From assembly GCF_016756595.1 (NCBI RefSeq), contig NZ_AP023259.1:62001-126000 (forward strand): DNA of 64,000 nucleotides, in the 5' to 3' direction. The translations under genes and the position numbers were made by a program. Within the stretch, counting starts at the first letter, position 1; each line of letters opens with the position of its first letter. The notes beneath the pieces were generated by a model. It searched no databases. It saw only the letters and a program-made list of their open reading frames with translations, and was not told the DNA's origin. Below, piece after piece: positions 1-64,000 of the stretch. This DNA is from Mesorhizobium sp. L-2-11 (GTDB lineage Bacteria; Pseudomonadota; Alphaproteobacteria; Rhizobiales; Rhizobiaceae).

Positions 1-965
1 CCACGATCGATGACATCGTTCTGAATACGGCTTGGGGTAGCCACAGCGTCTGGACAACACGAAGCATGGTCGGAACGTTGTTCGGCGAGACCTGGGGCGG
101 CGACCGCTTTTTCGAGCTTCTACAGCAAATGAAAAAAAACCCGGCAAACGACCTCGATCTGCTGGAGTTGCTCTACTACTGCATGCGGTTGGGCTTCGAA
201 GGTCGCTTCCGGGTGGCCGCGCGAGGAGCCTCCGAACTTAGCGTGCTGTGCGAGGACACGTACCACCTGATTCGGGCAGCGCGCGGTGACTTCGAGCGTG
301 ACATATCCCCACACTGGCAAGAACGCGCCACAGCGCGAAGACAGTCCAGCAGATTCGTTCCATCCTGGGCCGCCGGCGCTTTCGGAGCAGTAGCCCTCCT
401 GTCGCTCTATACCGGGCTATTATTTGCACTCGATGGCCAGTCGAATGCGGTTTTCGCTAAGCTGGCAACGCTACCGCCGCGTGGAGCGGTGAGCTTGGCG
501 AGGACCGCAGCACCGCCCCCAATCCTAATGAGTGGCGATCGACTGCGTCGCTTTTTAGGCGCCGAAATCCGCGATGGGTTGGTCTCTGTCACCGAGGACG
601 CGCAGCAGATCCTGGTTACCATCCGTGCCTCAGGGATGTTCGACTCCGCAAGTTCGATCATGCAGGGTTCGTTCGTGCCGCTTTTTCTGCGGATTGGGCG
701 AGCGCTGAACGAGCAACCAGGGGCGGTTCTTTTGACCGGACACACAGACTCGATGCCGATCCAATCTCGTGCCTATCCTTCCAACCAAGACCTCTCAATG
801 GCGCGTGCCAAGGCGGCGGCTGAGATTATTAGATCGACTATGAGTGAGCCGGGCCACGTGCGGGAGGAGGGCAGAGGGAGCGGAGAACCGATCGCTTCGA
901 ACCAGACGCCAGAAGGCCGCGCCAAGAACCGCCGGATCGAAATCATAATCACGAAGCCAAACTGA
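1..965 (+). CDS. tssL: TssL (DotU/ImpK) with C-terminal OmpA domain, 5' end outside window
   Basis: Inner-membrane component of the type VI secretion membrane complex. The reading frame is open from base 3 and carries a DotU-like stretch (LNTAWG, then WGGDRFFELL and LLYYCMRLGFEGR) before the first in-frame ATG at 66, so the gene begins upstream of the window. A single hydrophobic segment follows the DotU domain, then a C-terminal OmpA-like peptidoglycan-binding domain with LTGHTDSMP and the terminal NRRIEIII. The DotU plus OmpA arrangement is the extended TssL form known from many proteobacteria. tssM starts 10 bases after the stop, as expected for a T6SS operon. Confident on family; only the N-terminus is missing. 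Confidence 0.9.
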   Translation, partial: TIDDIVLNTAWGSHSVWTTRSMVGTLFGETWGGDRFFELLQQMKKNPANDLDLLELLYYCMRLGFEGRFRVAARGASELSVLCEDTYHLIRAARGDFERDISPHWQERATARRQSSRFVPSWAAGAFGAVALLSLYTGLLFALDGQSNAVFAKLATLPPRGAVSLARTAAPPPILMSGDRLRRFLGAEIRDGLVSVTEDAQQILVTIRASGMFDSASSIMQGSFVPLFLRIGRALNEQPGAVLLTGHTDSMPIQSRAYPSNQDLSMARAKAAAEIIRSTMSEPGHVREEGRGSGEPIASNQTPEGRAKNRRIEIIITKPN

Positions 966-975
966 GAGTCAGCTT

Positions 976-3900
976 ATGCAGTCATTCAAGAGAGCGCTCC
1001 AAGGCAAATGGCTCGGTATCGCAGCAGTCGCCCTGGTGAGTGCTCCGATCTTTATTTTTGGACGGCACCTCTCAATTGGAGGGTACATCCCCCTTGACAG
1101 CCTTGGTGAGCAACTTGCGGCGTCAGCGTTGATGCCGATTGCCTACGTCGTGATCTACATGATCCGGGGCAACGTTGAAGACTTTTTCCTTACCCGAGTG
1201 TCCGGCACGCTGGACGGGATCTGGACAAAGCACAAAGAGGCGGATGGTGCAGGATCGACTTCTTCCGATTGGGGCGGAGCGCGAGCCAGCGCCGCTGCCG
1301 AAGAAGAGCTGGAGGACATGTCAGCTCGCTTTCGCGAAACTCGTATGACGCTAAAGCGGCTTCATCGTCACGGCTTTCTCGGCACGCGGTGGCTCGATCA
1401 ACTGCCGTGGTACGTGATTATCGGTTCGCCCGGATCGGGAAAATCCACCGCCCTTGCAAATTCCGGCCTCAGCTTCCCATTGGCGGAAAAACTCAGCCGT
1501 AAAACGGTCGGCGTGGTCAAGGCCACCCGCAATTGTGATTGGTGGTTCACCGATGACGCCGTACTCATCGACACTCCCGGATACTACGTGCTTCAGAAGC
1601 GCAACCTGGAACAGGACAAAGCGGTATGGCAGGGTTTCCTTCGCCTCCTCAGACGCAGCTGTCGGCGCCAGCCGCTGAGCGGGGTGTTGGTATCAATCGC
1701 GATAAACGAGCTGAGTTTGTCATCCGAGGAGGAACTCTTCGATCACGCCAAATGCATCCGGCAGCGGATCCTTGATCTGTATCGAGAACTTGGATTGCGG
1801 CTGCCGATTTATATATTGCTCACCAAGAGCGATCTAATTGCGGGATTTAATGAGTTCTTCGACGACCTCAGCCGCGAGGGGCGCGAGGCCGTATGGGGTT
1901 TCACTTTCGCGCAAGAGTCATCGGAAAGTGACGGCGATCCGATGGAATCTTACGCAGCAGAATACGACACACTCGTCGGGCGCCTCAATGACAGGCTGCT
2001 TGAACGACTACAGCAAGAGAGCAACATCCACCGTCGCGCGCTTGTGTTCGGCTTCCCACAGCAGGTCGCAAGCCTCAAGCATCTATCCTATCAGTTTCTG
2101 CAGGAGGCCTTCGCTCGCAACGCCTACGAGGACCCGATCTTGCTCCGCGGCATCTACTTCGTGAGCGGAATGCAGGTGGGTGCGCCCTTTGATCGCATTG
2201 CGAGCGCCAGGTCTCGGACCTTCGGCATCTCTCTGCCGACCACCCCTATTTCACCCGACCAGAAGCGTAGTTATTTCATCACTCGTTTGCTTCGCCAAGT
2301 CGTCTTCGCCAACGCTGGACTTGTTGAAGCCCACCCCCGTGTCGAAGGGCGCCAGCGGTGGCTTCGATATGGCTTGTGCGCAACAATCGCGGCAGCTATG
2401 GCCACAGCGGCTGCCTTCTTGATAGTCAGCTACAGTCGCAATGTCCACTTGATCGAAGGGGTTCGTCTAGCGGTCAGCAGCTATGCTAAGGAAGCGGGGA
2501 GACTGCGCCTTGACCGGGTAGACAGTTGCGATCTCCGACCAGTTCTGCCGCTGCTGGATCGGCTACGCGCCGTGAAGACCGACTTTGACGAAGCCGCCAG
2601 AGCGGACAACAACAATTTATCGGGATTAGATCTAAATCAAAGTGAAAACTTTCGGTTACAAGCGCATGCGGCCTATCGCCGGGGCCTAAGGACGATCTTG
2701 CTGCCGCGCCTAGTTTTCCGACTGGAAACACTACTGGCGGAACACCAGGACGATCCCCCATTCCTCTATCATGCGCTGAAAATATATCTGATGCTTGGGG
2801 GACGTGGACCGTTCCAGCCCGGGGACATCAATGAGTGGATGACCCTCGACTGGAAAGTGCTGTTTCCGGCTGAGGCCGATGCCGCCCTTCGCCGGTCGCT
2901 GGCCGATCACCTCGATGCCCTTTTGGACAACCCGCTGGCAAATATCAGCCTCAATAGCGAACTGATCGAAAAGAGCCGCGCAAAACTCCAGACCCTCTCG
3001 ATGCCGCGTCGTGTGCTTAACATCATCACAAACAGTACTCAGGCCGCCAACTTACCAACATGGCGTCTATCCGACCACGCCGGACCGATGGCGGGGGACG
3101 TCCTGATCCGCAAATCAGGACAGCCCCTCAACACCGGTATCGCCGGTATTTACACCCGAGCCGGTTTCTATGGGACATTCCTGCGCCTACTGCCACAGGT
3201 AGCAGACGCGATTGCCGCAGAAGGTTGGGTTCTTGGCGATCAGGCGACCACTTCCACAGGTGAGGCGGAAGAGACGCTGCGACGTGCGGCGATGGATCTC
3301 TACTTTCAGGAGTTTGCCTTCGGTTGGGACGAACTCATTAATGACATTTCGCTGCGGCCAATGGCGAGTGTCGATGACGCTATGCGAACGTTGAACGCGC
3401 TTTCAGCACCCACCTCGCCTATGCGCTTATTCCTCGCCGCAGCGGCACAGGAGACCAAGCTCGGCGAACCGCCCGAGCCCGATATGCCGACCGAAGCTAA
3501 AGGCACTGCTCAGGAACCATCGGCAAGCGACCTTCAGGCAATCTTCCAATCGCCGCTTGTCGCCGACACTCCTGAAAGCCATAGCCAGCTCCACACGGAT
3601 GTGCATTTTCAATGGCTACACCAACTTGTCGATGTGCCACCAAACAGCCCCCCAGGTGCTCAAGCGCCGATCGACAGCGCGGTAAGCGATCTTGCTGCTC
3701 TTTACCAATCGATTGGTGAGATGCAGGACCTCGCCGGCTCACACTCGTTGGCGAAGGATGATGAAACCGCTATCGCCATCCGCAAAATCGAAGCGGGAGC
3801 CGCCAATCTGCCGCGACCCATTCAGCAATGGATCCTGAGCGTCGTCCGGTTCAGCTCGAAACTCTCCATGATCGAGGCAAAGCGTCATGTCGCTAGCGTG

Positions 3901-4575
3901 TGGGCAGATGGCGCTGGCGACTTATGCCGGCGGGCAACCGCAGGGCGGTATCCCTTCGACCGCAAATCCCGTCGAGACGTTCCTTTAGGAGATTTCGCTC
4001 GGCTGTTCAGCTGGGACGGGGTTATCGACACGTTTTTTGCGCAGCACTTGGCTCACTTTGTTGATAGGTCCGCGGGCCCGTGGAAGGTACAATCAACGGG
4101 AAGCGTCGATTTACAAATCGACCGAGAGGCCTTGGCACAGTTCAAGCGAGCAGCCGCAATCCGGGACTCTATGTTCAAGGATGCCGGCCGTCAGCCCTCA
4201 ATGGATTTTCTGCTAACCGTCGCCGATACCGATCGGTCGACCGACGAGGTGGTGGTGGAGATCGATGGCCAGCAAATCACGCAGCGACGAGGAGCATACA
4301 AACCTGTGCGCATCCATTGGCCCACGCTCGGCGGCCTCGGTGGCGCTTCGGTCACTTTCAACGGCTTCGAGCGTACTGCCCTTTCGAAGGCGGGTCCCTG
4401 GGCGTTGTTTCGACTATTGGACGAAGGGAAGGCGCATCCTCAAAAAGGGACCGACGAGGTTTATGTACGGATAGCGGCTGGCCGCCACTGGGCGACATTC
4501 ATCCTCCAGGCCGACAACCTGACCAACCCGCTATCTCGTAACATGCTATCGCGATTCCGATGCCCGCAAATCTGA
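976..4575 (+). CDS. tssM: TssM (IcmF/VasK) type VI secretion membrane protein
   Basis: 1199-residue inner-membrane ATPase-like scaffold that joins TssL and TssJ in the T6SS trans-envelope complex. Hydrophobic segments lie at about residues 13-30 and 50-62, a P-loop GSPGSGKST at about 150-158, and a third membrane span near residues 460-480 (ATIAAAMATAAAFLIVSY), after which the long periplasmic IcmF domain begins. The C-terminal IcmF_C/DUF1215-like region (WPTLGGLGGASVTF, then GPWALFRLLD) is present, so the protein appears full length. It follows tssL at 10 bases. The P-loop is intact, which is not true of all family members. Confidence 0.92.
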   Translation: MQSFKRALQGKWLGIAAVALVSAPIFIFGRHLSIGGYIPLDSLGEQLAASALMPIAYVVIYMIRGNVEDFFLTRVSGTLDGIWTKHKEADGAGSTSSDWGGARASAAAEEELEDMSARFRETRMTLKRLHRHGFLGTRWLDQLPWYVIIGSPGSGKSTALANSGLSFPLAEKLSRKTVGVVKATRNCDWWFTDDAVLIDTPGYYVLQKRNLEQDKAVWQGFLRLLRRSCRRQPLSGVLVSIAINELSLSSEEELFDHAKCIRQRILDLYRELGLRLPIYILLTKSDLIAGFNEFFDDLSREGREAVWGFTFAQESSESDGDPMESYAAEYDTLVGRLNDRLLERLQQESNIHRRALVFGFPQQVASLKHLSYQFLQEAFARNAYEDPILLRGIYFVSGMQVGAPFDRIASARSRTFGISLPTTPISPDQKRSYFITRLLRQVVFANAGLVEAHPRVEGRQRWLRYGLCATIAAAMATAAAFLIVSYSRNVHLIEGVRLAVSSYAKEAGRLRLDRVDSCDLRPVLPLLDRLRAVKTDFDEAARADNNNLSGLDLNQSENFRLQAHAAYRRGLRTILLPRLVFRLETLLAEHQDDPPFLYHALKIYLMLGGRGPFQPGDINEWMTLDWKVLFPAEADAALRRSLADHLDALLDNPLANISLNSELIEKSRAKLQTLSMPRRVLNIITNSTQAANLPTWRLSDHAGPMAGDVLIRKSGQPLNTGIAGIYTRAGFYGTFLRLLPQVADAIAAEGWVLGDQATTSTGEAEETLRRAAMDLYFQEFAFGWDELINDISLRPMASVDDAMRTLNALSAPTSPMRLFLAAAAQETKLGEPPEPDMPTEAKGTAQEPSASDLQAIFQSPLVADTPESHSQLHTDVHFQWLHQLVDVPPNSPPGAQAPIDSAVSDLAALYQSIGEMQDLAGSHSLAKDDETAIAIRKIEAGAANLPRPIQQWILSVVRFSSKLSMIEAKRHVASVWADGAGDLCRRATAGRYPFDRKSRRDVPLGDFARLFSWDGVIDTFFAQHLAHFVDRSAGPWKVQSTGSVDLQIDREALAQFKRAAAIRDSMFKDAGRQPSMDFLLTVADTDRSTDEVVVEIDGQQITQRRGAYKPVRIHWPTLGGLGGASVTFNGFERTALSKAGPWALFRLLDEGKAHPQKGTDEVYVRIAAGRHWATFILQADNLTNPLSRNMLSRFRCPQI

Positions 4576-4877
4576 GGAGGCCCACTGTTGCTGCCGCACG
4601 TACGTCCTGCCGCTCAAACGGAGAGGTGCTACCACAGGTGGATTTCATCTGCACGACGGCCCACCGAGACTGCCGAAAGATTAAATGCGGATGGGACTCG
4701 CAGGTCCCACGACGGATCCCATGCAAGCGGACTGACGACGTTTTTCGCCTCTCCGGCGTGCCTTTGGTTTCCGCTGATCTTTTTCAGCAGGCCATCGAAC
4801 GACTCGTGAAAGACATCAACGCCAAATCAGGATTTACCAGCGGGACAGTCGTGCTCAAATCCCGATTGAAGCTTTGA
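4560..4877 (+). CDS. Small ORF of uncertain reality after tssM
   Basis: The 4576-4965 stretch between tssM and the next gene has no recognisable gene. The longest frame (105 codons) overlaps the tssM end by 16 bases and only its last 45 residues (DVFRLSGVPLVSADLFQQ and onward) look protein-like. A different frame has an AGGAGG at 4575-4580 ahead of a TTG at 4588 but gives an implausible 73-residue protein. A frameshifted remnant of a T6SS accessory gene is possible. No function is assigned. Confidence 0.2.
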   Translation: MPANLRRPTVAAARTSCRSNGEVLPQVDFICTTAHRDCRKIKCGWDSQVPRRIPCKRTDDVFRLSGVPLVSADLFQQAIERLVKDINAKSGFTSGTVVLKSRLKL

Positions 4878-4965
4878 CTGCCTGAGCTACAAATGCCGTT
4901 GACCGACGCCGTTTGGTCCATCCTTCAACGTAATCAATCTACGACAACCATTCTGGAGACATATA

Positions 4966-6561
4966 ATGAGCCAAGTACATAGTGCACAAATGGCGCAGCG
5001 GTTCTTGTCCGTAATGAGGAGCACCCGAGCCAAAGAAGGACTGGAATTCTGCTTTGCCGTTGGCACAATTGTCATTGCCGGCGAAAAGAAGCCAGTGGTT
5101 TTAGTGCGGAAGAAAGGCCTGACAAGCCTGCGGCGAACTCTGGAAGATATGCGCTATAAAACTCCCAAAGGTGTTCAGGAACCTGTTGACTTCAAGTTTC
5201 TGAGATCTGGTACGGGGAGGATGAACCCAGAGGGCGTCATTGTCGTACGGCTGGCCAAGGGAGGCATGGCCAAATTTATGGCGATCAAGACACAAATGAG
5301 GCGTTATTTCAAGGACCTGAGAGTAAGCCTCCCGGACATACAGGAGGCTCAACCCCTGAGTGAAGAAGACCTCAATCGATTTGAAATAGCAGCCCAGGCG
5401 AACTCTGACGACCTGCCTTCAGATGACAATCAGGAAGTCGTCGAAGTCGTCAAAGAGAACCTGGCGGAAGGCGCTGCGGAAGCTCTCCCTGAAGCACTGA
5501 AGCAAACCATAGCCACTTCGGCAGCGTCAATCGCAGCTCACTCCAATCGTATCAGTCGGCAAACGGGGTTAATGCAAACAGCCGAGCTGGGGCCATTGAC
5601 TAGTAAAATCGCCGATTGGCTCAAGGCGATACTGACCGCAACGCCGTTTGAAGAGCGGGAAAATGCCCTCCACAACTTCACTTGCCGGCTGCTATTGATG
5701 CTGGCCTACGACGACAATCGGAGAAATCTCCAGTATGTGGACGAGGCGCCCGATGACGACGAGATGCAAACGGATCGTCCTGCGAAGCCGGACGAAGCAG
5801 GCGTAGACGACGTTGAGCGGGAAACGATCATCATAGGTGGGATCAATCTCGACCGTGTTGCGACAGACAAGGTCGATCAAGACGAGGTTGTAGAAACCCT
5901 GTTTCGAATGACCAAGGCAGAGGCACAAGAGCGACGGCTTCCTTATCCTCTGGAAAACGCGAGTTCCGACAGAATCGCCATGATGGTGTCATCGCAATGG
6001 CCCAAAGAAGAAGGCCATGCTGCAAACAAGCGCGAGATTTTGGAGCGTCTGATTGCCGTGTTGGAGCAGCGGCTCCGCGATGACGATCAGCTGATCGCCG
6101 TGCTTGGGCTCAAGAAGACGGATAAGCTGGAAGGGGATTTCCTCGCGTCCGTTCGGAGCATCAAAGATAAATGGCAAGCGCGCCTCGACGGCGCGCTGGT
6201 GCATTGGGAGGAGACGAAGAGCAAAATCAACGAGAAGTACGATGTAAAAGCCCGTGGCGGAACATGGAATCCGATCGACGAGCTCTTCCAGGAGATCAAT
6301 ATTGCGGTCGCGAACGAGCTTGCTGACATTACTAGGCAAGGGGCCGAGGCAAGGTTTGATGCGATCGAGCGCGGTGAAGCGATCATCGAATCCGTCCTCC
6401 AATACCTCGACGGAAGCGAATACATCCAGCTGCTTGACAACCCTCCGGCGGCCTTCGCTCCGATCACGATCGGGAAGACGCTGCGGGACGGAATTGGTAG
6501 TGTCGGCAGCGAGCTGAAGCGCGTCAAAGCCTCTCTCCCTGCGCCCGCACCGGCCGCATAG
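4966..6561 (+). CDS. Hypothetical protein, 531 aa, downstream of T6SS genes
   Basis: Not recognised. The protein starts MSQVHSAQMAQRFLS and has a compact N-terminal third of about 120 residues rich in basic and hydrophobic positions (GLEFCFAVGTIVIAGEKKPV). An acidic linker follows (about residues 140-165), then a helical middle with many charged residues, and an acidic stretch near residue 260 (DEAPDDDEMQTD). The C-terminus ends in a Pro/Ala tail. There is no signal peptide and no membrane segment, so it is probably cytoplasmic. It lies on the same strand as tssL-tssM, 390 bases downstream, and may be a T6SS-linked cargo or accessory protein, but the sequence does not show that. Coding character is convincing. 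Confidence 0.6.
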   Translation: MSQVHSAQMAQRFLSVMRSTRAKEGLEFCFAVGTIVIAGEKKPVVLVRKKGLTSLRRTLEDMRYKTPKGVQEPVDFKFLRSGTGRMNPEGVIVVRLAKGGMAKFMAIKTQMRRYFKDLRVSLPDIQEAQPLSEEDLNRFEIAAQANSDDLPSDDNQEVVEVVKENLAEGAAEALPEALKQTIATSAASIAAHSNRISRQTGLMQTAELGPLTSKIADWLKAILTATPFEERENALHNFTCRLLLMLAYDDNRRNLQYVDEAPDDDEMQTDRPAKPDEAGVDDVERETIIIGGINLDRVATDKVDQDEVVETLFRMTKAEAQERRLPYPLENASSDRIAMMVSSQWPKEEGHAANKREILERLIAVLEQRLRDDDQLIAVLGLKKTDKLEGDFLASVRSIKDKWQARLDGALVHWEETKSKINEKYDVKARGGTWNPIDELFQEINIAVANELADITRQGAEARFDAIERGEAIIESVLQYLDGSEYIQLLDNPPAAFAPITIGKTLRDGIGSVGSELKRVKASLPAPAPAA

Positions 6562-6565
6562 TCGC

Positions 6566-6683
6566 TCAAGGTAACGCCCTACGCGTGTTCAACTGACCGA
6601 TGAAACAGGAAGCGGTCAGTTCGATGCGATAGGCGTTGTGGACGAGGCGATCGAGGATGGCATCTGCGATGGTGGGATGCTAG
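6566..6683 (-). pseudogene. IstB (IS21) C-terminal fragment
   Basis: On the minus strand the frame reads PTIADAILDRLVHNAYRIEL followed by a short tail and TGA at 6566-6568. This is the C-terminal signature of IS21-family helper ATPase IstB. An in-frame TAG lies immediately upstream at about 6681, marking the break. The fragment abuts the 3' end of the 531-residue protein gene and the left side of the IS5-type element. Confidence 0.75.
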
Positions 6684-6702
6684 TTCGCACCTTCGGCGAT
6701 TG

Positions 6703-8311
6703 GAAGTCGTCCGTGAAAAACTCGGAATGCTTTGATTCCGTTTAACAATTTCCCCTGATTTCGGTTTTCAGATTGCCGAATTTCGTGGCTTTGGGCTGCG
6801 GTTTCCGGCAAATTGGATGCGCTTGTTCTGCGTGATTCGAGACGATGACGAAGCAGCGAGGGAAGCGAGCGATGCGACCGAAGGAACGGCGCGAGAGCGG
6901 CCAGACGGACCTGTTGCGATCCCGGCTCGACCACATTCTCAATATGGATCATGCGCTGGTGAAGCTGGCCAAGACGATCGACTGGCGTTTCCTCGAAGAA
7001 CGGCTGGGCGAGGTCTATGACGACGATCCTGGCCGGCCGCCTTTGCCGACCCGGCTGATGGCGGGATTGGCCATCCTCAAGTCGATGCACAACCTGTCCG
7101 ACGAAAGCCTGTGCGAACGCTGGCTGGAGAACCCCTACTACCAGCTGTTCTGCGGCGAGGAGTTCTTCCAGCACCGCTTGCCCTTCGACCGCACGTCATT
7201 GACGCGCTGGCGCCTGCGCATGGGCGAAGAACGGCTCACGGCTCTGCTCCAGGAGAGCCTTGCGGCGGCGACCAGGTTGGGGGCGGCCAAGCCGTCGGAC
7301 TTCCGCGCGGTAATCGTCGACACTACCGTGCAGGAAAAGGCCATCACCTTCCCGACCGACGCCAAGCTGATGCATCGCGCCCGCGAGCGGCTGGTCAAGC
7401 TGGCCAGGAAGCATGGCATTGCCCTGCGCCAGTCCTATGCGCGGGTCGGCAAGATCGCGCTGATCAAGCATCAGCGCTATGCCCATGCCAAGCAATTCAA
7501 GCGGGCCAACCGGCAACTCAAGCGCCTGCGCACCATGCTGGGAGCGGTGATCCGCGACATCGTCCGCAAGCTCGCCATGCGGCCAGAGCTGATGCAGGTC
7601 TTTGCCCTGCCGCTGTCGCTGGCCCGGCGCGTCAGGGACCAGCGCCAGCGCGAGCGGGGCAAGAAGGTGTATTCCCTGCACGCTCCGGAGATCGAGTGCA
7701 TTGGCAAGGGCAAGGCCCACAAGCCCTACGAGTTCGGCGTCAAGGTCTCCGTCGCCACCCCGCTGCAGCGCAGCCGCGGCGGCCAGTTCGTCGCCCATGT
7801 CAAGGCGCTGCCCGGCAATCCGTATGACGGCCACACGCTGGCGACCATCATCCCGGCGATCGAGGACACCATCGGCGTCAGCCTCGGCAAGATCGTCACC
7901 GATGCCGGCTACCGCGGCCACAACGCGCCGAAGGACAAGATGTTCAAGGTCCATGTCGCCGGCTACAAGCGCGGCCTCACCCAGGCCGTCAAACGGGCGC
8001 TGCGACGCCGGGCCGCCGTAGAACCCGTCATCGGCCATCTCAAGAACGACCACCGCATGGGCCGCAACTTCCTGGCCTTCTCCGAGGGCGATGCCAACAA
8101 CGCTGTCCTTGCAGCCGTCGGCTATAACTTCAGCCTCCTGCTCAACTGGCTGAGGCTTTTGTGTGCCTTCTTCCTGGTACTGCTCACGTCCGCTGCAGTG
8201 CCACCAATCCGGCCGCGATCAGCCTGACGCCATATCAGCTCTGATATGGCGGGTGGGAATGCTCCCGCTTCGCCTCCGATCCCGAAATCAACCTTCTTCA
8301 CAGACGACTTG
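6703..8311 (+). mobile_element. IS5-superfamily insertion sequence with imperfect terminal inverted repeats
   Basis: The left end near 6703 (AAGTCGTCCGTGAA) is matched in inverted orientation near 8297-8311 (AAGTCGTCTGTGAA on the minus strand), giving a roughly 1.6-kb element around one transposase gene. It sits between an istB C-terminal scrap on the left and integrase/istB scraps on the right, so it entered an already degraded region. Exact ends and target duplication could not be fixed by eye. Confidence 0.75.
6845..8227 (+). CDS. IS5-type DDE transposase (DUF772 plus Transposase_11)
   Basis: 460-residue transposase, apparently intact. The N-terminal DUF772-like part includes RPPLPTRLMAGLAILKSMHN. 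The first catalytic Asp is probably in AVIVDTTVQEKAI, the second in IVTDAGYRGHN, and the Glu in RAAVEPVIGHLKNDHRMGRN, the usual IS5-superfamily order. Starts at ATG 6845; a second ATG ten codons later is possible. It is the only gene of the element. Confidence 0.88.
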   Translation: MTKQRGKRAMRPKERRESGQTDLLRSRLDHILNMDHALVKLAKTIDWRFLEERLGEVYDDDPGRPPLPTRLMAGLAILKSMHNLSDESLCERWLENPYYQLFCGEEFFQHRLPFDRTSLTRWRLRMGEERLTALLQESLAAATRLGAAKPSDFRAVIVDTTVQEKAITFPTDAKLMHRARERLVKLARKHGIALRQSYARVGKIALIKHQRYAHAKQFKRANRQLKRLRTMLGAVIRDIVRKLAMRPELMQVFALPLSLARRVRDQRQRERGKKVYSLHAPEIECIGKGKAHKPYEFGVKVSVATPLQRSRGGQFVAHVKALPGNPYDGHTLATIIPAIEDTIGVSLGKIVTDAGYRGHNAPKDKMFKVHVAGYKRGLTQAVKRALRRRAAVEPVIGHLKNDHRMGRNFLAFSEGDANNAVLAAVGYNFSLLLNWLRLLCAFFLVLLTSAAVPPIRPRSA

Positions 8312-8450
8312 GAATGATCCGCCGCCCGGCTTTGTTGAGGTCGATTTTGTGGCCGCCAGGATGCTGAAGGCGCTGGCAAGAACCGACCTGCTCATCCTCG
8401 ACGGTAGGGGGGCCCGAAAAGCTCAACGACGATCGGCGCCGTATCGGGCC
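8312..8450 (+). pseudogene. Fused scraps of an integrase-type transposase and istB
   Basis: The + strand reads WNDPPPGFVEVDFVA, matching the SDWQDPPPGFVEADLVA segment of the transposase at 10389-11906. It runs directly into ARMLKALARTDLLILDG, an IstB Walker-B-region sequence, then changes frame (GPEKLNDDRR). Two unrelated transposase fragments are therefore joined here. The remainder up to about 8660 shows IS21-like terminal motifs (GTGGCCGGCTTCACGTCGGA) but no gene. Confidence 0.6.
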
Positions 8451-8719
8451 GTCGCCCCGTGCCAAGGCGAGTGCTGCGAAGAACCTGGGTGCCCGACGTC
8501 ACCGGCAAGCCGCAGCATTTGTCGTAGATGTCTCATGGTCAGCCTTCTCTTTGCCGGCATCATGCGTCCCTTGTTCCAAAGGACCGTCATGCCAAAGTTG
8601 CTGACCCAGGTGCTCCTTCTCAGGTCTCAAAGTGGCCGGAACTGATCGGAATGGTGGCCGGCTTCACGTCGGAACGGCGGCCAGCTTCAAGTTGGAATAC
8701 ACGGCCGAAAAACGTCGGA

Positions 8720-9103
8720 ATCCGCACCTCGGTCAAAAGCCGACCTATCGTCGCCGAGCTTACTGTCAGCAGTTTGCCGCGGAGCGCCTCATCGAGTGCT
8801 AACCGGCCATGTCGCTCAAGCGCAGGCAACAAGACAGGGATCAACGGCTTAAGACATTTGGAACACAACCGCTCCGAAGCCTCCCACAACACGATGAGGC
8901 GCCTCGCGGACATCGCTGCCGTAAAAGCGGCTGTGGCTCTTGCCCGCAGACGGCCTCTGCTCACGACGGTTCATAACACGGACCGCGTGCTTGCGATAAT
9001 AGCCGGTTACCGCCACGAATTGACCCAGAATGCGCCGCTTGTCATCTTGACACGCCGCTCGATAACGCTCCATGATCGCCGCTATCAGTGCCGACCGTGA
9101 CGC
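8720..9103 (-). pseudogene. Integrase-type transposase, N-terminal remnant with frameshift
   Basis: Two overlapping minus-strand frames together give the N-terminal half of a protein like the transposase at 10389-11906. The first is ALIAAIMERYRAACQDDKRR with GYYRKHAVRVMN; after a frame change near 8960 it continues LIVLWEASERLCSKCLKPLI and ERHGRLALDEALRGKLLTVS. The intact paralogue has LIVLWEASDRICGKRLKMLI at the same place. Catalytic domain absent, so inactive. Confidence 0.7.
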
Positions 9104-9355
9104 CATGCTGAGCCCCGCCATCCGTCCCCCGAACGGGAATGGCACGACCTGTCCATCCCGTTCGGAATAGGGGCACTATCGGTAACATTTTGCTTGAGGC
9201 AATGCGCCTCCCTATTGGATCTTCAAGCGATCGGAACTTGGAAGCCGGAAGCCCAGCGGATTGTTCGTCGCGCGCGACAAAACCCCAAATGCCCCCGCGG
9301 GATCGCATCCCGATCAGGATAGCCTATTCGCTTCAATGACATATACAGATGGGTG

Positions 9356-9604
9356 TTATGAAACAGGATTGTAGAAGATCAGATACCGGGCGATCGCGGT
9401 GCGTGCCCCCGGCACGCTAGTATAGGCATGCAGGTAGGTGCCCTGATCGGAGTTGAAGATCTCGGGATTACCGTATTTCGCCAGCGCCTCCTCGAGGGCT
9501 TCAATGCAAGAGGCCGCATCCATGGTGATCGACAGCCGCCAGCTAAATACCTTGCGCCTGAAACACTGGACCACAGCAACGAGGTAGCAGAAGCCGCGGC
9601 CCAT
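9356..9604 (-). pseudogene. IS3-family OrfB C-terminal remnant with internal deletion
   Basis: The minus strand reads FSWRLSITMDAASCIEALEE and NPEIFNSDQG, an IS3 OrfB catalytic-domain pattern. It then jumps to HAYTSVPGARTAIARYLIFYN, the segment normally about 40 residues further on, so the middle is deleted. The stretch 9105-9355 to its left and 9605-9783 to its right hold no recognised gene. Confidence 0.7.
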
Positions 9605-9783
9605 CAGGAGTGGAGTAAGAAGCGCAGCTGCGCTTATCCTCCCCGAACCCTACGTGCACTTTTCAGCACTTACGGCTCTCTATTGGGTCAAATCCGGGAA
9701 CTGCTGGATAAATTCTGGCGGGGCTCCTTTGCCGCTGTTTTCTTGTCGAGATCGTTTTGGGTCTCGTATTCCTGATCGAGTTC

Positions 9784-10093
9784 CTACCTGACGGCGGTCA
9801 TCTGGCGGCGCTCGAAGTCGGTGATCCTGATTGCCCGCCACCGCTCGGCAGCTCGGATCATGGCGCCGAGCATGAGCTTGAGAACGGGCTTCTCGCCTAA
9901 GGCATTGGGAATGATCTTTAGCCTGCGCCGCTCCTCGACGAACAGACGTTCCAGAAGAGTCGTGGTCCTGATGGCGCGGCGGTGAGTGATCGGCATTCTC
10001 AGATGCGCAATTGCCGCTTCGAAGTCGTCCATGAAGCATGGCGACCGCGCTCGGCAGCTGGCCTCGTAGTCCTTCACCAGACCGGCGGCGAGA
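9784..10093 (-). pseudogene. IS256-family transposase C-terminal remnant
   Basis: The minus-strand frame includes RRAIRTTTLLERLFVEERRR, the conserved IS256/mutator C-terminal block with its catalytic Glu region, followed by KIIPNALGEKPVLKLMLGAM and RAAERWRAIRITDFE. The 5' part is lost where the IS6-derived unit begins at 10094. The open frame continues into the IS6 sequence only by chance. Confidence 0.8.
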
Positions 10094-10300
10094 GGTTCTG
10101 TTGCAAACTTTTTCGTTACGGGTTGTCTGGCAAGTGACCTCCGACATTTTTTTAGGAGGTTTGTGATGTTCAGAGGCCGGCATTTCGACCGATCGGTCAT
10201 CCTGGTGTGCGTTCGCTGGTATCTGGCATATGGTATAGCGCGGCGATCTGGGAGAGACCTGCGCGACAATCTGGATGAGACTCTCAGAGCGCGGTCATGG

Positions 10301-11983
10301 CGCATTGCATCGCCTGAACTGCTCCCGGATGTTAGGTCGTTGCCTCATCTGATTTGCTCCCCGCAGTTTTGGGGCGGGAGCAAATCAGATGAGGCGGATA
10401 AGCATGGCGACGCGGGATGAGCTGGTGAAAGTGGTAGCGGAGCGCTACGCCCGAGGCGATCGGGCAGAGAAGACGCGCATTCTCGATGAATTCGCGGCGG
10501 TGAGCGGCCTTCACCGCAAGCATGCCATGCGTTTGCTGCGGAGTGGACCACCGGCGCATCGTTCGGGGCCGCGGCCGGACCGCCGGCTTTATGACGACGC
10601 GGTGCGCGAAGCGCTGATCGTGCTCTGGGAAGCTTCGGATCGCATCTGCGGCAAGCGTCTGAAGATGCTGATTCCGATTCTGGTGGAGGCGATGGAACGT
10701 CACGGGCATCTGCATCTAACCGCCGAGATCCGTACACGTCTATTGGCGATGAGCGCGGCCACGATCGATCGCGCTCTTCGCGAGGTTCGAGACATCGCTG
10801 GTGGGCCGAGACGCCGTCGCAGCACAGCGTCCACCGCGCTGCGGCGCAGCATTCCGATCCGAACCTTCTCCGATTGGCAGGATCCGCCGCCTGGATTCGT
10901 CGAGGCCGACCTGGTGGCGCACAGCGGACCGACGGCGCGGGGAAGCTTCATACAAACGCTTTGTCTTACCGACATCGCGAGCGGGTGGACGGAATGCGCG
11001 CCCTTGCTGGTGCGTGAGCAGAAGCTGCTGAGCGAGGTGCTGACGGAATTACGTCGGCTCCTGCCATTTCAGCTTCTCGGATTCGACACGGACAATGACA
11101 GCGTGTTCCTGAACGAGACGATACGCGACTACTGTCAGGAGGCCGGCATCGAGTTCACCCGCTGCCGTCCTTACCGCAAAAATGACCAGGCCTTCGTCGA
11201 ACAGAAGAACGGCGCCGTGGTGCGGCGCATCGTCGGCTATCGCCGGCTGGAGGGACTCAAAGCCGCTGCGGCTCTGGCACAACTCTACGCAACGGTGCGG
11301 CTGTTCGTGAACTTCTTTCAGCCCTCCTTCAAGCTGGCCGGAAAGGAACGGGACGGCGCCCGCATGCGCAAGCGCTATCACCCTGCGGCAACACCGTGCC
11401 AGCGACTGCTGGCCGATCCACGCACGCCTGAACCGGTTCGGGCCAGGCTGGCGCAAACACAGGCGAGGCTGGACCCGGTAAAGCTGCTGCAGGAGATGCG
11501 ATCGGCGCAGCAGCGCCTCGTCGAAATTGCCGATGAATCCTGCACGCCGGCGCTGGTGGTGAACGATCCGGCGCTGGACCAGTTCCTGTCGGGTCTGCGG
11601 ACGGCCTGGAAGGAGGGGGAAGTCCGCCCCACCGCAAGAGCCAAGCCGATGCAAAAGCGGGGTCGTCGTCGACCGGATCCGCTTGTGAAGGTCACAGGCC
11701 AGCTGCGCGCGTGGTTCGACGAAGAGCCCTGGCGGACCAGCCGCGAATTACTGGTGCGTCTGCAGGCGGAGCAGCCGGGGCAATATCCTGATCCACTTCT
11801 GCGCACGCTGCAGCGCCGCTTGAAGATCTGGCGGAAGGAAAAGGCACACGCGATGGTGTTCGGCCCAATACACGTGGAGCCGGCAATCGAGCCGATCGCC
11901 CATTGATCGAATCCTAGCCCTGGGGAACATTATGGTGAGGCAACGGAAAATCGTTCGGGAGCATTCCAGGGTGAGGCAATACG
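10301..11983 (+). mobile_element. Complete 1683-bp insertion sequence with 4-bp target duplication ATGG
   Basis: Ends are CGCATTGCATCGCC (10301) and, inverted from 11983, CGTATTGCCTCACC. Imperfect matching continues for about 30 bp and includes TGCTCCCG on both sides. ATGG occurs at 10297-10300 and 11984-11987. The uninterrupted target GCGGTCATGGGCAAATT is present at 20274-20290, so the boundaries and duplication are read directly from a filled and an empty site. Confidence 0.93.
10389..11906 (+). CDS. Integrase-catalytic-domain transposase of the nested IS
   Basis: 505-residue transposase with an N-terminal helix-turn-helix region (DEFAAVSGLHRKHAMRLL) and an rve-type catalytic core. Probable catalytic residues are D in VEADLVAHSG, D in LLGFDTDNDS and E in AFVEQKNGAV. 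The C-terminal part (RRLKIWRKEKAHAMVFG) is typical of this group, often filed as ISNCY or an unnamed integrase-core family. ATG at 10389 or 10404 could be used. Two degraded relatives lie at 8312-8355 and 8720-9103. Appears intact. Confidence 0.85.
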   Translation: MRRISMATRDELVKVVAERYARGDRAEKTRILDEFAAVSGLHRKHAMRLLRSGPPAHRSGPRPDRRLYDDAVREALIVLWEASDRICGKRLKMLIPILVEAMERHGHLHLTAEIRTRLLAMSAATIDRALREVRDIAGGPRRRRSTASTALRRSIPIRTFSDWQDPPPGFVEADLVAHSGPTARGSFIQTLCLTDIASGWTECAPLLVREQKLLSEVLTELRRLLPFQLLGFDTDNDSVFLNETIRDYCQEAGIEFTRCRPYRKNDQAFVEQKNGAVVRRIVGYRRLEGLKAAAALAQLYATVRLFVNFFQPSFKLAGKERDGARMRKRYHPAATPCQRLLADPRTPEPVRARLAQTQARLDPVKLLQEMRSAQQRLVEIADESCTPALVVNDPALDQFLSGLRTAWKEGEVRPTARAKPMQKRGRRRPDPLVKVTGQLRAWFDEEPWRTSRELLVRLQAEQPGQYPDPLLRTLQRRLKIWRKEKAHAMVFGPIHVEPAIEPIAH

Positions 11984-12146
11984 ATGGGCAAATTATCATG
12001 CTGATTGTCGCTGGCAAGGTTTTCGTCGTTTTCTGATCGTCGCTCCGCGACAAGCTCGTGCATGTTTTTGATTGTCGCGTAGGAGGCGGGCCTGCCGCGC
12101 TGGCGTTTGGCTTCCATGGCGGATCTGCGCCGGTAGCTTTCGACAT

Positions 12147-12974
12147 GGTTCTGTTGCAAATTTTTGTTGAACTGAAGCAAGAAGAGATGGCGGGCGGTGC
12201 TTATGCGGCGGCGAGGATATCGAACTGCTCGGCCAATGACGGATTTGGGTTGAAGGCGAACCTCGCCTGTCGTTTGCGCATCATGTGAAGCATTTCGATG
12301 CCGTCGAGGATGATGCTTGCGGCTGCGGGAGATTTGAAGCCGAGCATCGGCCGAACACGGCGCTTGATCCGCCGATGGTCCTGCTCGATCCGGTTGTTCA
12401 AGTATTGGCTTTGGCGGATTCGGATCGGCTTCGGTCGGCGCCTGCAGCGATCCTGCAATCGATGTGTCGTATCGCAGGAAACGATCGCCTCCTGGTTGGT
12501 CTGGCTACCATCGATGACGACACGATCGGGACGCCCATGGCGCTCCAGCGCTTTCCTGAAGAAACGCTTGGCCGCCGGCAAATCCCGATGTTCGCTGAAA
12601 TAGAATTCGACCGTGTCGCCGACGCTGTCGATAGCGCGGTAGAGATACATCCACTGCCCTCGGACCTTGATGTAGGTTTCATCAACATGCCATTTGCCGG
12701 TCGCTGCGCGCTTGCGCCGGTTGAAGCGCTCCAGCAGCAAGGGCGAGAAGTGAACAACCCAGCGATGGATCGTCGAATGATCAACGCTAATGCCACGCTC
12801 GGCCATCATCTCCTTCAAATCGCGCAGGCTCAGTCCATATGCCAGATACCAGCGAACGCACACCAGGATGACCGATCGGTCGAAATGCCGGCCTCTGAAC
12901 ATCACAAACCTCCTAAAAAAATGTCGGAGGTCACTTGCCAGACAACCCGTAACGAAAAAGTTTGCAACAGAACC
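12147..12974 (-). mobile_element. IS6-family element, full copy A (828 bp)
   Basis: Bounded by GGTTCTGTTGCAAA at 12147 and its inverse ending at 12974. It is essentially identical to copies B (17672-18499) and C (20442-21269), all 828 bp, with the transposase on the minus strand. The near-identity of the three copies indicates recent amplification. No 8-bp target duplication is seen. Confidence 0.93.
12201..12905 (-). CDS. IS6-family transposase, copy A
   Basis: 234-residue DDE transposase starting MFRGRHFDRSVILVCVRWYL, preceded by a strong AGGAGG (TTAGGAGGTTTGTG before ATG). Catalytic motifs are visible: D in WHVDETYIKVRG, D in RVVIDGSQTN, and E in NNRIEQDHRRIKRR. Identical to copy C and differing at few positions from copy B. 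The whole protein is present, so the copy may be active. Confidence 0.93.
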   Translation of the reverse strand: MMFRGRHFDRSVILVCVRWYLAYGLSLRDLKEMMAERGISVDHSTIHRWVVHFSPLLLERFNRRKRAATGKWHVDETYIKVRGQWMYLYRAIDSVGDTVEFYFSEHRDLPAAKRFFRKALERHGRPDRVVIDGSQTNQEAIVSCDTTHRLQDRCRRRPKPIRIRQSQYLNNRIEQDHRRIKRRVRPMLGFKSPAAASIILDGIEMLHMMRKRQARFAFNPNPSLAEQFDILAAA

Positions 12975-14029
12975 TCGCCGCGCCGCACTCCGGCTCGGTG
13001 GAATATCTCGGCGAGATTGCCAATGACGCTGCTGCCATCAGCAAGCTGTGCGATCGTCTCAGGCGGTCCGGCAAGCCACTGGCGTTTTGCTATGAGGCTG
13101 GCCCGTGCGGCTATGGCGTTCATCGCCAACTCACGAGGCTTGGCCATCGGTGCGACGTGGTGGCGCCGTCGCTGATTCCGCGGAAGCCCGGCGATCGGTT
13201 GAAGACGAACCGCCGCGATGCCACCATGCTCGCCCGCCTCAATCGAGCCGGTGAGTTGACCCCCGTTTGGGTGCCCGACGCCGATCACGAAGCCATGCGC
13301 GACCTGGTCCGGCTACGCAGCGTCGTACGACAAGTGGTGACGCAAGCGCGCCAACATCTTCAGGGATTTCTGCTGCGTCACGGGCGCAAGCACGAGCGTG
13401 GGACGGCCTGGCGAATGGCTTACCGGCGATGGCTTTCGACATTGGCCTTCGAACATCCCGCTCAGCAGATCGCATTTCAGGATTACGTCGATGCCGTCAT
13501 GGATGCGGAACGGCGCCTGCAGCAGGTCGAGGAACAGATACTCAGCCTTCTCCCGGAATGGAACCAGCGCCCGGTTGTTGACGCCTTGCAGGCCATGCGG
13601 GGGATCGCGCTGATCAATGCCGTGGTGCTGGTCGCGGAGGTCGGCGACTTCACACGGTTCTCCAATCCACGCCAGCTCATGGCCTATTTCGGCCTGGTGC
13701 CTGGCGAGCAATCGAGTGGTGAGACCGTCTGGCGCGGCGGCATCACCAAGACCGGCAACAGCCATGCCCGGCGCGCGCTGGTCGAAGGCGCCTGGGCTTA
13801 CCGGATGAGAGCGCGCATCGGCCGGCACAAGGTCGACCGGATCGAGGCGCTGCCAAAAGTCGTTCGCGATATCGGATGGAAAGCGCAGGTTCGGCTGTGC
13901 ACCCGATACCGTCGGCTGAGTGCGCGCGGCAAGAACGCCAACGTCGTCAACGTCGCCATCGCACGCGAGATGGTGGGCTTCATCTGGTCGATCGCCTGCA
14001 CGGTTCAATCCGCGCCAAAGGCGGCGTGA
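12975..14029 (+). pseudogene. IS110-family transposase lacking its N-terminus
   Basis: The frame reads PHSGSVEYLGEIANDAAAIS, LAFCYEAGPCGYGVHRQLTR, KTNRRDATMLARLNRAGELT and the transposase_20 block (ALQAMRGIALINAVVLVAEV, QLMAYFGLVPGEQSSGE). These are IS110 features including three of the DEDD acidic residues. The first roughly 25 residues, with the first catalytic Asp, were removed by the IS6 unit ending at 12974. Downstream 14030-14543 contains no recognised gene; it holds the non-coding end of this element and unassigned sequence. Confidence 0.85.
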
Positions 14030-14543
14030 CCGCTATTTGACAGACAGCCAGCAGAGGAGATCGCAAAACCCCAAGATCAGCCTCGGCGCGATATGCGGCG
14101 CTGGAGGCGGGACAATGCCGGGGAGCCCTCGTCACCACTATGAGCCTCGATGCTCGCCATCTAGACAGAGGCAGCCCCAAACGAAACAAGGTCATGCGGC
14201 CCGACCCGCGGATGAGAGATTGTTGACCGACGTTCAAGTCCCGCCTCTTGCACCTCATATCCGCCGTACAAGCGCCTCGACCGCCGATCGGATCGGCGGG
14301 CCAATTTCTACGCCAAAGGCCATTGTCAGCAATCATGAGAGTGTCCTGATTCCGAAGTTCTGACGATTTTAGCCTGTTGGCCGCCAGTTTTGAGAGTTGC
14401 GAGGCAGAAGCGCTGGACCGGACCGAGGCGAGAATGTCGAGCGCCGCTTGACCAGCCTCGTCACCCGAATCCACCATAGCTCCAGTCGCCCAATTCAGCT
14501 CCATCAGCGCAAGGGCATCATCGGATTCGCGCAGGCGCGCGGA

Positions 14544-17138
14544 TCAGCGTCGCAGCCGGTTTTGCAGTGCCCGCCGATCAATGACGAGGTTATTAAGGTG
14601 CTGCGGCTGTGGCAGCCCTTGTGCCAATCCTGTAACCAGCGCCCGCGTGCCGTCCACCACAAAGACGCCGCAATCATCAGTGTTATCCTGCCGGGCCATT
14701 TCGGGTGACTCCAGCCGGGCGCCCAGCCGGTCTGCAAGCTCCTTTGCACGCTCGTGATTGTATCCCTTAGAGGAGCCGTCCTCGTGACGGGATACCCTGT
14801 AGGAGTCGTAGTGATAGGCCACCAGGTTTTCTCGGTCCCGGCGATCGACGAGCAGCAGCGACCAGTGGCTGCCGCGCTCCTGAAGATTAGCAGCACTGGC
14901 ATCGTTCACCGGCAGGAACAGGAAGTCGGCCGTATCCGAACCGTGCCCGCCGTCCCGGACGATCGCCCGGAAGTGGCGTTGCCAGCGCGCGGGGCTGAAT
15001 CGCAGAAGTTGGACAAAAGGGGGATCCACGAGCCGCGTCCGGGCGGCCAGACCCGGATCGATCTGCTGCAACTCGCCCCGCAGGAGATCGTAATCCCTGG
15101 AGATGTGCTCGTCGCCCAGCCATTGCCTCTCGCCGAGCCAAGCTCCAGGGTGATGGGTGAGATGAACCTCTCCGTCTAGCTGCAGCTCGGCCGTGTAAAG
15201 CTCACCGTTGATCAAGAAGCTTGTCTGTGGAGCGAACTGGCTTGGCGCGACCCAGCTGTTCTGCAGGAGGTCAATCACAACGTACGAGGCCTGTCGGGGG
15301 CCGTGGTCCCATTTGCCAAGTAAGTGTCCAATGTCAGGTAATTCCCGGGTGCGAGTTGATGGGCCGGCCCATACCGGCGCAGAATAAGCATCATCGCGAA
15401 GCTCGTGCGGTGTGGACGGCAAATCAACCAGAGGCTCAAGCCCGCTGTAGATGTGTGCTGACCGAGCCCTTGCAGACGACGATGGCCCGGCTTCCGGCGT
15501 CGGCCACTGATTTAGATCAAAACCCGATGGCAACTGCGGCGACCAGGTTGAGCTCGACCCGGCAGGCCCCAGCCGTCCGCGTTCGGACAGCTCATCCCAC
15601 AACGGATCCGGATCGTAACCTGACACTGGAGACTGGCCAGATTGCTGCGGCCAACCCGCCTGCTCAGGGGGCATTCTCCACGCTTCGTTAGGCGCAACGA
15701 CCCGTTGGTACTTCTGAAGCTTGTCTAAAGCCACGCCGCCCCCGGTCGGTCCATTGGCTTCCTTGAATGCCCGAAAATCATCCTTCAACCCGTCGTCTAT
15801 CTGCTCCTGATTGCCGTTGAGTCGGCTCGCTATGCTCGGCTTTCCTTCCCTTCGGAGCCAATCACTAAACCCGCGTTGCCTGCTGGCCAACTTGTTGATA
15901 GTGCCCCTCTGTGCTGCAGTCGTCTCCGGCCCAAAGCTGTGCTTGCAGAAACCGTCGATTAGGCGGGCGTCGTCGGGATAAGGGGCCAGGGTACGGCGCG
16001 TCCTAACGTTCCCGGCGCGGGAATCCAGCAGGAGCTTCAAGGCTGGGTGGACACGTTCGTCGCCACCCTCATCGACAAATGCCGCCGCACGGGCAGCCAA
16101 CTGAGTGCTGTCATTGTTGTCAAGCAGTTCGGTAATTGACAAGTATCTGGGGTGAACCTGAAGCCAGACGCTGAACCCGCGCAGGAAGTATCCAAAACTC
16201 CTCACGGTAGAGGCGGTATGGCTGGTGTCGGGGTCCCTCTTCCTGGCTTCGTCCATTGCGGTCTTGAACTCGAAAATGAGGTGCTCGTCCTCAGCGGCGG
16301 GCCGGGACTTCCTAACGTTCCCGGCGAGGAAATCCCGCAGGACCTCCAAGGCTCTATGGACACGATTGTTGCCACCCTCGGCCACAAACGCCGCCGCATG
16401 GTCAGCCAGAGTGCTGTCGTAAAGCAGGCCGGCAATTGTCAAGCCGGACTGGTTCTGGAGCCAGCCGCTGAACCCGCGCAGGGCGGATAACCAATTGTTG
16501 ACGGTACCGGCGGCATGGCTGTTGTCGGGGTCCCTGTTCCTGGCCTCGTCCATTGCGGCCCTGAACTCGGAAAAGAGGCGCTCGTCCGGACCGTCCGCGC
16601 GCCCGCGCTTGGCAGAATCAATGCGAAGCGTCGACTCAAGGACAAGCTCCGTTTGCTGTCTCGAACCCTCGGACGATTTCCTGCCGCTGCTCGGGACGAA
16701 GGCTTTCTTCACTGTCTTCAGGAACGATTTCAATCCACCGCTTTTTTTCGGCTGGGGGGCGATTGCCGGCTCCTCCGAGAAGGAGGAATAGGCCTCCGAC
16801 GAGGCGGTCGAATGCCTGGAGCGCGAGCGGTTCGAGGCTGCGTAAGACGTGTCTATACTGTGGCGCGCGCTGCTGAACTGGTTGTCCTGCAGGTCGGGCG
16901 GCGGCGGCATGCGCATCGACCCACCCACGGACGTGCGCCGAATCGCACCTCTGTCTGGATCAGCAGTGGAGCCGCCCAGGTTCAACTCGCTCATTTGCCG
17001 CTCCATGGCCGCTTGCTGCGCCCTTAGAGCCTGATAGCCTTGGATAAAATCCTCCGTTCCTCCTGTCAGACTCGCAACCCAACGGGTTTCAGCGTCGTCG
17101 GGAGCATCGTAGGGCCATGGCCCGCCTGTATTGTCCAT
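14544..17138 (-). CDS. Ulp1/C48 SUMO-protease-like effector (NopD/XopD type)
   Basis: Large protein of about 864 residues from ATG 17138, which has a GGAGA six bases upstream; a farther ATG at 17165 has no such site. The C-terminal C48 protease domain shows His in HWSLLLVDRR (about 758), Asp in YHYDSY (about 778), Gln in RQDN (about 817) and Cys in DDCGVFVVDG (about 823), so the catalytic set is complete. A DLNQWP segment near residue 590 fits the plant DLNxxP repression (EAR) motif. The middle holds three diverged repeats of about 110 residues, each with a helical FSxWL block (RGFSGWLQ, RGFSVWLQ, RGFSDWLR). Known relatives are type III effectors such as NopD and Bel2-5, which act in plant nuclei on SUMO conjugates. 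No secretion genes lie nearby; the neighbours are IS elements. Confidence 0.88.
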   Translation of the reverse strand: MDNTGGPWPYDAPDDAETRWVASLTGGTEDFIQGYQALRAQQAAMERQMSELNLGGSTADPDRGAIRRTSVGGSMRMPPPPDLQDNQFSSARHSIDTSYAASNRSRSRHSTASSEAYSSFSEEPAIAPQPKKSGGLKSFLKTVKKAFVPSSGRKSSEGSRQQTELVLESTLRIDSAKRGRADGPDERLFSEFRAAMDEARNRDPDNSHAAGTVNNWLSALRGFSGWLQNQSGLTIAGLLYDSTLADHAAAFVAEGGNNRVHRALEVLRDFLAGNVRKSRPAAEDEHLIFEFKTAMDEARKRDPDTSHTASTVRSFGYFLRGFSVWLQVHPRYLSITELLDNNDSTQLAARAAAFVDEGGDERVHPALKLLLDSRAGNVRTRRTLAPYPDDARLIDGFCKHSFGPETTAAQRGTINKLASRQRGFSDWLRREGKPSIASRLNGNQEQIDDGLKDDFRAFKEANGPTGGGVALDKLQKYQRVVAPNEAWRMPPEQAGWPQQSGQSPVSGYDPDPLWDELSERGRLGPAGSSSTWSPQLPSGFDLNQWPTPEAGPSSSARARSAHIYSGLEPLVDLPSTPHELRDDAYSAPVWAGPSTRTRELPDIGHLLGKWDHGPRQASYVVIDLLQNSWVAPSQFAPQTSFLINGELYTAELQLDGEVHLTHHPGAWLGERQWLGDEHISRDYDLLRGELQQIDPGLAARTRLVDPPFVQLLRFSPARWQRHFRAIVRDGGHGSDTADFLFLPVNDASAANLQERGSHWSLLLVDRRDRENLVAYHYDSYRVSRHEDGSSKGYNHERAKELADRLGARLESPEMARQDNTDDCGVFVVDGTRALVTGLAQGLPQPQHLNNLVIDRRALQNRLRR

Positions 17139-17404
17139 TGCGGTCTCCGGTATCACAACAAGCAAATATACTAGCGCCTATCGGTGGAACCGCCGTCATG
17201 CACAATTCATATTCAGCCATTCTGGCCGGACATGGTGATGGTTCCCAGGGGACTGCCGATGCACGCTGACTGGCCGTCAGCTTTTGGAGCATAGGACGAA
17301 GTGATGATCGCTTCGCCCGTCAGCGCCAATCGCCACCGCTTCCCGCGGATCTGTTGCTACGTCTTGATCACCAGCACTGTGGCAAGGAGCCACGATCATT
17401 TTCG

Positions 17405-17671
17405 GAGAGCTGCAATGTTCAAACGCCCGTCAGTTCGATCAATGATCAATCCGTGATCCTGCTGTGCCTGCGCTGGTACCTGCCGCGACCTGCCGGCAGC
17501 CAAGCGCCTCTTCCGGAAGGCCCTGGAGGCCCACGGCAGACCGGATCGCATCGTCATCGACGGCAGCCCGACCAATATGAGGCGATCATTTCCTGCGACG
17601 CCGAATACCGTCTGCGGAATCGATCGCGACGAGCGCTAAAGCCGATCCGTATCCGCAAGAGCAAGTACAAA
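17405..17671 (+). pseudogene. Degenerate IS6-family transposase remnant of a second type
   Basis: Pieces of an IS6 transposase occur in order but in broken frames: MFKRPSVR, SVILLCLRWYL, then after an internal deletion a LPAAKRLFRKALEAHG-like stretch, DRIVIDGS, and LKPIRIRKSKY. It differs strongly from copies A-C. Its right end is cut by IS6 copy B at 17672. Upstream, 17139-17404 holds only the effector's leader region. Confidence 0.7.
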
Positions 17672-18499
17672 GGTTCTGTTGCAAATTTTTGTTGAACTGA
17701 AGCAAGAAGAGATGGCGGGCGGTGCTTATGCGGCGGCGAGGATATCGAACTGCTCGGCCAATGACGGATTTGGGTTGAAGGCGAACCTCGCCTGTCGTTT
17801 GCGCATCATGTGAAGCATTTCGATGCCGTCGAGGATGATGCTTGCGGCTGCGGGAGATTTGAAGCCGAGCATCGGCCGAACACGGCGCTTGATCCGCCGA
17901 TGGTCCTGCTCGATCCGGTTGTTCAAGTATTGGCTTTGGCGGATTCGGATCGGCTTCGGTCGGCGCCTGCAGCGATCCTGCAATCGATGTGTCGTATCGC
18001 AGGAAACGATCGCCTCCTGGTTGGTCTGGCTACCATCGATGACGACACGATCGGGACGCCCATGGCGCTCCAGCGCTTTCCTGAAGAAACGCTTGGCCGC
18101 CGGCAAATCCCGATGTTCGCTGAAATAGAATTCGACCGTGTCGCCGACGCTGTCGATAGCGCGGTAGAGATACATCCACTGCCCTCGGACCTTGATGTAG
18201 GTTTCATCAACATGCCATTTGCCGGTCGCTGCGCGCTTGCGCCGGTTGAAGCGCTCCAGCAGCAAGGGCGAGAAGTGAACAACCCAGCGATGGATCGTCG
18301 AATGATCGACGCTAATGCCACGCTGGGCCATCATCTCCTTCAAATCGCGCAGGCTCAGTCCATATGCCAGATACCAGCGAACGCACACCAGGATGACCGA
18401 TCGGTCGAAATGCCGGCCTCTGAACATCACAAACCTCCTAAAAAAATGTCGGAGGTCACTTGCCAGACAACCCGTAACGAAAAAGTTTGCAACAGAACC
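17672..18499 (-). mobile_element. IS6-family element, full copy B (828 bp)
   Basis: GGTTCTGTTGCAAA at 17672 and its inverse ending at 18499. It joins the degenerate IS6 remnant on the left to an IS66 remnant on the right. The flanking 8-mers (AGTACAAA and TTCTCGGG) do not match, so this copy shows no target duplication, consistent with deletion or recombination next to the element. Confidence 0.92.
17726..18430 (-). CDS. IS6-family transposase, copy B
   Basis: 234 residues from the ATG with the same AGGAGG leader as copy A. It differs from copies A and C in the segment LKEMMAQRGISVDHSTIHRW (Q for E). Catalytic D, D and E are conserved. A longer open frame to 18655 reads out of the element and is not part of the gene. 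Confidence 0.92.
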   Translation of the reverse strand: MMFRGRHFDRSVILVCVRWYLAYGLSLRDLKEMMAQRGISVDHSTIHRWVVHFSPLLLERFNRRKRAATGKWHVDETYIKVRGQWMYLYRAIDSVGDTVEFYFSEHRDLPAAKRFFRKALERHGRPDRVVIDGSQTNQEAIVSCDTTHRLQDRCRRRPKPIRIRQSQYLNNRIEQDHRRIKRRVRPMLGFKSPAAASIILDGIEMLHMMRKRQARFAFNPNPSLAEQFDILAAA

Positions 18500-18740
18500 T
18501 TCTCGGGGGCACTTCACGTATTCCGTTCGAAGCGTGCGGACCGGGTTCGCATCGTGTGGTGGGACGGCAGCGGGGTTTGTCTTTATTCGAAGACTCTGGA
18601 AGATCACAGCTTCTGCTGGCCGGGGATATCGGCCGCGCGCATGCGTCTCGACCACGCCCAGTTGATGGCGCTTCTGGCCGGACTGGACTGGAAAAAGATT
18701 CGTCCGGCCAGGGTCAGGCGGCCGTTATCGACGGGCTGAA
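18500..18740 (+). pseudogene. IS66 TnpB (Orf2) remnant
   Basis: The frame gives HVFRSKRADRVRIVWWDGSG, CLYSKTLEDHSFCWPG and LDHAQLMALLAGLDWKKIRP, the conserved C-terminal half of IS66 TnpB. The N-terminal half is missing at the IS6 copy B boundary. The tnpC gene of the same element follows on the same strand. Confidence 0.8.
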
Positions 18741-18815
18741 ACCGGCCTGCGGCAAGATGAATCATGCGGCTGGAACGGTTGGGAAAGCGGCTGTTTTTGT
18801 GCTCTGTTGCTTGCC

Positions 18816-20075
18816 ATGGTTCTACCGGGTCTTGCCCTTCCCGACGACGTTGATGCGCTGAAGGCGATGATCCTTTCCATGGCTCGCGAGCAGGCTGCAA
18901 GCGAGGCCCGGATCGCAGTCGCCGACGCTCGGATCGCAGCATCTGAGGCGGAGGTCGCCCGGCTGAAAGCTGTCGAGAAAAGCGCCAGCGAGCGGATCGC
19001 CAATCTCACGTCAATCCTGAAAGTTTTACAGCGCACGCAACATGGCACGCGTTCCGAGCGGCTACGCCTGGCCATCGACGACGAGCAGGCCTCCTTTGCC
19101 TTCGAAGAGGTCGAGACCGGCCTTTCGGAAATCCGGAGCGAACTCGACCGCGCGGTCGGGAACAAGCCGAAGCGCGCCCCGCGTCCGCGCAAGGGCTTTG
19201 CTGCCCACCTCGAACGCATCGAGGAGGTCGTCGAGCCGGAAATCCCGGCCGACTGCGAGGGGCTTGAAAAGGTTCTGATCGGCGAGGATCGATCCGAGCG
19301 GCTGGACGTCGTGCCGCCGAAGTTCCAGGTCATCGTCACGCGCCGTCCCAAATACGCCTTCCGGGGCCGTGACGGCGTGGTCCAGGCTCTGGCGCCGGCG
19401 CACATCATCGAAAGCGGGCTGCCGACGGAGCGGCTGCTCGCCTATATCGCCGTCTCCAAATACGCCGACGGCCTCCCGCTTTATCGGCAGGAGGCGATCT
19501 ATCTGCGCGACGGCGTCGAGATCAGCCGGTCGTTGATGGCGCAGTGGATGGGGCATCTGGGCTTCGAGCTGCAGATGCTTGCTGATTACATACTGGAGCG
19601 CATCAAGGAGGGCGAAAGGGTCTTCGCCGACGAGACGACCTTGCCCACCCTTGCCCCTGGTTCCGGGAAAACCACGAAAGCCTGGTTGTGGGCCTACGCA
19701 CGGGATGACCGACCCTATGGCGGAACCAGTCCGCCAATGGTTGCCTATCGTTTTGAAGACAGCAGAGGTGCGGATTGCGTGGCGCGCCACCTCGCCGGAT
19801 TCAGCGGTATCCTGCAAGTGGATGGCTACTCGGCCTATACCAACCTGGTCAAGGCACGGGCCAAAGCCGGCAGCAATGAAACAATCCGGCTCGCCGGGTG
19901 CTGGGCTCACCTGCGGCGCAAATTCTACGACCTGCACATCAGCGGGGTCTCGCAGGCCGCGACGGATTCGATCATCGCCATGACCGAATTGTGGAAGGTC
20001 GAGGACGAGGTCCGCGGCAAGGATGCCGGAAGCCGCGCCGCGCTACGTCAGGAAAAGTCCGTGGCCATTGTCGCG
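18816..20075 (+). pseudogene. IS66 TnpC transposase truncated at its 3' end
   Basis: The N-terminal coiled-coil region is intact (EARIAVADARIAASEAEVAR), followed by the KRAPRPRKGFAAHLERIEEV segment and the DDE core (VFADETTLPTLAPG, LQVDGYSAYTNLV, GCWAHLRRKFYDLH). After residue VAI at about 20075 the frame runs into the second IS6-derived unit, removing the C-terminal catalytic Glu region. A TTG at 18807 or the ATG at 18816 is the likely start. Confidence 0.87.
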
Positions 20076-20441
20076 GGTTCTGTTGCAAACTTTTTCGTTA
20101 CGGGTTGTCTGGCAAGTGACCTCCGACATTTTTTTAGGAGGTTTGTGATGTTCAGAGGCCGGCATTTCGACCGATCGGTCATCCTGGTGTGCGTTCGCTG
20201 GTATCTGGCATATGGTATAGCGCGGCGATCTGGGAGAGACCTGCGCGACAATCTGGATGAGACTCTCAGAGCGCGGTCATGGGCAAATTATCATGCTGAT
20301 TGTCGCTGGCAAGGTTTTCGTCGTTTTCTGATCGTCGCTCCGCGACAAGCTCGTGCATGTTTTTGATTGTCGCGTAGGAGGCGGGCCTGCCGCGCTGGCG
20401 TTTGGCTTCCATGGCGGATCTGCGCCGGTAGCTTTCGACAT

Positions 20442-21269
20442 GGTTCTGTTGCAAATTTTTGTTGAACTGAAGCAAGAAGAGATGGCGGGCGGTGCTTATG
20501 CGGCGGCGAGGATATCGAACTGCTCGGCCAATGACGGATTTGGGTTGAAGGCGAACCTCGCCTGTCGTTTGCGCATCATGTGAAGCATTTCGATGCCGTC
20601 GAGGATGATGCTTGCGGCTGCGGGAGATTTGAAGCCGAGCATCGGCCGAACACGGCGCTTGATCCGCCGATGGTCCTGCTCGATCCGGTTGTTCAAGTAT
20701 TGGCTTTGGCGGATTCGGATCGGCTTCGGTCGGCGCCTGCAGCGATCCTGCAATCGATGTGTCGTATCGCAGGAAACGATCGCCTCCTGGTTGGTCTGGC
20801 TACCATCGATGACGACACGATCGGGACGCCCATGGCGCTCCAGCGCTTTCCTGAAGAAACGCTTGGCCGCCGGCAAATCCCGATGTTCGCTGAAATAGAA
20901 TTCGACCGTGTCGCCGACGCTGTCGATAGCGCGGTAGAGATACATCCACTGCCCTCGGACCTTGATGTAGGTTTCATCAACATGCCATTTGCCGGTCGCT
21001 GCGCGCTTGCGCCGGTTGAAGCGCTCCAGCAGCAAGGGCGAGAAGTGAACAACCCAGCGATGGATCGTCGAATGATCAACGCTAATGCCACGCTCGGCCA
21101 TCATCTCCTTCAAATCGCGCAGGCTCAGTCCATATGCCAGATACCAGCGAACGCACACCAGGATGACCGATCGGTCGAAATGCCGGCCTCTGAACATCAC
21201 AAACCTCCTAAAAAAATGTCGGAGGTCACTTGCCAGACAACCCGTAACGAAAAAGTTTGCAACAGAACC
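20442..21269 (-). mobile_element. IS6-family element, full copy C (828 bp)
   Basis: Third 828-bp copy with the same GGTTCTGTTGCAAA ends. It forms the right part of the 1194-bp unit and borders a decayed DUF3991/TOPRIM gene region on the right. Confidence 0.92.
20496..21200 (-). CDS. IS6-family transposase, copy C
   Basis: 234 residues, identical in sequence to copy A as far as read, with the same AGGAGG leader and intact DDE residues. The longer open frame to 21341 is read-through from flanking sequence. Confidence 0.92.
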   Translation of the reverse strand: MMFRGRHFDRSVILVCVRWYLAYGLSLRDLKEMMAERGISVDHSTIHRWVVHFSPLLLERFNRRKRAATGKWHVDETYIKVRGQWMYLYRAIDSVGDTVEFYFSEHRDLPAAKRFFRKALERHGRPDRVVIDGSQTNQEAIVSCDTTHRLQDRCRRRPKPIRIRQSQYLNNRIEQDHRRIKRRVRPMLGFKSPAAASIILDGIEMLHMMRKRQARFAFNPNPSLAEQFDILAAA

Positions 21270-21539
21270 CTCGTGGATGCCCATCATCTTCAGCCCTTCA
21301 TGACCCTCCCCTGCGGCCGCCTGTCCGTCCGGGCGGGTCAAGGGCCGGCGTAGCCGGGCGAAGCTTCACCCTTGCACGCGAACGGCGGGCATGCGGCACC
21401 CGGGTTTCCTTTCTCCCTTCTTGCCTTCCCCAGTTTGGCGGCGCGAACCGGCTGTCATGCCAGCGCGGCGCACTTTTTCGAGTTGAGATGACCATGGCAA
21501 AGCGCGGGCCGGCGATCTTCAATCTGCGGCACAGTTGAG

Positions 21540-22406
21540 TGATCGGCGCCGTCACGCGGATGCCACATCCCTGCAGCATCGCGTTCCAGTCTTCGGCGAG
21601 CGGCTTCAGCCGCTCAAAGTCACAGGCGAGCTCGCCGGCAAGCTCACGCAGCCTCGACACGAATGCCTCGCCTGTGGGTTGGCGTCAGTGGCCGCTACAA
21701 GCCGCGTGTTCGGCCTTCCTGCCAACAGGCGAAGCGCCGTGTCCGTCGCCGGCGACCAACCGCCGCCGGTGCTAGCATACAGCGTGTCGCGCCGGATCCG
21801 CTCGATCGCGGCCAGGCTCATGGCGTCGATCGCCGCTTCGGTGACGCAGATGCGGGTGGCCGTCATCGTCCCCAACCGGAACAACACCTTGCCGCCTCCG
21901 GCCGCAAAACCACGCCATTGCGGGCCGCGCTCCTCCCAGCCGGTGACGATACCGGCCGCGTCGCTGTGGGCCGCCCACATGCTGCCGCGCGGACCTTCCC
22001 TCAGAACGTTCTGAGTGATCGCTGTCCTGATGACCTGTTCGGGAATGTGGCGCTCATCGCGCAGATAGCGCCATGTCGCCGACCCGCGCCACGGCTTGCG
22101 TCGCGCCGCCCATCGTTGCGGGACGGACTGGTCGGGTTCGATCTCCCGGGACTGCCGTTTCCATTCGAGCTCACTCGGCACGAATGCCACAAGCGAGGCT
22201 ACCTGCACGAAGGCTTCCAGGAAATCGCCGCCGTCCAGATGTTGCACCAGTGAATAGACGTCGCCCTTTGCATCCGACAGCGGGTCGAACCATCCCTTGC
22301 CCTCATGGATGACGATGATGATATCATCGCCACGGCGAAGCATGGTTACGGCCGCGGTGATGTCGAAGCCCTCGAATATTCCTCGCATGATGTGGAAGAA
22401 GCTCAC
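21540..22406 (-). pseudogene. DUF3991/TOPRIM-domain protein, frameshifted
   Basis: Typical of rhizobial plasmids and islands. The first frame carries the DUF3991 part (GKGWFDPLSDAKGDVYSLVQ, GSATWRYLRDERHIPEQVIR) and the TOPRIM core (VTEAAIDAMSLAAIERIRRD, STGGGWSP, VAATDANPQ). After ATDANPQ the frame is lost near 21670 and the normal continuation (LRELAGELACDFERLKPLAE, DWNAML) resumes in another frame. The usual N-terminal region is also short. The 21270-21539 stretch is non-coding leader-like sequence, and 22407-22541 holds no gene. Confidence 0.78.
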
Positions 22407-22541
22407 TGGCCCTCGCGTCTTTTATCTGCTTCCTTCCTCACGACAAATATTTGGTATCGGACAACCGGCGGATGAGAACATAGTTTCGCGACGAAGACTT
22501 TCAGATCTTCGTTTATTGTTCCGCATGCGAATACTTTGGAA

Positions 22542-23712
22542 CTAGAGCAGAACTTCAGGGAACCGTTCTTCGGAAAGCTTTGAAATGAGTTCGGCGCCGT
22601 CCGCCGTCACCACGGCGACCTCCTCCAACTGGAATACTCCGCCGTCCAGTTCGTATTTCGGCTCGACGTGGATGATCATCCCCTCCTGAATCACCTCCTT
22701 CGAGGTGGCCGCAATCGAGGGTGGCTCCGTCAGGTTGCGTCCAGACCCATGGCCGATCCGGGATGCGGTTGCACTCGGCAGCCCTAACCCAGTCTGCTTG
22801 GCAAACGCTTCGAACACGGCATAGACATCGGCGCCGGTCATACTTGGCTTCATTGCAGACAAGGTCCCAATCGTCATGTTTCGGACCTGCGTGTAGATCC
22901 TTTGCTCTTCGTTGGTGGCGCGCCCTGCTTTGGCAATCCGGTTGACGTCGGAAATCGAACCAAACATGCGGCAACCGATATCGACCCAGATGAAATTATC
23001 CTTTGCCAGCGCCCGACCGGTTGGCGGGAGACTATAGGCGAAATCTTTGCGTCCGAAACGCACTGGCAGCCATGGAACAGATTCAGCGCCACGCTCGATC
23101 AGGTCCATCGTCAATGCCTTAGCAAACTGCTTTTCCGTCATTCCCAGCGTCACGTTCTTCAGGCAATGGTGGAACGCGTCATGCGCAATTTCGAGCGTAA
23201 GCCGCTTCTGGGCAATTTCCACCGGTGTCTTGATCATTCGGATTGGCCAAATGAAATCCGCACCTTCTAGAAGCTGTGCTGTATTAAACTGGTCCTTTAG
23301 CTTTTCTACTAGACTGAGAGAACCGATGCCGAAACTCTCGAATCCGTAATCCAGCGCAATTCTGCGAAGGTCGGTCTGCCCGAGAACCTCGATCACTTTC
23401 TCAACCGCACCCTCAACGAAGCCGGAATACTGCCGGTGCACCAGACCTCCAGGCAGTTCGGGCGTTTGAGAAAATGTCTTCGCTTCGGCAGCGGCTGCCA
23501 CGACCATCACTGCGTCGCTGTCTTTCCAAACGATCAGAAAATAAGGCCGGGCTTTGGACGCCCAGAACAGAGACTTGTAGCCGCTGAAATATTCAAAGTT
23601 GTCTCGGTCTGAGATCACGAACGCATCAACAGATTGTTCTGCCATGCACTTGCGAAGTGTGTCGATGCGTTCCTGGTACTCATCCGCGCGCACGAGAAGC
23701 CTATCGTACATG
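22542..23712 (-). CDS. M24-family (creatinase/Xaa-Pro dipeptidase-like) hydrolase 1
   Basis: 390-residue pita-bread metalloenzyme. Start is ATG 23712 with AAGGTG six bases upstream; the longer open frame is not supported. The five M24 metal ligands are present: D in WVDIGC, D in SISDVNRIA, H in RIGHGSG, E in HVEPKYEL and E in FQLEEVAVV. M24 members cleave N-terminal or cyclic amide bonds (Xaa-Pro peptidases, creatinase, ectoine hydrolase); the substrate here is unknown. No signal peptide, so cytoplasmic. Its close paralogue is at 50049-51212 (shared blocks DRENFEYFSG-like, PWLPVRFG, RIGHGSG). A 15-bp palindrome 35 bases upstream is shared with the transporter region at 44.2 kb. Confidence 0.85.
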
Positions 23713-23746
23713 TTATCACCTTGACTGAAACAACAAACCGAATTGT

Positions 23747-23761
23747 TATACCGGGTATAAT
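23747..23761. promoter_or_regulatory. Palindromic operator TTATACCGGGTATAA
   Basis: Perfect 15-bp palindrome with a central G, 35 bases before the ATG of the M24 gene. Its core TATACCGGGTATA recurs exactly at 44218-44230 in front of the ABC permease genes. Probable binding site of one of the two GntR-type regulators in the window (inference). The rest of 23762-24223 shows no gene. Confidence 0.6.
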
Positions 23762-24223
23762 AATACTGGTTTGGCCATGAAATGTTCCAAGAGCCAGTGA
23801 CTACGTTATGCCGCAGCACAAGCCGATGGGCCAATCCCAATGGGCGCGCCGTGGCACGCGGCCTAGACAGCCCGCCACCAGCGCCATCAAAGCGCATACC
23901 TTGTTCGGCGCCCTCTGGCCGGCGCGCGGCAAGGGTGCTTCCTGAGACCCAGATTGCACTTCAGCGTAGCGTCGACTTAATCGATTGGTCGATCAGACCT
24001 TTTTCCGACCCGTGTCGAATAGCCACAATTTGCAAACCATCGCCTGGCAGCACCAGTGCAGATGTCGCCAAGCAAAAGCTGATTGTCGCGGAAGATTGAT
24101 GCCCCGCCCTGATGGTCTATACGATGCGTGCATTCTCATTGCCCAAGCACTGATGTCCGCGAATTTTGCGAAACCGATGTCCCGTCTTTTTGATGATATC
24201 CGCAATAAAAGTGCACGTCCATC

Positions 24224-25318
24224 TCACGGATCATACCCGGCGGGGCGGGGCGCCGGATCGCTCCCGGCGACATCTCGGTATCTTCGTCGACCCCATGTGA
24301 ATCGACACCATCCCTCCGATACCTCTTCTGGCGAAGAAATATCTCTTGGCCCTCGCCAATCCCGAGCAAGATCCTCATTCCAGGTGTTCAACCATCGGGG
24401 ATCAAACATTGTCTCCACATAACGGACGCCGTGGTCTGGGAGAATAGTCAGGACGTATCGCGAAGGATCCTGAGCTGCACGCCACTCTGCCACAGCAAGA
24501 GCGGCACCGCTTGACGGCCCGACAAGCATTCCAGTTTGCCGATGGAAATCGTGGACCTTTTGAACCATTTTCGGAACTGGCACCCAATGAACTTCGTCGC
24601 AGAGTTCGAAATTCACGTTGCCCATGGGTATTCCTGCTCCCATCGCGAGAATTTGTTCAAACGTTCCCCTGCACATCTTGCTGATCCGCGCGGCCTGGGC
24701 ACCAAAAATCACACTTCTATTGTGGTCGACCGCGATTACTTCTAAATCCGGGTTCTCGCGTTGCAAGATGGATGCAATTCCAAAGAGCGATCCGCCGCTA
24801 CCGACCGTGCCAACCACAGAATGGATTTTTGGCTGTGTTAGGAGGGCTCGCTTCGCAATCGGTCCATAAGAGAGAGAATTCAACGGGTTCGTGTATTGTT
24901 GCGGCCAAAAACTATCAGGCATTGATGAGCGCAATGTGGACAACACCTCCAGACGCGCTTGCTGAATCCCACCTTCGCAATTTTTGCTGGTGTGGACAGT
25001 ATGCAAGGCTGCTCCCAAATTCTCCAGTCTCCAGCGAACGATTTGCGACGTCGGACCGGTAACAAGCGTAAGGCGCAAGTTATATAAAGAACACAGGATA
25101 GATAGAGCTAAGGCGAATGTGCCGGAACTGCTTTCAACAACATGTCCACCGGCGCTTAAATGTCCGTTTGCCAGTGCAGTATCGAGAATGTGCTTCGCAG
25201 GTGTAAATTTCATTAGATCGAATTTCGCGGCAAGGAGATTGTGCGAGACTTGTATGAATTGCGGCACGGAGAGTGCCTCGACGACGTTCGCACCAAACGG
25301 TTTTTTGGGTATATCCAT
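24224..25318 (-). CDS. Fold-type II PLP enzyme (cysteine synthase superfamily), short divergent form
   Basis: 364-residue protein of the cysteine synthase/SbnA-like superfamily. Seen: KFDLMKFTPAKHIL near the N-terminus in the place of the usual PLP-lysine block, ESSSGTFALALS as the substrate loop, GTVGSGGSLFGIAS as the phosphate-binding glycine loop, and a VGPSSGAALAVAEW C-terminal block. The usual SxKDR is replaced, and either LMK or AKH could hold the Schiff-base lysine. It is closely related to the PLP domain at 29002-30654. Family members make or break beta-substituted amino acids. It precedes the M24 gene on the same strand by about 510 bases. Substrate unknown. Confidence 0.78.
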   Translation of the reverse strand: MDIPKKPFGANVVEALSVPQFIQVSHNLLAAKFDLMKFTPAKHILDTALANGHLSAGGHVVESSSGTFALALSILCSLYNLRLTLVTGPTSQIVRWRLENLGAALHTVHTSKNCEGGIQQARLEVLSTLRSSMPDSFWPQQYTNPLNSLSYGPIAKRALLTQPKIHSVVGTVGSGGSLFGIASILQRENPDLEVIAVDHNRSVIFGAQAARISKMCRGTFEQILAMGAGIPMGNVNFELCDEVHWVPVPKMVQKVHDFHRQTGMLVGPSSGAALAVAEWRAAQDPSRYVLTILPDHGVRYVETMFDPRWLNTWNEDLARDWRGPRDISSPEEVSEGWCRFTWGRRRYRDVAGSDPAPRPAGYDP

Positions 25319-25860
25319 GATTCGATTGCCCTCACTTTACACTTCAAAATAGCGAAACGGCAGAACTACAGCCCCACGGGCCGTCTTGTTCGTTTTACAC
25401 CGCTGCAGGCCCATGGTTCTTTATCTCCCGATTTAAACGGGCCAGCGACCATGCCGGAGTGACGGCAAGTTGGCACTTGGCATTCTCCCTTCGCTTCTTC
25501 AATTGGGGTGCTGAGAAGGAAGGCCGGTAGACAGCTCCCGCAGCTTTGCACTGCATGACTCAAATCTCATGCCAATTCGACTTGGTCGAGGAGAAAGTGA
25601 GAATATGATTGCATTTCAATTTTTTAGCCTATCGTATTCACGATGGTGCGTTTGAATGGGCTGGCTGATGCGTGTGCGACTCCAGCCATTTTGTTCCATC
25701 CGTCGCGGCCGGCCACCGCAGCCCCAGCCCACAGATTTGTCATGATCTAGTCGCGTCGATTATTTGGCTAACTTGATGACCGGGACGCGCTTGGGGAAGC
25801 AAGTCGCCCTACCGCCCCGGCCGGTGCGCTTCCCGAATATGGAAGTTGCCGCTTCTGTCG
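25319..25860. other. Gene-free leader region
   Basis: No coding frame is recognised in these 540 bases. The region holds the leader of the PLP gene and one candidate sigma-54-like element on the minus strand. An imperfect dyad ATCGT-ATTC-ACGAT at about 25631-25644 was seen but not assigned. Confidence 0.4.
25559..25575 (-). promoter_or_regulatory. Weak sigma-54-like element upstream of the PLP gene
   Basis: On the minus strand the sequence is TTGGCATGAGATTTGAG, close to the YTGGCACGRNNNTTGCW pattern but with GA in place of the -12 GC. It strongly resembles the element at 27975-27991 in front of the kinase gene (TTGGCACGATTTTTGAG). About 240 bases from the start codon. No TGT-N10-ACA was found upstream. 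Low confidence. Confidence 0.25.
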
Positions 25861-26520
25861 GATTGTGTTGAAGAAGTCGGCTGATGACGCTGATGACCGC
25901 GTGTTCGTTGATCGCCATTTGAGGATGTTCGGAGGCCAGGGCCTCTCACGCCGGTTTCGGCGTCGGCACCGGGATCAGCTTGGCGAGTTTCCGGAGGTTC
26001 TGGGCGGCGGCTGCCAAGTGGAACTCGTCTCGGGCGCCATTCGGTCCCCGTAGTCGCAGGCGATCGAGTTTCAGGATGCGTTTGAGGTGCGCGAAAAGCA
26101 TCTCGACCTTCTTTCCCTCGCGGCGCGAGGTGACATAGGCGTCGATGGCGGCGATATCACGGGCCATGTCGCGCGCACCCTCGTGGATGGAGCGCAGGAT
26201 CTTGCGGGCTGGAGCGTTCGGACAGCATTGAGGCTTGAGAGCGCAGGCGTCGCAGTCGAGCTTGCTGGCGCGGTAACGCATGAAGCCCTCGTCGTCGACA
26301 CCGTCGCGGGGTGAGGCGAAGCGCCGACGATACTGCCTGAGCTCCTTGCCGCCTGGACAGGTGTAAAGATCGCGCCTGCGATCATAGCTGAACTCTGCCC
26401 GCTCGAAGGTGCCATCGCGGCGCTCTGACTTATCGAAGACAGGGATGTGCGGCTCGATCCCGCGCTCATGCGCCGGCGCGGCGGTTCGGTCGCAAAGTGT
26501 GATGCTGGGTGCAGAACGGC
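25861..26520 (-). pseudogene. IS1182-family transposase 3' part with terminal repeat
   Basis: The minus strand encodes the IS1182 C-terminal region: MRYRASKLDCDACALKPQCC (the cysteine-rich block), MARDIAAIDAYVTSRREGKK and EMLFAHLKRILKLDRLRLRG. The preceding part (TCPGGKELRQYRRRF) sits in a different frame, so the gene is frameshifted. The outer end GATTGTGTTGAAGAAGTC near 25861 matches the IS1182-type end seen at 26973. Confidence 0.75.
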
Positions 26521-26532
26521 GGGCCGCATCTG

Positions 26533-26936
26533 TTTTCCACTAATGCGACGATTTCGAACTGCTCGGATAGGGGATTCGGATTGAAGATGTACCGCGCCTG
26601 TCGTTTCCGCAACGTGGCGACCATTTCGATCTCGTCGGGGACGGCGCCGGCGAAGGACTGAAGCCGAGCATGGGCCGGACACTGCGTTTGATGCCGCGAG
26701 GATCCTATTCAATGCCATTGTGAGGTGCCGGCTTTGACCGATTCGGATCGGCCGCGCCGGAAGCGATAGTGCAGGGGGTTGGCCGTGTCGCAGAAGACGT
26801 AGCGGCACGGCGGGTCTCGGCTGCCCTTGACCATCCAGTGCCTTCCATCTTCCAGATCACTGGGCGGCCAGATACCAGGACGCACAGCAGGATCACCGAT
26901 AGGTCGAACTTGGCCGGCCCTTGAACATCACGAGCT
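26533..26936 (-). pseudogene. Degenerate IS6-family transposase remnant
   Basis: The minus strand contains scattered IS6 pieces in broken frames: an FNPNPLSEQFEIV-like C-terminus next to 26535-26580, HGIE/MALNRI-like blocks, PIRIGQSRHLTMALNRI, and a start resembling MFKGRPS near 26925. It lies between two partial IS1182 copies and is beyond repair. Confidence 0.6.
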
Positions 26937-26972
26937 CCCCAGAAACCCAAGGGCGCCAATGCCTCGTTTTCG

Positions 26973-27713
26973 ACGATTGTGTTGAAAAAGTCCGGCTTGA
27001 AGCCGTTCTAAAGCATTCAGTCTCCTTGGGAAAAGGAGATTGAGTCGATGATGGGCGAGCGGACCGTGATGCAGGAAGCGCTGTTCTACGAGTTCAGCAT
27101 CGAACGTCACGTGCCATCAGACCATCTGCTTCGCTCGATTGATCGGTTCGTCGACCTGTCCGCGCTGCGCTCGCATCTGCGGCCGTTCTACAGCGAGATC
27201 GGCCGGCCCTCGATCGATCCGGAGCTAATGATTCGGATGCTGATCGTCGGCTACTGCTTCGGTATTCGTTCCGAGCGCCGGCTCTGAGAGGAAGTGCATC
27301 TGAATCTCGCCTATCGTTGGTTTTGCCGGCTTGGCCTGGAGGGTGATGTCCCGGACCATTCCACTTTCTCCAAGAACCGGCACGGCCGCTTTCGCGACAG
27401 CGATCTGCTGCGCGAGTTGTTCGAGACTACGGTGCGCCGGTGCATCGAAGAAGGTCTCGTCGGCAACGAGGGCTTCGCCGTCGATGCCAGCCTCATCAGA
27501 GCGGACGCGAACAAGCAGCGTTCAGCCGAGGGATCGGAGCAGGTCGACTGGGAGACGATGGCGGCAACACGCCGCTCGGTACAGGAGTATCTCGACACGT
27601 TGGACGATGCCGCGTGGGGTGCAGCGAGCGAGGTGAAGCCGAAGTTCGTGTCGAGGTCCGACCCGGCGGCGCAGTGGACCGGAGCGATGAAGGGTCACGT
27701 CGCGCCTTCATAA
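26973..27713 (+). pseudogene. IS1182-family transposase 5' part with in-frame TGA
   Basis: The element end GATTGTGTTGAAAAAGTC is at about 26976. The transposase starts MMGERTVMQEALFYEFSIER (27048) and continues HVPSDHLLRSIDRFVDLSAL to FGIRSERRL, where TGA at 27285-27287 replaces a codon, probably Cys. The same frame resumes EEVHLNLAYRWFCRLGLEGD and runs to the AVDASLIRADANKQ catalytic block before ending at 27713. The 3' half is absent. 27776-27870 shows no gene. Confidence 0.8.
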
Positions 27714-27875
27714 ATGCGCTTCACGGCAATGTCGCTCGGGCTCTCTGGCGGAGTGTGGTCGGCGTTGCCGTCTAATCTCGTCGAGCGATGGGGTGAGAAG
27801 CGCATTATCTTAGATTTCTATCGGCCACCCAAAACGACACCTGGCCCAATGAATGAACGACACTACCGTTGTGTT

Positions 27876-27891
27876 TGTCACGTTTGCGACA
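27876..27891. promoter_or_regulatory. Candidate NifA upstream activating sequence TGT-N10-ACA
   Basis: The 16-mer TGTCACGTTTGCGACA fits the extended NifA consensus TGT-N4-T-N5-ACA. It ends 83 bases before the TTGGCACG element, a normal spacing for NifA sites, and lies upstream of the kinase gene. A lone TGT-N10-ACA can occur by chance, so the support comes from its position. Confidence 0.5.
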
Positions 27892-27974
27892 AGTGCTATT
27901 CGAACCGACTCAGACCTTCTCATTAAGCCGTTGAATATCTTCCAGAAAGATACCTCTTAGGTCTTTCTTTGGAG

Positions 27975-27991
27975 TTGGCACGATTTTTGAG
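27975..27991 (+). promoter_or_regulatory. Candidate -24/-12 (sigma-54) promoter, -12 imperfect
   Basis: TTGGCACGATTTTTGAG matches YTGGCACGRNNNTTGCW through the TTG, but has GA where the -12 GC is expected. It lies 91 bases before the first ATG of the kinase gene. The mismatch at -12 would be expected to weaken or abolish activity, so experimental proof would be required. Confidence 0.45.
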
Positions 27992-28081
27992 GCTTTTCTC
28001 GTAAGGCGGTAGCAAATCCCGCCGATTTGATGTCGTGGGCAGCGGGCAGCAAACGTAAGTCTCACTTAGGTATTCAATTAA

Positions 28082-28978
28082 ATGGCGAGGTTTACCATGC
28101 GCGCAACAGAAGGATGCGGTGAAGCTATCGGTCATCATGGCGAACTCGTTCAAGGCATTTTTGAGGACCAATATGCTCGTCTGCACCGTGGCCTGATATC
28201 GCTGCCTTGCCGCCACCTCAAGTCGAAAGCCAAGTTCAAGACGAACGGCGAAGAGAGGTTGTCCGTTACCCCACGGCATTGCGAAAAGGCAAAACGCGCC
28301 GTGGAGCTCGCGCTCAAGACATTCGCCCGGATCACGATTGGCGGACATCTGACAATAGAAAGCAACATCCCCATTGGGCGCGGCATGGGCTCATCTACCG
28401 CTGATGTGCTCGCCAGCATCTTGGCCGTTCTCAATTACCTGGACCTCCAATCAACACCTCATCGCGTAATGGAAATTGCGGTAAGTGCGGAGACGGCATG
28501 CGATTCGACGCTGTTTTCGCAGCAAGCGGTGCTCTTCGCACATCGCGAAGGATTTGTGATAGAGTCGTTCAGAAAGCCGCTTCCGGCGATCGACTTCATC
28601 AGCATAGACACAACTCCCAGCCAAACTGTTGACACCCTTTTATTCAAGCCGGCTCAGTATAATCCGTTTGAGATCGGAGTCTTTCGGCCGCTCCGGAGTG
28701 TTATGCGGAGAGCGATCAACGAGTCCGATCTTCGTCTGCTTGGCCGAGTTGCTACCGCAAGCGCTCTAATAAACGAGAGATTCCTCCCAAAACCCCGCCT
28801 GTCCGATATCGAAGCGATTTGCACTCGCCATCGCGGTCTAGGCGTACAGGTTGCTCACAGCGGGACAGTTGTCGGCATAATGTTCGACCCAGCGAACGAA
28901 AGAAGCCCCGAAAGCATGGATCTAGCGATGCGTGACCTGACAGAGTTAGGTTTAGAGACTTCGATCTTCCGGCACTGA
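28082..28978 (+). CDS. GHMP-family kinase, PduX-like (L-threonine kinase-type)
   Basis: About 293-298 residues; ATG 28097 has a GGCGAGG upstream and is the likelier start than ATG 28082. The N-terminal motif EAIGHHGELVQG matches the PduX/GHMP motif, and the ATP-binding motif 2 PIGRGMGSSTADVLA is intact. The C-terminal AHSGTVVGIMFD is the third GHMP motif. PduX phosphorylates L-threonine; relatives phosphorylate other small alcohols or hydroxy-amino acids. Here there are no cobalamin genes around it; instead it is followed 26 bases later by a PLP-acetyltransferase fusion, suggesting that the phosphate is a leaving group for beta-replacement. Substrate is inference. Confidence 0.82.
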   Translation: MARFTMRATEGCGEAIGHHGELVQGIFEDQYARLHRGLISLPCRHLKSKAKFKTNGEERLSVTPRHCEKAKRAVELALKTFARITIGGHLTIESNIPIGRGMGSSTADVLASILAVLNYLDLQSTPHRVMEIAVSAETACDSTLFSQQAVLFAHREGFVIESFRKPLPAIDFISIDTTPSQTVDTLLFKPAQYNPFEIGVFRPLRSVMRRAINESDLRLLGRVATASALINERFLPKPRLSDIEAICTRHRGLGVQVAHSGTVVGIMFDPANERSPESMDLAMRDLTELGLETSIFRH

Positions 28979-29001
28979 ATCGGACCTGGGAGCAACACAA
29001 A

Positions 29002-30654
29002 GTGATGAGCCGAGTTCTGATGCGCAACCTGGAGGATTTTGAGAATCCGAGAATTGTCGAACTGCGAGATGGCCTGTATGGCGCCAGCTTTTTTCTCATG
29101 AAGCTTCTACCTGCCCGGTTCATTCTGGAACGGGCTGTGGAGCAAGGATTGCTGAAAACAGGTGCCAACATCTGCGACTCGTCTTCAGGGAATTTTGGGC
29201 TTGCCTTGGCCATGCTTTGTGCACAGTACGGCTACAAACTTACACTGGTGAGCGACTCGGCGCTTGATCGGCACCTTCATACACGCCTCGCCCAGCTTAA
29301 TGTGCACTTGGACGTTGTGGACAAGCCAGCGCGCGGTGGTGGATTTCAGCAGGCGCGCTTGAACAGGCTGAGCGTGTATCTTAAAGAGATACCCGGCAGC
29401 TATTGGCCCTCCCATCATTCAAATCCGGACAATCCGCTCGCCTACGCGAAATTAGCGGAGTTGCTCATCGAGAGAGTTGGAAAGATCGACTGCCTGGTTG
29501 GCCCCGTCGGGTCAGGAGGCTCCATGTGCGGTACGTCCAAGTACCTACGAGTGCCGTTCCCGGGATTGCATACCATTGGCGTTGATTCGCCCAAGTCAGG
29601 TCTGTTTGGGCAACCTGGTAGCAAGCGACACCTCAGCGGGCTGGAAGGTAGCATCGTTCCCTCCAATGTCGATCACAGACACTTCGACGAGGTGCATTGG
29701 CTGACGCCAGCAGAAGCATTTCACGTGACTCGCCAGTTACACCGGGACCATGGGCTTTTTATGGGCCCTACCAGTGGTGCTGCATATGGAGTTGCGAACT
29801 GGTGGTCACAGAAAAATCCTGGCAAGAAAGTCGTCGCCATCTTTCCTGATGAGGGACATCGTTACGTCGAGACCGTTTATAACGAGGACCGGCTCGCGTC
29901 TGTTTCTGGATGGCTTCAATCGATGCGCGAAGACCCAGCGGCTGTCGCTGCGCCCACGGAAAAACTGACGGGCTGGTCCTATTTCGCCTGGGGCAGGCGA
30001 ACTCGCGATGAAGTGCTTTGCAGCCCGATGGACCATGCGCGCGGACGTTCGTTCCTCCGGTCATCTTCCGGAACCCGCTTGCCTTCGCAGTCGATAAAGC
30101 AAAATCCTCTGGAACCGATTGGGGGCGCGCACGGCAGGGCGATCACGCCTACTTCCGAAGCGTGCTATGCGACCCTGAGAGCTTTGTCTCGCTTTGACGA
30201 CGCCGCAGTCGTCCATTTGAAGCTTGATCCCGAGCAGGAACAGTTTGTGGACCCGTTGCACGTGGTGTTCTCGGAGCTTCGAAATAGCACTTGTTCCGAA
30301 TTTGAGCATCCCTTCTCGATCGTGGTCAGCGAGGAAGCCGTTGGGTTTTTTGTCCTGCGTGAAAAAAAGGCGGTGCCGGAATGGGCACCACCAGGCGCGA
30401 TCACGTTGCACAGTCTTCGCGTGGGGCCCGCGTATCAATGCAGTGGATATGGCAAGGCAGCCATGAGACTTGCCGCAGAATGGATCCTAACTACCCGACC
30501 AGCGGCCGTCAGCCTCATGCTTGCAGTAAACGTCCGCAATATAATGGCTAGAAAGGTGTATCTAAAATCAGGCTTTCGCGATACAGGCGCCACTTACTGC
30601 GGATCAGTCGGAACTCAGAATATCTTTGAGTATATACTTGGCCATGAATGTTAA
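29002..30654 (+). CDS. PLP-dependent synthase fused to GNAT acetyltransferase
   Basis: 550-residue two-domain protein; GTG 29002 or ATG 29005 is the start, with GGGAG upstream. Residues about 1-345 form a fold-type II PLP domain related to the protein at 24224-25318 (FFLMKLLPARFILERA, CDSSSGNFGLALAM, GPVGSGGSMCGTSK, MGPTSGAAYGVANW). Residues about 385-550 form a GNAT domain with a LRVGPAYQCSGYGKAAMRLA acetyl-CoA loop and ARKVYLKSGFRDTGATY. In the canonical lysine block the second basic residue is Arg (PARF), leaving LMK as the likely PLP lysine. Probably operonic with the kinase. A make-then-acylate enzyme is inferred; the substrate is unknown. Confidence 0.82.
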   Translation: MMSRVLMRNLEDFENPRIVELRDGLYGASFFLMKLLPARFILERAVEQGLLKTGANICDSSSGNFGLALAMLCAQYGYKLTLVSDSALDRHLHTRLAQLNVHLDVVDKPARGGGFQQARLNRLSVYLKEIPGSYWPSHHSNPDNPLAYAKLAELLIERVGKIDCLVGPVGSGGSMCGTSKYLRVPFPGLHTIGVDSPKSGLFGQPGSKRHLSGLEGSIVPSNVDHRHFDEVHWLTPAEAFHVTRQLHRDHGLFMGPTSGAAYGVANWWSQKNPGKKVVAIFPDEGHRYVETVYNEDRLASVSGWLQSMREDPAAVAAPTEKLTGWSYFAWGRRTRDEVLCSPMDHARGRSFLRSSSGTRLPSQSIKQNPLEPIGGAHGRAITPTSEACYATLRALSRFDDAAVVHLKLDPEQEQFVDPLHVVFSELRNSTCSEFEHPFSIVVSEEAVGFFVLREKKAVPEWAPPGAITLHSLRVGPAYQCSGYGKAAMRLAAEWILTTRPAAVSLMLAVNVRNIMARKVYLKSGFRDTGATYCGSVGTQNIFEYILGHEC

Positions 30655-30855
30655 TAGTGAAGCTTGCAATTTTATTGTCGACTTTCAATACCATTTGCAC
30701 TCATGGCTTTGATGGCTTCAACTGTTAAGTTTGTGACCTCGAAGCATCGCTGATTCTGCATATTTCCTACGTCGAGATGGCAAATAACGTCATCTTAAAT
30801 GGGATGCATCGCCAATCTGGCATAACTTTCAACAACGCGGGGTCGCATAGGCATC

Positions 30856-30887
30856 ACAAACCCTGTATCGCTCGGGGTTTTTCTTTT
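30856..30887 (+). terminator. Probable Rho-independent terminator
   Basis: A short stem AAACCC/GGGTTT around a loop of about 11 bases is followed by TTTTCTTTT, about 200 bases after the PLP-GNAT stop. It could end the kinase operon. The rest of 30655-31036 has no gene. Confidence 0.5.
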
Positions 30888-31036
30888 AACTACGCTGCGG
30901 CACCCGCTTGATGTTGATGAAGCAACCGCCTTGCTAAGCCGGTTTCGCCTTCGGTCAAAATCAGATCAATCAAGTCGTAGCTCGACTTATAACTGGCGTG
31001 AGGTTGCGCTTAGCATACCTACTGGGAGATTGCCGA

Positions 31037-31774
31037 ATGACTGGACCAATTACGGTTAGTTTGCACGAAAAGGTACGACAAGAGATTATGCGGCGAGTGA
31101 TGGAAAACAAATACAAAGTAGAGCAGCCTCTGCCACCCATCGCCGCATTGGCAGAGGAGTTCGGCGTAAGCGTAATAACTATCAAGCGTGCGCTGCGAGA
31201 CCTTCAGCCTACAGGAATCCTTCGTACCGTCCCTGGACTTGGAATCTTCGTACGAGAGAGACGCAGGTTCATTCGTGACCTAGATTTCTGCGTCATATCG
31301 AGTGGAGTTTTTCAGCGATCTAGGCATAGACCGCCGATTCAAATAACATCGGTGACAAGGGAGATAATCCGCGATCCCGCTTTCAAGGAGTTTGATGCAC
31401 CAACTGGAACAATGCTTTGTATACGAAAGCATATATTAGCCGAGGAGAAGCCAATAATATTCGACACGTCCTACTTGCCGCTTTCTTTAAACGACAAAGT
31501 CGTTGACGAGTTTGGAGATAAGCTTGTAAGCGATGCACTGCGCGATCAAGGAACACGCTTTCGGAATACAAGGCTACTTGTTGATGCCGCACCAGCCTCA
31601 GAGGCGGCACAACAGGCATTCGGGATTCCTAATGGTTATCCAACACTCCGACGCCTCTACAAGTTAACCACGGTAGACCCTTCCTTCTCGGTCTTTGGAA
31701 TTGCCGAATCGCCATTTGATCGGCTGGCATACTCGGTAGAATTGGGAAACCGCGGGTCTAGAGAGCGGCCGTGA
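31037..31774 (+). CDS. GntR-family regulator with UTRA-type ligand domain (1)
   Basis: 245 residues from ATG 31037, preceded by GGGAG. The winged helix-turn-helix is clear (LPPIAALAEEFGVSVITIKR, ALRDLQPTGILRTVPGLGIF). The C-terminal UTRA-like domain includes FDTSYLPLSL and ends SPFDRLAYSVEL. It is a paralogue of the regulator at 46708-47478, which shares the spacing and several identical blocks (ITIKRA-RDLQ, FDTSY, DRVAY). Such regulators bind short palindromes and respond to small molecules; the shared TATACC/GGTATA sites are plausible targets. The GC content of the gene is lower than its neighbours. 31775-31925 holds no gene. Confidence 0.85.
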   Translation: MTGPITVSLHEKVRQEIMRRVMENKYKVEQPLPPIAALAEEFGVSVITIKRALRDLQPTGILRTVPGLGIFVRERRRFIRDLDFCVISSGVFQRSRHRPPIQITSVTREIIRDPAFKEFDAPTGTMLCIRKHILAEEKPIIFDTSYLPLSLNDKVVDEFGDKLVSDALRDQGTRFRNTRLLVDAAPASEAAQQAFGIPNGYPTLRRLYKLTTVDPSFSVFGIAESPFDRLAYSVELGNRGSRERP

Positions 31775-31925
31775 CGCCCAAGTCTGACGGCTGATATTCT
31801 ACCGTCTAAGGGCCTGGAGGGGGGCGAAGCGACATGGCGAACCGCCAGTGCGTGCGCAGTGCCAAACACGCCGTGGGTTCAGTGCCGGAGCAATACTCCC
31901 CAGAAGTGCCGTTTGAATCTTCCTC

Positions 31926-33360
31926 AGAGCCTTCTCTGATTGGGGTCGTTTAGGTCAAGCCACTCCTGCACTTTTTTCTGGACCGTCCCGTAGGTCACTC
32001 GCTTCTCTTCGCGATCGGCGCTCTGGCCGCCGCATGATGGGGTCAGGAGAGCGAGGCGTCTCAATCTGTTTCACGACCTTGCCGAGTTTTGGCCGGCAGG
32101 TTCGGGACTCTCAACGAGATCGCCTCGCCCGTCGTCCCCACGGAACGATTCAGGCATCGCCCTTTCGGGCAAAAGCTTTGTTCGTGTTGCGTGTTCCTTT
32201 GATCGGTCTCGGTTCACGCCGCCAGTGTGGCAGGCTCCTTTCCAAAGCGGAACTCGGTCGCGTCGGCCCACATACGGTGCAGAATGACCGCCAATTTGCG
32301 GGCCACCGCCACACGGGCGCGCGCCATGCCGCGGCGCCTGGCGATGATCATGCCCCAAGCCCTGAGGCTGGACCATTTCTTCGAGCGCACCAGCAGCGTG
32401 TGGGCGGCCTCGTAGAGGGCGGTGCGGGCGAGTTCATCGCCGCAGCGGCTGACCCTGCCTTGGATGTCGGTCTCGCCGGACTGGTAGCGCGCCGGCGTCA
32501 GCCCCAGATGCGCCCCCACCGCCCGCGAGGAGCCGAACCGCTCCGGCCGGTCGATCGTGGCGCGGAAGGCAAGCGCGGTGATCGGCCCGACGCCCGGCGT
32601 GCTCATCAGCCGCCGGCAGACTTCTTCATTGCGGGCGATGTCGAGAACCTGCTTCGTCAGGCGGGTAAACTCTCCCAACATGACGCCGAGGATCGCAAGA
32701 AGCGGCTCGACCATCGCCATCATCTGGGCGTCGGCGCCGGCCAGTTCCCGCACGCGGCCGGCAAAAGCGCTGCGCGACGGCAAGCCCAGTTTGACGCCGG
32801 CCTCGCGCAGCATCGCCCGCACCACGTTCTCGATCGAACGCATCTCGTTCAGCACCGTGCGGCGGGCAACCAGCAGCGAGCGCCAAAGCCGGCACTGCCG
32901 GCTCTTGACATGCACCTGCCGATACCAGCCGGTGCGCATGATCTGCGCCAGCGCGCGGGCGTCATTGCGATCGGTCTTGTTGGGCATGGTCTTCATCGCC
33001 GCATTGGCCTGCCGCGTCTCGATGCAGGTCGCCGGCAAACCTTCGGCGTGCAGTCCATCGTGAAGCCAGGCCGTCAGCGAGCACGCTTCCAGGCCGATCC
33101 GCTCAAGCGGCAAGCCGGTCCCCTTCAGCGCTTCACACAACGCCTGCGGATCGCTCAACGCTCTCGCCTCCTTCACGATCCGGCCAGTCTCGTCGACAAT
33201 GCAAATAGAGGTCTCTTCCAAAGACACGTCCAGTCCGGCAAAGTACTTCATGGCTGCTCCTTCCAAATGTTTGTGGCGACTCACATCGACCACGTTTTCA
33301 CATTTCGACAGGAGCAGCCGCCATCATCTGGCTCGGCAGAGACCCCAATCACCCCATCTG
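31926..33360 (-). mobile_element. IS110-family element, left arm of 1435-bp inverted pair
   Basis: The 1435 bases are the reverse complement of 34299-35733, from AGAGCCTTCTCTG at the outer edge to CCCCATCTG at the inner edge. The arm contains one IS110 transposase and a long non-coding outer end. IS110 elements lack conventional terminal repeats, so the true ends are taken from the limits of the duplication. Confidence 0.85.
32214..33251 (-). CDS. IS110-family transposase, left copy
   Basis: 345 residues from ATG 33251 with AAGGAG upstream. The DEDD acidic residues are visible: D in AGLDVSLEE, E in IGLEACSL, D in NKTDRNDARAL. The C-terminal transposase_20 region (MSTPGVGPITALAFRATIDR, VGAHLGLTPARYQSGE) carries the conserved serine region. 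A large frame on the opposite strand is only a shadow. Identical to the right copy as far as read. Confidence 0.92.
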   Translation of the reverse strand: MKYFAGLDVSLEETSICIVDETGRIVKEARALSDPQALCEALKGTGLPLERIGLEACSLTAWLHDGLHAEGLPATCIETRQANAAMKTMPNKTDRNDARALAQIMRTGWYRQVHVKSRQCRLWRSLLVARRTVLNEMRSIENVVRAMLREAGVKLGLPSRSAFAGRVRELAGADAQMMAMVEPLLAILGVMLGEFTRLTKQVLDIARNEEVCRRLMSTPGVGPITALAFRATIDRPERFGSSRAVGAHLGLTPARYQSGETDIQGRVSRCGDELARTALYEAAHTLLVRSKKWSSLRAWGMIIARRRGMARARVAVARKLAVILHRMWADATEFRFGKEPATLAA

Positions 33361-34298
33361 ACTCGAAACTCGGCTAGGCACGACGCGGAGCTGCCATGCG
33401 GCGAAGCATGAGGCGGATCGACGCGATGAAGATCCACGCCTCGGCGCTGGCGATGGTCGCCTCGAAGTCCTTGGCGAGCCGGCGACAACGTCCCAGCCAG
33501 GCGAAAGTTCGCTCGACGACCCATCGTCGCGGCAGCACCTCAAAGCCTTTGGCCGTGTCGGAGCGCTTGATGATTTCGATGGTCCACGTGCCCAGATCGG
33601 CCAGAGCCTGCGTCAGTTTTTCTCCGGCATAACCGCCGTCGGCGAATAGATGGCGCAACCACGGGTAAAGCTGTCGAATGGAGGCGATGACGCCGACTGC
33701 CCCATCCCTGTCCTGGATATCGGCCGTATGCACCGTCAGCCCGACCAGGTGCCCCTCGGTGTCGGTGATGATATGGCGCTTGCGGCCTTTGATCTTCTTG
33801 CCGGCGTCGTAGCCACGCAGACCGGCAACGTCCGTGGCCTTTGCCGATTGGCTGTCAATGACGCCGGCGCTGGGGCTCGCCTCGCGACCGAGGGCGACGC
33901 GAGCCGCCGCCACCAGGTGGAAGTTGATTGTCTTCCACAGCCCATCGTCCCGCCAGGCATAGAAATAGCGTTGAACCGTCGAAACCGGCGGGAACCGCTC
34001 AGGCAATGCCCGCCACTGGCAGCCCGTCCAGGCGATAAAGAGGAGCGCGTCCACGACCGCCCGCAATTCGGTCGTCCGCGGTCGTCCCGTCGCCTTCGCT
34101 CCCGGCAGGAACGGCTCGATCTGCGCCCATTCCTTGTCCGTCAACGCATTTGCATCCCGCTGCCCCGCGCGGCAATATTGCCGGCGGGTGGCCTCCGTCC
34201 AACCCATGTTGTGACCTCGCTCAAGTCTAGACAACTCAAGCGAATCACAACGGACGGGGCCACTCAACCAGTTCCCCGCTCAAACCAGAGTTTCGGGT
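33361..34298 (-). mobile_element. IS5-family element between the inverted IS110 arms
   Basis: 938-bp segment whose two ends are inverted (ACTCGAAACTCGG on the left, ACCCGAAACTCTGG inward from the right). It contains one IS5 transposase and exactly fills the gap between the arms. Its insertion into one IS110 copy, or homologous rearrangement between two copies, could have produced the structure. Confidence 0.75.
33374..34207 (-). CDS. IS5-family transposase (DUF4096/DDE_1 type)
   Basis: 277 residues from ATG 34207, preceded by a GAGG. The N-terminal DUF4096-like part is NALTDKEWAQIEPFLPG and WTGCQWRALPERFPPVSTVQ. Catalytic residues are probably D in AGVIDSQSAK, D in HLFADGGYAG and E in WVVERTFAWLGRCRRL. 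The gene looks intact. Confidence 0.92.
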   Translation of the reverse strand: MGWTEATRRQYCRAGQRDANALTDKEWAQIEPFLPGAKATGRPRTTELRAVVDALLFIAWTGCQWRALPERFPPVSTVQRYFYAWRDDGLWKTINFHLVAAARVALGREASPSAGVIDSQSAKATDVAGLRGYDAGKKIKGRKRHIITDTEGHLVGLTVHTADIQDRDGAVGVIASIRQLYPWLRHLFADGGYAGEKLTQALADLGTWTIEIIKRSDTAKGFEVLPRRWVVERTFAWLGRCRRLAKDFEATIASAEAWIFIASIRLMLRRMAAPRRA

Positions 34299-35733
34299 CA
34301 GATGGGGTGATTGGGGTCTCTGCCGAGCCAGATGATGGCGGCTGCTCCTGTCGAAATGTGAAAACGTGGTCGATGTGAGTCGCCACAAACATTTGGAAGG
34401 AGCAGCCATGAAGTACTTTGCCGGACTGGACGTGTCTTTGGAAGAGACCTCTATTTGCATTGTCGACGAGACTGGCCGGATCGTGAAGGAGGCGAGAGCG
34501 TTGAGCGATCCGCAGGCGTTGTGTGAAGCGCTGAAGGGGACCGGCTTGCCGCTTGAGCGGATCGGCCTGGAAGCGTGCTCGCTGACGGCCTGGCTTCACG
34601 ATGGACTGCACGCCGAAGGTTTGCCGGCGACCTGCATCGAGACGCGGCAGGCCAATGCGGCGATGAAGACCATGCCCAACAAGACCGATCGCAATGACGC
34701 CCGCGCGCTGGCGCAGATCATGCGCACCGGCTGGTATCGGCAGGTGCATGTCAAGAGCCGGCAGTGCCGGCTTTGGCGCTCGCTGCTGGTTGCCCGCCGC
34801 ACGGTGCTGAACGAGATGCGTTCGATCGAGAACGTGGTGCGGGCGATGCTGCGCGAGGCCGGCGTCAAACTGGGCTTGCCGTCGCGCAGCGCTTTTGCCG
34901 GCCGCGTGCGGGAACTGGCCGGCGCCGACGCCCAGATGATGGCGATGGTCGAGCCGCTTCTTGCGATCCTCGGCGTCATGTTGGGAGAGTTTACCCGCCT
35001 GACGAAGCAGGTTCTCGACATCGCCCGCAATGAAGAAGTCTGCCGGCGGCTGATGAGCACGCCGGGCGTCGGGCCGATCACCGCGCTTGCCTTCCGCGCC
35101 ACGATCGACCGGCCGGAGCGGTTCGGCTCCTCGCGGGCGGTGGGGGCGCATCTGGGGCTGACGCCGGCGCGCTACCAGTCCGGCGAGACCGACATCCAAG
35201 GCAGGGTCAGCCGCTGCGGCGATGAACTCGCCCGCACCGCCCTCTACGAGGCCGCCCACACGCTGCTGGTGCGCTCGAAGAAATGGTCCAGCCTCAGGGC
35301 TTGGGGCATGATCATCGCCAGGCGCCGCGGCATGGCGCGCGCCCGTGTGGCGGTGGCCCGCAAATTGGCGGTCATTCTGCACCGTATGTGGGCCGACGCG
35401 ACCGAGTTCCGCTTTGGAAAGGAGCCTGCCACACTGGCGGCGTGAACCGAGACCGATCAAAGGAACACGCAACACGAACAAAGCTTTTGCCCGAAAGGGC
35501 GATGCCTGAATCGTTCCGTGGGGACGACGGGCGAGGCGATCTCGTTGAGAGTCCCGAACCTGCCGGCCAAAACTCGGCAAGGTCGTGAAACAGATTGAGA
35601 CGCCTCGCTCTCCTGACCCCATCATGCGGCGGCCAGAGCGCCGATCGCGAAGAGAAGCGAGTGACCTACGGGACGGTCCAGAAAAAAGTGCAGGAGTGGC
35701 TTGACCTAAACGACCCCAATCAGAGAAGGCTCT
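34299..35733 (+). mobile_element. IS110-family element, right arm of inverted pair
   Basis: Exact-length inverted counterpart of 31926-33360. The repeat ends at CAGAGAAGGCTCT (35721-35733); beyond it the sequences diverge. Two long identical arms make this a potential site of inversion of the central IS5 element. Confidence 0.85.
34408..35445 (+). CDS. IS110-family transposase, right copy
   Basis: 345 residues, same sequence as the left copy, with AAGGAG before ATG 34408 and the full DEDD set. Likely functional. Confidence 0.92.
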   Translation: MKYFAGLDVSLEETSICIVDETGRIVKEARALSDPQALCEALKGTGLPLERIGLEACSLTAWLHDGLHAEGLPATCIETRQANAAMKTMPNKTDRNDARALAQIMRTGWYRQVHVKSRQCRLWRSLLVARRTVLNEMRSIENVVRAMLREAGVKLGLPSRSAFAGRVRELAGADAQMMAMVEPLLAILGVMLGEFTRLTKQVLDIARNEEVCRRLMSTPGVGPITALAFRATIDRPERFGSSRAVGAHLGLTPARYQSGETDIQGRVSRCGDELARTALYEAAHTLLVRSKKWSSLRAWGMIIARRRGMARARVAVARKLAVILHRMWADATEFRFGKEPATLAA

Positions 35734-35801
35734 CAGTTTGCACCGTAGCCGGCGCGTCCTCACCAATACTCTTTCTGATGGCCGAAAGGGGATGTTGGTG
35801 A

Positions 35802-36149
35802 TCAAGCTGAGGGAGATTCGGCTCTTCTCTTCAGCGCGAGGAACATTTGCTCCAACAGCGCAACATAGCGCTGTCCCGTCTTATGGCTGACATTGATGCT
35901 CGAGCCGAACTGCGAGTAGTTGACCAACTGCCCCGAATGCTTAGCGAGCAGCCGGACGAACCTTGGCAGTTCGGTCAGCTTCTCGATCTCAGCAATGCCC
36001 CGTGGCCGCGAGTCAGAACCGACGTCAGCTAGGACCGCGCGCAATCCTGTCGCCGCCGTTCGCTCTGACGGCTGATCGCCTCGGGAAAGCCCCAAGCTGG
36101 ACGAGATCGTCACCGACGATCGCCCGTCTTCCGCCCGCAGCTTCCTCAA
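35802..36149 (-). pseudogene. AAA-ATPase/DUF4143 protein remnant
   Basis: The minus strand encodes LTELPRFVRLLAKHSGQLVN, then YSQFGSSINVSHKTGQRYVA and LLEQMFL, the DUF4143 C-terminal winged-helix region of a large family of DUF4143 ATPases. The ATPase part is absent and the C-terminal tail ends abnormally. A truncated leftover. Confidence 0.6.
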
Positions 36150-36154
36150 GCTTG

Positions 36155-36170
36155 TGTCGGAAACCCGACA
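36155..36170. promoter_or_regulatory. Candidate NifA upstream activating sequence for asnB
   Basis: TGTCGGAAACCCGACA fits TGT-N10-ACA and, on the opposite strand, the extended TGT-N4-T-N5-ACA form. It is itself nearly palindromic. It lies 141 bases before the -24/-12 element at 36311, within the usual NifA range. Confidence 0.6.
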
Positions 36171-36310
36171 AGCTCCACAGAAAGTTGTTTTGGCTTCACT
36201 TGCGACAGCTACACCTTAGCATCTCAGGACAGCCCACAGTTGGCGAGAATGCTGGGTCGATTGTGCGGCGCCACGTCCCACCGGCTTTGATCTCCTTCAG
36301 CTCCGTTTGT

Positions 36311-36327
36311 TGGGCACGGTAATTGCA
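36311..36327 (+). promoter_or_regulatory. Sigma-54 promoter of asnB
   Basis: TGGGCACGGTAATTGCA contains the invariant GG-N10-GC (GG 36313-36314, GC 36325-36326) and matches YTGGCACGRNNNTTGCW except one base at -25. It lies about 140 bases before the asnB start codon. With the TGT-N10-ACA upstream, this predicts NifA-dependent expression. Confidence 0.65.
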
Positions 36328-36465
36328 GCGAATAGCAGGAGAGCCACTTTTTGGCGAATTTCGATTGGAAAGCGCGATCGGCGCGGTCTGACGGGCGCCA
36401 TGCGTCGCTAGGACAGTCGCGTGTGGTGCCCGTTGCGCGAGTTACCCAAGGCAAGGAGCGAAAAT

Positions 36466-38298
36466 ATGTGCGGCATCTGTGGATGGATTGATTTCGATCG
36501 TGACTTAGAAAGTCCCGACGCACGAAGGGAGCTTGCCGACATGACGGGCACCATGGCCTATCGTGGTCCGGACGATGAGGGGACTTGGATCGACGGGCCT
36601 GCGGCACTGGGACACCGTCGCCTGGCGGTCATCGACATCCAGGGCGGTCGCCAGCCTATGACGCACCAGGAGGACGGGCAATCCGCCTTGGTGCTCGTCT
36701 ATGGCGGCGAGACTTACAACTACCGTGAGCTGCGTCAACGGCTCGTCGCCCTGGGCCATCGATTCGACACGAGCACTGACACCGAGGTGGTGCTGCACGC
36801 CCACCGCGAGTGGGGCCGACGGGATCCCTGCACCGCGGTGAGCGAACTAAACGGGATGTTCGCCTACGCACTCTGGGACACCGCCAAGCGCGAACTGCTT
36901 CTCGTACGCGACCGGCTCGGCATCAAGCCGCTTTACTACTATCCCACCCAACATGGAGTGTTGTTCGGTTCCGAGCCAAAGGCGATCCTCGCCAATAGTC
37001 TCGCGGAACCGGCCATGGACGCTGACGGGCTTCGTCGCACACTATGCGCCATCCCCGACCCGGACGGCACCGTGTTCCGCGGTTTGCGTGAGGTACGGCC
37101 CGGCCACATCGTCCGCGTGACCCGCGACGGCATCCAGCAGATGAGCTACTGGCAGCTCAGTGACAGCGAGCACACTGACGATGTGCCCACCACCGTTCGG
37201 CGCGTCCGCGAGTTGCTCGACGACACACTCCAGCGCCAGCTCATCGCCGACGTGCCGCTATGCACGCTCTTGTCGGGTGGGCTTGATTCCTCGGCCATGA
37301 CCGCACTGGCCGCGCGCTTCAGCGACGAGCGGATCCGGACCTTCGCCCTCGACTTCGTCGGCCACACCGACAACTTTACCCCCGGCCCGGGGCGGCCCAC
37401 ACCCGACGGGCCGTACGTGCAGGAGGTCGCGAAGTTCGTTGGTACCGACCACACGGACATTACGTTGTCCGCGCACGAACTCATGGACCCAAGCGTGCGG
37501 GCTGCCACCCTCCATGCCCGCGACCTACCATTGACCTTGGGCGACCAAGATAGCTCGCTCTATCTGCTGTTCCGCACGATCAGGCAACACTCAACGGTGG
37601 CCCTATCCGGCGAGGCGTCCGACGAGGTTTTCGGCGGCTACTCATGGTTCCACGATCCCGCGAAAATTCAGTGCGACACGTTTCCCTGGTACAATGTCAG
37701 CGACGATATCGCACTGCGGTCTCTTGACCCCGGCCTCGTCGAGAAGCTTGATCTCCCCAACTACCTCGCCGAGCAGTACCGCAGGGCACTTGCTGAAGTA
37801 CCCGCCCTGACCGGGCCGGCCTCGGCCGATCCACTCGAACGTCGCATGCGTGAGGTCTGCTACCTCGTTCTCACGCGTTTCCTGCCGCCGCTGCTCGACC
37901 GCAAGGACCGGCTGAGCATGGCTTTTGGTGTCGAGGTGCGGGTCCCCTACTGCGACCACCGCCTCGTTGAATACGTATTTGGCACCCCATGGGCACACAA
38001 GACTTTCGACAAGCGCGAGAAGAGCCTGCTGCGGGCCGCCACCGCGGACCTCCTGCCGCAGTCGGTCTTGCAGCGAGTCAAGAGCGCATATCCGCATATT
38101 CAGGATCCAACCTACGGCACAATGCTGCGCAACCGGTTCACCACGCTGCTGAATGACCCCAATGCAGCAGTGGCACCATTGCTGTCCGTCGACGGGTCTC
38201 GTGCGTTACTCAATGCGACCGACAACCTCAGGGGGGTGGAACATATCCTTAGCCTCCAGGATTTCCTGACCGATTACAACGTGAGTCTGGCGGTCTGA
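36466..38298 (+). CDS. asnB: Asparagine synthase (glutamine-hydrolysing)
   Basis: 610 residues from ATG 36466, with AAGGAG seven bases upstream; this start gives MCGICG with the N-terminal nucleophile Cys2 of class II glutaminases. The glutaminase domain has YRGPDDEG, LGHRRLAVID and a GGETYNYREL loop (NGEIYN is usual). The synthetase domain has the PP-loop LLSGGLDSSAM and ALSGEASDEVFGGY. It transfers glutamine nitrogen to aspartate or a related carboxylate using ATP. In a symbiosis region, asparagine export or amide formation on a special metabolite are both possible. The high-GC codon use and some sequence features recall actinobacterial AsnB, which may mean transfer. Single gene with its own sigma-54 promoter. 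Confidence 0.9.
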   Translation: MCGICGWIDFDRDLESPDARRELADMTGTMAYRGPDDEGTWIDGPAALGHRRLAVIDIQGGRQPMTHQEDGQSALVLVYGGETYNYRELRQRLVALGHRFDTSTDTEVVLHAHREWGRRDPCTAVSELNGMFAYALWDTAKRELLLVRDRLGIKPLYYYPTQHGVLFGSEPKAILANSLAEPAMDADGLRRTLCAIPDPDGTVFRGLREVRPGHIVRVTRDGIQQMSYWQLSDSEHTDDVPTTVRRVRELLDDTLQRQLIADVPLCTLLSGGLDSSAMTALAARFSDERIRTFALDFVGHTDNFTPGPGRPTPDGPYVQEVAKFVGTDHTDITLSAHELMDPSVRAATLHARDLPLTLGDQDSSLYLLFRTIRQHSTVALSGEASDEVFGGYSWFHDPAKIQCDTFPWYNVSDDIALRSLDPGLVEKLDLPNYLAEQYRRALAEVPALTGPASADPLERRMREVCYLVLTRFLPPLLDRKDRLSMAFGVEVRVPYCDHRLVEYVFGTPWAHKTFDKREKSLLRAATADLLPQSVLQRVKSAYPHIQDPTYGTMLRNRFTTLLNDPNAAVAPLLSVDGSRALLNATDNLRGVEHILSLQDFLTDYNVSLAV

Positions 38299-38471
38299 GA
38301 CGGCGTACAACGCATAGGGTGCGGATTTCGAGAAAGTGCACTCTAAGCGTTTCGCGCAGGTCCGTGTCGTGGTCGTTTCATGGCCGCTATCGATGCCTGC
38401 TGCTTCGATGGAGTTGACAATCCTCTAAATGGAATGACCGTTCTCATCAGAAAAATTGAAGTTTGGTCGCA

Positions 38472-39371
38472 ATGAACGCCCCGCTCAATCATCCTTTGCC
38501 ACTGCTCGATCTCGACGTTTTGCGCACTTTCGTGGCGATCGCCGAAACCGGCAGCTTCACGACCGCCGCCAATGCCGTTTTCCGCACGCCATCGGCGGTC
38601 TCCATGCAGATCAAGAAGCTGGAAGACATTCTTGGCCGCTCGGTGTTTGCGCGCGATGCACGCTCGGTGACGCTGACCACGAATGGCGAGATGCTGCTCG
38701 GCTATGCCCGCCGCCTGTTGTCGATCAACCGTGAAGTGGTGTCCAAGTTCATCATCCCCGACATTGTTGGGGTGGTGCGGCTCGGCTCGCCTGACGACTA
38801 TGGCGAGCGCGTGCTGCCGCATGTGCTGAAGCGTTTCGCGCAATCGCATCCGTCGATCGCGGTCGACGTCACCATCGACCAGAGTAGCAATCTGCGCCGC
38901 CGCATGGATGACCGGGCGCTCGACATCACACTCTTGACCAACTCCTACAAGACCAGCGCGCTCGGCGCCGAAATTCTGTTGACCGAGCCGATCGTCTGGG
39001 CCGGCGCCAAGGGCGGCTGCGCGCATCTGCGCGAGCCGTTGCCGGTGTCGCTGTGGGATGAAGGCTGCGCCTGGCTGGCCGGCGCCCTGGAGACGCTTGG
39101 CCGCGAGGGCCGCAACTATCGCGTCGCTTATAAGAGCGCGCACACGGCCGGCCAGCGCGCCGCCATCATGGCCGACCTTGCCGTCGCGCCGCTGCCAAAA
39201 TCCCTCCTCGGCAGCGACATGGTCGAGCTTTGCCCGAAGAACGGCATGCCGGACATCGGCACCTACAATCTCGCCATGCTGGTGGCGCCGGATGCCAGCG
39301 CGCCGGTCAAGGCAGTAGCGGACCACATCCGCGCAACCTTCGAAGTGTTCAGGGAAACCAGCAAGTTCTAA
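38472..39371 (+). CDS. LysR-family transcriptional regulator
   Basis: 299 residues; ATG 38472 is favoured over TTG 38463. The N-terminal helix-turn-helix is standard (VLRTFVAIAETGSFTTAANA, SAVSMQIKKLEDILGRSVFA). The C-terminal LysR substrate domain runs VRLGSPDDYGERVLPHVLKR to FEVFRETSKF, close to regulators of the NodD/ LrhA-like size class but with no specific assignment. No adjacent divergent operon is seen, so the target is unknown. 39372-39599 has no recognised gene. Confidence 0.88.
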   Translation: MNAPLNHPLPLLDLDVLRTFVAIAETGSFTTAANAVFRTPSAVSMQIKKLEDILGRSVFARDARSVTLTTNGEMLLGYARRLLSINREVVSKFIIPDIVGVVRLGSPDDYGERVLPHVLKRFAQSHPSIAVDVTIDQSSNLRRRMDDRALDITLLTNSYKTSALGAEILLTEPIVWAGAKGGCAHLREPLPVSLWDEGCAWLAGALETLGREGRNYRVAYKSAHTAGQRAAIMADLAVAPLPKSLLGSDMVELCPKNGMPDIGTYNLAMLVAPDASAPVKAVADHIRATFEVFRETSKF

Positions 39372-39599
39372 CGAGCCTTACGGTGAGCCGCGTTTCGGTG
39401 CTCAGCGATCTTATCACGTGCAGAAAGCCAATCGATGTTTTGGCTGCAATCGTAAGCGACCTGCGTTAGTCTGAGACGCCAATTGTCGTCCTAACCGCTG
39501 ATCATATTTTGAGTGTGCTCTGACGGTTCCAGGCAAGAGAACTTACTGCCGATTTTGCCGAACCGACTGCACACCCAAAAACTCGCCCGGCCTCTTTGT

Positions 39600-39789
39600 C
39601 GCCAACTGATGAGCAATGGCTGGCAGCGCGGCGGGTAGCACGCGAGTTGGACAGGATCCTCGATGGATCTGGAGCGCGTCGTGCCGCAGTCGATCGCGCC
39701 GCCGCCGAACTGCGCCTGTCGACCCGTCTACAATCTGCTGGGACGCTATCGCGCCGATCGGAGGGTCACGTCACTCCTACTGCCCGTCT
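39600..39789 (+). pseudogene. Mu-type transposase N-terminal fragment, frameshifted
   Basis: The frame LSPTDEQWLAARRVARELDR and ILDGSGARRAAVDRAAAELR matches the N-terminal region of Mu/IS481-like transposases. After LSTR the continuation YNLLGRYRADRRVTSLLPV is in another frame. Everything beyond is missing. Confidence 0.6.
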
Positions 39790-39807
39790 AGTGCCGTTCC
39801 ACAGAGA

Positions 39808-39950
39808 TTATGACTCCTTGACGGGATAGGCTTTGCGGAGTTTTGCGCGAGCCTTTTCGGTGGTGAACATCCACTGGATCTGAGCGCCTTCGGCGTTGAG
39901 CCGCTGTTGCCAAGCAGCGACCTCGGCGGGGATCGTTTGCTTGTCGCCGA
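39808..39950 (-). pseudogene. IS630-family transposase C-terminal fragment
   Basis: Minus-strand frame [19 protein letters not shown], then [24 protein letters not shown] and TAA (39808-39810). This is the C-terminus of an IS630 transposase. It is joined directly to the thiG remnant. Confidence 0.65.
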
Positions 39951-39969
39951 GCGGGTACTCGAGGCGGGC

Positions 39970-40263
39970 TATCAACATCACGGCGCTGCGCGCAATGCGC
40001 AGGCTTTTCCCGACGTTCCGCTGATTGTGGATGCAGGCCTCGGGCGACCGTCACACGCCGCAACGGTCATGGAGCTCGGTTTCGACGCCGTGCTCCTGAA
40101 CACGGCGGTCGCCAGGGCGGCCGATCCGGTCGGCATGGCGCGTGCGTTCGGCAAGGCGATCGAAGCCGGTCGCGAAGCTTTTGGTTCGGGAATGCTCGAA
40201 CCGCGCGATGTCGCCGTGCCGTCGACGCCGACATTCGGCAGGGCGGTTTTTCATGAAGCTTGA
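39970..40263 (+). pseudogene. thiG: thiG 3' fragment (thiazole synthase)
   Basis: Only the C-terminal third remains: [40 protein letters not shown] and [16 protein letters not shown]. The N-terminal part with the Schiff-base lysine was lost at the IS630 junction near 39950. The stop codon overlaps the thiE start, the usual operon arrangement. Non-functional. Confidence 0.8.
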
Positions 40264-40856
40264 TCCCTTCTACCTGATCGTCGACAGCGCCGCCTGGATC
40301 GAGCGATTGGCGCCGCTCGGCGTCAGGCTGGTGCAGCTGCGTATCAAGACCATGGATGAGGCCGGGTTGCGCGCCGAAATCCGGAAGGCAAAGGCCTTGT
40401 GCGCCGAGCATCAGTGCCAGCTCATCGTCAACGACCATTGGCGCCTGGCAATCGAGGAAGGCTGCACCTTCGTCCATCTCGGCCAGTATTTGCAGACCGC
40501 CGACCGGGCGCGAATACGGGCAGCCGGCGTCAGGCTCGGGCTGAGCACGCATGATCATGTCGAGCTGGAAACGGCCATGTTTGCCGAGCCCGACTATATC
40601 GCGCTCGGCCCCATCTACCCGACCATCCTGAAGACGATGAAATGGGCGCCGCAAGGGCTCGAACGGATCGGCGAGTGGAAGCGCCGGGTCGCCCGATCCC
40701 ATTGGTTGCGATTGGTGGCCTTAACCCTGAGGCTCGACGCTGTTTTCGAGGCCGGCGCGGACAGCGCGGCAGTGGTCGGTCACCGACATCACGGTGAATG
40801 CCGATCCCGAAGCGCGCACACGAGAATGGATCGAAAAGACGGAGCGATGGCGCTGA
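40253..40856 (+). pseudogene. thiE: thiE (thiamine-phosphate synthase), frameshifted
   Basis: Starts [20 protein letters not shown] and retains RLVQLRIKTMDEAGLRAEIR, LIVNDHWRLAIEEG and DYIALGPIYPTILKTMKWAP. Near 40695 the frame is lost (the expected PLVAIGGL is out of frame), then VFEAGADSAAVV returns and is lost again before the normal ending EWIEKTERWR-stop at 40856. At least two frameshifts, so inactive. Confidence 0.8.
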
Positions 40857-41600
40857 GGCGAGAACCGCATGTGCTTGTCGTTGGCGGGTCGGACTCCAGC
40901 GGGGGCGCCGGAACTGCGCGTGACATCGAGACGCTATCTTCGATTGGCGTGTGCACCTGCCTTGCCGTCACCGCGCTAACGGTGCAGACGCACGACGCCG
41001 TCATGGAAATTCATCATTCGCAATCTCGTCTGATGGCCAATCAGATGAGCGGGGCTGCAGGCCAACGAGGTGACGGCCATCAAGATCGGCAAGCTGGCGA
41101 CTGCCGAAATCATCGCAGCCGTTGCGGCGGTGCTGTGTGAAAATCCGCACTTGCCGGCGATATTGGACCCGGTGATGGCGTCGACATCAGGCCGGACGCT
41201 TCTGGAAGCCGGCGCCATCGCCGCCATAAGGCGTGATCTGCTGCCGCTTTGCCGTCTGGTCATACCCACCCTCATCGAACTGGCGCTTCTGAGCGCGAAG
41301 CAAGCGGTCGACGACGACGGAGCAATCAGGCAAGGCCGGGAATTGCTGGCAGCCGGCGCGCGGGCTCTGCTTATCGAGGTGGCCATGCATCGGGAGCCCA
41401 ATCGACCGATATTCCTGTTGCGCTCCGATCACGAACCAACCACTTCGACGCACCGCGCCTTGCCACATCAATGCGCGGGACGGACTGCATGCTGGCCAGC
41501 GCGATTGCGGCGCATTTGGCGAAAGTGAGAACACTTGAAGACGGCGTGCGCGGCGGAAAGCTGTTTGTGTTCGAGAAGCTGCAAAAGAAAAATCGGACGA
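40847..41600 (+). pseudogene. thiD: thiD (HMP/HMP-P kinase), frameshifted
   Basis: Overlaps the thiE end. MALRREPHVLVVGGSDSSGG and IGVCTCLAVTALTVQTHDAV are followed by a frameshift near 41020. The middle (AIKIGKLATAEIIAAVAAVL, ILDPVMASTSGRTLLEAGAI) is readable, and a further shift near 41470 moves the end (DCMLASAIAAHLAKVRTLED) to another frame. 41601-41940 contains no recognised gene; a 62-codon frame at 41743 is of doubtful reality. Confidence 0.75.
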
Positions 41601-41953
41601 CAATGAATGCTGTCTCAGTCAATCTGATCGCGGCCGCTGAGCAATCACTCTGTCCACGGTTCTGCCGATAGCGCCTGCGGGGGAGAGGAGGCCGGCAGGC
41701 GCGCCACATAATGCCCGCATCTTTGATGCGCGAACGACCTGCATGCTTTTGATTTTCACTCCTAGGACCGTGTCACCGGAGATCAGGCTCGCGGAAGCGT
41801 CTAACAACGAGCTGCGCTGGGGCGCGCTGACCAGCTTTCAGACGCAACACCTTGAGCGACTGCCGAACGTCGATCGCGATATCACCACCTTGCGCTTGAG
41901 GCTGGCGCTGTTGCGGCCAGAAAGCTTTTGACGGTCCGGAGCTTTTGGCCATC

Positions 41954-41981
41954 TTGATTAACCTTGAATACCATGTATATT
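41954..41981 (+). promoter_or_regulatory. Probable promoter of the solute-binding protein gene with overlapping operator-like site
   Basis: TTGATT (41954-41959) and TATATT (41976-41981) are 16 bases apart. The overlapping TTGAATACCATGTATATTGG is an imperfect version of the GGTATACC-type palindrome found at 23747, 44127, 44218 and 49982. The start codon is 33 bases downstream. Confidence 0.5.
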
Positions 41982-42014
41982 GGTCCCGTCTAAAGCTTAT
42001 AAAGGGGAATGCAT

Positions 42015-42893
42015 ATGTCTCGATTCACACGACGCTCACTGGTTTTCGGCGCTTTCGTACTGACTTCGCTCACGACTATTTCCATGCCAGCTCTCGCCCA
42101 AAGCACGCTGGAAAAGATCAAAACAGAGGGAAAGGTTACCATCGGTATCGCTAGTGGGTACCGGCCATGGAGCTTTCCGGGTGACAACGGAACAGCTTCT
42201 GGCTTCAGCCCGGACTTGGTGCGAGCGGCTTTTGAGCCACTCGGTATCAAGGATATTCAGTTTGTTGACTCTGAATTCCCCGCACTCGTGTCATCGCTTG
42301 TTTCCAACCGATTTGACGTGGTAGCTGCTGGAATGTGGATCACGCCTGTGCGCTGCACCGCCGTAGCTTTTAGTGACCCCGATCTCACGATGAAAGACGC
42401 AATCATTGTGAAAAAAGGCAACCCGAAAAACATCCATTCGTATAAGGACATCGCTGGCAACAGCGAACTGAAGATCGGGGCCGACCGAGGTAGCGCAGCG
42501 CTGGAACATGCAAGTTCCGCCGGCGTACCAAAAGACCAGATAATCTCGTTTGAGAATTTCGATGCAGCCGTCGCCGCAGTTATTGGTGGTCGCATTGATG
42601 GAGTGCCGGCAGCTTCAACGTCCGTGGGCCCTTTCATCCGTGATCCAAAACTCAGCGGCGAAATCGAACGTGCTATGCCTTTCGAGGGATTTGTCTTGGC
42701 TAACGGGCGAGAGATCGCAGGATACTCAGCCATAGCCTTTCGGCTGGATGATAAGGACTTGAAGGACTTCTACAATAAGCGACTCCAGGAAATGAAGGCT
42801 GATGGAACTGTGGCAGCTATCATGAAGAAGTATGATATCGAAGCCGAGGTGGCAAAAGACGTCACGGCGCAGCAAATCTGCAGCGATAAATAA
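42015..42893 (+). CDS. ABC transporter solute-binding protein (polar amino-acid family)
   Basis: 292 residues from ATG 42015, which has AAAGGGG at the right distance; an ATG six bases earlier is too close. A signal peptide is clear (RRSLVFGAFVLTSLTTISMP then ALAQS). The SBP_bac_3 fold has IASGYRPWSF, GFSPDLVRAAFEPLG and DVVAAGMWITPVRCTAVAFS. Family members bind polar amino acids, opines, ectoine or related zwitterions in the periplasm. The permease and ATPase genes lie at 44.4-46.5 kb, separated by an opposing M20 gene. Ligand unknown. Confidence 0.88.
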   Translation: MSRFTRRSLVFGAFVLTSLTTISMPALAQSTLEKIKTEGKVTIGIASGYRPWSFPGDNGTASGFSPDLVRAAFEPLGIKDIQFVDSEFPALVSSLVSNRFDVVAAGMWITPVRCTAVAFSDPDLTMKDAIIVKKGNPKNIHSYKDIAGNSELKIGADRGSAALEHASSAGVPKDQIISFENFDAAVAAVIGGRIDGVPAASTSVGPFIRDPKLSGEIERAMPFEGFVLANGREIAGYSAIAFRLDDKDLKDFYNKRLQEMKADGTVAAIMKKYDIEAEVAKDVTAQQICSDK

Positions 42894-42937
42894 TGGTAGC
42901 GGGCGGCCGCGGTCGACCCGCCGCCGCCCAGACCTTT

Positions 42938-44083
42938 TTAGCCCAGTGTTCGGAAGAGGTTGAGAAGAAGCCTGGCCCTTGGGACCAAAGACGATATGAC
43001 TATCTGCTCGCTTAACGAGTGCGCACCTTCGCCATCCGGACCCATTCCATCGAGAGTTGGCGCATACTGGGCTGCAAAGTTGGCATCTCCTCCGATAGGG
43101 CCGTTCACCCCTATCAGTTCAAATCCGAGTTCGGCCGCAAGCCCGTGCGCGTGTGCGAAGAGCCCATCGATTGCTGGTGTCCGGTCATAGCCGGGACGGT
43201 TGCCTAACTGCGTTTCAATTTGCACAGTCACATCAGGGTCGTAAGATTTTATGGACTTGATCAACTGGATTGCCTGCTCGGCCGCGCTTGACGACGGAGA
43301 ACTCAATCCGATTTCAGCGACCGCGGAGTCGGGAATGATTCCAGTGCTTGTTCCGCCATTTACGATTCCAACATTGACATGAAGGCCGGCATCGTAATCG
43401 TTCATTGCTTCGAGATCGAGGATCTGCCGCGCTAGTTCCTTGATGGCGCTACGGCCAGATCGGGGATGCAGTGAGTGCGCGGCGCGGCCGGCAATATGCA
43501 GCTTAAACTCGGCCGTTCCACCACTTCGAGATGTAACAATTTTCCCCCCATCACGTGCGGGCTCGGTCACCAGAACGTACTTCGCACGACGAGCCTCACT
43601 CTCGATCATTGCCCGCGAAGTCGGGCTCCCCACCTCCTCATCCGGCACAAACAAATGGCGAACGGGAAGCTTGCGCGGAAGGCCATGCCGAATGAGGTGG
43701 CATAACGCGGCAAAAGCAATGAATGCTCCCCCTTTCATATCATAAATTCCAGGTCCGAAAGCGCGGTCGCCTTCTCTGTGGATCGGAAGTCCGTTCTTCA
43801 GGGTTCCGACTGGGTGGACGGTGTCGAGATGGCTTAGTACAAGCACGCCGTGGTTCTGCGAATCCCCAGGTGTTGCAACAAGCAGCAGGTCAGCGAACCC
43901 GCTCGCACCTGAGTGTCGCACCGTGACTGCACCTGCCAACTGAGCCTGCTGCTCTACGAGACTGACCAACCTGTTGACGGCAGCTGCATCGGAACTGGGG
44001 GTCTCAATCTCGACCCATTCCTGAATGCCGGCCAACAGCTCGTCGGTCCCCAACTCGAAGTCATCTTCAGATGCTTTAATCAT
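42938..44083 (-). CDS. M20-family metallohydrolase (carboxypeptidase G2-like)
   Basis: About 381 residues from ATG 44083 (TGGTGG just upstream); ATGs at 44098 and 44116 are alternatives. Zinc ligands and catalytic residues are seen: HLDTVHPVG, GPGIYDMKGG, PDEEVGSPTSR, VTEPARDG and a C-terminal EGAHSLSE. The dimerisation insert has GRAAHSLHPRSGRSAIKELA. Enzymes of this group cut C-terminal or N-acyl amide bonds, often releasing glutamate or deacylating amino acids. No signal peptide. It sits inside the transporter locus, divergent from the permease genes, with two palindromes in between, so it probably processes the imported compound. Confidence 0.85.
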   Translation of the reverse strand: MIKASEDDFELGTDELLAGIQEWVEIETPSSDAAAVNRLVSLVEQQAQLAGAVTVRHSGASGFADLLLVATPGDSQNHGVLVLSHLDTVHPVGTLKNGLPIHREGDRAFGPGIYDMKGGAFIAFAALCHLIRHGLPRKLPVRHLFVPDEEVGSPTSRAMIESEARRAKYVLVTEPARDGGKIVTSRSGGTAEFKLHIAGRAAHSLHPRSGRSAIKELARQILDLEAMNDYDAGLHVNVGIVNGGTSTGIIPDSAVAEIGLSSPSSSAAEQAIQLIKSIKSYDPDVTVQIETQLGNRPGYDRTPAIDGLFAHAHGLAAELGFELIGVNGPIGGDANFAAQYAPTLDGMGPDGEGAHSLSEQIVISSLVPRARLLLNLFRTLG

Positions 44084-44126
44084 TGTCCACCAAAGCATAG
44101 GTTGAAACGGCAACATGCCGCGTAAA

Positions 44127-44149
44127 CTTGGTATACCCAGAATACCAAG
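44127..44149. promoter_or_regulatory. Operator-like inverted repeat before the M20 gene
   Basis: CTTGGTAT and ATACCAAG are perfect inverted arms separated by seven bases (CTTGGTAT-N7-ATACCAAG), with GGTATACC in the left part. It lies 44 bases before the chosen M20 start. Belongs to the same motif family as the sites at 23747, 44218 and 49982. Confidence 0.55.
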
Positions 44150-44205
44150 ACCGCCCTCCTCCGGCAACCCCTTCCTAATCCGCAAGAAAAATGTCAGCCA
44201 TGGAA

Positions 44206-44232
44206 TTGACCTATCGGTATACCGGGTATAAT
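44206..44232 (+). promoter_or_regulatory. Promoter plus palindromic operator ahead of the permease operon
   Basis: TTGACC (44206-44211) and TATAAT (44227-44232) are 15 bases apart. The palindrome TATACCGGGTATA (44218-44230) covers the spacer and -10 element. The core is identical to that at 23748-23760. Binding here would block polymerase, so repression is the simplest model. The leader to 44430 has no other gene. Confidence 0.55.
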
Positions 44233-44429
44233 AATTTAAAAAAAATGGGAGCTGTAGCTTGTCGATTCTCAGATTGCGTGCCAAGCGAGTGCGGCAGCGC
44301 TCGTTGAGCTTATGCCGCTCCCGCAGATGCGACACGGACGCCAGATTTCATTCGGAGAGAAACTCCAATGAATGTGCGCGGGGGATATTGGTGTAACGTG
44401 ACCGGTCGCACTTAAACGGGCAACTTGCC

Positions 44430-45089
44430 ATGAGCTTCCCCCAAATCCTCCTCGGGATCTATAGCGGCTTTGGTGTCACGCTAAGCGTGACTTTGGTCGC
44501 ACTGTTGTATGCGGTTCCGTTTGCTCTGATCGCGGGAATCCTGCAACACTTTTCGCAGGGGTCTGCGCGGTGGGCAGTGACTGCGTTCATAGAGTTTTGG
44601 CGGAGTTCACCCGTCATCGTGCTACTTTACGCATTTTACTACTCCCTACCAGCATTCGGGATCTACTTATCCGCACTGACTGTGGCCGGTCTGGTCCTAG
44701 GTATGAACACCGGAGGTTACGGGAGTCAGTCCGTACGCGCAGCGCTGCAGTCTCTGGATCGCGGGCAGGCCGAAGCTGGACTCGCTCTGGGCCTTACACG
44801 ATTCACGGTGCTCCACCAGGTCGAGTTGCCGCAAGCGATTACCGCAATGATCCCCACTTTCATCAATCAGGTCATCCAGTTGATCAAGGGCACTTCACTC
44901 GTGTCGCTACTGACTCTTGCGGACATGACATTCAGAGCGAAAGAACTGTTTAACTACAGCTATGATCCAGTCGGAATATATTCTGGCCTGCTGCTCGCTT
45001 ACCTAGTCATTTGCTATCCGATCACGATTCTGGGCCGACGCCTAGAAAGAAGATTTGTCAGAGACAGGGGAGTATCCCGTGAAATTTGA
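44430..45089 (+). CDS. ABC transporter permease, HisM/HisQ family (1)
   Basis: 219 residues with about five membrane segments. The EAA loop GQAEAGLALGLTRFTVLHQV, followed by ELPQAITAMIPTFINQ, is the contact site for the ATPase. Family permeases form heterodimers for polar amino-acid uptake. The 3' end overlaps the next permease by 11 bases, so the two are translationally coupled. Confidence 0.88.
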   Translation: MSFPQILLGIYSGFGVTLSVTLVALLYAVPFALIAGILQHFSQGSARWAVTAFIEFWRSSPVIVLLYAFYYSLPAFGIYLSALTVAGLVLGMNTGGYGSQSVRAALQSLDRGQAEAGLALGLTRFTVLHQVELPQAITAMIPTFINQVIQLIKGTSLVSLLTLADMTFRAKELFNYSYDPVGIYSGLLLAYLVICYPITILGRRLERRFVRDRGVSREI

Positions 45090-45741
45090 TTTCGCTTTTG
45101 CGATCGAGATTTTTCCCCGCGTCCTCGAGGGTATCGGTAACACCATATTGGTTGCGATCCTTAGTTCGCTGGGGGCTACGGTCCTTGGCTTCGCGTGGGA
45201 AATTCTACGAAGATCAAGCAGAATCGCCAGGCCGATCACCCAGTTCTTGGTTGATGTGATCCGCTCAACGCCTGTTCTGGTTCAGGTCTATTTCCTTTTT
45301 TTTGTCCTTCCATATTACGGTGTTGAGCTGCCAGCCATGTTTGTCGGGATTTTCGGGCTCAGCGTTTATTTTTCCGGATACATCTCCGAGGTGTTCAAGG
45401 CGGGCATTGATGCGATCCCCCGCGGACAGAGTGAGGCAGCGGAAAGTTTGGGACTAGGGCGGATCGATACAACGATCTTCGTTATCGCTCCGCAAATGCT
45501 CAGGAATGTCGCGGCTCCGCTTGGCGCGTATTCGGTCTCAATACTTAAATCGACGCCTTTGCTTGCCGTTCTAGGTGTTCCCGAGATGCTAGGCAGAGCC
45601 TTTGACGTGGCCTCAGAGACATATCGCTACGCCGAGCCAACCTTTGTCTCCGGCGTGTTGTTCCTAGCCCTCGCTCTGATCGCGGTATTCTTCATCGGTC
45701 GACTTGAGCGCCGCCTAGGACTCACAACGGTGTCCCATTGA
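45079..45741 (+). CDS. ABC transporter permease, HisM/HisQ family (2)
   Basis: 220 residues from GTG 45079, which has GGGGAG at the proper spacing; an upstream TTG at 45055 is less likely. Membrane segments and the EAA loop GQSEAAESLGLGRIDTTIFV are present, as is FLVDVIRSTPVLVQVYFLFF. Partner of the preceding permease in the same importer. Confidence 0.87.
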   Translation: MKFDFAFAIEIFPRVLEGIGNTILVAILSSLGATVLGFAWEILRRSSRIARPITQFLVDVIRSTPVLVQVYFLFFVLPYYGVELPAMFVGIFGLSVYFSGYISEVFKAGIDAIPRGQSEAAESLGLGRIDTTIFVIAPQMLRNVAAPLGAYSVSILKSTPLLAVLGVPEMLGRAFDVASETYRYAEPTFVSGVLFLALALIAVFFIGRLERRLGLTTVSH

Positions 45742-45763
45742 CTGACCATTCTGCGGAGTAGAA

Positions 45764-46525
45764 ATGAACGAGAGTCAGGCCCACTTCGGAAAGACCGTCG
45801 CCATAGAAATGGAAGGCGTGTCAAAATGGTTTGGATCCTTCCAGGTGTTGCGAGACGTCAATCTGCGACTGATGACGGGCGAGAGAATCGTCGTCTGCGG
45901 CCCATCAGGTTCCGGCAAATCCACGCTGATCCGATGCGTGAACCGGCTCGAGAAGCACCAGTCCGGGCGCATTGTCGTCAACGGAGTCGAGTTGCTCCCA
46001 CGGATGAAGGGCCTCCCAGATCTCCGTCGGGATGCGGGCATGGTATTCCAGCAATTCAATCTGTTTCCGCACCTTACCGTAATGCAGAACTGTACCCTGG
46101 CGCTTGTCCGGGCGCGGGGAATGACACGCAAGCAGGCGGAGGAGGTGGCTTACGCAAATTTACGACGCGTCCGTATACCAGAACAGACCAACAAATATCC
46201 CCACCAGCTCTCAGGCGGTCAACAGCAGCGTGTCGCGATCGCACGCGCACTTTGCATGAAGCCCAAGATCATGCTCTTTGACGAGCCCACCTCTGCGCTG
46301 GACCCAGAAATGGTGAAGGAAGTCCTCGATGCGATGACGGCCCTCGCCGAAGATGGGATGACTATGATTTGCGTCACCCATGAGATGGGGTTTGCCAGAA
46401 ATGTCGCTGATCGGATTGTATTCATGGACGGCGGAGAGATCCTTGAAGAGGGTGATCCCGACGAGTTTTTCAAGGCTCCCCGACACATCCGGGCCAAGCA
46501 GTTTCTGAGCCAGCTTCTACACTAA
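45764..46525 (+). CDS. ABC transporter ATP-binding protein (GlnQ/HisP type)
   Basis: 253 residues with Walker [10 protein letters not shown], signature [15 protein letters not shown], Walker [15 protein letters not shown] and switch His in VTHEMGFA. The polar amino-acid subfamily is indicated by the overall pattern. It closes the permease operon, 22 bases after permease 2, and drives import from the solute-binding protein at 42015. Confidence 0.92.
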
Positions 46526-46656
46526 GGGGCAAATCGACTTCTACAATCTGCGGGCCAGCCGGCAGTCCGGCGCTTCGGGAAATGATGCCGTCGGAAACCG
46601 CGATGGTTGGGTGGATTATGGTCGACGCGTCTTCCCATGAGACGGCGGCGACTGTA

Positions 46657-46670
46657 GGTAGGTATACTGG
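46657..46670. promoter_or_regulatory. Possible operator upstream of the second GntR gene
   Basis: AGGTAGGTATACTGG-like sequence with a GGTATAC half-site, about 40 bases before the TTG start of the regulator. It fits autoregulation. Weaker than the other sites of the family. Confidence 0.35.
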
Positions 46671-46707
46671 CTGTTGCAACGGCCGAAGTCGGAAGGGAGC
46701 GCGTAAC

Positions 46708-47478
46708 TTGGCCAAGATAAACGCCGTGCATGGCAGGATCAGTTCGCGAGCGAGCCAGGAGCCTCTTCATTCGCTCGTCCGGGCCGCTCTGCGGGAGCGC
46801 ATGATTACTGGCGAGTATCCGCCGGGGGAATCGCTGCCGTCTGTACAGATGTTGGCTACCGAATTTGACGTCAGCGCGATTACGGTAAAGCGCGCGATAA
46901 GGGACCTTCAACTGGCGGGATTAGTCCAGTCCCACGCGGGCTTGGGCACCTTCGTGCGCGAACATCGGCGGTTTGTGCAAGAAGTGTCCGCAAGCATGGC
47001 GCTTCGCGGTATTAAGGAAGCCGCCCGAGACAGCCATCAAACCGTGTCATTGCAACTCGTCTCGATCACCGAAGGCGAAATCCAGGATAAGAACCTTCAG
47101 CACTTCGCCTATAAGGAAGGAAGGTACTTTTGCGTCAAAAAGTCCATCTCGATCGACGGCATGGTGGCCATGTTTGATACGAGTTACATCTCGAAGAACG
47201 TTCCCGATGGCTTTTTGGACGATGCCGGCACGAAATTTCTTTATGAGATAGCTAACGAGCATGGATTTGACTTGCGCGAGCACAGGGTTCTGATTGATGC
47301 CTGTCTTGCCGAACCAGAAGTTCAGATGCACTTCGCTGTACCGGAATCATTCCCAATACTTCGCAGGAGCTATCATTTCAGCGCCGGTCCGATTGACGTG
47401 TATGGTACAGTGCTTTCTCCGCTGGATCGGGTCGCTTACTACATAGATCTGCGAGCGGACCACTTAGCTCCAGCGTAG
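46708..47478 (+). CDS. GntR-family regulator with UTRA-type ligand domain (2)
   Basis: 256 residues from TTG 46708, preceded by GGAAGGGAG. The farther ATG at 46582 would place the operator-like site inside the gene. The DNA-binding part is LPSVQMLATEFDVSAITVKR and AIRDLQLAGLVQSHAGLGTF; the ligand domain has FDTSYISKNVPDGFLDD and ends LDRVAYYIDL. Paralogue of 31037-31774. Located just after the importer genes, so the imported compound or a breakdown product is a likely ligand (inference). Confidence 0.87.
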   Translation: MAKINAVHGRISSRASQEPLHSLVRAALRERMITGEYPPGESLPSVQMLATEFDVSAITVKRAIRDLQLAGLVQSHAGLGTFVREHRRFVQEVSASMALRGIKEAARDSHQTVSLQLVSITEGEIQDKNLQHFAYKEGRYFCVKKSISIDGMVAMFDTSYISKNVPDGFLDDAGTKFLYEIANEHGFDLREHRVLIDACLAEPEVQMHFAVPESFPILRRSYHFSAGPIDVYGTVLSPLDRVAYYIDLRADHLAPA

Positions 47479-47518
47479 TCAGCTTACACAATCTAGCTCG
47501 TTGTTTTCTGTAAACTGT

Positions 47519-48670
47519 TTAGAACGGTTCCTTGATGCCGGAAGAACAGGCGATCAGCACGACCGGCCCGTCATCGGTAAAACTGAGTTGGTCGAGGGCA
47601 GCAAACCCAGCGCACGACGAAAGCTCAAACCATAGTCCGAACCTGCGGAGGAGCTGATCTGCAGACCCTGCCTTCGTATCGTCGACCTTTACGCATTCGC
47701 CTTGCGATTCGCGTATGGCGACCACCGCCCTATAACTATTTACCAGGCAGGCCGTACCCAGTTGCCGAGTGGGAAGGGGTTCGACATGCCTGATGTCGCA
47801 ACCGCTCTGGACCGCCTGAAACAGCGGCGCCCTCGCCGCCGGTTCTACCGAGACAAGCTTGGGCACTCTGTTTATAGCTCCGAGCAGTAAGGCTTCATGG
47901 AAGCCCTTATAAATGCCAAAGAGGAGTTCGCCGTAGCCGGTAGGTACGACAACGACGGATGGCGCCCTGCCCTTGAGGTCGCGGATAATCTCGTATGCAA
48001 TCGGTTTATACCCTTCCGCTCCCCAAGGGTGCCCCGTGTGGCTGGACGGCGTCAGGTTGCTGACAGAGTAAAAACCAGGGTCACTACACAACTCTCGCAT
48101 CTTGCACCAGCGTTCCTCGCTTTTCACGAAGATCGACTTTGCATTGAAGGCTCGCAGCATTGCTTTGAACGTTTCACTCACATCCGGTGTCGTGAAAATG
48201 ATACTATTCATGCCCGCCCGGGCCGCCATTGCCGCAGCTGAAACACCGTGGTTTCCCGTCGAAGCAGCAACGATCGTGTGCGCTCCCTCCATAAGAGCGG
48301 CGCTTACGGTATATTTGTTAAGTCTGTCTTTGTGGCTGAGTGTCGGGTTCCGGCTTTCATCCTTTACGAAGATCTGCCTGCCGCCCATTGCAGCCGGAGC
48401 TATTTTCGAAATGTTGATCAGCGGAGTGTTGCCCACCGCAACATCCAGCTTATCGTGCGACGGGGGAAGTAGCGCTGACCACTGCTCCGCGTCAGCCAAT
48501 CCTCCCGACCGAAGGACTGCTGCCGCCCCATAGTCAAAAACCAGTTCGAGAGGAAATTGGACAGCAGCGGTGGAGGACCTCGGGCATCCTTCACGCAGGA
48601 TCGGAAAGAGGGGGTACTCTACCGGATGATGGGATAGGGAGCGCTGAGCGAAGGCGAGTGATGTGGCCAT
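47519..48670 (-). CDS. Threonine-synthase-like fold-type II PLP enzyme
   Basis: 383 residues from ATG 48670, two bases after the end of the upstream M20 gene, so the two are coupled; a longer frame into that gene is an artefact. The PLP lysine is in PTLSHKDRLN, the substrate loop is AASTGNHGVSAAAMAARAG, and the glycine loop is PTGYGELLFG. The pattern is that of threonine synthase and related lyases (threonine dehydratase, diaminopropionate lyase), but shorter than true ThrC. With the downstream 2-oxobutyrate-type operon, a role as a lyase yielding a 2-oxo acid is attractive, though not shown. Confidence 0.82.
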   Translation of the reverse strand: MATSLAFAQRSLSHHPVEYPLFPILREGCPRSSTAAVQFPLELVFDYGAAAVLRSGGLADAEQWSALLPPSHDKLDVAVGNTPLINISKIAPAAMGGRQIFVKDESRNPTLSHKDRLNKYTVSAALMEGAHTIVAASTGNHGVSAAAMAARAGMNSIIFTTPDVSETFKAMLRAFNAKSIFVKSEERWCKMRELCSDPGFYSVSNLTPSSHTGHPWGAEGYKPIAYEIIRDLKGRAPSVVVVPTGYGELLFGIYKGFHEALLLGAINRVPKLVSVEPAARAPLFQAVQSGCDIRHVEPLPTRQLGTACLVNSYRAVVAIRESQGECVKVDDTKAGSADQLLRRFGLWFELSSCAGFAALDQLSFTDDGPVVLIACSSGIKEPF

Positions 48671-48672
48671 AG

Positions 48673-49890
48673 TCAACTCGCGGCAGGAAGCCGAGCGAGA
48701 CGGTTGATTGCCTCTGCCATGACTTCGGCTCCGATGGTCATCGCCCGCTCGTCGATGTCGAACTCGGGGGTGTGATGTGGTGCCACGATTCCCTGCGCTT
48801 CGTCCTTGCAGCCGCACAGGAAATAGCAACCCTTGATGCGCGCCAGGAACTCTGCCATATCCTCGCCGGCCATAGTTCGGTATTCCGAAAATGTAATGTC
48901 TCCCCCATAGAGGGATTGGGCGGATTCCTTAACAAGGCCTGCGACCTCGGGATTACTGATGCAGGGAGGAATCGATCCTGACGCGTCGAAGGTAATGTCG
49001 ACCTTGTACAAGGACGACAGGTCGCGAGCGATCTCGGCGAGCCGGCGCAGCAGCATGTCTCGCACGCTATTGGATTGGGTCCTCAGCGTCCCCCCGATAT
49101 CAATCTCGGCCGGGATCACATTGTGAATCTTACCGCATGCAATCGATCCGACGCTGATGACAGCTGCCTCCATCGCGTTGACCTCACGGGCTACCAAGAC
49201 TGAATTAAGCTGCAACAAGCTTGCAAGCGCCGAGACAGTGTCGGTGGCCAGATGGGGTATCGCACCATGGCCGCCACTTCCGCGGATTTTCCATGACAGC
49301 TTGTCTGTAGAGGCGAACACCGCCTCGGCGTGGCATGCAAGCTGGCCTGTTGGGAGTTCGCTCCACAAGTGGAGACCTATACAGTAGTCCGGGGTGTAGA
49401 CGTCGATGACCCCGTCCGCAATCATCGCCTTGGCACCTCCCCCGGGTTCCTCGGAGGGCTGGAAGCATAAGACTAGCCGCCCAGGGAACTCTCTGGCACG
49501 TCGCGACACCACCCGCCCAACTGTGAGAGCGACAGCCATGTGCCCGTCGTGGCCACACGCATGGCTGTTCCCGGCGATTGTCGATCGCCAAGGTCGATCC
49601 GCGACTTCCTCGATGGGCAACGCGTCCATGTCTGCCCTCAGGAGAATGGTGGGTCCTGGTAGGCCACCTTTAACAACGCCGACCAGGCCCGAACGACCGT
49701 AGGCCCTCTCGTCAATTGCAATGCCTGACTCGCGAAGCTTTTCGGCAACGTAGGCGCGGGTGCGCGGCAATTCGAAACCCAGCTCCGGTATCAGATGGAG
49801 TTCCCTACGTACCGATCTCATCCACTCCGTATCTGAGAGGGTGATTAGTCCGGATGCCGGTATGCCGCTTCTTACTGTATCCTCAGTCAA
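48673..49890 (-). CDS. M20D-family amidohydrolase (N-acyl-amino acid/hippurate hydrolase-like)
   Basis: 405 residues from TTG 49890, six bases after AAGGAG; the frame remains open to 49956 but has no better start. Metal and catalytic motifs are intact: SHACGHDGHMAVALTVG, QPSEEPGGGAKAMI, and the insert GSGGHGAIPHLATDTV. Enzymes of the M20D group remove acyl groups from amino acids (hippurate, indole-acetyl-amino acids, N-acetyl-diaminopimelate). Its operon partner is the PLP enzyme at 47519-48670. It is divergent from the M24 gene at 50049, with a symmetric promoter between. Confidence 0.88.
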   Translation of the reverse strand: MTEDTVRSGIPASGLITLSDTEWMRSVRRELHLIPELGFELPRTRAYVAEKLRESGIAIDERAYGRSGLVGVVKGGLPGPTILLRADMDALPIEEVADRPWRSTIAGNSHACGHDGHMAVALTVGRVVSRRAREFPGRLVLCFQPSEEPGGGAKAMIADGVIDVYTPDYCIGLHLWSELPTGQLACHAEAVFASTDKLSWKIRGSGGHGAIPHLATDTVSALASLLQLNSVLVAREVNAMEAAVISVGSIACGKIHNVIPAEIDIGGTLRTQSNSVRDMLLRRLAEIARDLSSLYKVDITFDASGSIPPCISNPEVAGLVKESAQSLYGGDITFSEYRTMAGEDMAEFLARIKGCYFLCGCKDEAQGIVAPHHTPEFDIDERAMTIGAEVMAEAINRLARLPAAS

Positions 49891-49960
49891 GTACCACTCC
49901 TTCAACTCAGATCCCCCGCTACGCCGCAACCACCGACATCGATGTCTTAGAGTCACTGAG

Positions 49961-50001
49961 GCTTGACATATAAGAATACTCGGTATACCAACCTGTCAAG
50001 C
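49961..50001. promoter_or_regulatory. Symmetric divergent promoter with GGTATACC operator
   Basis: GCTTGACA (49961-49968) and its exact inverse TGTCAAGC (49994-50001) provide a -35 element on each strand. Between them lie GGTATACC (49982-49989) and possible -10 hexamers TATACC on + and TATTCT on -, each 15 bases from its -35. The operator is thus shared by the M20-PLP operon (minus) and the M24 gene (plus). Confidence 0.6.
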
Positions 50002-50048
50002 GCATTTGGAGAGATAGCCATCTCCCGCAGAATTTCAGGGGCATATCT

Positions 50049-51212
50049 TTGACAATTCAAGTCAGCAAATTTGTCGGGAGCCGCCTGGACGATCTTTTTG
50101 CGAGAATGAGGGAAGCGTCCCTTGACGCGCTGGTGCTAACCGATCGCGAGAATTTTGAGTACTTTAGCGGTTTTCGGACCTTGTTCTGGGCATCGAAATC
50201 GCGGCCCTTCTACGCAATTGCCTGTTCACGCGAACGTCTTTTGCATGTCCTCGTAAGCGCCGTGGAAAGGCGAACTGCGGAAGCGCATCAAGGTTTTCCC
50301 CAGCAAATCCAGTTTCATTATTACGATGGCTTGGTGCCAGAAAGTGTGTCGGCCTTGTCAAAGGTCTTGAATGGCGGCGTCAACCGGAACGCCGCCATTG
50401 CAATTGATTATGGAATGGACATGTTCGGCCGGGGAGTTCATGGGCTTCACAAAATTCTCGGAAGCGAAAGGGGCTCAGCAACGGTCGACGCTGCCGACAT
50501 CATTTGGGATGTTAGAATGGTCAAGGACGAAGAGGAAATCGCTCATAAGCGCCAGGCTCTGAAGGTTGCGACTGATTCGTTTTTTGCTGCACTCCGGCAC
50601 CTGAGAATTGGAGATACGGAAGAGCAGTTCGCTGCCATTCTGCGCAGCGAATTGATCCAGCGCGGGGCAAGTGCGATTCCCTGGCTACCAGTTCGGTTCG
50701 GTTTGAAGGACATGGCCTACAGTATGCCCCCGACGCAACGCAGGCTTGAGCATGACGATTACATTTGGGTCGATATCGGCTGCGTGGTGAATGGTAGTAT
50801 TTCTGACATCAACCGAATTGCAAAAGCCGGCCATGTTTCAGACCGTGAACAGTCGATGTATGGGACCGTTCGGAAGCTGACGCTGGAGACGGCTGGGTCG
50901 ATCAAAGCAGGTGAACAGTGCAGTGACATCTATAGGAGATTCCGGCAACAGGTGGACCGGGAAAACATCCCATTCTATAGTGCGGCATCCCGCATTGGAC
51001 ATGGATCCGGGGTCGATCTGACCGAGCCACCCTCTGTCGCCGAGGCGTCATCAGAAATCCTCCGGGATGGTATGATTATTCACATCGAGCCGAAGATCGA
51101 AGTCGATTACGGGGTATTCCAGCTTGAGGAAGTCGTATTGGTGAAGGGTTCAGAAGCTGAATTTCTAAGCGAGATCGCACCTGAAAAGCTTCCCGAGATT
51201 CCATTGGCATAA
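50049..51212 (+). CDS. M24-family (creatinase/Xaa-Pro dipeptidase-like) hydrolase 2
   Basis: 387 residues from TTG 50049 with AGGGG upstream. All five metal ligands are present (VDIGC, SISDINRIA, RIGHGSG, HIEPKIEV, FQLEEVVLV). Clearly paralogous to 22542-23712 (shared DRENFEYFSGFRTLFWASK-type N-terminus and PWLPVRFGLKD). Cytoplasmic hydrolase of an amide or cyclic amidine, substrate unknown. Divergent from the M20-PLP operon. Confidence 0.86.
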   Translation: MTIQVSKFVGSRLDDLFARMREASLDALVLTDRENFEYFSGFRTLFWASKSRPFYAIACSRERLLHVLVSAVERRTAEAHQGFPQQIQFHYYDGLVPESVSALSKVLNGGVNRNAAIAIDYGMDMFGRGVHGLHKILGSERGSATVDAADIIWDVRMVKDEEEIAHKRQALKVATDSFFAALRHLRIGDTEEQFAAILRSELIQRGASAIPWLPVRFGLKDMAYSMPPTQRRLEHDDYIWVDIGCVVNGSISDINRIAKAGHVSDREQSMYGTVRKLTLETAGSIKAGEQCSDIYRRFRQQVDRENIPFYSAASRIGHGSGVDLTEPPSVAEASSEILRDGMIIHIEPKIEVDYGVFQLEEVVLVKGSEAEFLSEIAPEKLPEIPLA

Positions 51213-51404
51213 CTTGTCGCTCCAAAACTGAGAGATTCCCCATCCCCCGGTCAAGAAGCTGTCCGCGCTCAGCGCCGTACTCTGCGCGACTTCCCGGAAG
51301 GTCAATGCCTCATCAACGGGGTTCGGCTCTGGCAAAGCAGCCGGGAAAATGCCGCCGCTCCGGCCTCTACCGCAAGCGACGGGAAGTTTTGTCCGAGTGC
51401 GGCC

Positions 51405-51827
51405 TCAAGAACCGTCTCGGCAGGCCGGCGCCTGACGAAAGAAGTTGCAGCATAAAACGACGCGGCGCGCCCATTTCTCAACGAATGGTACGGCGCGCTT
51501 GGCGATAGGATGGACCGGGAAGACAGGGAAAATGATGTCATCGAATGCAGTTGCGCCGTCGGGAGCTTCCATGAGTGGCGCCACCTTGGCACGCGAAACG
51601 CCGGTCCCGCAGTAGCCGATCGCATAATAGATACCGTTGTGGGTGCGACCAAGATCAGGCACCTCATCGTACGTGTAACCTATGAGCCCGTCCTCGCAGT
51701 GAATAACGGGGACAGTGCAGAGGCCTGGAAAGACTGACAGAAGGTCGCGTGCAAGGTGACTATAAGCCATTGGCGAGCGGCTCCGGGCGAACCGTCCAAC
51801 CCGGCCGCCCCACATGATGTCCCCCAA
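51405..51827 (-). pseudogene. FAD-dependent amine/amino-acid oxidase C-terminal remnant
   Basis: The minus strand reads LIGYTYDEVPDLGRTHNGIY, YAIGYCGTGVSRAKV and DGATAFDDIIFPVFPV, matching the C-terminal FAD-binding part of DadA/PuuB-type oxidoreductases. The N-terminal FAD fold is missing. 51213-51404 holds no gene. Confidence 0.65.
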
Positions 51828-52130
51828 TCAAGGAACCCGATCAGCTTCGCAGTACAAATCGAGCCAATCCGCCCGCGTCAGGTGGGCGTCGATAGGGTGC
51901 ACGTCTCCAACGACCAATTCCATCGGGCGCATTCCTTCGATGGAGCGGCGCCCGCGCGGGCGGCTGTCCTCGTAGGCTTTGCGGTTCGTTCCAAACTGGT
52001 GGACCTCCGATAAGGCAGCTCTTCCGACACGAGCGTCCACGGGATCGAACAGGCTTGATCAAAACTCGCTGGATCACTGGGGCGGAACCCCCATGACCTG
52101 GTGGTCTCTATCAGGAAGTTGCGGTCCAAG
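51828..52130 (-). pseudogene. Unrecognised gene fragment(s), frameshifted
   Basis: Minus-strand frames contain RNFLIETTRSWGFRPSDPAS and MRPMELVVGDVHPIDAHLTR plus ADWLDLYCEADRVP, which look like real protein but in different frames. The family was not recognised. Position next to the oxidoreductase remnant suggests one decayed catabolic cluster. Confidence 0.35.
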
Positions 52131-52289
52131 ACCTTGACGTCTCACCCTCCGGATGACGGTACTGATCCAAACCCAAAGCGCGCTGCCCGCCTGCCGCCGC
52201 GACAGCCCGCCCTGCTCAACAGACGCCTACAACCGGGTGCGAAGATCCATCGAGTAAGGCTTGCCCATCCGTGCCGGCCTCCTTTTCAG

Positions 52290-52440
52290 CCAGCACGTTG
52301 AATCCGATTTGCAAGCCTTAGACCGCGGGCGACTTTGCGGACCTCGGCGCGCGTGAGGCGGCGAACAAAACTCGCAGCCCCGGCTGCTACCAAGAGCTGC
52401 GCCGGATCGACCGTGGCCTCTATTGATTGGCAGCGTACAA
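52290..52440 (-). pseudogene. Short unrecognised coding remnant
   Basis: The minus strand gives RRLTRAEVRKVARGLRLANR followed by IQRAG and a stop, a plausible helical C-terminus. Nothing upstream in frame is convincing. Between 52131 and 52527 no complete gene is seen. Confidence 0.25.
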
Positions 52441-52527
52441 ACAGGCTGACCGCACGAGCCACCGTGCCGGACTATCGCGCCGTCACCCCCAAGCCCATCT
52501 CGAATGCCTTTGCCGCAAACCCCTGCC

Positions 52528-53007
52528 TTAACCGGGGTCGCCTATAGGCAGTGCCTGGGAGTGCTTCACCTGCCCCAGTGCAAAGCTTGACTCGATTGAC
52601 GCCACCCCCTCCAGCCGCGTCAGCTTTTGCTTGAGAAATGCCTCGTAGGCTTCGAGATCTTTGACAACGATGCGGAGCAGGTAGTCTTGTTGGCCGGTCA
52701 TGAGATAGCACTCGACAATTTCGGGCCAGCGCTGCACAGCGGTAGCAAACCGGTCCAGTTCCTCTTCTCTTTGTCTTTCCAGTTTTATCGACGCAAAGAC
52801 ACTGATCGGTAGGCCAATCTTTAGCTGGTCTATGACCGCCACGTAGCCCTTGATAACGCCGGAGGCTTCGAGATTGCGAACGCGACGTGCGCACGGCGAC
52901 GGCGACAGTCCGACGATCTCGCTTAGCTCTTCGGTTGTGGCATGAGCGTCCGACTGGAGAACGCCGAGGATTTTTCGATCGATTGCGTCAATTTCAATTT
53001 TTGGCAC
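52528..53007 (-). CDS. Lrp/AsnC-family transcriptional regulator
   Basis: 159 residues. The N-terminal helix-turn-helix is IDAIDRKILGVLQSDAHATT with LSEIVGLSPSPCARRVRNLE, and the RAM effector domain follows (YLMTGQQDYLLRIVVKDLEA). Divergent from the E1-PCC-MCM operon with a 135-bp gap, so it is the likely local regulator. In the Pseudomonas mde system an Lrp-type regulator likewise sits next to an E1-type 2-oxobutyrate dehydrogenase gene (known analogy). An amino acid is the probable ligand. Confidence 0.9.
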   Translation of the reverse strand: MPKIEIDAIDRKILGVLQSDAHATTEELSEIVGLSPSPCARRVRNLEASGVIKGYVAVIDQLKIGLPISVFASIKLERQREEELDRFATAVQRWPEIVECYLMTGQQDYLLRIVVKDLEAYEAFLKQKLTRLEGVASIESSFALGQVKHSQALPIGDPG

Positions 53008-53142
53008 AGATTTTCATTTTCCTCTAATTGGTTGGCCATCTGAGCTAAAAATGATCAGTCAACCGATAAAGTTTAGCCACAACTTACGCAACGCGTCCAG
53101 TAGCATGTTCCACTGAATAGCTAGACGCTACAGCGAGGGGCG

Positions 53143-55539
53143 ATGGACGAGTTACGACTAGAGACACTGACGGAACTCGAGAAGAAGGTCCTGTGGCTCG
53201 CGACGTGGACGATCCACAACGCGAACCATCTTCGCGATAGCGATGACGGGCTGAAGGTTGGCGGTCACCAGGCTTCGTCGGCTTCGTTGGCAACCATCAT
53301 GACCGCACTATATTTCGCGGCATTGCGACCGGAGGACAGGGTCGCCGTTAAACCCCACGCGAGTCCGATCTTCCACGCGATTCAATATCTCTTCGGCAAT
53401 CAGACGCGTGCGAAACTCGAGGCTTTCCGTGCCTACAAGGGTGCACAGTCCTACCCCTCCCGGACCAAAGACATCGATGACGTCGACTTCTCGACCGGTT
53501 CCGTGGGTCTAGGTGTCGCGCAAACGCTATTTTCGTCACTCGTGCAGGATTACCTCCACGCGAAGGGCTTGGCCTCAAATCTTCCCGACGGAAAGATGGT
53601 GGCACTCATCGGCGACGCCGAGATGGACGAGGGCAACATCTTCGAGGCACTTCTGGAGGGCTGGAAGCACGGGCTTCGCAATACGTGGTGGATTGTAGAT
53701 TACAACCGCCAGAGCCTCGACGCTGTTGTCCGGGAGGGTTTGTGGGAACGATTTGAATCCATTTTCCGGAGTTTTGGGTGGGACGTGGTCATTCTCAAAT
53801 ATGGACGCTTACTCGAAGCCGCTTTTGCGGAACCAGGTGGCGAGGCACTTCGGAAATGGGTCGATGCATGTCCCAATCAACTTTATTCGGCTTTGACATT
53901 CCAGGGTGGAGCATCCTGGAGAAAACGACTGCTGGATGATCTTGGCGACCAAAGTCCAGTCTCCGAGTTGATCGAACGCCGTTCGGACGAAGAGCTGGCT
54001 CGCCTCATGGCCAATCTTGGAGGGCATGATCTGCCCGCGCTGCTCGACGCCTTCGAAAATGCGCGCTCACATGATCGCCCAGTGTGTTTCATCGCATACA
54101 CGATCAAGGGTTTCGGCTTGCCGTTGGCCGGGCACAAAGACAATCATGCCGGACTGATGACGCCGACGCAGGTGGAAACACTGCGCCACCGATTGCACGT
54201 CCGTCCTGGCCACGAATGGGATCCCTTCGAGGGTCTTACCCTACCGGCAAAACGTTTGGCCGATTTCGTAAAAGCGGCGCCTTTCAATGCCAAAGGGAGG
54301 CGCCGGTATGACGCGCCGACAGTGGCAGTGCCGCCTACCTTGACTGTCGCGGCCCAGCCTTCCATGTCGACACAGCAGGGTTTTGGGCTGCTGATGCACG
54401 AGATTGCCAAGCAGGACAGTGCCCTTGCAAAGCGGATCGTTACGACATCGCCCGATGTCACGGTGTCGACCAATCTCGGTGCGTGGGTCAACCGTCGTGG
54501 CCTGTTCGCAAAGGAAGCGATGGTCGATCTGTTCAAGAAGGAGCGCATCCCTTCCACCTTCAACTGGGAGTTCTCGCCCAACGGCCAGCACATGGAACTC
54601 GGCATTGCCGAGATGAACCTGTTCATCATGCTGTCGGCGCTGGGGATTTCCCATTCGATTTTCGGAGAACGGCTCTTGCCCGTAGGCACGCTCTATGATC
54701 CGTTTATCGAACGTGGCCTCGACGCCCTCAATTATGCCTGCTACCAGGACGCTCGCTTTATCATCGCCGCTACGCCTTCGGGGGTCACGCTGGCGCCGGA
54801 GGGCGGCGCTCACCAGTCGATCGCTACGCCCCTAATTGGTATGGCGCAGGATGGGCTTGCCAGCTTCGAGCCTGCTTTCGTCGATGAACTCGCGACGATC
54901 TTGCGGTTTTCCTTCGACTATATGCAGCGGTCGGGTAACTCCGAGCCCGATCAAGTGACGTGGCTGCGGGATGCGGTCGGCGGAGCGGTCTACCTAAGAC
55001 TCTCAACGCGATCAGTCGAGCAGCCCAAACGCGAGATTGATAGCAGTTTTGCGGAAAACATCGTCAACGGCGGGTACTGGATGCGGAGACCAGGTCCCAA
55101 CGCGCAGGTTGTCGTCGCATACACAGGTGCAGTGGCACCTGAAGCCATCGAAGCGGTCGGGCTTATGGCAGAGGATCGGCGAGACGTGGGATTGCTGGCA
55201 ATTACCTCGGCCGACCGCCTGAACGCGGGATGGACCGCAGCCCAGAAGGCGCGAGAGCACGGCCTCGTCCGCGCGCGCAGTCACATCGAGCGTCTACTTG
55301 ACGCGGTATCTTCGCACTGTTCACTGATAACGGTGCTTGACGGGCATCCGGCGACATTGGCTTGGCTTGGCGCGGTCTATGGACATCGAACACGGTCGCT
55401 TGGAGTGGAGCATTTCGGACAGACCGGCACCATCGCCGATCTCTATCGCCATTACGGAATCGATGCCCAAGGAATCGTGAGAGCAGCGCAAGCAATCTCG
55501 CCCGGTCGGCCTATCAGGTACCTTGAGGAAGTGGGCTGA
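53143..55539 (+). CDS. E1-type 2-oxoacid dehydrogenase (MdeB/AceE-like, thiamine-dependent)
   Basis: 798 residues from ATG 53143 with GAGGGGCG upstream. Thiamine-diphosphate motif [19 protein letters not shown] with the distal N in VDYNRQS. The transketolase-like second half has [20 protein letters not shown]. Shorter than AceE (about 887) and similar in size to the 2-oxobutyrate dehydrogenase MdeB of Pseudomonas. Converts a 2-oxo acid to an acyl group on a lipoyl E2; no E2 or E3 is encoded here, so those must be shared with the chromosomal complexes. Linked to propionyl-CoA genes, which supports 2-oxobutyrate as substrate (inference). Confidence 0.83.
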
Positions 55540-57071
55540 TGCGTGCTGTCCTTGAGCAACTCGAAACACGGCGCGCCGAAGCACGTCTTGGTGGCGGCCA
55601 AAAGCGTATCGACGCGCAGCATGCAAAGGGCAAGCTGACGGCACGCGAACGTCTCGAAGTGCTCCTCGATGAGGGGTCCTTCGAGGAATACGATATGTAC
55701 GTCACCCACCGCGCCGTCGACTTCGGCATGGCCGGCCAAAAGATTGCCGGTGACGGCGTCGTCACCGGCTGGGGCACGGTCAACGGCCGACTGGTTTACG
55801 TCTTTTCGCAGGATTTCACAGTGCTCGGCGGCTCGCTTTCGGAGACGCATGCCCAGAAGATCTGCAAGATCATGGACATGGCGGTCCGCAACGGCGCACC
55901 GGTGATCGGACTTAACGACAGCGGCGGCGCACGCATTCAGGAAGGAGTGGCCTCACTCGCCGGCTACGCCGACGTCTTCAAGCGCAATGTCGATGCCTCA
56001 GGGGTCATACCACAGATATCCGTCATCATGGGGCCTTGTGCCGGCGGCGCCGTCTATTCGCCGGCCATGACCGATTTCATCTTCATGGTGCGGGATTCCT
56101 CCTACATGTTCGTCACCGGGCCGGATGTGGTGAAGACCGTTACCAATGAGATTGTAACAGCAGAAGAGCTTGGCGGCGCGCGCACCCATACGTCGAAATC
56201 GTCTGTCGCCGACGGCGCCTTCGACAATGATGTGGAGACGCTGGAGCAAATCCGCGCTCTGTTTGATTTCCTTCCGCTCAACAATCGGGAGAAGGCGCCG
56301 GTACGCCGCTTCAATGATGATCCCTCGCGAATCGAGATGCGGCTCGACACGCTGATCCCTGACAGCGCGGTCAAACCCTACGATATGAAGGAGCTGGTTC
56401 TGGCGATTGCTGATGAGGGCGATTTCTTCGAGATCCAGGCTGCTTTCGCACGTAACATCCTCACCGGATTCGTGCGTATCGAAGGTCAGACAGTGGGCGT
56501 GGTCGCCAATCAGCCGATGGTGCTTGCGGGCTGTCTCGACATCGACTCCTCGCGCAAGGCCGCGCGGTTCGTCCGTTTCTGTGATGCGTTCTCCATTCCG
56601 CTCCTAACACTGGTAGACGTTCCAGGTTTCCTGCCTGGCACATCCCAGGAATTTGGCGGGGTGATAAAACACGGCGCCAAGCTTCTGTTCGCCTATTCGC
56701 AGGCGACAGTACCGATGGTGACGCTGATCACGCGCAAGGCCTATGGGGGTGCCTATGACGTCATGGCATCCAAGCACATTGGCGCCGATGTGAATTACGC
56801 CTGGCCGACGGCCGAGATTGCGGTGATGGGCGCCAAGGGCGCGACTGAGATCCTTTATCGTTCCGAACTTGGCAACACGGATAAGATCGCCCAACGCACC
56901 AAGGATTACGAGGAGCGTTTCGCCAATCCGTTCGTCGCTGCCGAACGTGGCTTCATCGACGAAGTCATCATGCCGCATTCCTCTCGCCGACGCATTGCCC
57001 GCGCCTTTGCCGCTCTGCGCGGCAAGAGCGTCGATGCACGCTGGAAGAAACACGACACGATCCCGCTTTGA
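55539..57071 (+). CDS. pccB: Propionyl-CoA carboxylase beta subunit
   Basis: 510 residues; ATG overlaps the E1 stop by one base, indicating translational coupling. The carboxyltransferase fold is clear: [60 protein letters not shown] and [20 protein letters not shown]. It transfers the carboxyl group from biotin to propionyl-CoA, giving methylmalonyl-CoA, together with PccA. Confidence 0.93.
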
Positions 57072-57078
57072 GAACACA

Positions 57079-57549
57079 ATGAAGATCGCCAAGCCCTGCC
57101 ATGTCAGTTTGCGAAGGGCGACCGGCGAGGACGAGCCCTTCATCCTCGAACTAGAACGCTCAGCGTTGCGAAGGTTGTCAGAAGCCATTTTTGGCTATTG
57201 GACTCCACGACCTGGAATGGGAGAAACATTTCCTGATGGTAGCTGGATCATCCAACGTGAAAATGAAGACGTCGGATGCTTTGCCCTCTCCGAAAGGCAG
57301 AATGTTCTGGAGATAGAACAATTGTATCTCCTGCCCGACGCACGGAACTGCGGCATCGGAAATTATGTCCTGACGAGAATCCTGACCTTGGCGGCGGTAA
57401 AGCACCACAGCGTCCAGATCGTTTTGCTTGCCGAAAACGACGCGCAGCGCTTCCTCGAACGCGCAGGCTTTGCGGTCACTGCTGTCTCTTCGACTCGAAT
57501 ATTTATGGAATGCTTGTGCTCACGAGAGCCCCACACCTGGACAAACTAA
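57079..57549 (+). CDS. GNAT-family N-acetyltransferase inside the pcc operon
   Basis: 156 residues from ATG 57079, seven bases after pccB. GNAT features are LEIEQLYLLPDARNCGIGNY (motif A, acetyl-CoA loop RNCGIG) and NDAQRFLERAGF (motif B). The end overlaps the pccA start by one base. It may modify an operon product or a metabolite; acyl-CoA donors such as acetyl- or propionyl-CoA are conceivable. The substrate is unknown, and this gene is not a usual member of pcc operons. Confidence 0.82.
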   Translation: MKIAKPCHVSLRRATGEDEPFILELERSALRRLSEAIFGYWTPRPGMGETFPDGSWIIQRENEDVGCFALSERQNVLEIEQLYLLPDARNCGIGNYVLTRILTLAAVKHHSVQIVLLAENDAQRFLERAGFAVTAVSSTRIFMECLCSREPHTWTN

Positions 57550-59552
57550 TGTTTCGAAAAATCCTCATCGCCAATCGTGGCGAGATCGCTTGCCGCGTCA
57601 TCAAGACGGCCAGAAAACTTGGCATCGCCACGATCGCAGTCTATTCAGATGCCGATCGCGACGCGCTGCATGTGAAGATGGCCGACGAAGCTGTTCATAT
57701 TGGTGCAGCACCTTCCAGCCAGTCCTACATCGCAATAGGCAAGATCCTCGATGCCGTGAAAGCCACGGGCGCAGACGCGGTTCATCCCGGCTACGGCTTC
57801 CTGTCGGAAAATTTCAATTTCGCCGAGGCGCTTAGGGCGGCAGGCGTCGCCTTCATCGGCCCACCGCCGGTCGCCATCGAGGCGATGGGGGACAAGATCA
57901 CCTCAAAGAAGATCGCTGCATCCGCGGGTGTCTCGACCGTGCCCGGCCACATGGACCTGATCGCCGATGCCGACGAGGCGGTGAAGATCGCCGGCCATAT
58001 CGGCTATCCCGTGATGATCAAGGCCTCGGCCGGCGGTGGCGGCAAGGGCATGCGCATCGCCTGGAACGACGACGAGGCACGAAAGGGCTTCCAGTCTTCC
58101 AAGAACGAGGCGAAATCCTCTTTTGGCGACGACCGCATATTCATCGAGAAGTTCATCACCCAGCCTCGCCATATCGAGATTCAACTGCTCGGCGACCAGC
58201 ACGGCAATCTCGTCTATCTAGGCGAACGCGAATGCTCGATTCAGCGCCGCAACCAGAAGGTCATTGAGGAAGCCCCGTCACCGTTCCTCGACGCAGCAAC
58301 TCGCAAGGCCATGGGCGAACAGGCGGTAGCACTGGCCAAAGCCGTCGGCTATTTCTCCGCCGGGACGGTGGAATTCATCGTCGATGGCGACAGGAAATTC
58401 TACTTCCTCGAGATGAACACAAGGCTGCAGGTCGAGCATCCGGTGACTGAGCTGATCACCGGCCTCGATCTAGTCGAAGAGATGATCCGGGTTGCGGCGG
58501 GCGAAAAGCTGCGGATCACGCAAGACGCCGTGAAACTCGACGGCTGGGCGATAGAAAGCCGGCTCTATGCGGAAGATCCGTACCGCAGTTTCCTGCCGTC
58601 CATCGGACGGTTGACCCGGTATCGTCCGCCGGTCGAGGGGAAGCACAAAGACGGCACCGTCATACGGAACGACACCGGCGTCTTCGAAGGTGGCGAGATC
58701 TCAATGTACTACGATCCGATGATCGCCAAACTGTGCACGTGGGCGCCCGACCGCATTGGCGCCATCGATGCGATGAGCAAGGCGCTCGACGATTTTGAGG
58801 TCGAAGGTATCGGCCACAATCTGCCGTTTCTGTCTGCCGTCACGGATCACCCACGCTTTCGCGAGGGCCGGCTGACGACGGCTTTCATTGCCGAGGAATA
58901 CCCGGACGGCTTTTCCGGAGTCGAGCCACCCATGGGCGATGCCAGGAAACTCGCGGCGGTCGCCGTCTTTATCAATCTGGAAGCCCAGAAGCGCAACGTG
59001 CAGATTTCCGGCGCGTTGGACAATCATCGCCGCGCCGTCGGCCGTAACTGGGTGGTGACTGTCGCAGGCGAAAGCTTTTCAACCTCGGTCGGGGAACTGG
59101 GCAGCAAGACCGTCGTCGAATTCAGCGAGGGTGCTCCTATCTCGATCTCCAGCGATTGGCTTCCGGGGAGATCCCACGCACAATTCACCGTCGACGATGA
59201 GACGCTCGGCGTGAAAACGGCAACCGCCGCAACAGGTATCCGTCTGCGCTGGCGCGGTGCGGATGTGGTGGCCTACGTACGCACGCCTCGCATTGCTGAA
59301 CTGGCGTTGCTGATGCCCGAAAAGCTTCCGCCGGATACGTCGAAACTGCTTCTTTGCCCGATGCCCGGGGTGATCACCTCCGTCACGGTTAAGGCAGGTG
59401 ACAAGGTGGAGGTCGGGCAGGTGCTTGCGACCGTCGAAGCGATGAAGATGGAAAACGTGCTGCGAGCCGAGCGCAAGGCAACCATCCGCCGTATCGCTGC
59501 GGAAGCTGGCGTCAGCCTCGCTGTCGATGAAGTCATCATGGAATTCGAATGA
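57549..59552 (+). CDS. pccA: Propionyl-CoA carboxylase alpha subunit (biotin carboxylase + biotin carrier)
   Basis: 667 residues starting [20 protein letters not shown]. Biotin carboxylase ATP-grasp domain: [39 protein letters not shown] and [14 protein letters not shown]. The C-terminal carrier domain has EAMKMEN with the biotinyl lysine. A frame extending upstream of 57549 is not real. Partner of PccB. Confidence 0.94.
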
Positions 59553-59562
59553 GGGCGAAGCG

Positions 59563-61704
59563 ATGGCCGACCACGTGACCTATGAGGACTGGCAGAAATT
59601 AGCCGAGCGCGAATTGAAGGCATCGCCCGACAGTTTAGCTTGGCAGACCCCGGAAGGCATCTCCGTCAAGCCGCTCTACACGGCGGCTGATCTTGCTGGC
59701 ATTAACGGCCTCGACTCGTTGCCCGGTGTTAAGCCCTTTTTGCGGGGCCCACGCGCCACCATGTATGCCGGTCGTCCCTGGACCATCCGGCAATATGCAG
59801 GTTTCTCGACGGCCGAGGAGAGCAACGCCTTCTACCGCAAGGCGCTCGCCGCCGGCCAGCAAGGAATCTCGGTCGCTTTCGACCTGGCCACCCATCGCGG
59901 CTACGACAGCGACCACTCGCGCGTCGAGGGCGATGTGGGCAAGGCCGGCGTTGCGATCGACAGCGTCGAGGACATGAAGATCCTGTTTGATGGTATCCCG
60001 CTGGGCGAGATGTCGGTCTCCATGACGATGAACGGCGCAGTGATTCCGATTCTCGCCTCCTTCATCGTAGCCGGCGAAGAGCAAGGTGTTTCCCGGGCAA
60101 AGCTTTCAGGAACGATCCAGAACGACATTCTAAAGGAGTTCATGGTCCGCAACACCTACATCTATCCGCCCGAACCATCGATGCGGATCATCGCTGACAT
60201 CATCGAATACACGGCGAAGGAGATGCCTAAATTCAATTCGATTTCCATCTCCGGCTATCACATGCAAGAGGCGGGTGCGACACTGGTGCACGAACTGGCC
60301 TTCACACTGGCCGATGGCCGCGAATATGTTCGAGCGGCAATTGCCAAAGGCCTCAATGTCGATGATTTCGCGGGCCGACTTTCGTTCTTCTTCGCCATCG
60401 GAATGAATTTCTTCATGGAGGCCTCCAAGCTGCGCGCCGCACGTGTGCTGTGGTCACGCATCATGGAGGAATTTGAGCCGAAGAAGCAGTCCTCACTGAT
60501 GCTACGCACCCATTGCCAGACCTCGGGTGTATCGCTTCAGGAGCAGGATCCCTACAATAACATCGTGCGCACGGCATATGAAGCGCTGGCCGCGGCGCTG
60601 GGGGGCACGCAGTCGCTGCACACCAATTCCTTTGATGAGGCGATCGCGCTGCCGACGGCGTTCTCCGCGCGTATCGCCCGCAACACTCAATTGATCCTCC
60701 AACACGAGACCGGCGTGACCAAGGTTGTCGATCCGCTTGCCGGGTCCTACTATGTTGAAAGTCTCACCAATGAGCTTGCCGAGAAAGCCTGGACATTGAT
60801 CGAGGAAGTCGAGGCGATGGGCGGCATGACCAAGGCGGTCGCCACCGGTATGCCCAAACGCATGATCGAGGAGGCTGCAACCCGCCGGCAGGCTGCCGTC
60901 GACAAGGGCGAAGAAGTCATAGTCGGCGTCAACAAATATCGACTCGAGTCCGAAGAGCAGATCGACACCCGCTACATCGACAACGCCGCCGTGCGGCAAT
61001 CACAAATCGCTCGCATCGAACGAACAAAACGCCAGCGCGATCCCAAGCGAGTGGGAGAGACACTTGCCGCCTTGCAGAACGTCTCGCGTTCCAATGGGGG
61101 CAACATCCTAGAAGCAGCTGTGGAAGCTGCCCGGGCACGTGCTACCGTGGGTGAAATTTCGGATGCGCTTCGCCAGGTTTTTGGCGACCATTCGGCAAAA
61201 CCGGAAGTGGTCTCGAAAGTCTACGGTGCTGCCTACGGGCATGAGCCAGAGTTCCAGACGCTTGTTTCACGGCTCGATCACTTCGCTCGCAAGCTCGGAC
61301 AAAAACCGCGGATTATGGTGGCTAAGCTCGGGCAGGATGGTCATGACCGCGGGGCGAAAGTCATCGCGTCAGCTTTCGGCGACATCGGTTTCGACGTTCT
61401 TGCCGGGCCTTTGTTTCAGACGCCGCTCGAGGCCGCCGACATGGCGATCAACGCGCAAGTGTCTGTAGTTGGCGTGTCGGCACTCGCCGCCGGCCACAAG
61501 ACGCTACTCCCGCAACTAGTAGAGGAGTTGAGGCGAAAGGGCGCGGGAAACATTGTCGTCATCTGCGGAGGCGTGGTGCCTCGCCAGGATTATCAATTCT
61601 TGTTGGATCACGGCGTGTCAGGTGTTTTCGGCCCGGGCACGAACGTGCTCGACGCCGCCCGCGCCGTGTTGGACATCATGGAAGGCAAGAGGAGAAACGC
61701 CTAG
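59563..61704 (+). CDS. bhbA: Methylmalonyl-CoA mutase (coenzyme B12-dependent)
   Basis: 713 residues from ATG 59563 after GAGGGCGAAG; 10 bases after pccA. The catalytic half contains [20 protein letters not shown] and [20 protein letters not shown]; the C-terminal B12 domain has [20 protein letters not shown] (DxHxxG cobalt ligand) and the [11 protein letters not shown] loop. Single-chain mutase of the rhizobial bhbA type. Converts methylmalonyl-CoA to succinyl-CoA; the epimerase is not in the window. Confidence 0.93.
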
Positions 61705-61839
61705 GAACCTGGGGTCGGAACAAGAGCGGTTCCCGCAGACACGCGGCCTTTATCAACCAAAGATAGCAATCCCTTCTTTTCTAAGCCTATCGTGCGATTC
61801 TCCAGACTTGATCCAGAGGGATGACAATGCGTGAAACGA

Positions 61840-62190
61840 TGCTGGCCGGGCTTTCCAACATTCGTACTGTTGAGGACACGGATCGCGGCCTTCCGTGATG
61901 AAGGTCATTGCGGCTGCTGGAAAGCATGGTTTGGCCGGATGGCAGGATCTGTCCCGCCTGCGGTTACAAACACTCGATCGCGATAGCCGGGCGGGATACG
62001 GGCAAGCGACGCGCACGGCCGGGGCTTTATCAGTGCTCAAGCGGCGACTGCCGTTTCCAGTTCACGGTGACGACGTACACGCCGGGCGCTGGCTGCCGGA
62101 AAAGAGCTTTCCGTCCCATGCGCGTATCTGCCGGGCAGGCAACGCATCCGTGTGCGGCAACATCGAACCAATAGCCATCAAAGCCGTGTA
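61840..62190 (+). pseudogene. IS1595-family transposase remnant
   Basis: The readable part is WPDGRICPACGYKHSIAIAG with RRARPGLYQCSSGDCRFQFT and VTTYTP, the N-terminal zinc-ribbon region of IS1595 transposases (CxxC pairs). The upstream frame MTMRETMLAGLSNIRTVEDT may be the start. The DDE core is absent. 61705-61839 holds no gene. Confidence 0.6.
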
Positions 62191-62303
62191 GCACACCCGT
62201 GACACCCTGAACGGATGATCACCCCCCGAGCGCCGGCAAAAAATGAGGTTTTGGGAAGACGCCCGGACTCGCAAGCTTCAGTGCACCAAGATGATCGGGT
62301 CTC

Positions 62304-62702
62304 GTGGTCTACTGGCATGTCGTTGAGATGCCAGCCTTGCTGACCTATACGTGGAAGCCCATGAGGCTTGGGAAGGTCTGTGGCAAGTTGCAGACCGAGG
62401 CGCTCCGCTTCGGACGCCTTCAGGGGCTGTTATCGGCGGCCGGCGTGAAGATCCGCGAGGGTAAGCAGGTGGCTGCGGTTCGTACGCTGATGAACACGGC
62501 CGATCATAGCTTCGAGCATGCGCTCGGCATGTCACCCGCAGCACTTGCCGAACAGGCCGAAGCCGCGGCAAGAATCCCAGGAGCCTTGCAAGCTATCGGT
62601 GAACCCCAACCGGTGTTTGACTTCATTCTCGGACCAAGCTCCAGAGGGCCGGTCAAATCGCGAGAAAATCAAACAGTCCGTGGAAGACGACGCCAGACAT
62701 AG
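62304..62702 (+). CDS. Unrecognised small ORF
   Basis: Open frame of 132 codons with alanine-rich, helical C-terminal half (SPAALAEQAEAAARIPGALQ) and KPMRLGKVCGKLQTEALRFG near its start. No family recognised and no good ribosome site. It may be a leftover of a plasmid-type gene. The remaining sequence to 62949 shows no gene. Confidence 0.25.
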   Translation: MVYWHVVEMPALLTYTWKPMRLGKVCGKLQTEALRFGRLQGLLSAAGVKIREGKQVAAVRTLMNTADHSFEHALGMSPAALAEQAEAAARIPGALQAIGEPQPVFDFILGPSSRGPVKSRENQTVRGRRRQT

Positions 62703-62949
62703 AGCAGCTTCCATTCACCAAGCCGCATTTTCATGGAGCGCGGAATTTCGTCACTTTTTGGAACCACAGAAGCTCAAAACGGCTCGGCCGGACATCGGTT
62801 CCGGGCGCAGCCGACGATCACCGGGGCCGACGTATTAGAGTTAGCTTATGGCGATACTTAGCCTGCCGAGACCGTTTATTGCTTTCAGCGACAGCCACCA
62901 CTATGTAGCAGGACTTCGCCTGCTGTCTTCAAGCCACCCGGAGAGTTTC

Positions 62950-63414
62950 ATGACAGAAGAAGCCAATCACAATCTCGACACCCTCATCGACCTTACCGCC
63001 GATGTCGTCTCAGCCTATGTCTCGAATAATCCTGTCCCAGTGGGCGATCTCCCGGCCCTGATCGGCCAAGTGCACGCGGCTTTGAAAGGCACAGCCGGAG
63101 GCGTCTCCGCAGCAGAGCCGGAGGCTCTCAAGCCTGCGGTCCCGATCAAGAAGTCGGTGATGGCGGACTACATCGTCTGCCTTGAGGATGGGAAGAAATT
63201 CAAATCGCTAAAGCGCCATCTTTCAACCCACTATGGGCTGACCCCGGACGAATATCGCGCCAAATGGGGCCTGGCGGCAGAGTATCCGATGGTCGCGCCG
63301 AACTACGCGGCGGCGCGCTCGACGTTGGCCAAGACCATGGGTCTCGGCCGCAAACCGAAAGAGTCGGAAACGCCGGCGCCGGCGAAGCGGGCCCGCAAGC
63401 AGGTCGCAGCCTGA
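62950..63414 (+). CDS. MucR/Ros-family zinc-finger regulator
   Basis: 154 residues from ATG 62950; the open frame back to 62848 is not needed. The conserved MucR block is [20 protein letters not shown] and [18 protein letters not shown], with the C-H-H zinc site of the Ros family. Such proteins control exopolysaccharide, motility and plasmid functions in rhizobia by binding AT-rich DNA. The basic C-terminal tail ([11 protein letters not shown]) is normal. Confidence 0.9.
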
Positions 63415-63545
63415 CTTTATCTCTCAAGGGTCGTTCTGGAGCGCGCAGCTGCTGCCGGCATGATCCGCGCGGATCAAGAAAGGGCGGGGACCAATCCCCG
63501 CCTTACCTCGCGTTCCTTCGATCTTGCCGGGACGCAGGCGAAAAT

Positions 63546-63727
63546 TCAGCCGGCTTTGCTGAGCCTGCCGGCAGAGGACTTGCCTGTGCGGCGGTCCTGT
63601 TCGATCTCATAATTGATTTTCTGACCTTCATTCAGCGTCGAGAGGCCCGCGCGCTCGACAGCGGAAATGTGGACGAAAACATCCTGACCGCCATTGTCGG
63701 GCTGGATGAATCTGAACCGCGCCGGGT
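63546..63727 (-). pseudogene. Cold-shock protein gene truncated by IS3
   Basis: The minus strand gives FRFIQPDNGGQDVFVHISAV, ERAGLSTLNEGQKINYEIEQ and DRRTGKSSAGRLSKAG, the last 50 or so residues of a CspA-type RNA/DNA-binding protein. The N-terminal TVKWFN part is missing where the IS3 element begins near 63728, and the promoter is lost. Confidence 0.75.
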
Positions 63728-64000
63728 TGATCGGAGGCTCCAACTCCTGAGAAGGTGGAGCCATGACAAGCAAGACGACCAACAAGTTCTCTCCCGAGGT
63801 CCGAGCCCGTGCGGTGCGGCTGGTTCTGGATCACGAAGGCGAGCATGCCTCGCGGTGGGCGGCGGTGTCGTCGATCGCCGCCAAGATCGGCTGCACGGCG
63901 CAGACGCTGCATGAGTGGGTGAAGAAGGCCGAGCGCGACAGTGGCGTGCGAGCCGGTGTGCCTACGGATGTGGCGACGAAACTCAAGGCTTTGGAACGCG
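63728..64000 (+). mobile_element. IS3-family element, left end, continuing beyond window
   Basis: The end TGATCGGAGGCTCCAACTCC adjoins the truncated cold-shock gene. It is followed by OrfA of an IS3-type transposase. The right end lies outside the window, so the extent is unknown. Confidence 0.65.
63763..64000 (+). CDS. IS3-family OrfA, 3' end outside window
   Basis: ATG 63763 follows GGTGGAG. The protein begins [20 protein letters not shown] and has the helix-turn-helix [20 protein letters not shown]. This is the DNA-binding subunit of an IS3 transposase made by frameshift with OrfB. Only about 79 residues lie in the window. Confidence 0.88.

Follow-up and report, generated by a model that had tools for sequence, protein, structure and literature searches.

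The question raised by this locus is whether one stretch of rhizobial DNA encodes both the making and the eating of a single compound. In the rhizopine (mos/moc) systems of S. meliloti L5-30 and R. leguminosarum, synthesis and catabolism genes for L-3-O-methyl-scyllo-inosamine are linked on symbiosis-associated DNA, synthesis is NifA-dependent, and the gene set includes an importer and the GntR-headed regulator MocR. Ti-plasmid opine systems likewise combine genes to make and to degrade one nitrogenous compound with a dedicated importer. An earlier note had proposed a system of rhizopine logic at 22542..61704 of a 64,000-nt stretch of Mesorhizobium sp. L-2-11 DNA (GCF_016756595.1, contig NZ_AP023259.1, 62,001-126,000 of the forward strand), here called the window, to which all coordinates refer. 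Scans with Pfam and NCBIfam profiles showed that the claimed gene types all lie in open frames near the places given for them. The earlier proposal is supported in part: on balance, we favour the reading that these genes form a make-export-re-import-burn module for one nitrogen-rich compound, rhizopine- or opine-like, with genes unrelated to mos/moc.

On the synthesis side, a GHMP-family small-molecule kinase (28082..28978, + strand; Pfam PF00288/PF08544), proposed to be a putative kinase of a free hydroxy-amino acid, is followed by an SbnA-like PLP enzyme (PALP) fused to a GNAT acyltransferase domain (29002..30654, +; PF00291 and PF00583). The structure model of the kinase resembles homoserine kinase and mevalonate kinases, the match being weak and the mean pLDDT only 62. 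The top PDB match of the fused protein is SbnA (5d87, E 8.9e-32). The kinase gene adjoins the synthase gene in the loci compared, except in L008, where an intact kinase lies about 4.6 kb off, and in L043, where the kinase is in pieces. A second SbnA-like enzyme, PALPb (24224..25318, −), is 35% identical to the fused PALP (blastp) and has an ortholog in L007 (84%). The two window PALPs score 171.6 (PALPb) and 201.8 bits with the SbnA family model TIGR03945, both below its cut-off of 349.95. Like the SbnA/SbnB pathway of 2,3-diaminopropionate synthesis, the locus would thus place an SbnA-like enzyme beside a hydroxy-amino acid kinase (SerK-like in S. meliloti RRI128, GHMP-type here); unlike that pathway, it stays below the SbnA cut-off, has no SbnB-like dehydrogenase in the operon and has the GNAT fused. 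A GntR-UTRA regulator gene (31037..31774, +; Pfam) lies downstream. The MFS exporter and the MmgE/PrpD protein of relatives were absent from the window and from the rest of contig C3 (E 1e-10), which argues against the module reading; the top PDB match of the relatives' MmgE/PrpD is IDS-epimerase (4e-18), with cis-aconitate decarboxylase nearly equal (6e-17).

The catabolic side contains an EhuBCDA-like importer set (42009-46525, +), comprising a periplasmic binding protein (42009..42893; TIGR02995, 198.4 bits, cut-off 190.9), two permeases (EhuC-like, 44430..45089, TIGR03004, 178.9 bits, cut-off 196.95; EhuD-like, 45079..45741, TIGR03003, 205.4 bits, cut-off 205.2) and an ATPase (45764..46525; TIGR03005, 274.7 bits, cut-off 345.4). 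EhuB and EhuD therefore lie above and EhuC and EhuA below their family cut-offs; the top PDB match of the binding protein is EhuB (2q88, E 4e-38), and for the ATPase the GlnQ model (311.2 bits) outscores the EhuA model. M20a, a glutamate-carboxypeptidase-like M20 hydrolase found by profile match (42938..44335), lies on the opposite strand between the first two importer genes. Next comes a GntR-UTRA regulator (46582..47478, +; profile match), proposed to control the catabolic half. On the minus strand, PALPc, a threonine-synthase-like PLP enzyme proposed as a putative lyase (47519..48670; PF00291; PDB match threonine synthase 2d1f, E 3e-23), starts 2 bases after the stop of M20b, an M20D amidohydrolase proposed as a putative deacylase (48673..49956; TIGR01891, 298.9 bits; PDB match IAA-amino acid hydrolase 1xmb). 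Two points here weigh against a common module: window PALPc and its G027 counterpart share just 32% identity, and the window has an M20 enzyme where relatives carry an EutE-like one. The last gene of this group encodes the M24 metallo-hydrolase M24b (50049..51212, +; profile match, model pLDDT 84.6), and a second M24-family gene, M24a (22542..23711, −; PF00557/PF01321), lies at the other end of the locus. The two proteins are 46% identical (blastp), M24a retains the five metal-ligand positions, and these positions are invariant in all eight M24 sequences compared.

The EhuBCDA-like importer, the combination of M24 hydrolase and deacylase, and a nearby Lrp/AsnC gene resemble the system for uptake and catabolism of ectoine and 5-hydroxyectoine (ehuABCD, eutD/doeA, eutE/doeB, enuR, asnC/doeX). 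The ectoine hydrolase DoeA/EutD is metal-free. Unlike it, the M24 protein retains all five metal-ligand positions and is nearer to Xaa-Pro dipeptidases, which are the nearest solved folds of the M24b model, with DoeA/EutD ranking lower; the DoeA/EutD model gave 66.8 and 46.5 bits on the M24 hydrolases against a cut-off of 575. The DoeB2 model reached 244.1 bits on M20b, under its cut-off of 550, and the relatives' EutE-like enzyme 267.6 bits, under the EutE cut-off of 402.7; among solved structures, EutE/DoeB (6twm, E 3e-67) is second to the uncharacterised 3cdx for this deacylase. Also unlike the ectoine system, a PLP enzyme and a PCC-MCM route follow instead of a route to aspartate, and no EutABC or EnuR was found. 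True ectoine catabolism was rejected on the profile cut-offs, the M24 metal ligands and the lack of eutABC and enuR among the genes found.

The earlier note had further suggested that a terminal operon could burn the carbon. Divergent from an Lrp/AsnC regulator gene (52528..53007, −; Pfam), this operon encodes TK, an E1/transketolase-like 2-oxoacid dehydrogenase component (53143..55539, +; profile match), propionyl-CoA carboxylase beta (55539..57071, +; profile match) and alpha (57549..59552, +; PCC_BT and biotin domains), and methylmalonyl-CoA mutase (59563..61704, +; NF006944, 1228 bits, cut-off 876). All three enzymes sought for the route from propionyl-CoA to succinyl-CoA (PCC alpha, PCC beta and MCM) are therefore present. 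In N. galegae, TK lies inside the catabolic cluster with PCC and MCM directly adjoining; in G047 and G098 part of the TK gene adjoins M24, and TK orthologs elsewhere stand beside catabolic or kinase genes. The suggestion is supported insofar as the operon or its first gene is linked to catabolic genes in other genomes.

NifA-like control of the synthesis genes had also been claimed. A strict sigma54 scan of 20-64 kb of the window gave seven −24/−12-like places, with an upstream activator site (UAS) only at the one before an AsnB-like glutamine-hydrolysing amidotransferase gene (36466..38298, +; TIGR01536, 467.7 bits, cut-off 267.1). There, a NifA UAS at 36155 is combined with a −24/−12 element at 36311 with one mismatch (36155..36327, +), a combination seen once in the window, whereas 6 shuffled versions gave 0.17 on average. 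The kinase gene is preceded at about 200 bp by a NifA-type UAS (TGT-N10-ACA; 27876..27891, +), with an aligned UAS in the close relative L007, and by a good sigma54-like −24 box whose −12 element is non-canonical, reading TTGA instead of TTGC (27976..27991, +). For the kinase operon of the window, a NifA promoter of the classical type is not supported. The membership of the AsnB-like gene in the system is itself uncertain: it has no counterpart in the other clusters compared, Bphy_7471 of P. phymatum is not a homolog, and its place as a core part was left in doubt.

Across the loci compared, 5 of 11 of the fused type carried a NifA-type site ahead of the kinase under a relaxed rule (up to two mismatches, C of the −12 element free) that was drafted after the alignment of the window with L007, so that this count is partly post hoc; the shuffle rate was 0.006 per locus. 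Counted here are fused-type loci whose kinase was usable; Mesorhizobium 131-3-5 (kinase in pieces) and Paraburkholderia G182, G219 and G243 stand outside the count. None of 8 split-type loci and none of 19 catabolic starts had such a site, and an OmpR-like regulator precedes the kinase in 7 of the 8 split-type loci. The three beta-rhizobial sites spaced at 96-98 bp probably derive from a single inherited site rather than from three events. Against a NifA-driven module, a 1.2 kb range was free of such a site in 6 of the 11, including P. phymatum, in which a strong −24/−12 element lacking a UAS lies some 6 kb upstream of the kinase.

Published data on P. phymatum nodules bear on this. According to Table 1 of PMC8305402, the kinase, synthase and M24 orthologs changed by log2FC −8.24, −6.85 and −6.59 in nodules of a nifA mutant, and 12 of the 13 genes Bphy_7493-7505 went down (−2.18 to −6.59); the EutE-like gene and mdeB are absent from that table. 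The authors interpret these NifA-dependent genes differently in the parts of the paper covered here. The NifA dependence of the catabolic genes may be indirect, the nodules being Fix−, and it departs from a simple scheme in which bacteroids make and free cells eat. The part of the M. loti R7A NifA regulon paper that was covered does not contain the terms ectoine and cysteine synthase.

The earlier note had asked for a check of co-occurrence of both gene sets across strains, and the result showed that they do co-occur. Among 146 Mesorhizobium genomes, an M24 hydrolase was found in 8 of 8 with the synthase versus 3 of 138 others (Fisher 4e-11; 5e-10 without the window's genome), and in Paraburkholderia in 6 of 10 versus 0 of 134 (Fisher 2e-8), the four synthase genomes without M24 counting against the module. 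Both halves lie within 13-16.5 kb in G027, G044, G060, G134 and, from another genus, G453; these compact clusters hold kinase, PALP, MFS, GNAT, MmgE/PrpD, PALPc, EutE-like, EhuADCB, GntR and M24 genes. On plasmids of C. taiwanensis, P. phymatum, P. sabiae, INR15 and N. galegae, the synthase-M24 distance is 7-36 kb. The N. galegae genes are fragmented in several places and in G134 and G453 the kinase match is split over two frames, so these loci were used for linkage only. At the level of genes, synthesis and catabolism sets are thus linked within strains, as the rhizopine concept expects, and we infer that both act on one compound. The co-occurrence may partly be owed to common plasmid backbones, repABC being near the cluster in AR07 and INR15. 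In the Rhizobiaceae sample, the synthase (E 1e-100) was present in 2 of 394 genomes, G000 and G453, indicating that the system is rare. A fused synthase goes with nodC in Paraburkholderia (10 of 10 versus 16 of 134 others). Against a symbiotic module, the synthase is not associated with NodC in Mesorhizobium (7 of 8 versus 94 of 138, p 0.44), and the carrier G060 has neither nifH nor nodC. The island of the earlier note is contig C3 (247.5 kb); nifH and nodC of this genome are on contig C1, which also counts against the module. Near-identity DNA searches of PLSDB gave one short match in one search and none in the other.

Like mos/moc, the locus has linked synthesis and catabolism genes, an importer, a regulator with a GntR head and, in the P. 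phymatum orthologs, NifA-dependent synthesis. Membership in mos/moc itself found no support: no MocA-type dehydrogenase or other moc gene was present among the window ORFs scanned against Pfam, and the MocR model matches only the GntR head of 46582-47478 (32.8 bits, cut-off 650). Unlike mos/moc, the enzymes are of amino-acid type (kinase, SbnA-like PALP and GNAT; M24, M20/EutE-like and PALP) and not of inosamine type, the regulator is GntR-UTRA and not MocR, and the system also occurs in beta-rhizobia. In P. phymatum nodules, moreover, the catabolic half is NifA-dependent too (PMC8305402, Table 1), a further difference from mos/moc. The proposed combination of synthesis, catabolism and dedicated importer also resembles Ti-plasmid opine systems; unlike those, the maker would be the bacterium or bacteroid and not transformed plant cells, and the enzymes are unrelated.

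In the scheme that follows, we infer all enzyme substrates, the compound, its export and its ecological role. The GHMP kinase would phosphorylate a free hydroxy-amino acid, threonine being likelier than serine here; the SbnA-like enzyme may then swap the phosphate for an amine to give a 2,3-diamino acid or its imino-diacid adduct, which the fused GNAT would acylate and, in relatives, the MFS protein would export. NifA would turn on this half in nodulating lineages. Cells with the catabolic half would import the compound through the EhuBCDA-like importer and hydrolyse its acyl or amide bonds by M24 and then M20 (the EutE-like enzyme in relatives); the threonine-synthase-like enzyme would cleave the diamino acid to a 2-oxoacid, and 2-oxobutyrate would be burnt via the E1-like enzyme, propionyl-CoA carboxylase and methylmalonyl-CoA mutase to succinyl-CoA. 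The chain from threonine to 2-oxobutyrate proposed earlier is plausible. S. meliloti RRI128 has a perfect NifA/sigma54 promoter followed by genes for a SerK-like protein, a GNAT (63%) and an SbnA-like PALP, with an M24 gene about 5 kb off; by sequence, an unrelated amino-acid kinase (like the free serine kinase SerK) takes the same slot there, which speaks for the proposed chemistry.

Metabolite data offer weak support for the module. In PMC8305402, according to the parts covered here, nodules of the nifA mutant show a drop in an ion annotated as 2,4-diaminobutanoate, and nodules of the rpoN mutant a value of −1.4 for one annotated as ectoine. Mass was the sole basis of both assignments (flow-injection TOF), and by our isomer arithmetic 2,3-diaminobutanoate and an isomer of ectoine match equally. 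The P. phymatum pair of NifA-dependent ectB (Bphy_7266, −7.58) and GNAT (Bphy_7268, −8.06) in the same source could explain the diaminobutanoate ion.

A wider reading is possible and held only tentatively: a second rhizopine class, spread on mobile DNA across alpha- and beta-rhizobia, in which an N-acylated 2,3-diaminobutyrate-type compound would be made from phosphothreonine under NifA in nodules, taken up by its own importer and degraded through 2-oxobutyrate and propionyl-CoA to succinyl-CoA, with catabolism-only strains as consumers. A literature search, mostly at record level and with subscription papers outside it, gave no description of these genes as rhizopine genes; six P. phymatum locus tags do not occur in the main text of PMC5979394, PMC5748707 and PMC9554594, nor do tags Bphy_74xx or Bphy_750x in the part of PMC5789663 covered. 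Rhizopines in the literature covered, as far as its accessible parts go, are inosamines from few strains, which leaves the generality of kin-rewarding nodule products an issue. If true, this reading would add a second, chemically unrelated rhizopine in Mesorhizobium, Neorhizobium, Cupriavidus and Paraburkholderia, a private food made inside nodules by bacteria for relatives. It would also make a new pair of importer and regulator available for plant-microbe signalling, and would unite under one role strongly NifA-dependent P. phymatum genes that are currently taken for cysteine synthase, threonine synthase and lysine/arginine/ornithine transporter. P. phymatum STM815, for which a nifA mutant and nodule metabolomics exist, is a ready test strain.

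Other explanations have to be weighed against a single module. That two unrelated systems adjoin, a NifA-associated secondary-metabolite operon (kinase, PALP-GNAT) and an operon that scavenges ectoine-like or N-acyl-amino-acid compounds of plants or soil, is unlikely. It would account for an importer that passes or nearly passes the ectoine-importer cut-offs, for the IS genes at 33.4-35.4 kb that part the two halves in the window, for the catabolic genes of G102 without synthase (E 1e-100) and for the 30 kb around M24 of P. phenoliruptrix pSYMBR3459, which lack a synthase. However, it is opposed by the way the two halves co-occur and are compactly linked, in two genera of one family as well as in Paraburkholderia, by the joint NifA dependence in P. 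phymatum (PMC8305402, Table 1), by the DoeA and DoeB2 scores given above, which are under the cut-offs for the true ectoine enzymes, and by the lack of a MocR-type EnuR among the genes found. Distinctly unlikely is a use of plant homoserine or threonine, in which the kinase acts on either, PLP enzymes eliminate phosphate to give 2-oxobutyrate and TK-PCC-MCM burns it with no export. This would leave unexplained the fused GNAT, the MFS exporter, the hydrolases, the NifA-type promoters confined to the kinase operon and the SerK-GNAT-SbnA order of RRI128, although the kinase model resembles homoserine kinase, PALPc resembles threonine synthase, and M. japonicum pMLb groups Lrp, TK, kinase, PALP and threonine synthase. 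On pMLb, TK, kinase and PALP stand in one row without hydrolases or importer, and the kinase and PALP there could be degradative.

The synthesis genes might instead make a toxin, antimetabolite or metallophore, the other genes serving self-protection or recycling, which we regard as improbable. In its favour, SbnA itself is a staphyloferrin B enzyme, and neighbours of the MmgE/PrpD and ATP-grasp types fit natural-product pathways. In Azospirillum oryzae the kinase and PALP genes stand with those for an ATP-grasp amino-acid ligase, a DMT transporter and argininosuccinate lyase, a natural-product-like locus with no catabolic genes in the 27 kb covered. Against it, no TonB receptor appears among the neighbour genes tabulated (the tables being incomplete), and a dedicated PCC-MCM route exceeds the needs of detoxification. 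It is highly improbable that the cells feed on N-acetyl-2,4-diaminobutyrate, a product of the ectB-GNAT pair and not of the kinase and PALP-GNAT. The strong NifA dependence of that pair, the tie drawn in PMC8305402, in the parts covered, between ectB and the fall of the diaminobutanoate ion, an ectB-annotated gene near the synthase in Mesorhizobium 131-3-5 and the EutE-like deacylase of relatives point that way. Against this, the compact clusters carry kinase and PALP, with no ectB-like gene in the two examined ORF by ORF, the M24 protein is not DoeA-like, and a lyase with PCC-MCM is ill-suited to 2,4-diaminobutyrate.

The synthesis-, catabolism- and terminal-operon-type genes named in the earlier note were found as open frames within window 22.5-61.7 kb (window = positions 62001-126000 of the 247.5-kb contig C3; host genome, 7.4 Mb). 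The synthesis-like part comprises a GHMP kinase (28082..28978, +), an SbnA-like PLP enzyme (PALP) fused to a GNAT (the synthase; 29002..30654, +) and a GntR regulator. Genes for another SbnA-like enzyme and an M24 hydrolase lie upstream of the kinase. The catabolic part contains an EhuBCDA-like importer, two M20 genes, one PLP enzyme (PALPc; 47519..48670), one M24 hydrolase (M24b; 50049..51212) and a GntR gene. An operon encodes an E1/transketolase-like enzyme (TK; 53143..55539), both propionyl-CoA carboxylase (PCC) subunits and methylmalonyl-CoA mutase (MCM), with a divergent Lrp/AsnC gene. Between the synthesis-like and catabolic parts lie IS genes and an AsnB-like gene, which has a NifA-type promoter of its own (promoter and gene, 36140-38298, +) and may be a separate NifA target. 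A single frame at 40142-41140 (+), with a thiamine-phosphate synthase domain followed by a phosphomethylpyrimidine kinase start, looks like thi gene fragments.

Both gene sets co-occur in other strains, as the reading in the earlier note requires. The synthase was found in 8/146 Mesorhizobium genomes, the window's own included (E <= 1e-100), and the M24 hydrolase in 11/146, including all eight synthase carriers (G027 protein as query, E <= 1e-50); the M24 count depends on the threshold, because window M24b at 1e-70 matched only 4/146. One of the three M24 genomes lacking a synthase match, G041, is a fragment. Close relatives of PALPc were few (2/146 at 1e-70). Among 144 genomes of Paraburkholderia, the genus of P. 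nodosa, ten carried the synthase and six M24, all six among those ten. The association was kept in NodC-positive genomes alone (M24 in 7/7 with synthase vs 1/94 without in Mesorhizobium, and 6/10 vs 0/16 in Paraburkholderia). All these comparisons treat each genome as an independent sample, an assumption that related genomes violate.

Compact clusters were found in G027, G044, G060, G134 (plasmid pMspAR07a) and G453 (another genus), in the order kinase, PALP, MFS, GNAT, MmgE/PrpD, then convergent PALPc, EutE-like and EhuADCB, then GntR, M24 and an OmpR-like regulator; a second such regulator precedes the kinase in all except G453. PALP and GNAT are separate genes in these five genomes and a single gene in the window, its close relative L007/G080 (L007 being a Mesorhizobium M7A contig), beta-rhizobia and Mesorhizobium 131-3-5. 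The synthase-M24 distance is 7 kb on C. taiwanensis NZ_LT984809, 23.5 kb on P. sabiae pPs24235_1 and 28.5 kb on P. phymatum pBPHY02. M24 lies 110 kb (G047) and 80 kb (G098) from the synthase, beside GntR, EhuB and a partial TK gene. In INR15 the halves are ~22 kb apart, and the other genes between them include an ABC-three-component and AbiE-type block (plasmid L041, 23106-36331).

Table 1 of an RNA-seq study of bean nodules occupied by P. phymatum (PMC8305402) gives log2FC for a nifA mutant vs wild type: kinase Bphy_7478 -8.24, synthase 7479 -6.85 and GntR 7481 -4.44 on the synthesis side, on a scale where nifH (7753) is -7.40. The catabolic region is listed as well: Bphy_7493 -5.33, 7494 -6.33, 7495 -5.83, 7496 -5.97, 7497 -4.58, 7498 -3.19, M24 Bphy_7500 -6.59, importer Bphy_7501 -6.13, 7502 -5.83, 7503 -5.14 and 7504 -2.32, and GntR Bphy_7505 -2.18. 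That table has no entry for mdeB or the EutE-like gene (PMC8305402). Its authors assigned threonine synthesis to Bphy_7498, cysteine synthesis to 7479 and the role of a lysine/arginine/ornithine transporter to 7504-7501 (PMC8305402). A relaxed NifA UAS plus -24/-12 element (shuffle rate, 0.006) was found <=1.2 kb before the kinase in 5/11 fused-type loci (the window, L008, L012, L038 and L040), and in 0/8 split-type loci and 0/19 catabolic starts. On S. meliloti RRI128 plasmid pRRI128_5, perfect NifA/sigma54 promoters precede a SerK-like/GNAT/SbnA-like row and the pyruvate phosphate dikinase gene ppdK (L062:19568-22316 and 24184), with M24/Ehu/EutE-like genes beside them. NifA-dependent ectB and GNAT genes lie beside hydrogenase genes on pBPHY02 (Bphy_7266-7268; PMC8305402, Table 1), and an ectB-annotated gene lies near the synthase in 131-3-5 (L043:9273-10532); these perhaps make a further nodule diaminobutyrate derivative.

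On N. galegae pNgVX, one row carries PALPc, EutE-like, M24, TK, EhuADCB, GntR, MmgE/PrpD-like, PCC beta (85-89% identity), PCC alpha (71%) and MCM (77-87%), with kinase-PALP-GNAT-GntR ~20 kb beyond; because several genes are in broken frames, it was counted as linkage only. TK adjoins the regulator/kinase in INR15 (82%) and lies beside kinase and PALP on M. japonicum pMLb (76%); an mdeB-annotated E1 (27% to TK) lies near the cluster in C. taiwanensis and P. phymatum instead. This gene context supports a 2-oxoacid as product; the narrower reading as 2-oxobutyrate is based on PCC and MCM, found in two genera. The exact chain proposed, from threonine through phosphothreonine, diaminobutyrate and its N-acetyl form to 2-oxobutyrate, propionyl-CoA and succinyl-CoA, is rather doubtful.

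Two lineages, fused and split, seem to exist. The fused lineage (window, M7A, beta-rhizobia) occurs in Paraburkholderia only with NodC and has NifA sites in part. The split lineage is mostly compact, plasmid-borne wherever the replicon is known, carries an OmpR-like regulator and includes G060, one genome without nifH and nodC; this lineage weakens a nodule-only role and fits a wider opine-like role among plasmid kin. The rhizopine-like make-and-eat system suggested earlier is the best reading among those considered, with slightly better than even chances.

Related kinase-PALP rows occur elsewhere. M. japonicum pMLb (L058:6762-12608) carries Lrp, transketolase, kinase, SbnA-like PALP and threonine synthase; matches to this kinase and PALP extend to many plasmids of Mesorhizobium, Aminobacter and Bosea. 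A row in Azospirillum oryzae (L059:8582-14380; kinase, SbnA-like PALP, ATP-grasp amino-acid ligase, DMT transporter, argininosuccinate lyase) is possibly a 2,3-diaminobutyrate dipeptide cluster. Elsewhere in the window are type VI secretion genes (DotU/OmpA and IcmF families, 66-4575, +), a group II intron RNA match (9610-9680, -) and an 873-aa ORF (14544-17165, -) whose C-terminal part matches an Ulp1/C48 protease domain (Pfam E 5.5e-9), resembling NopD-like type III effectors of rhizobia.
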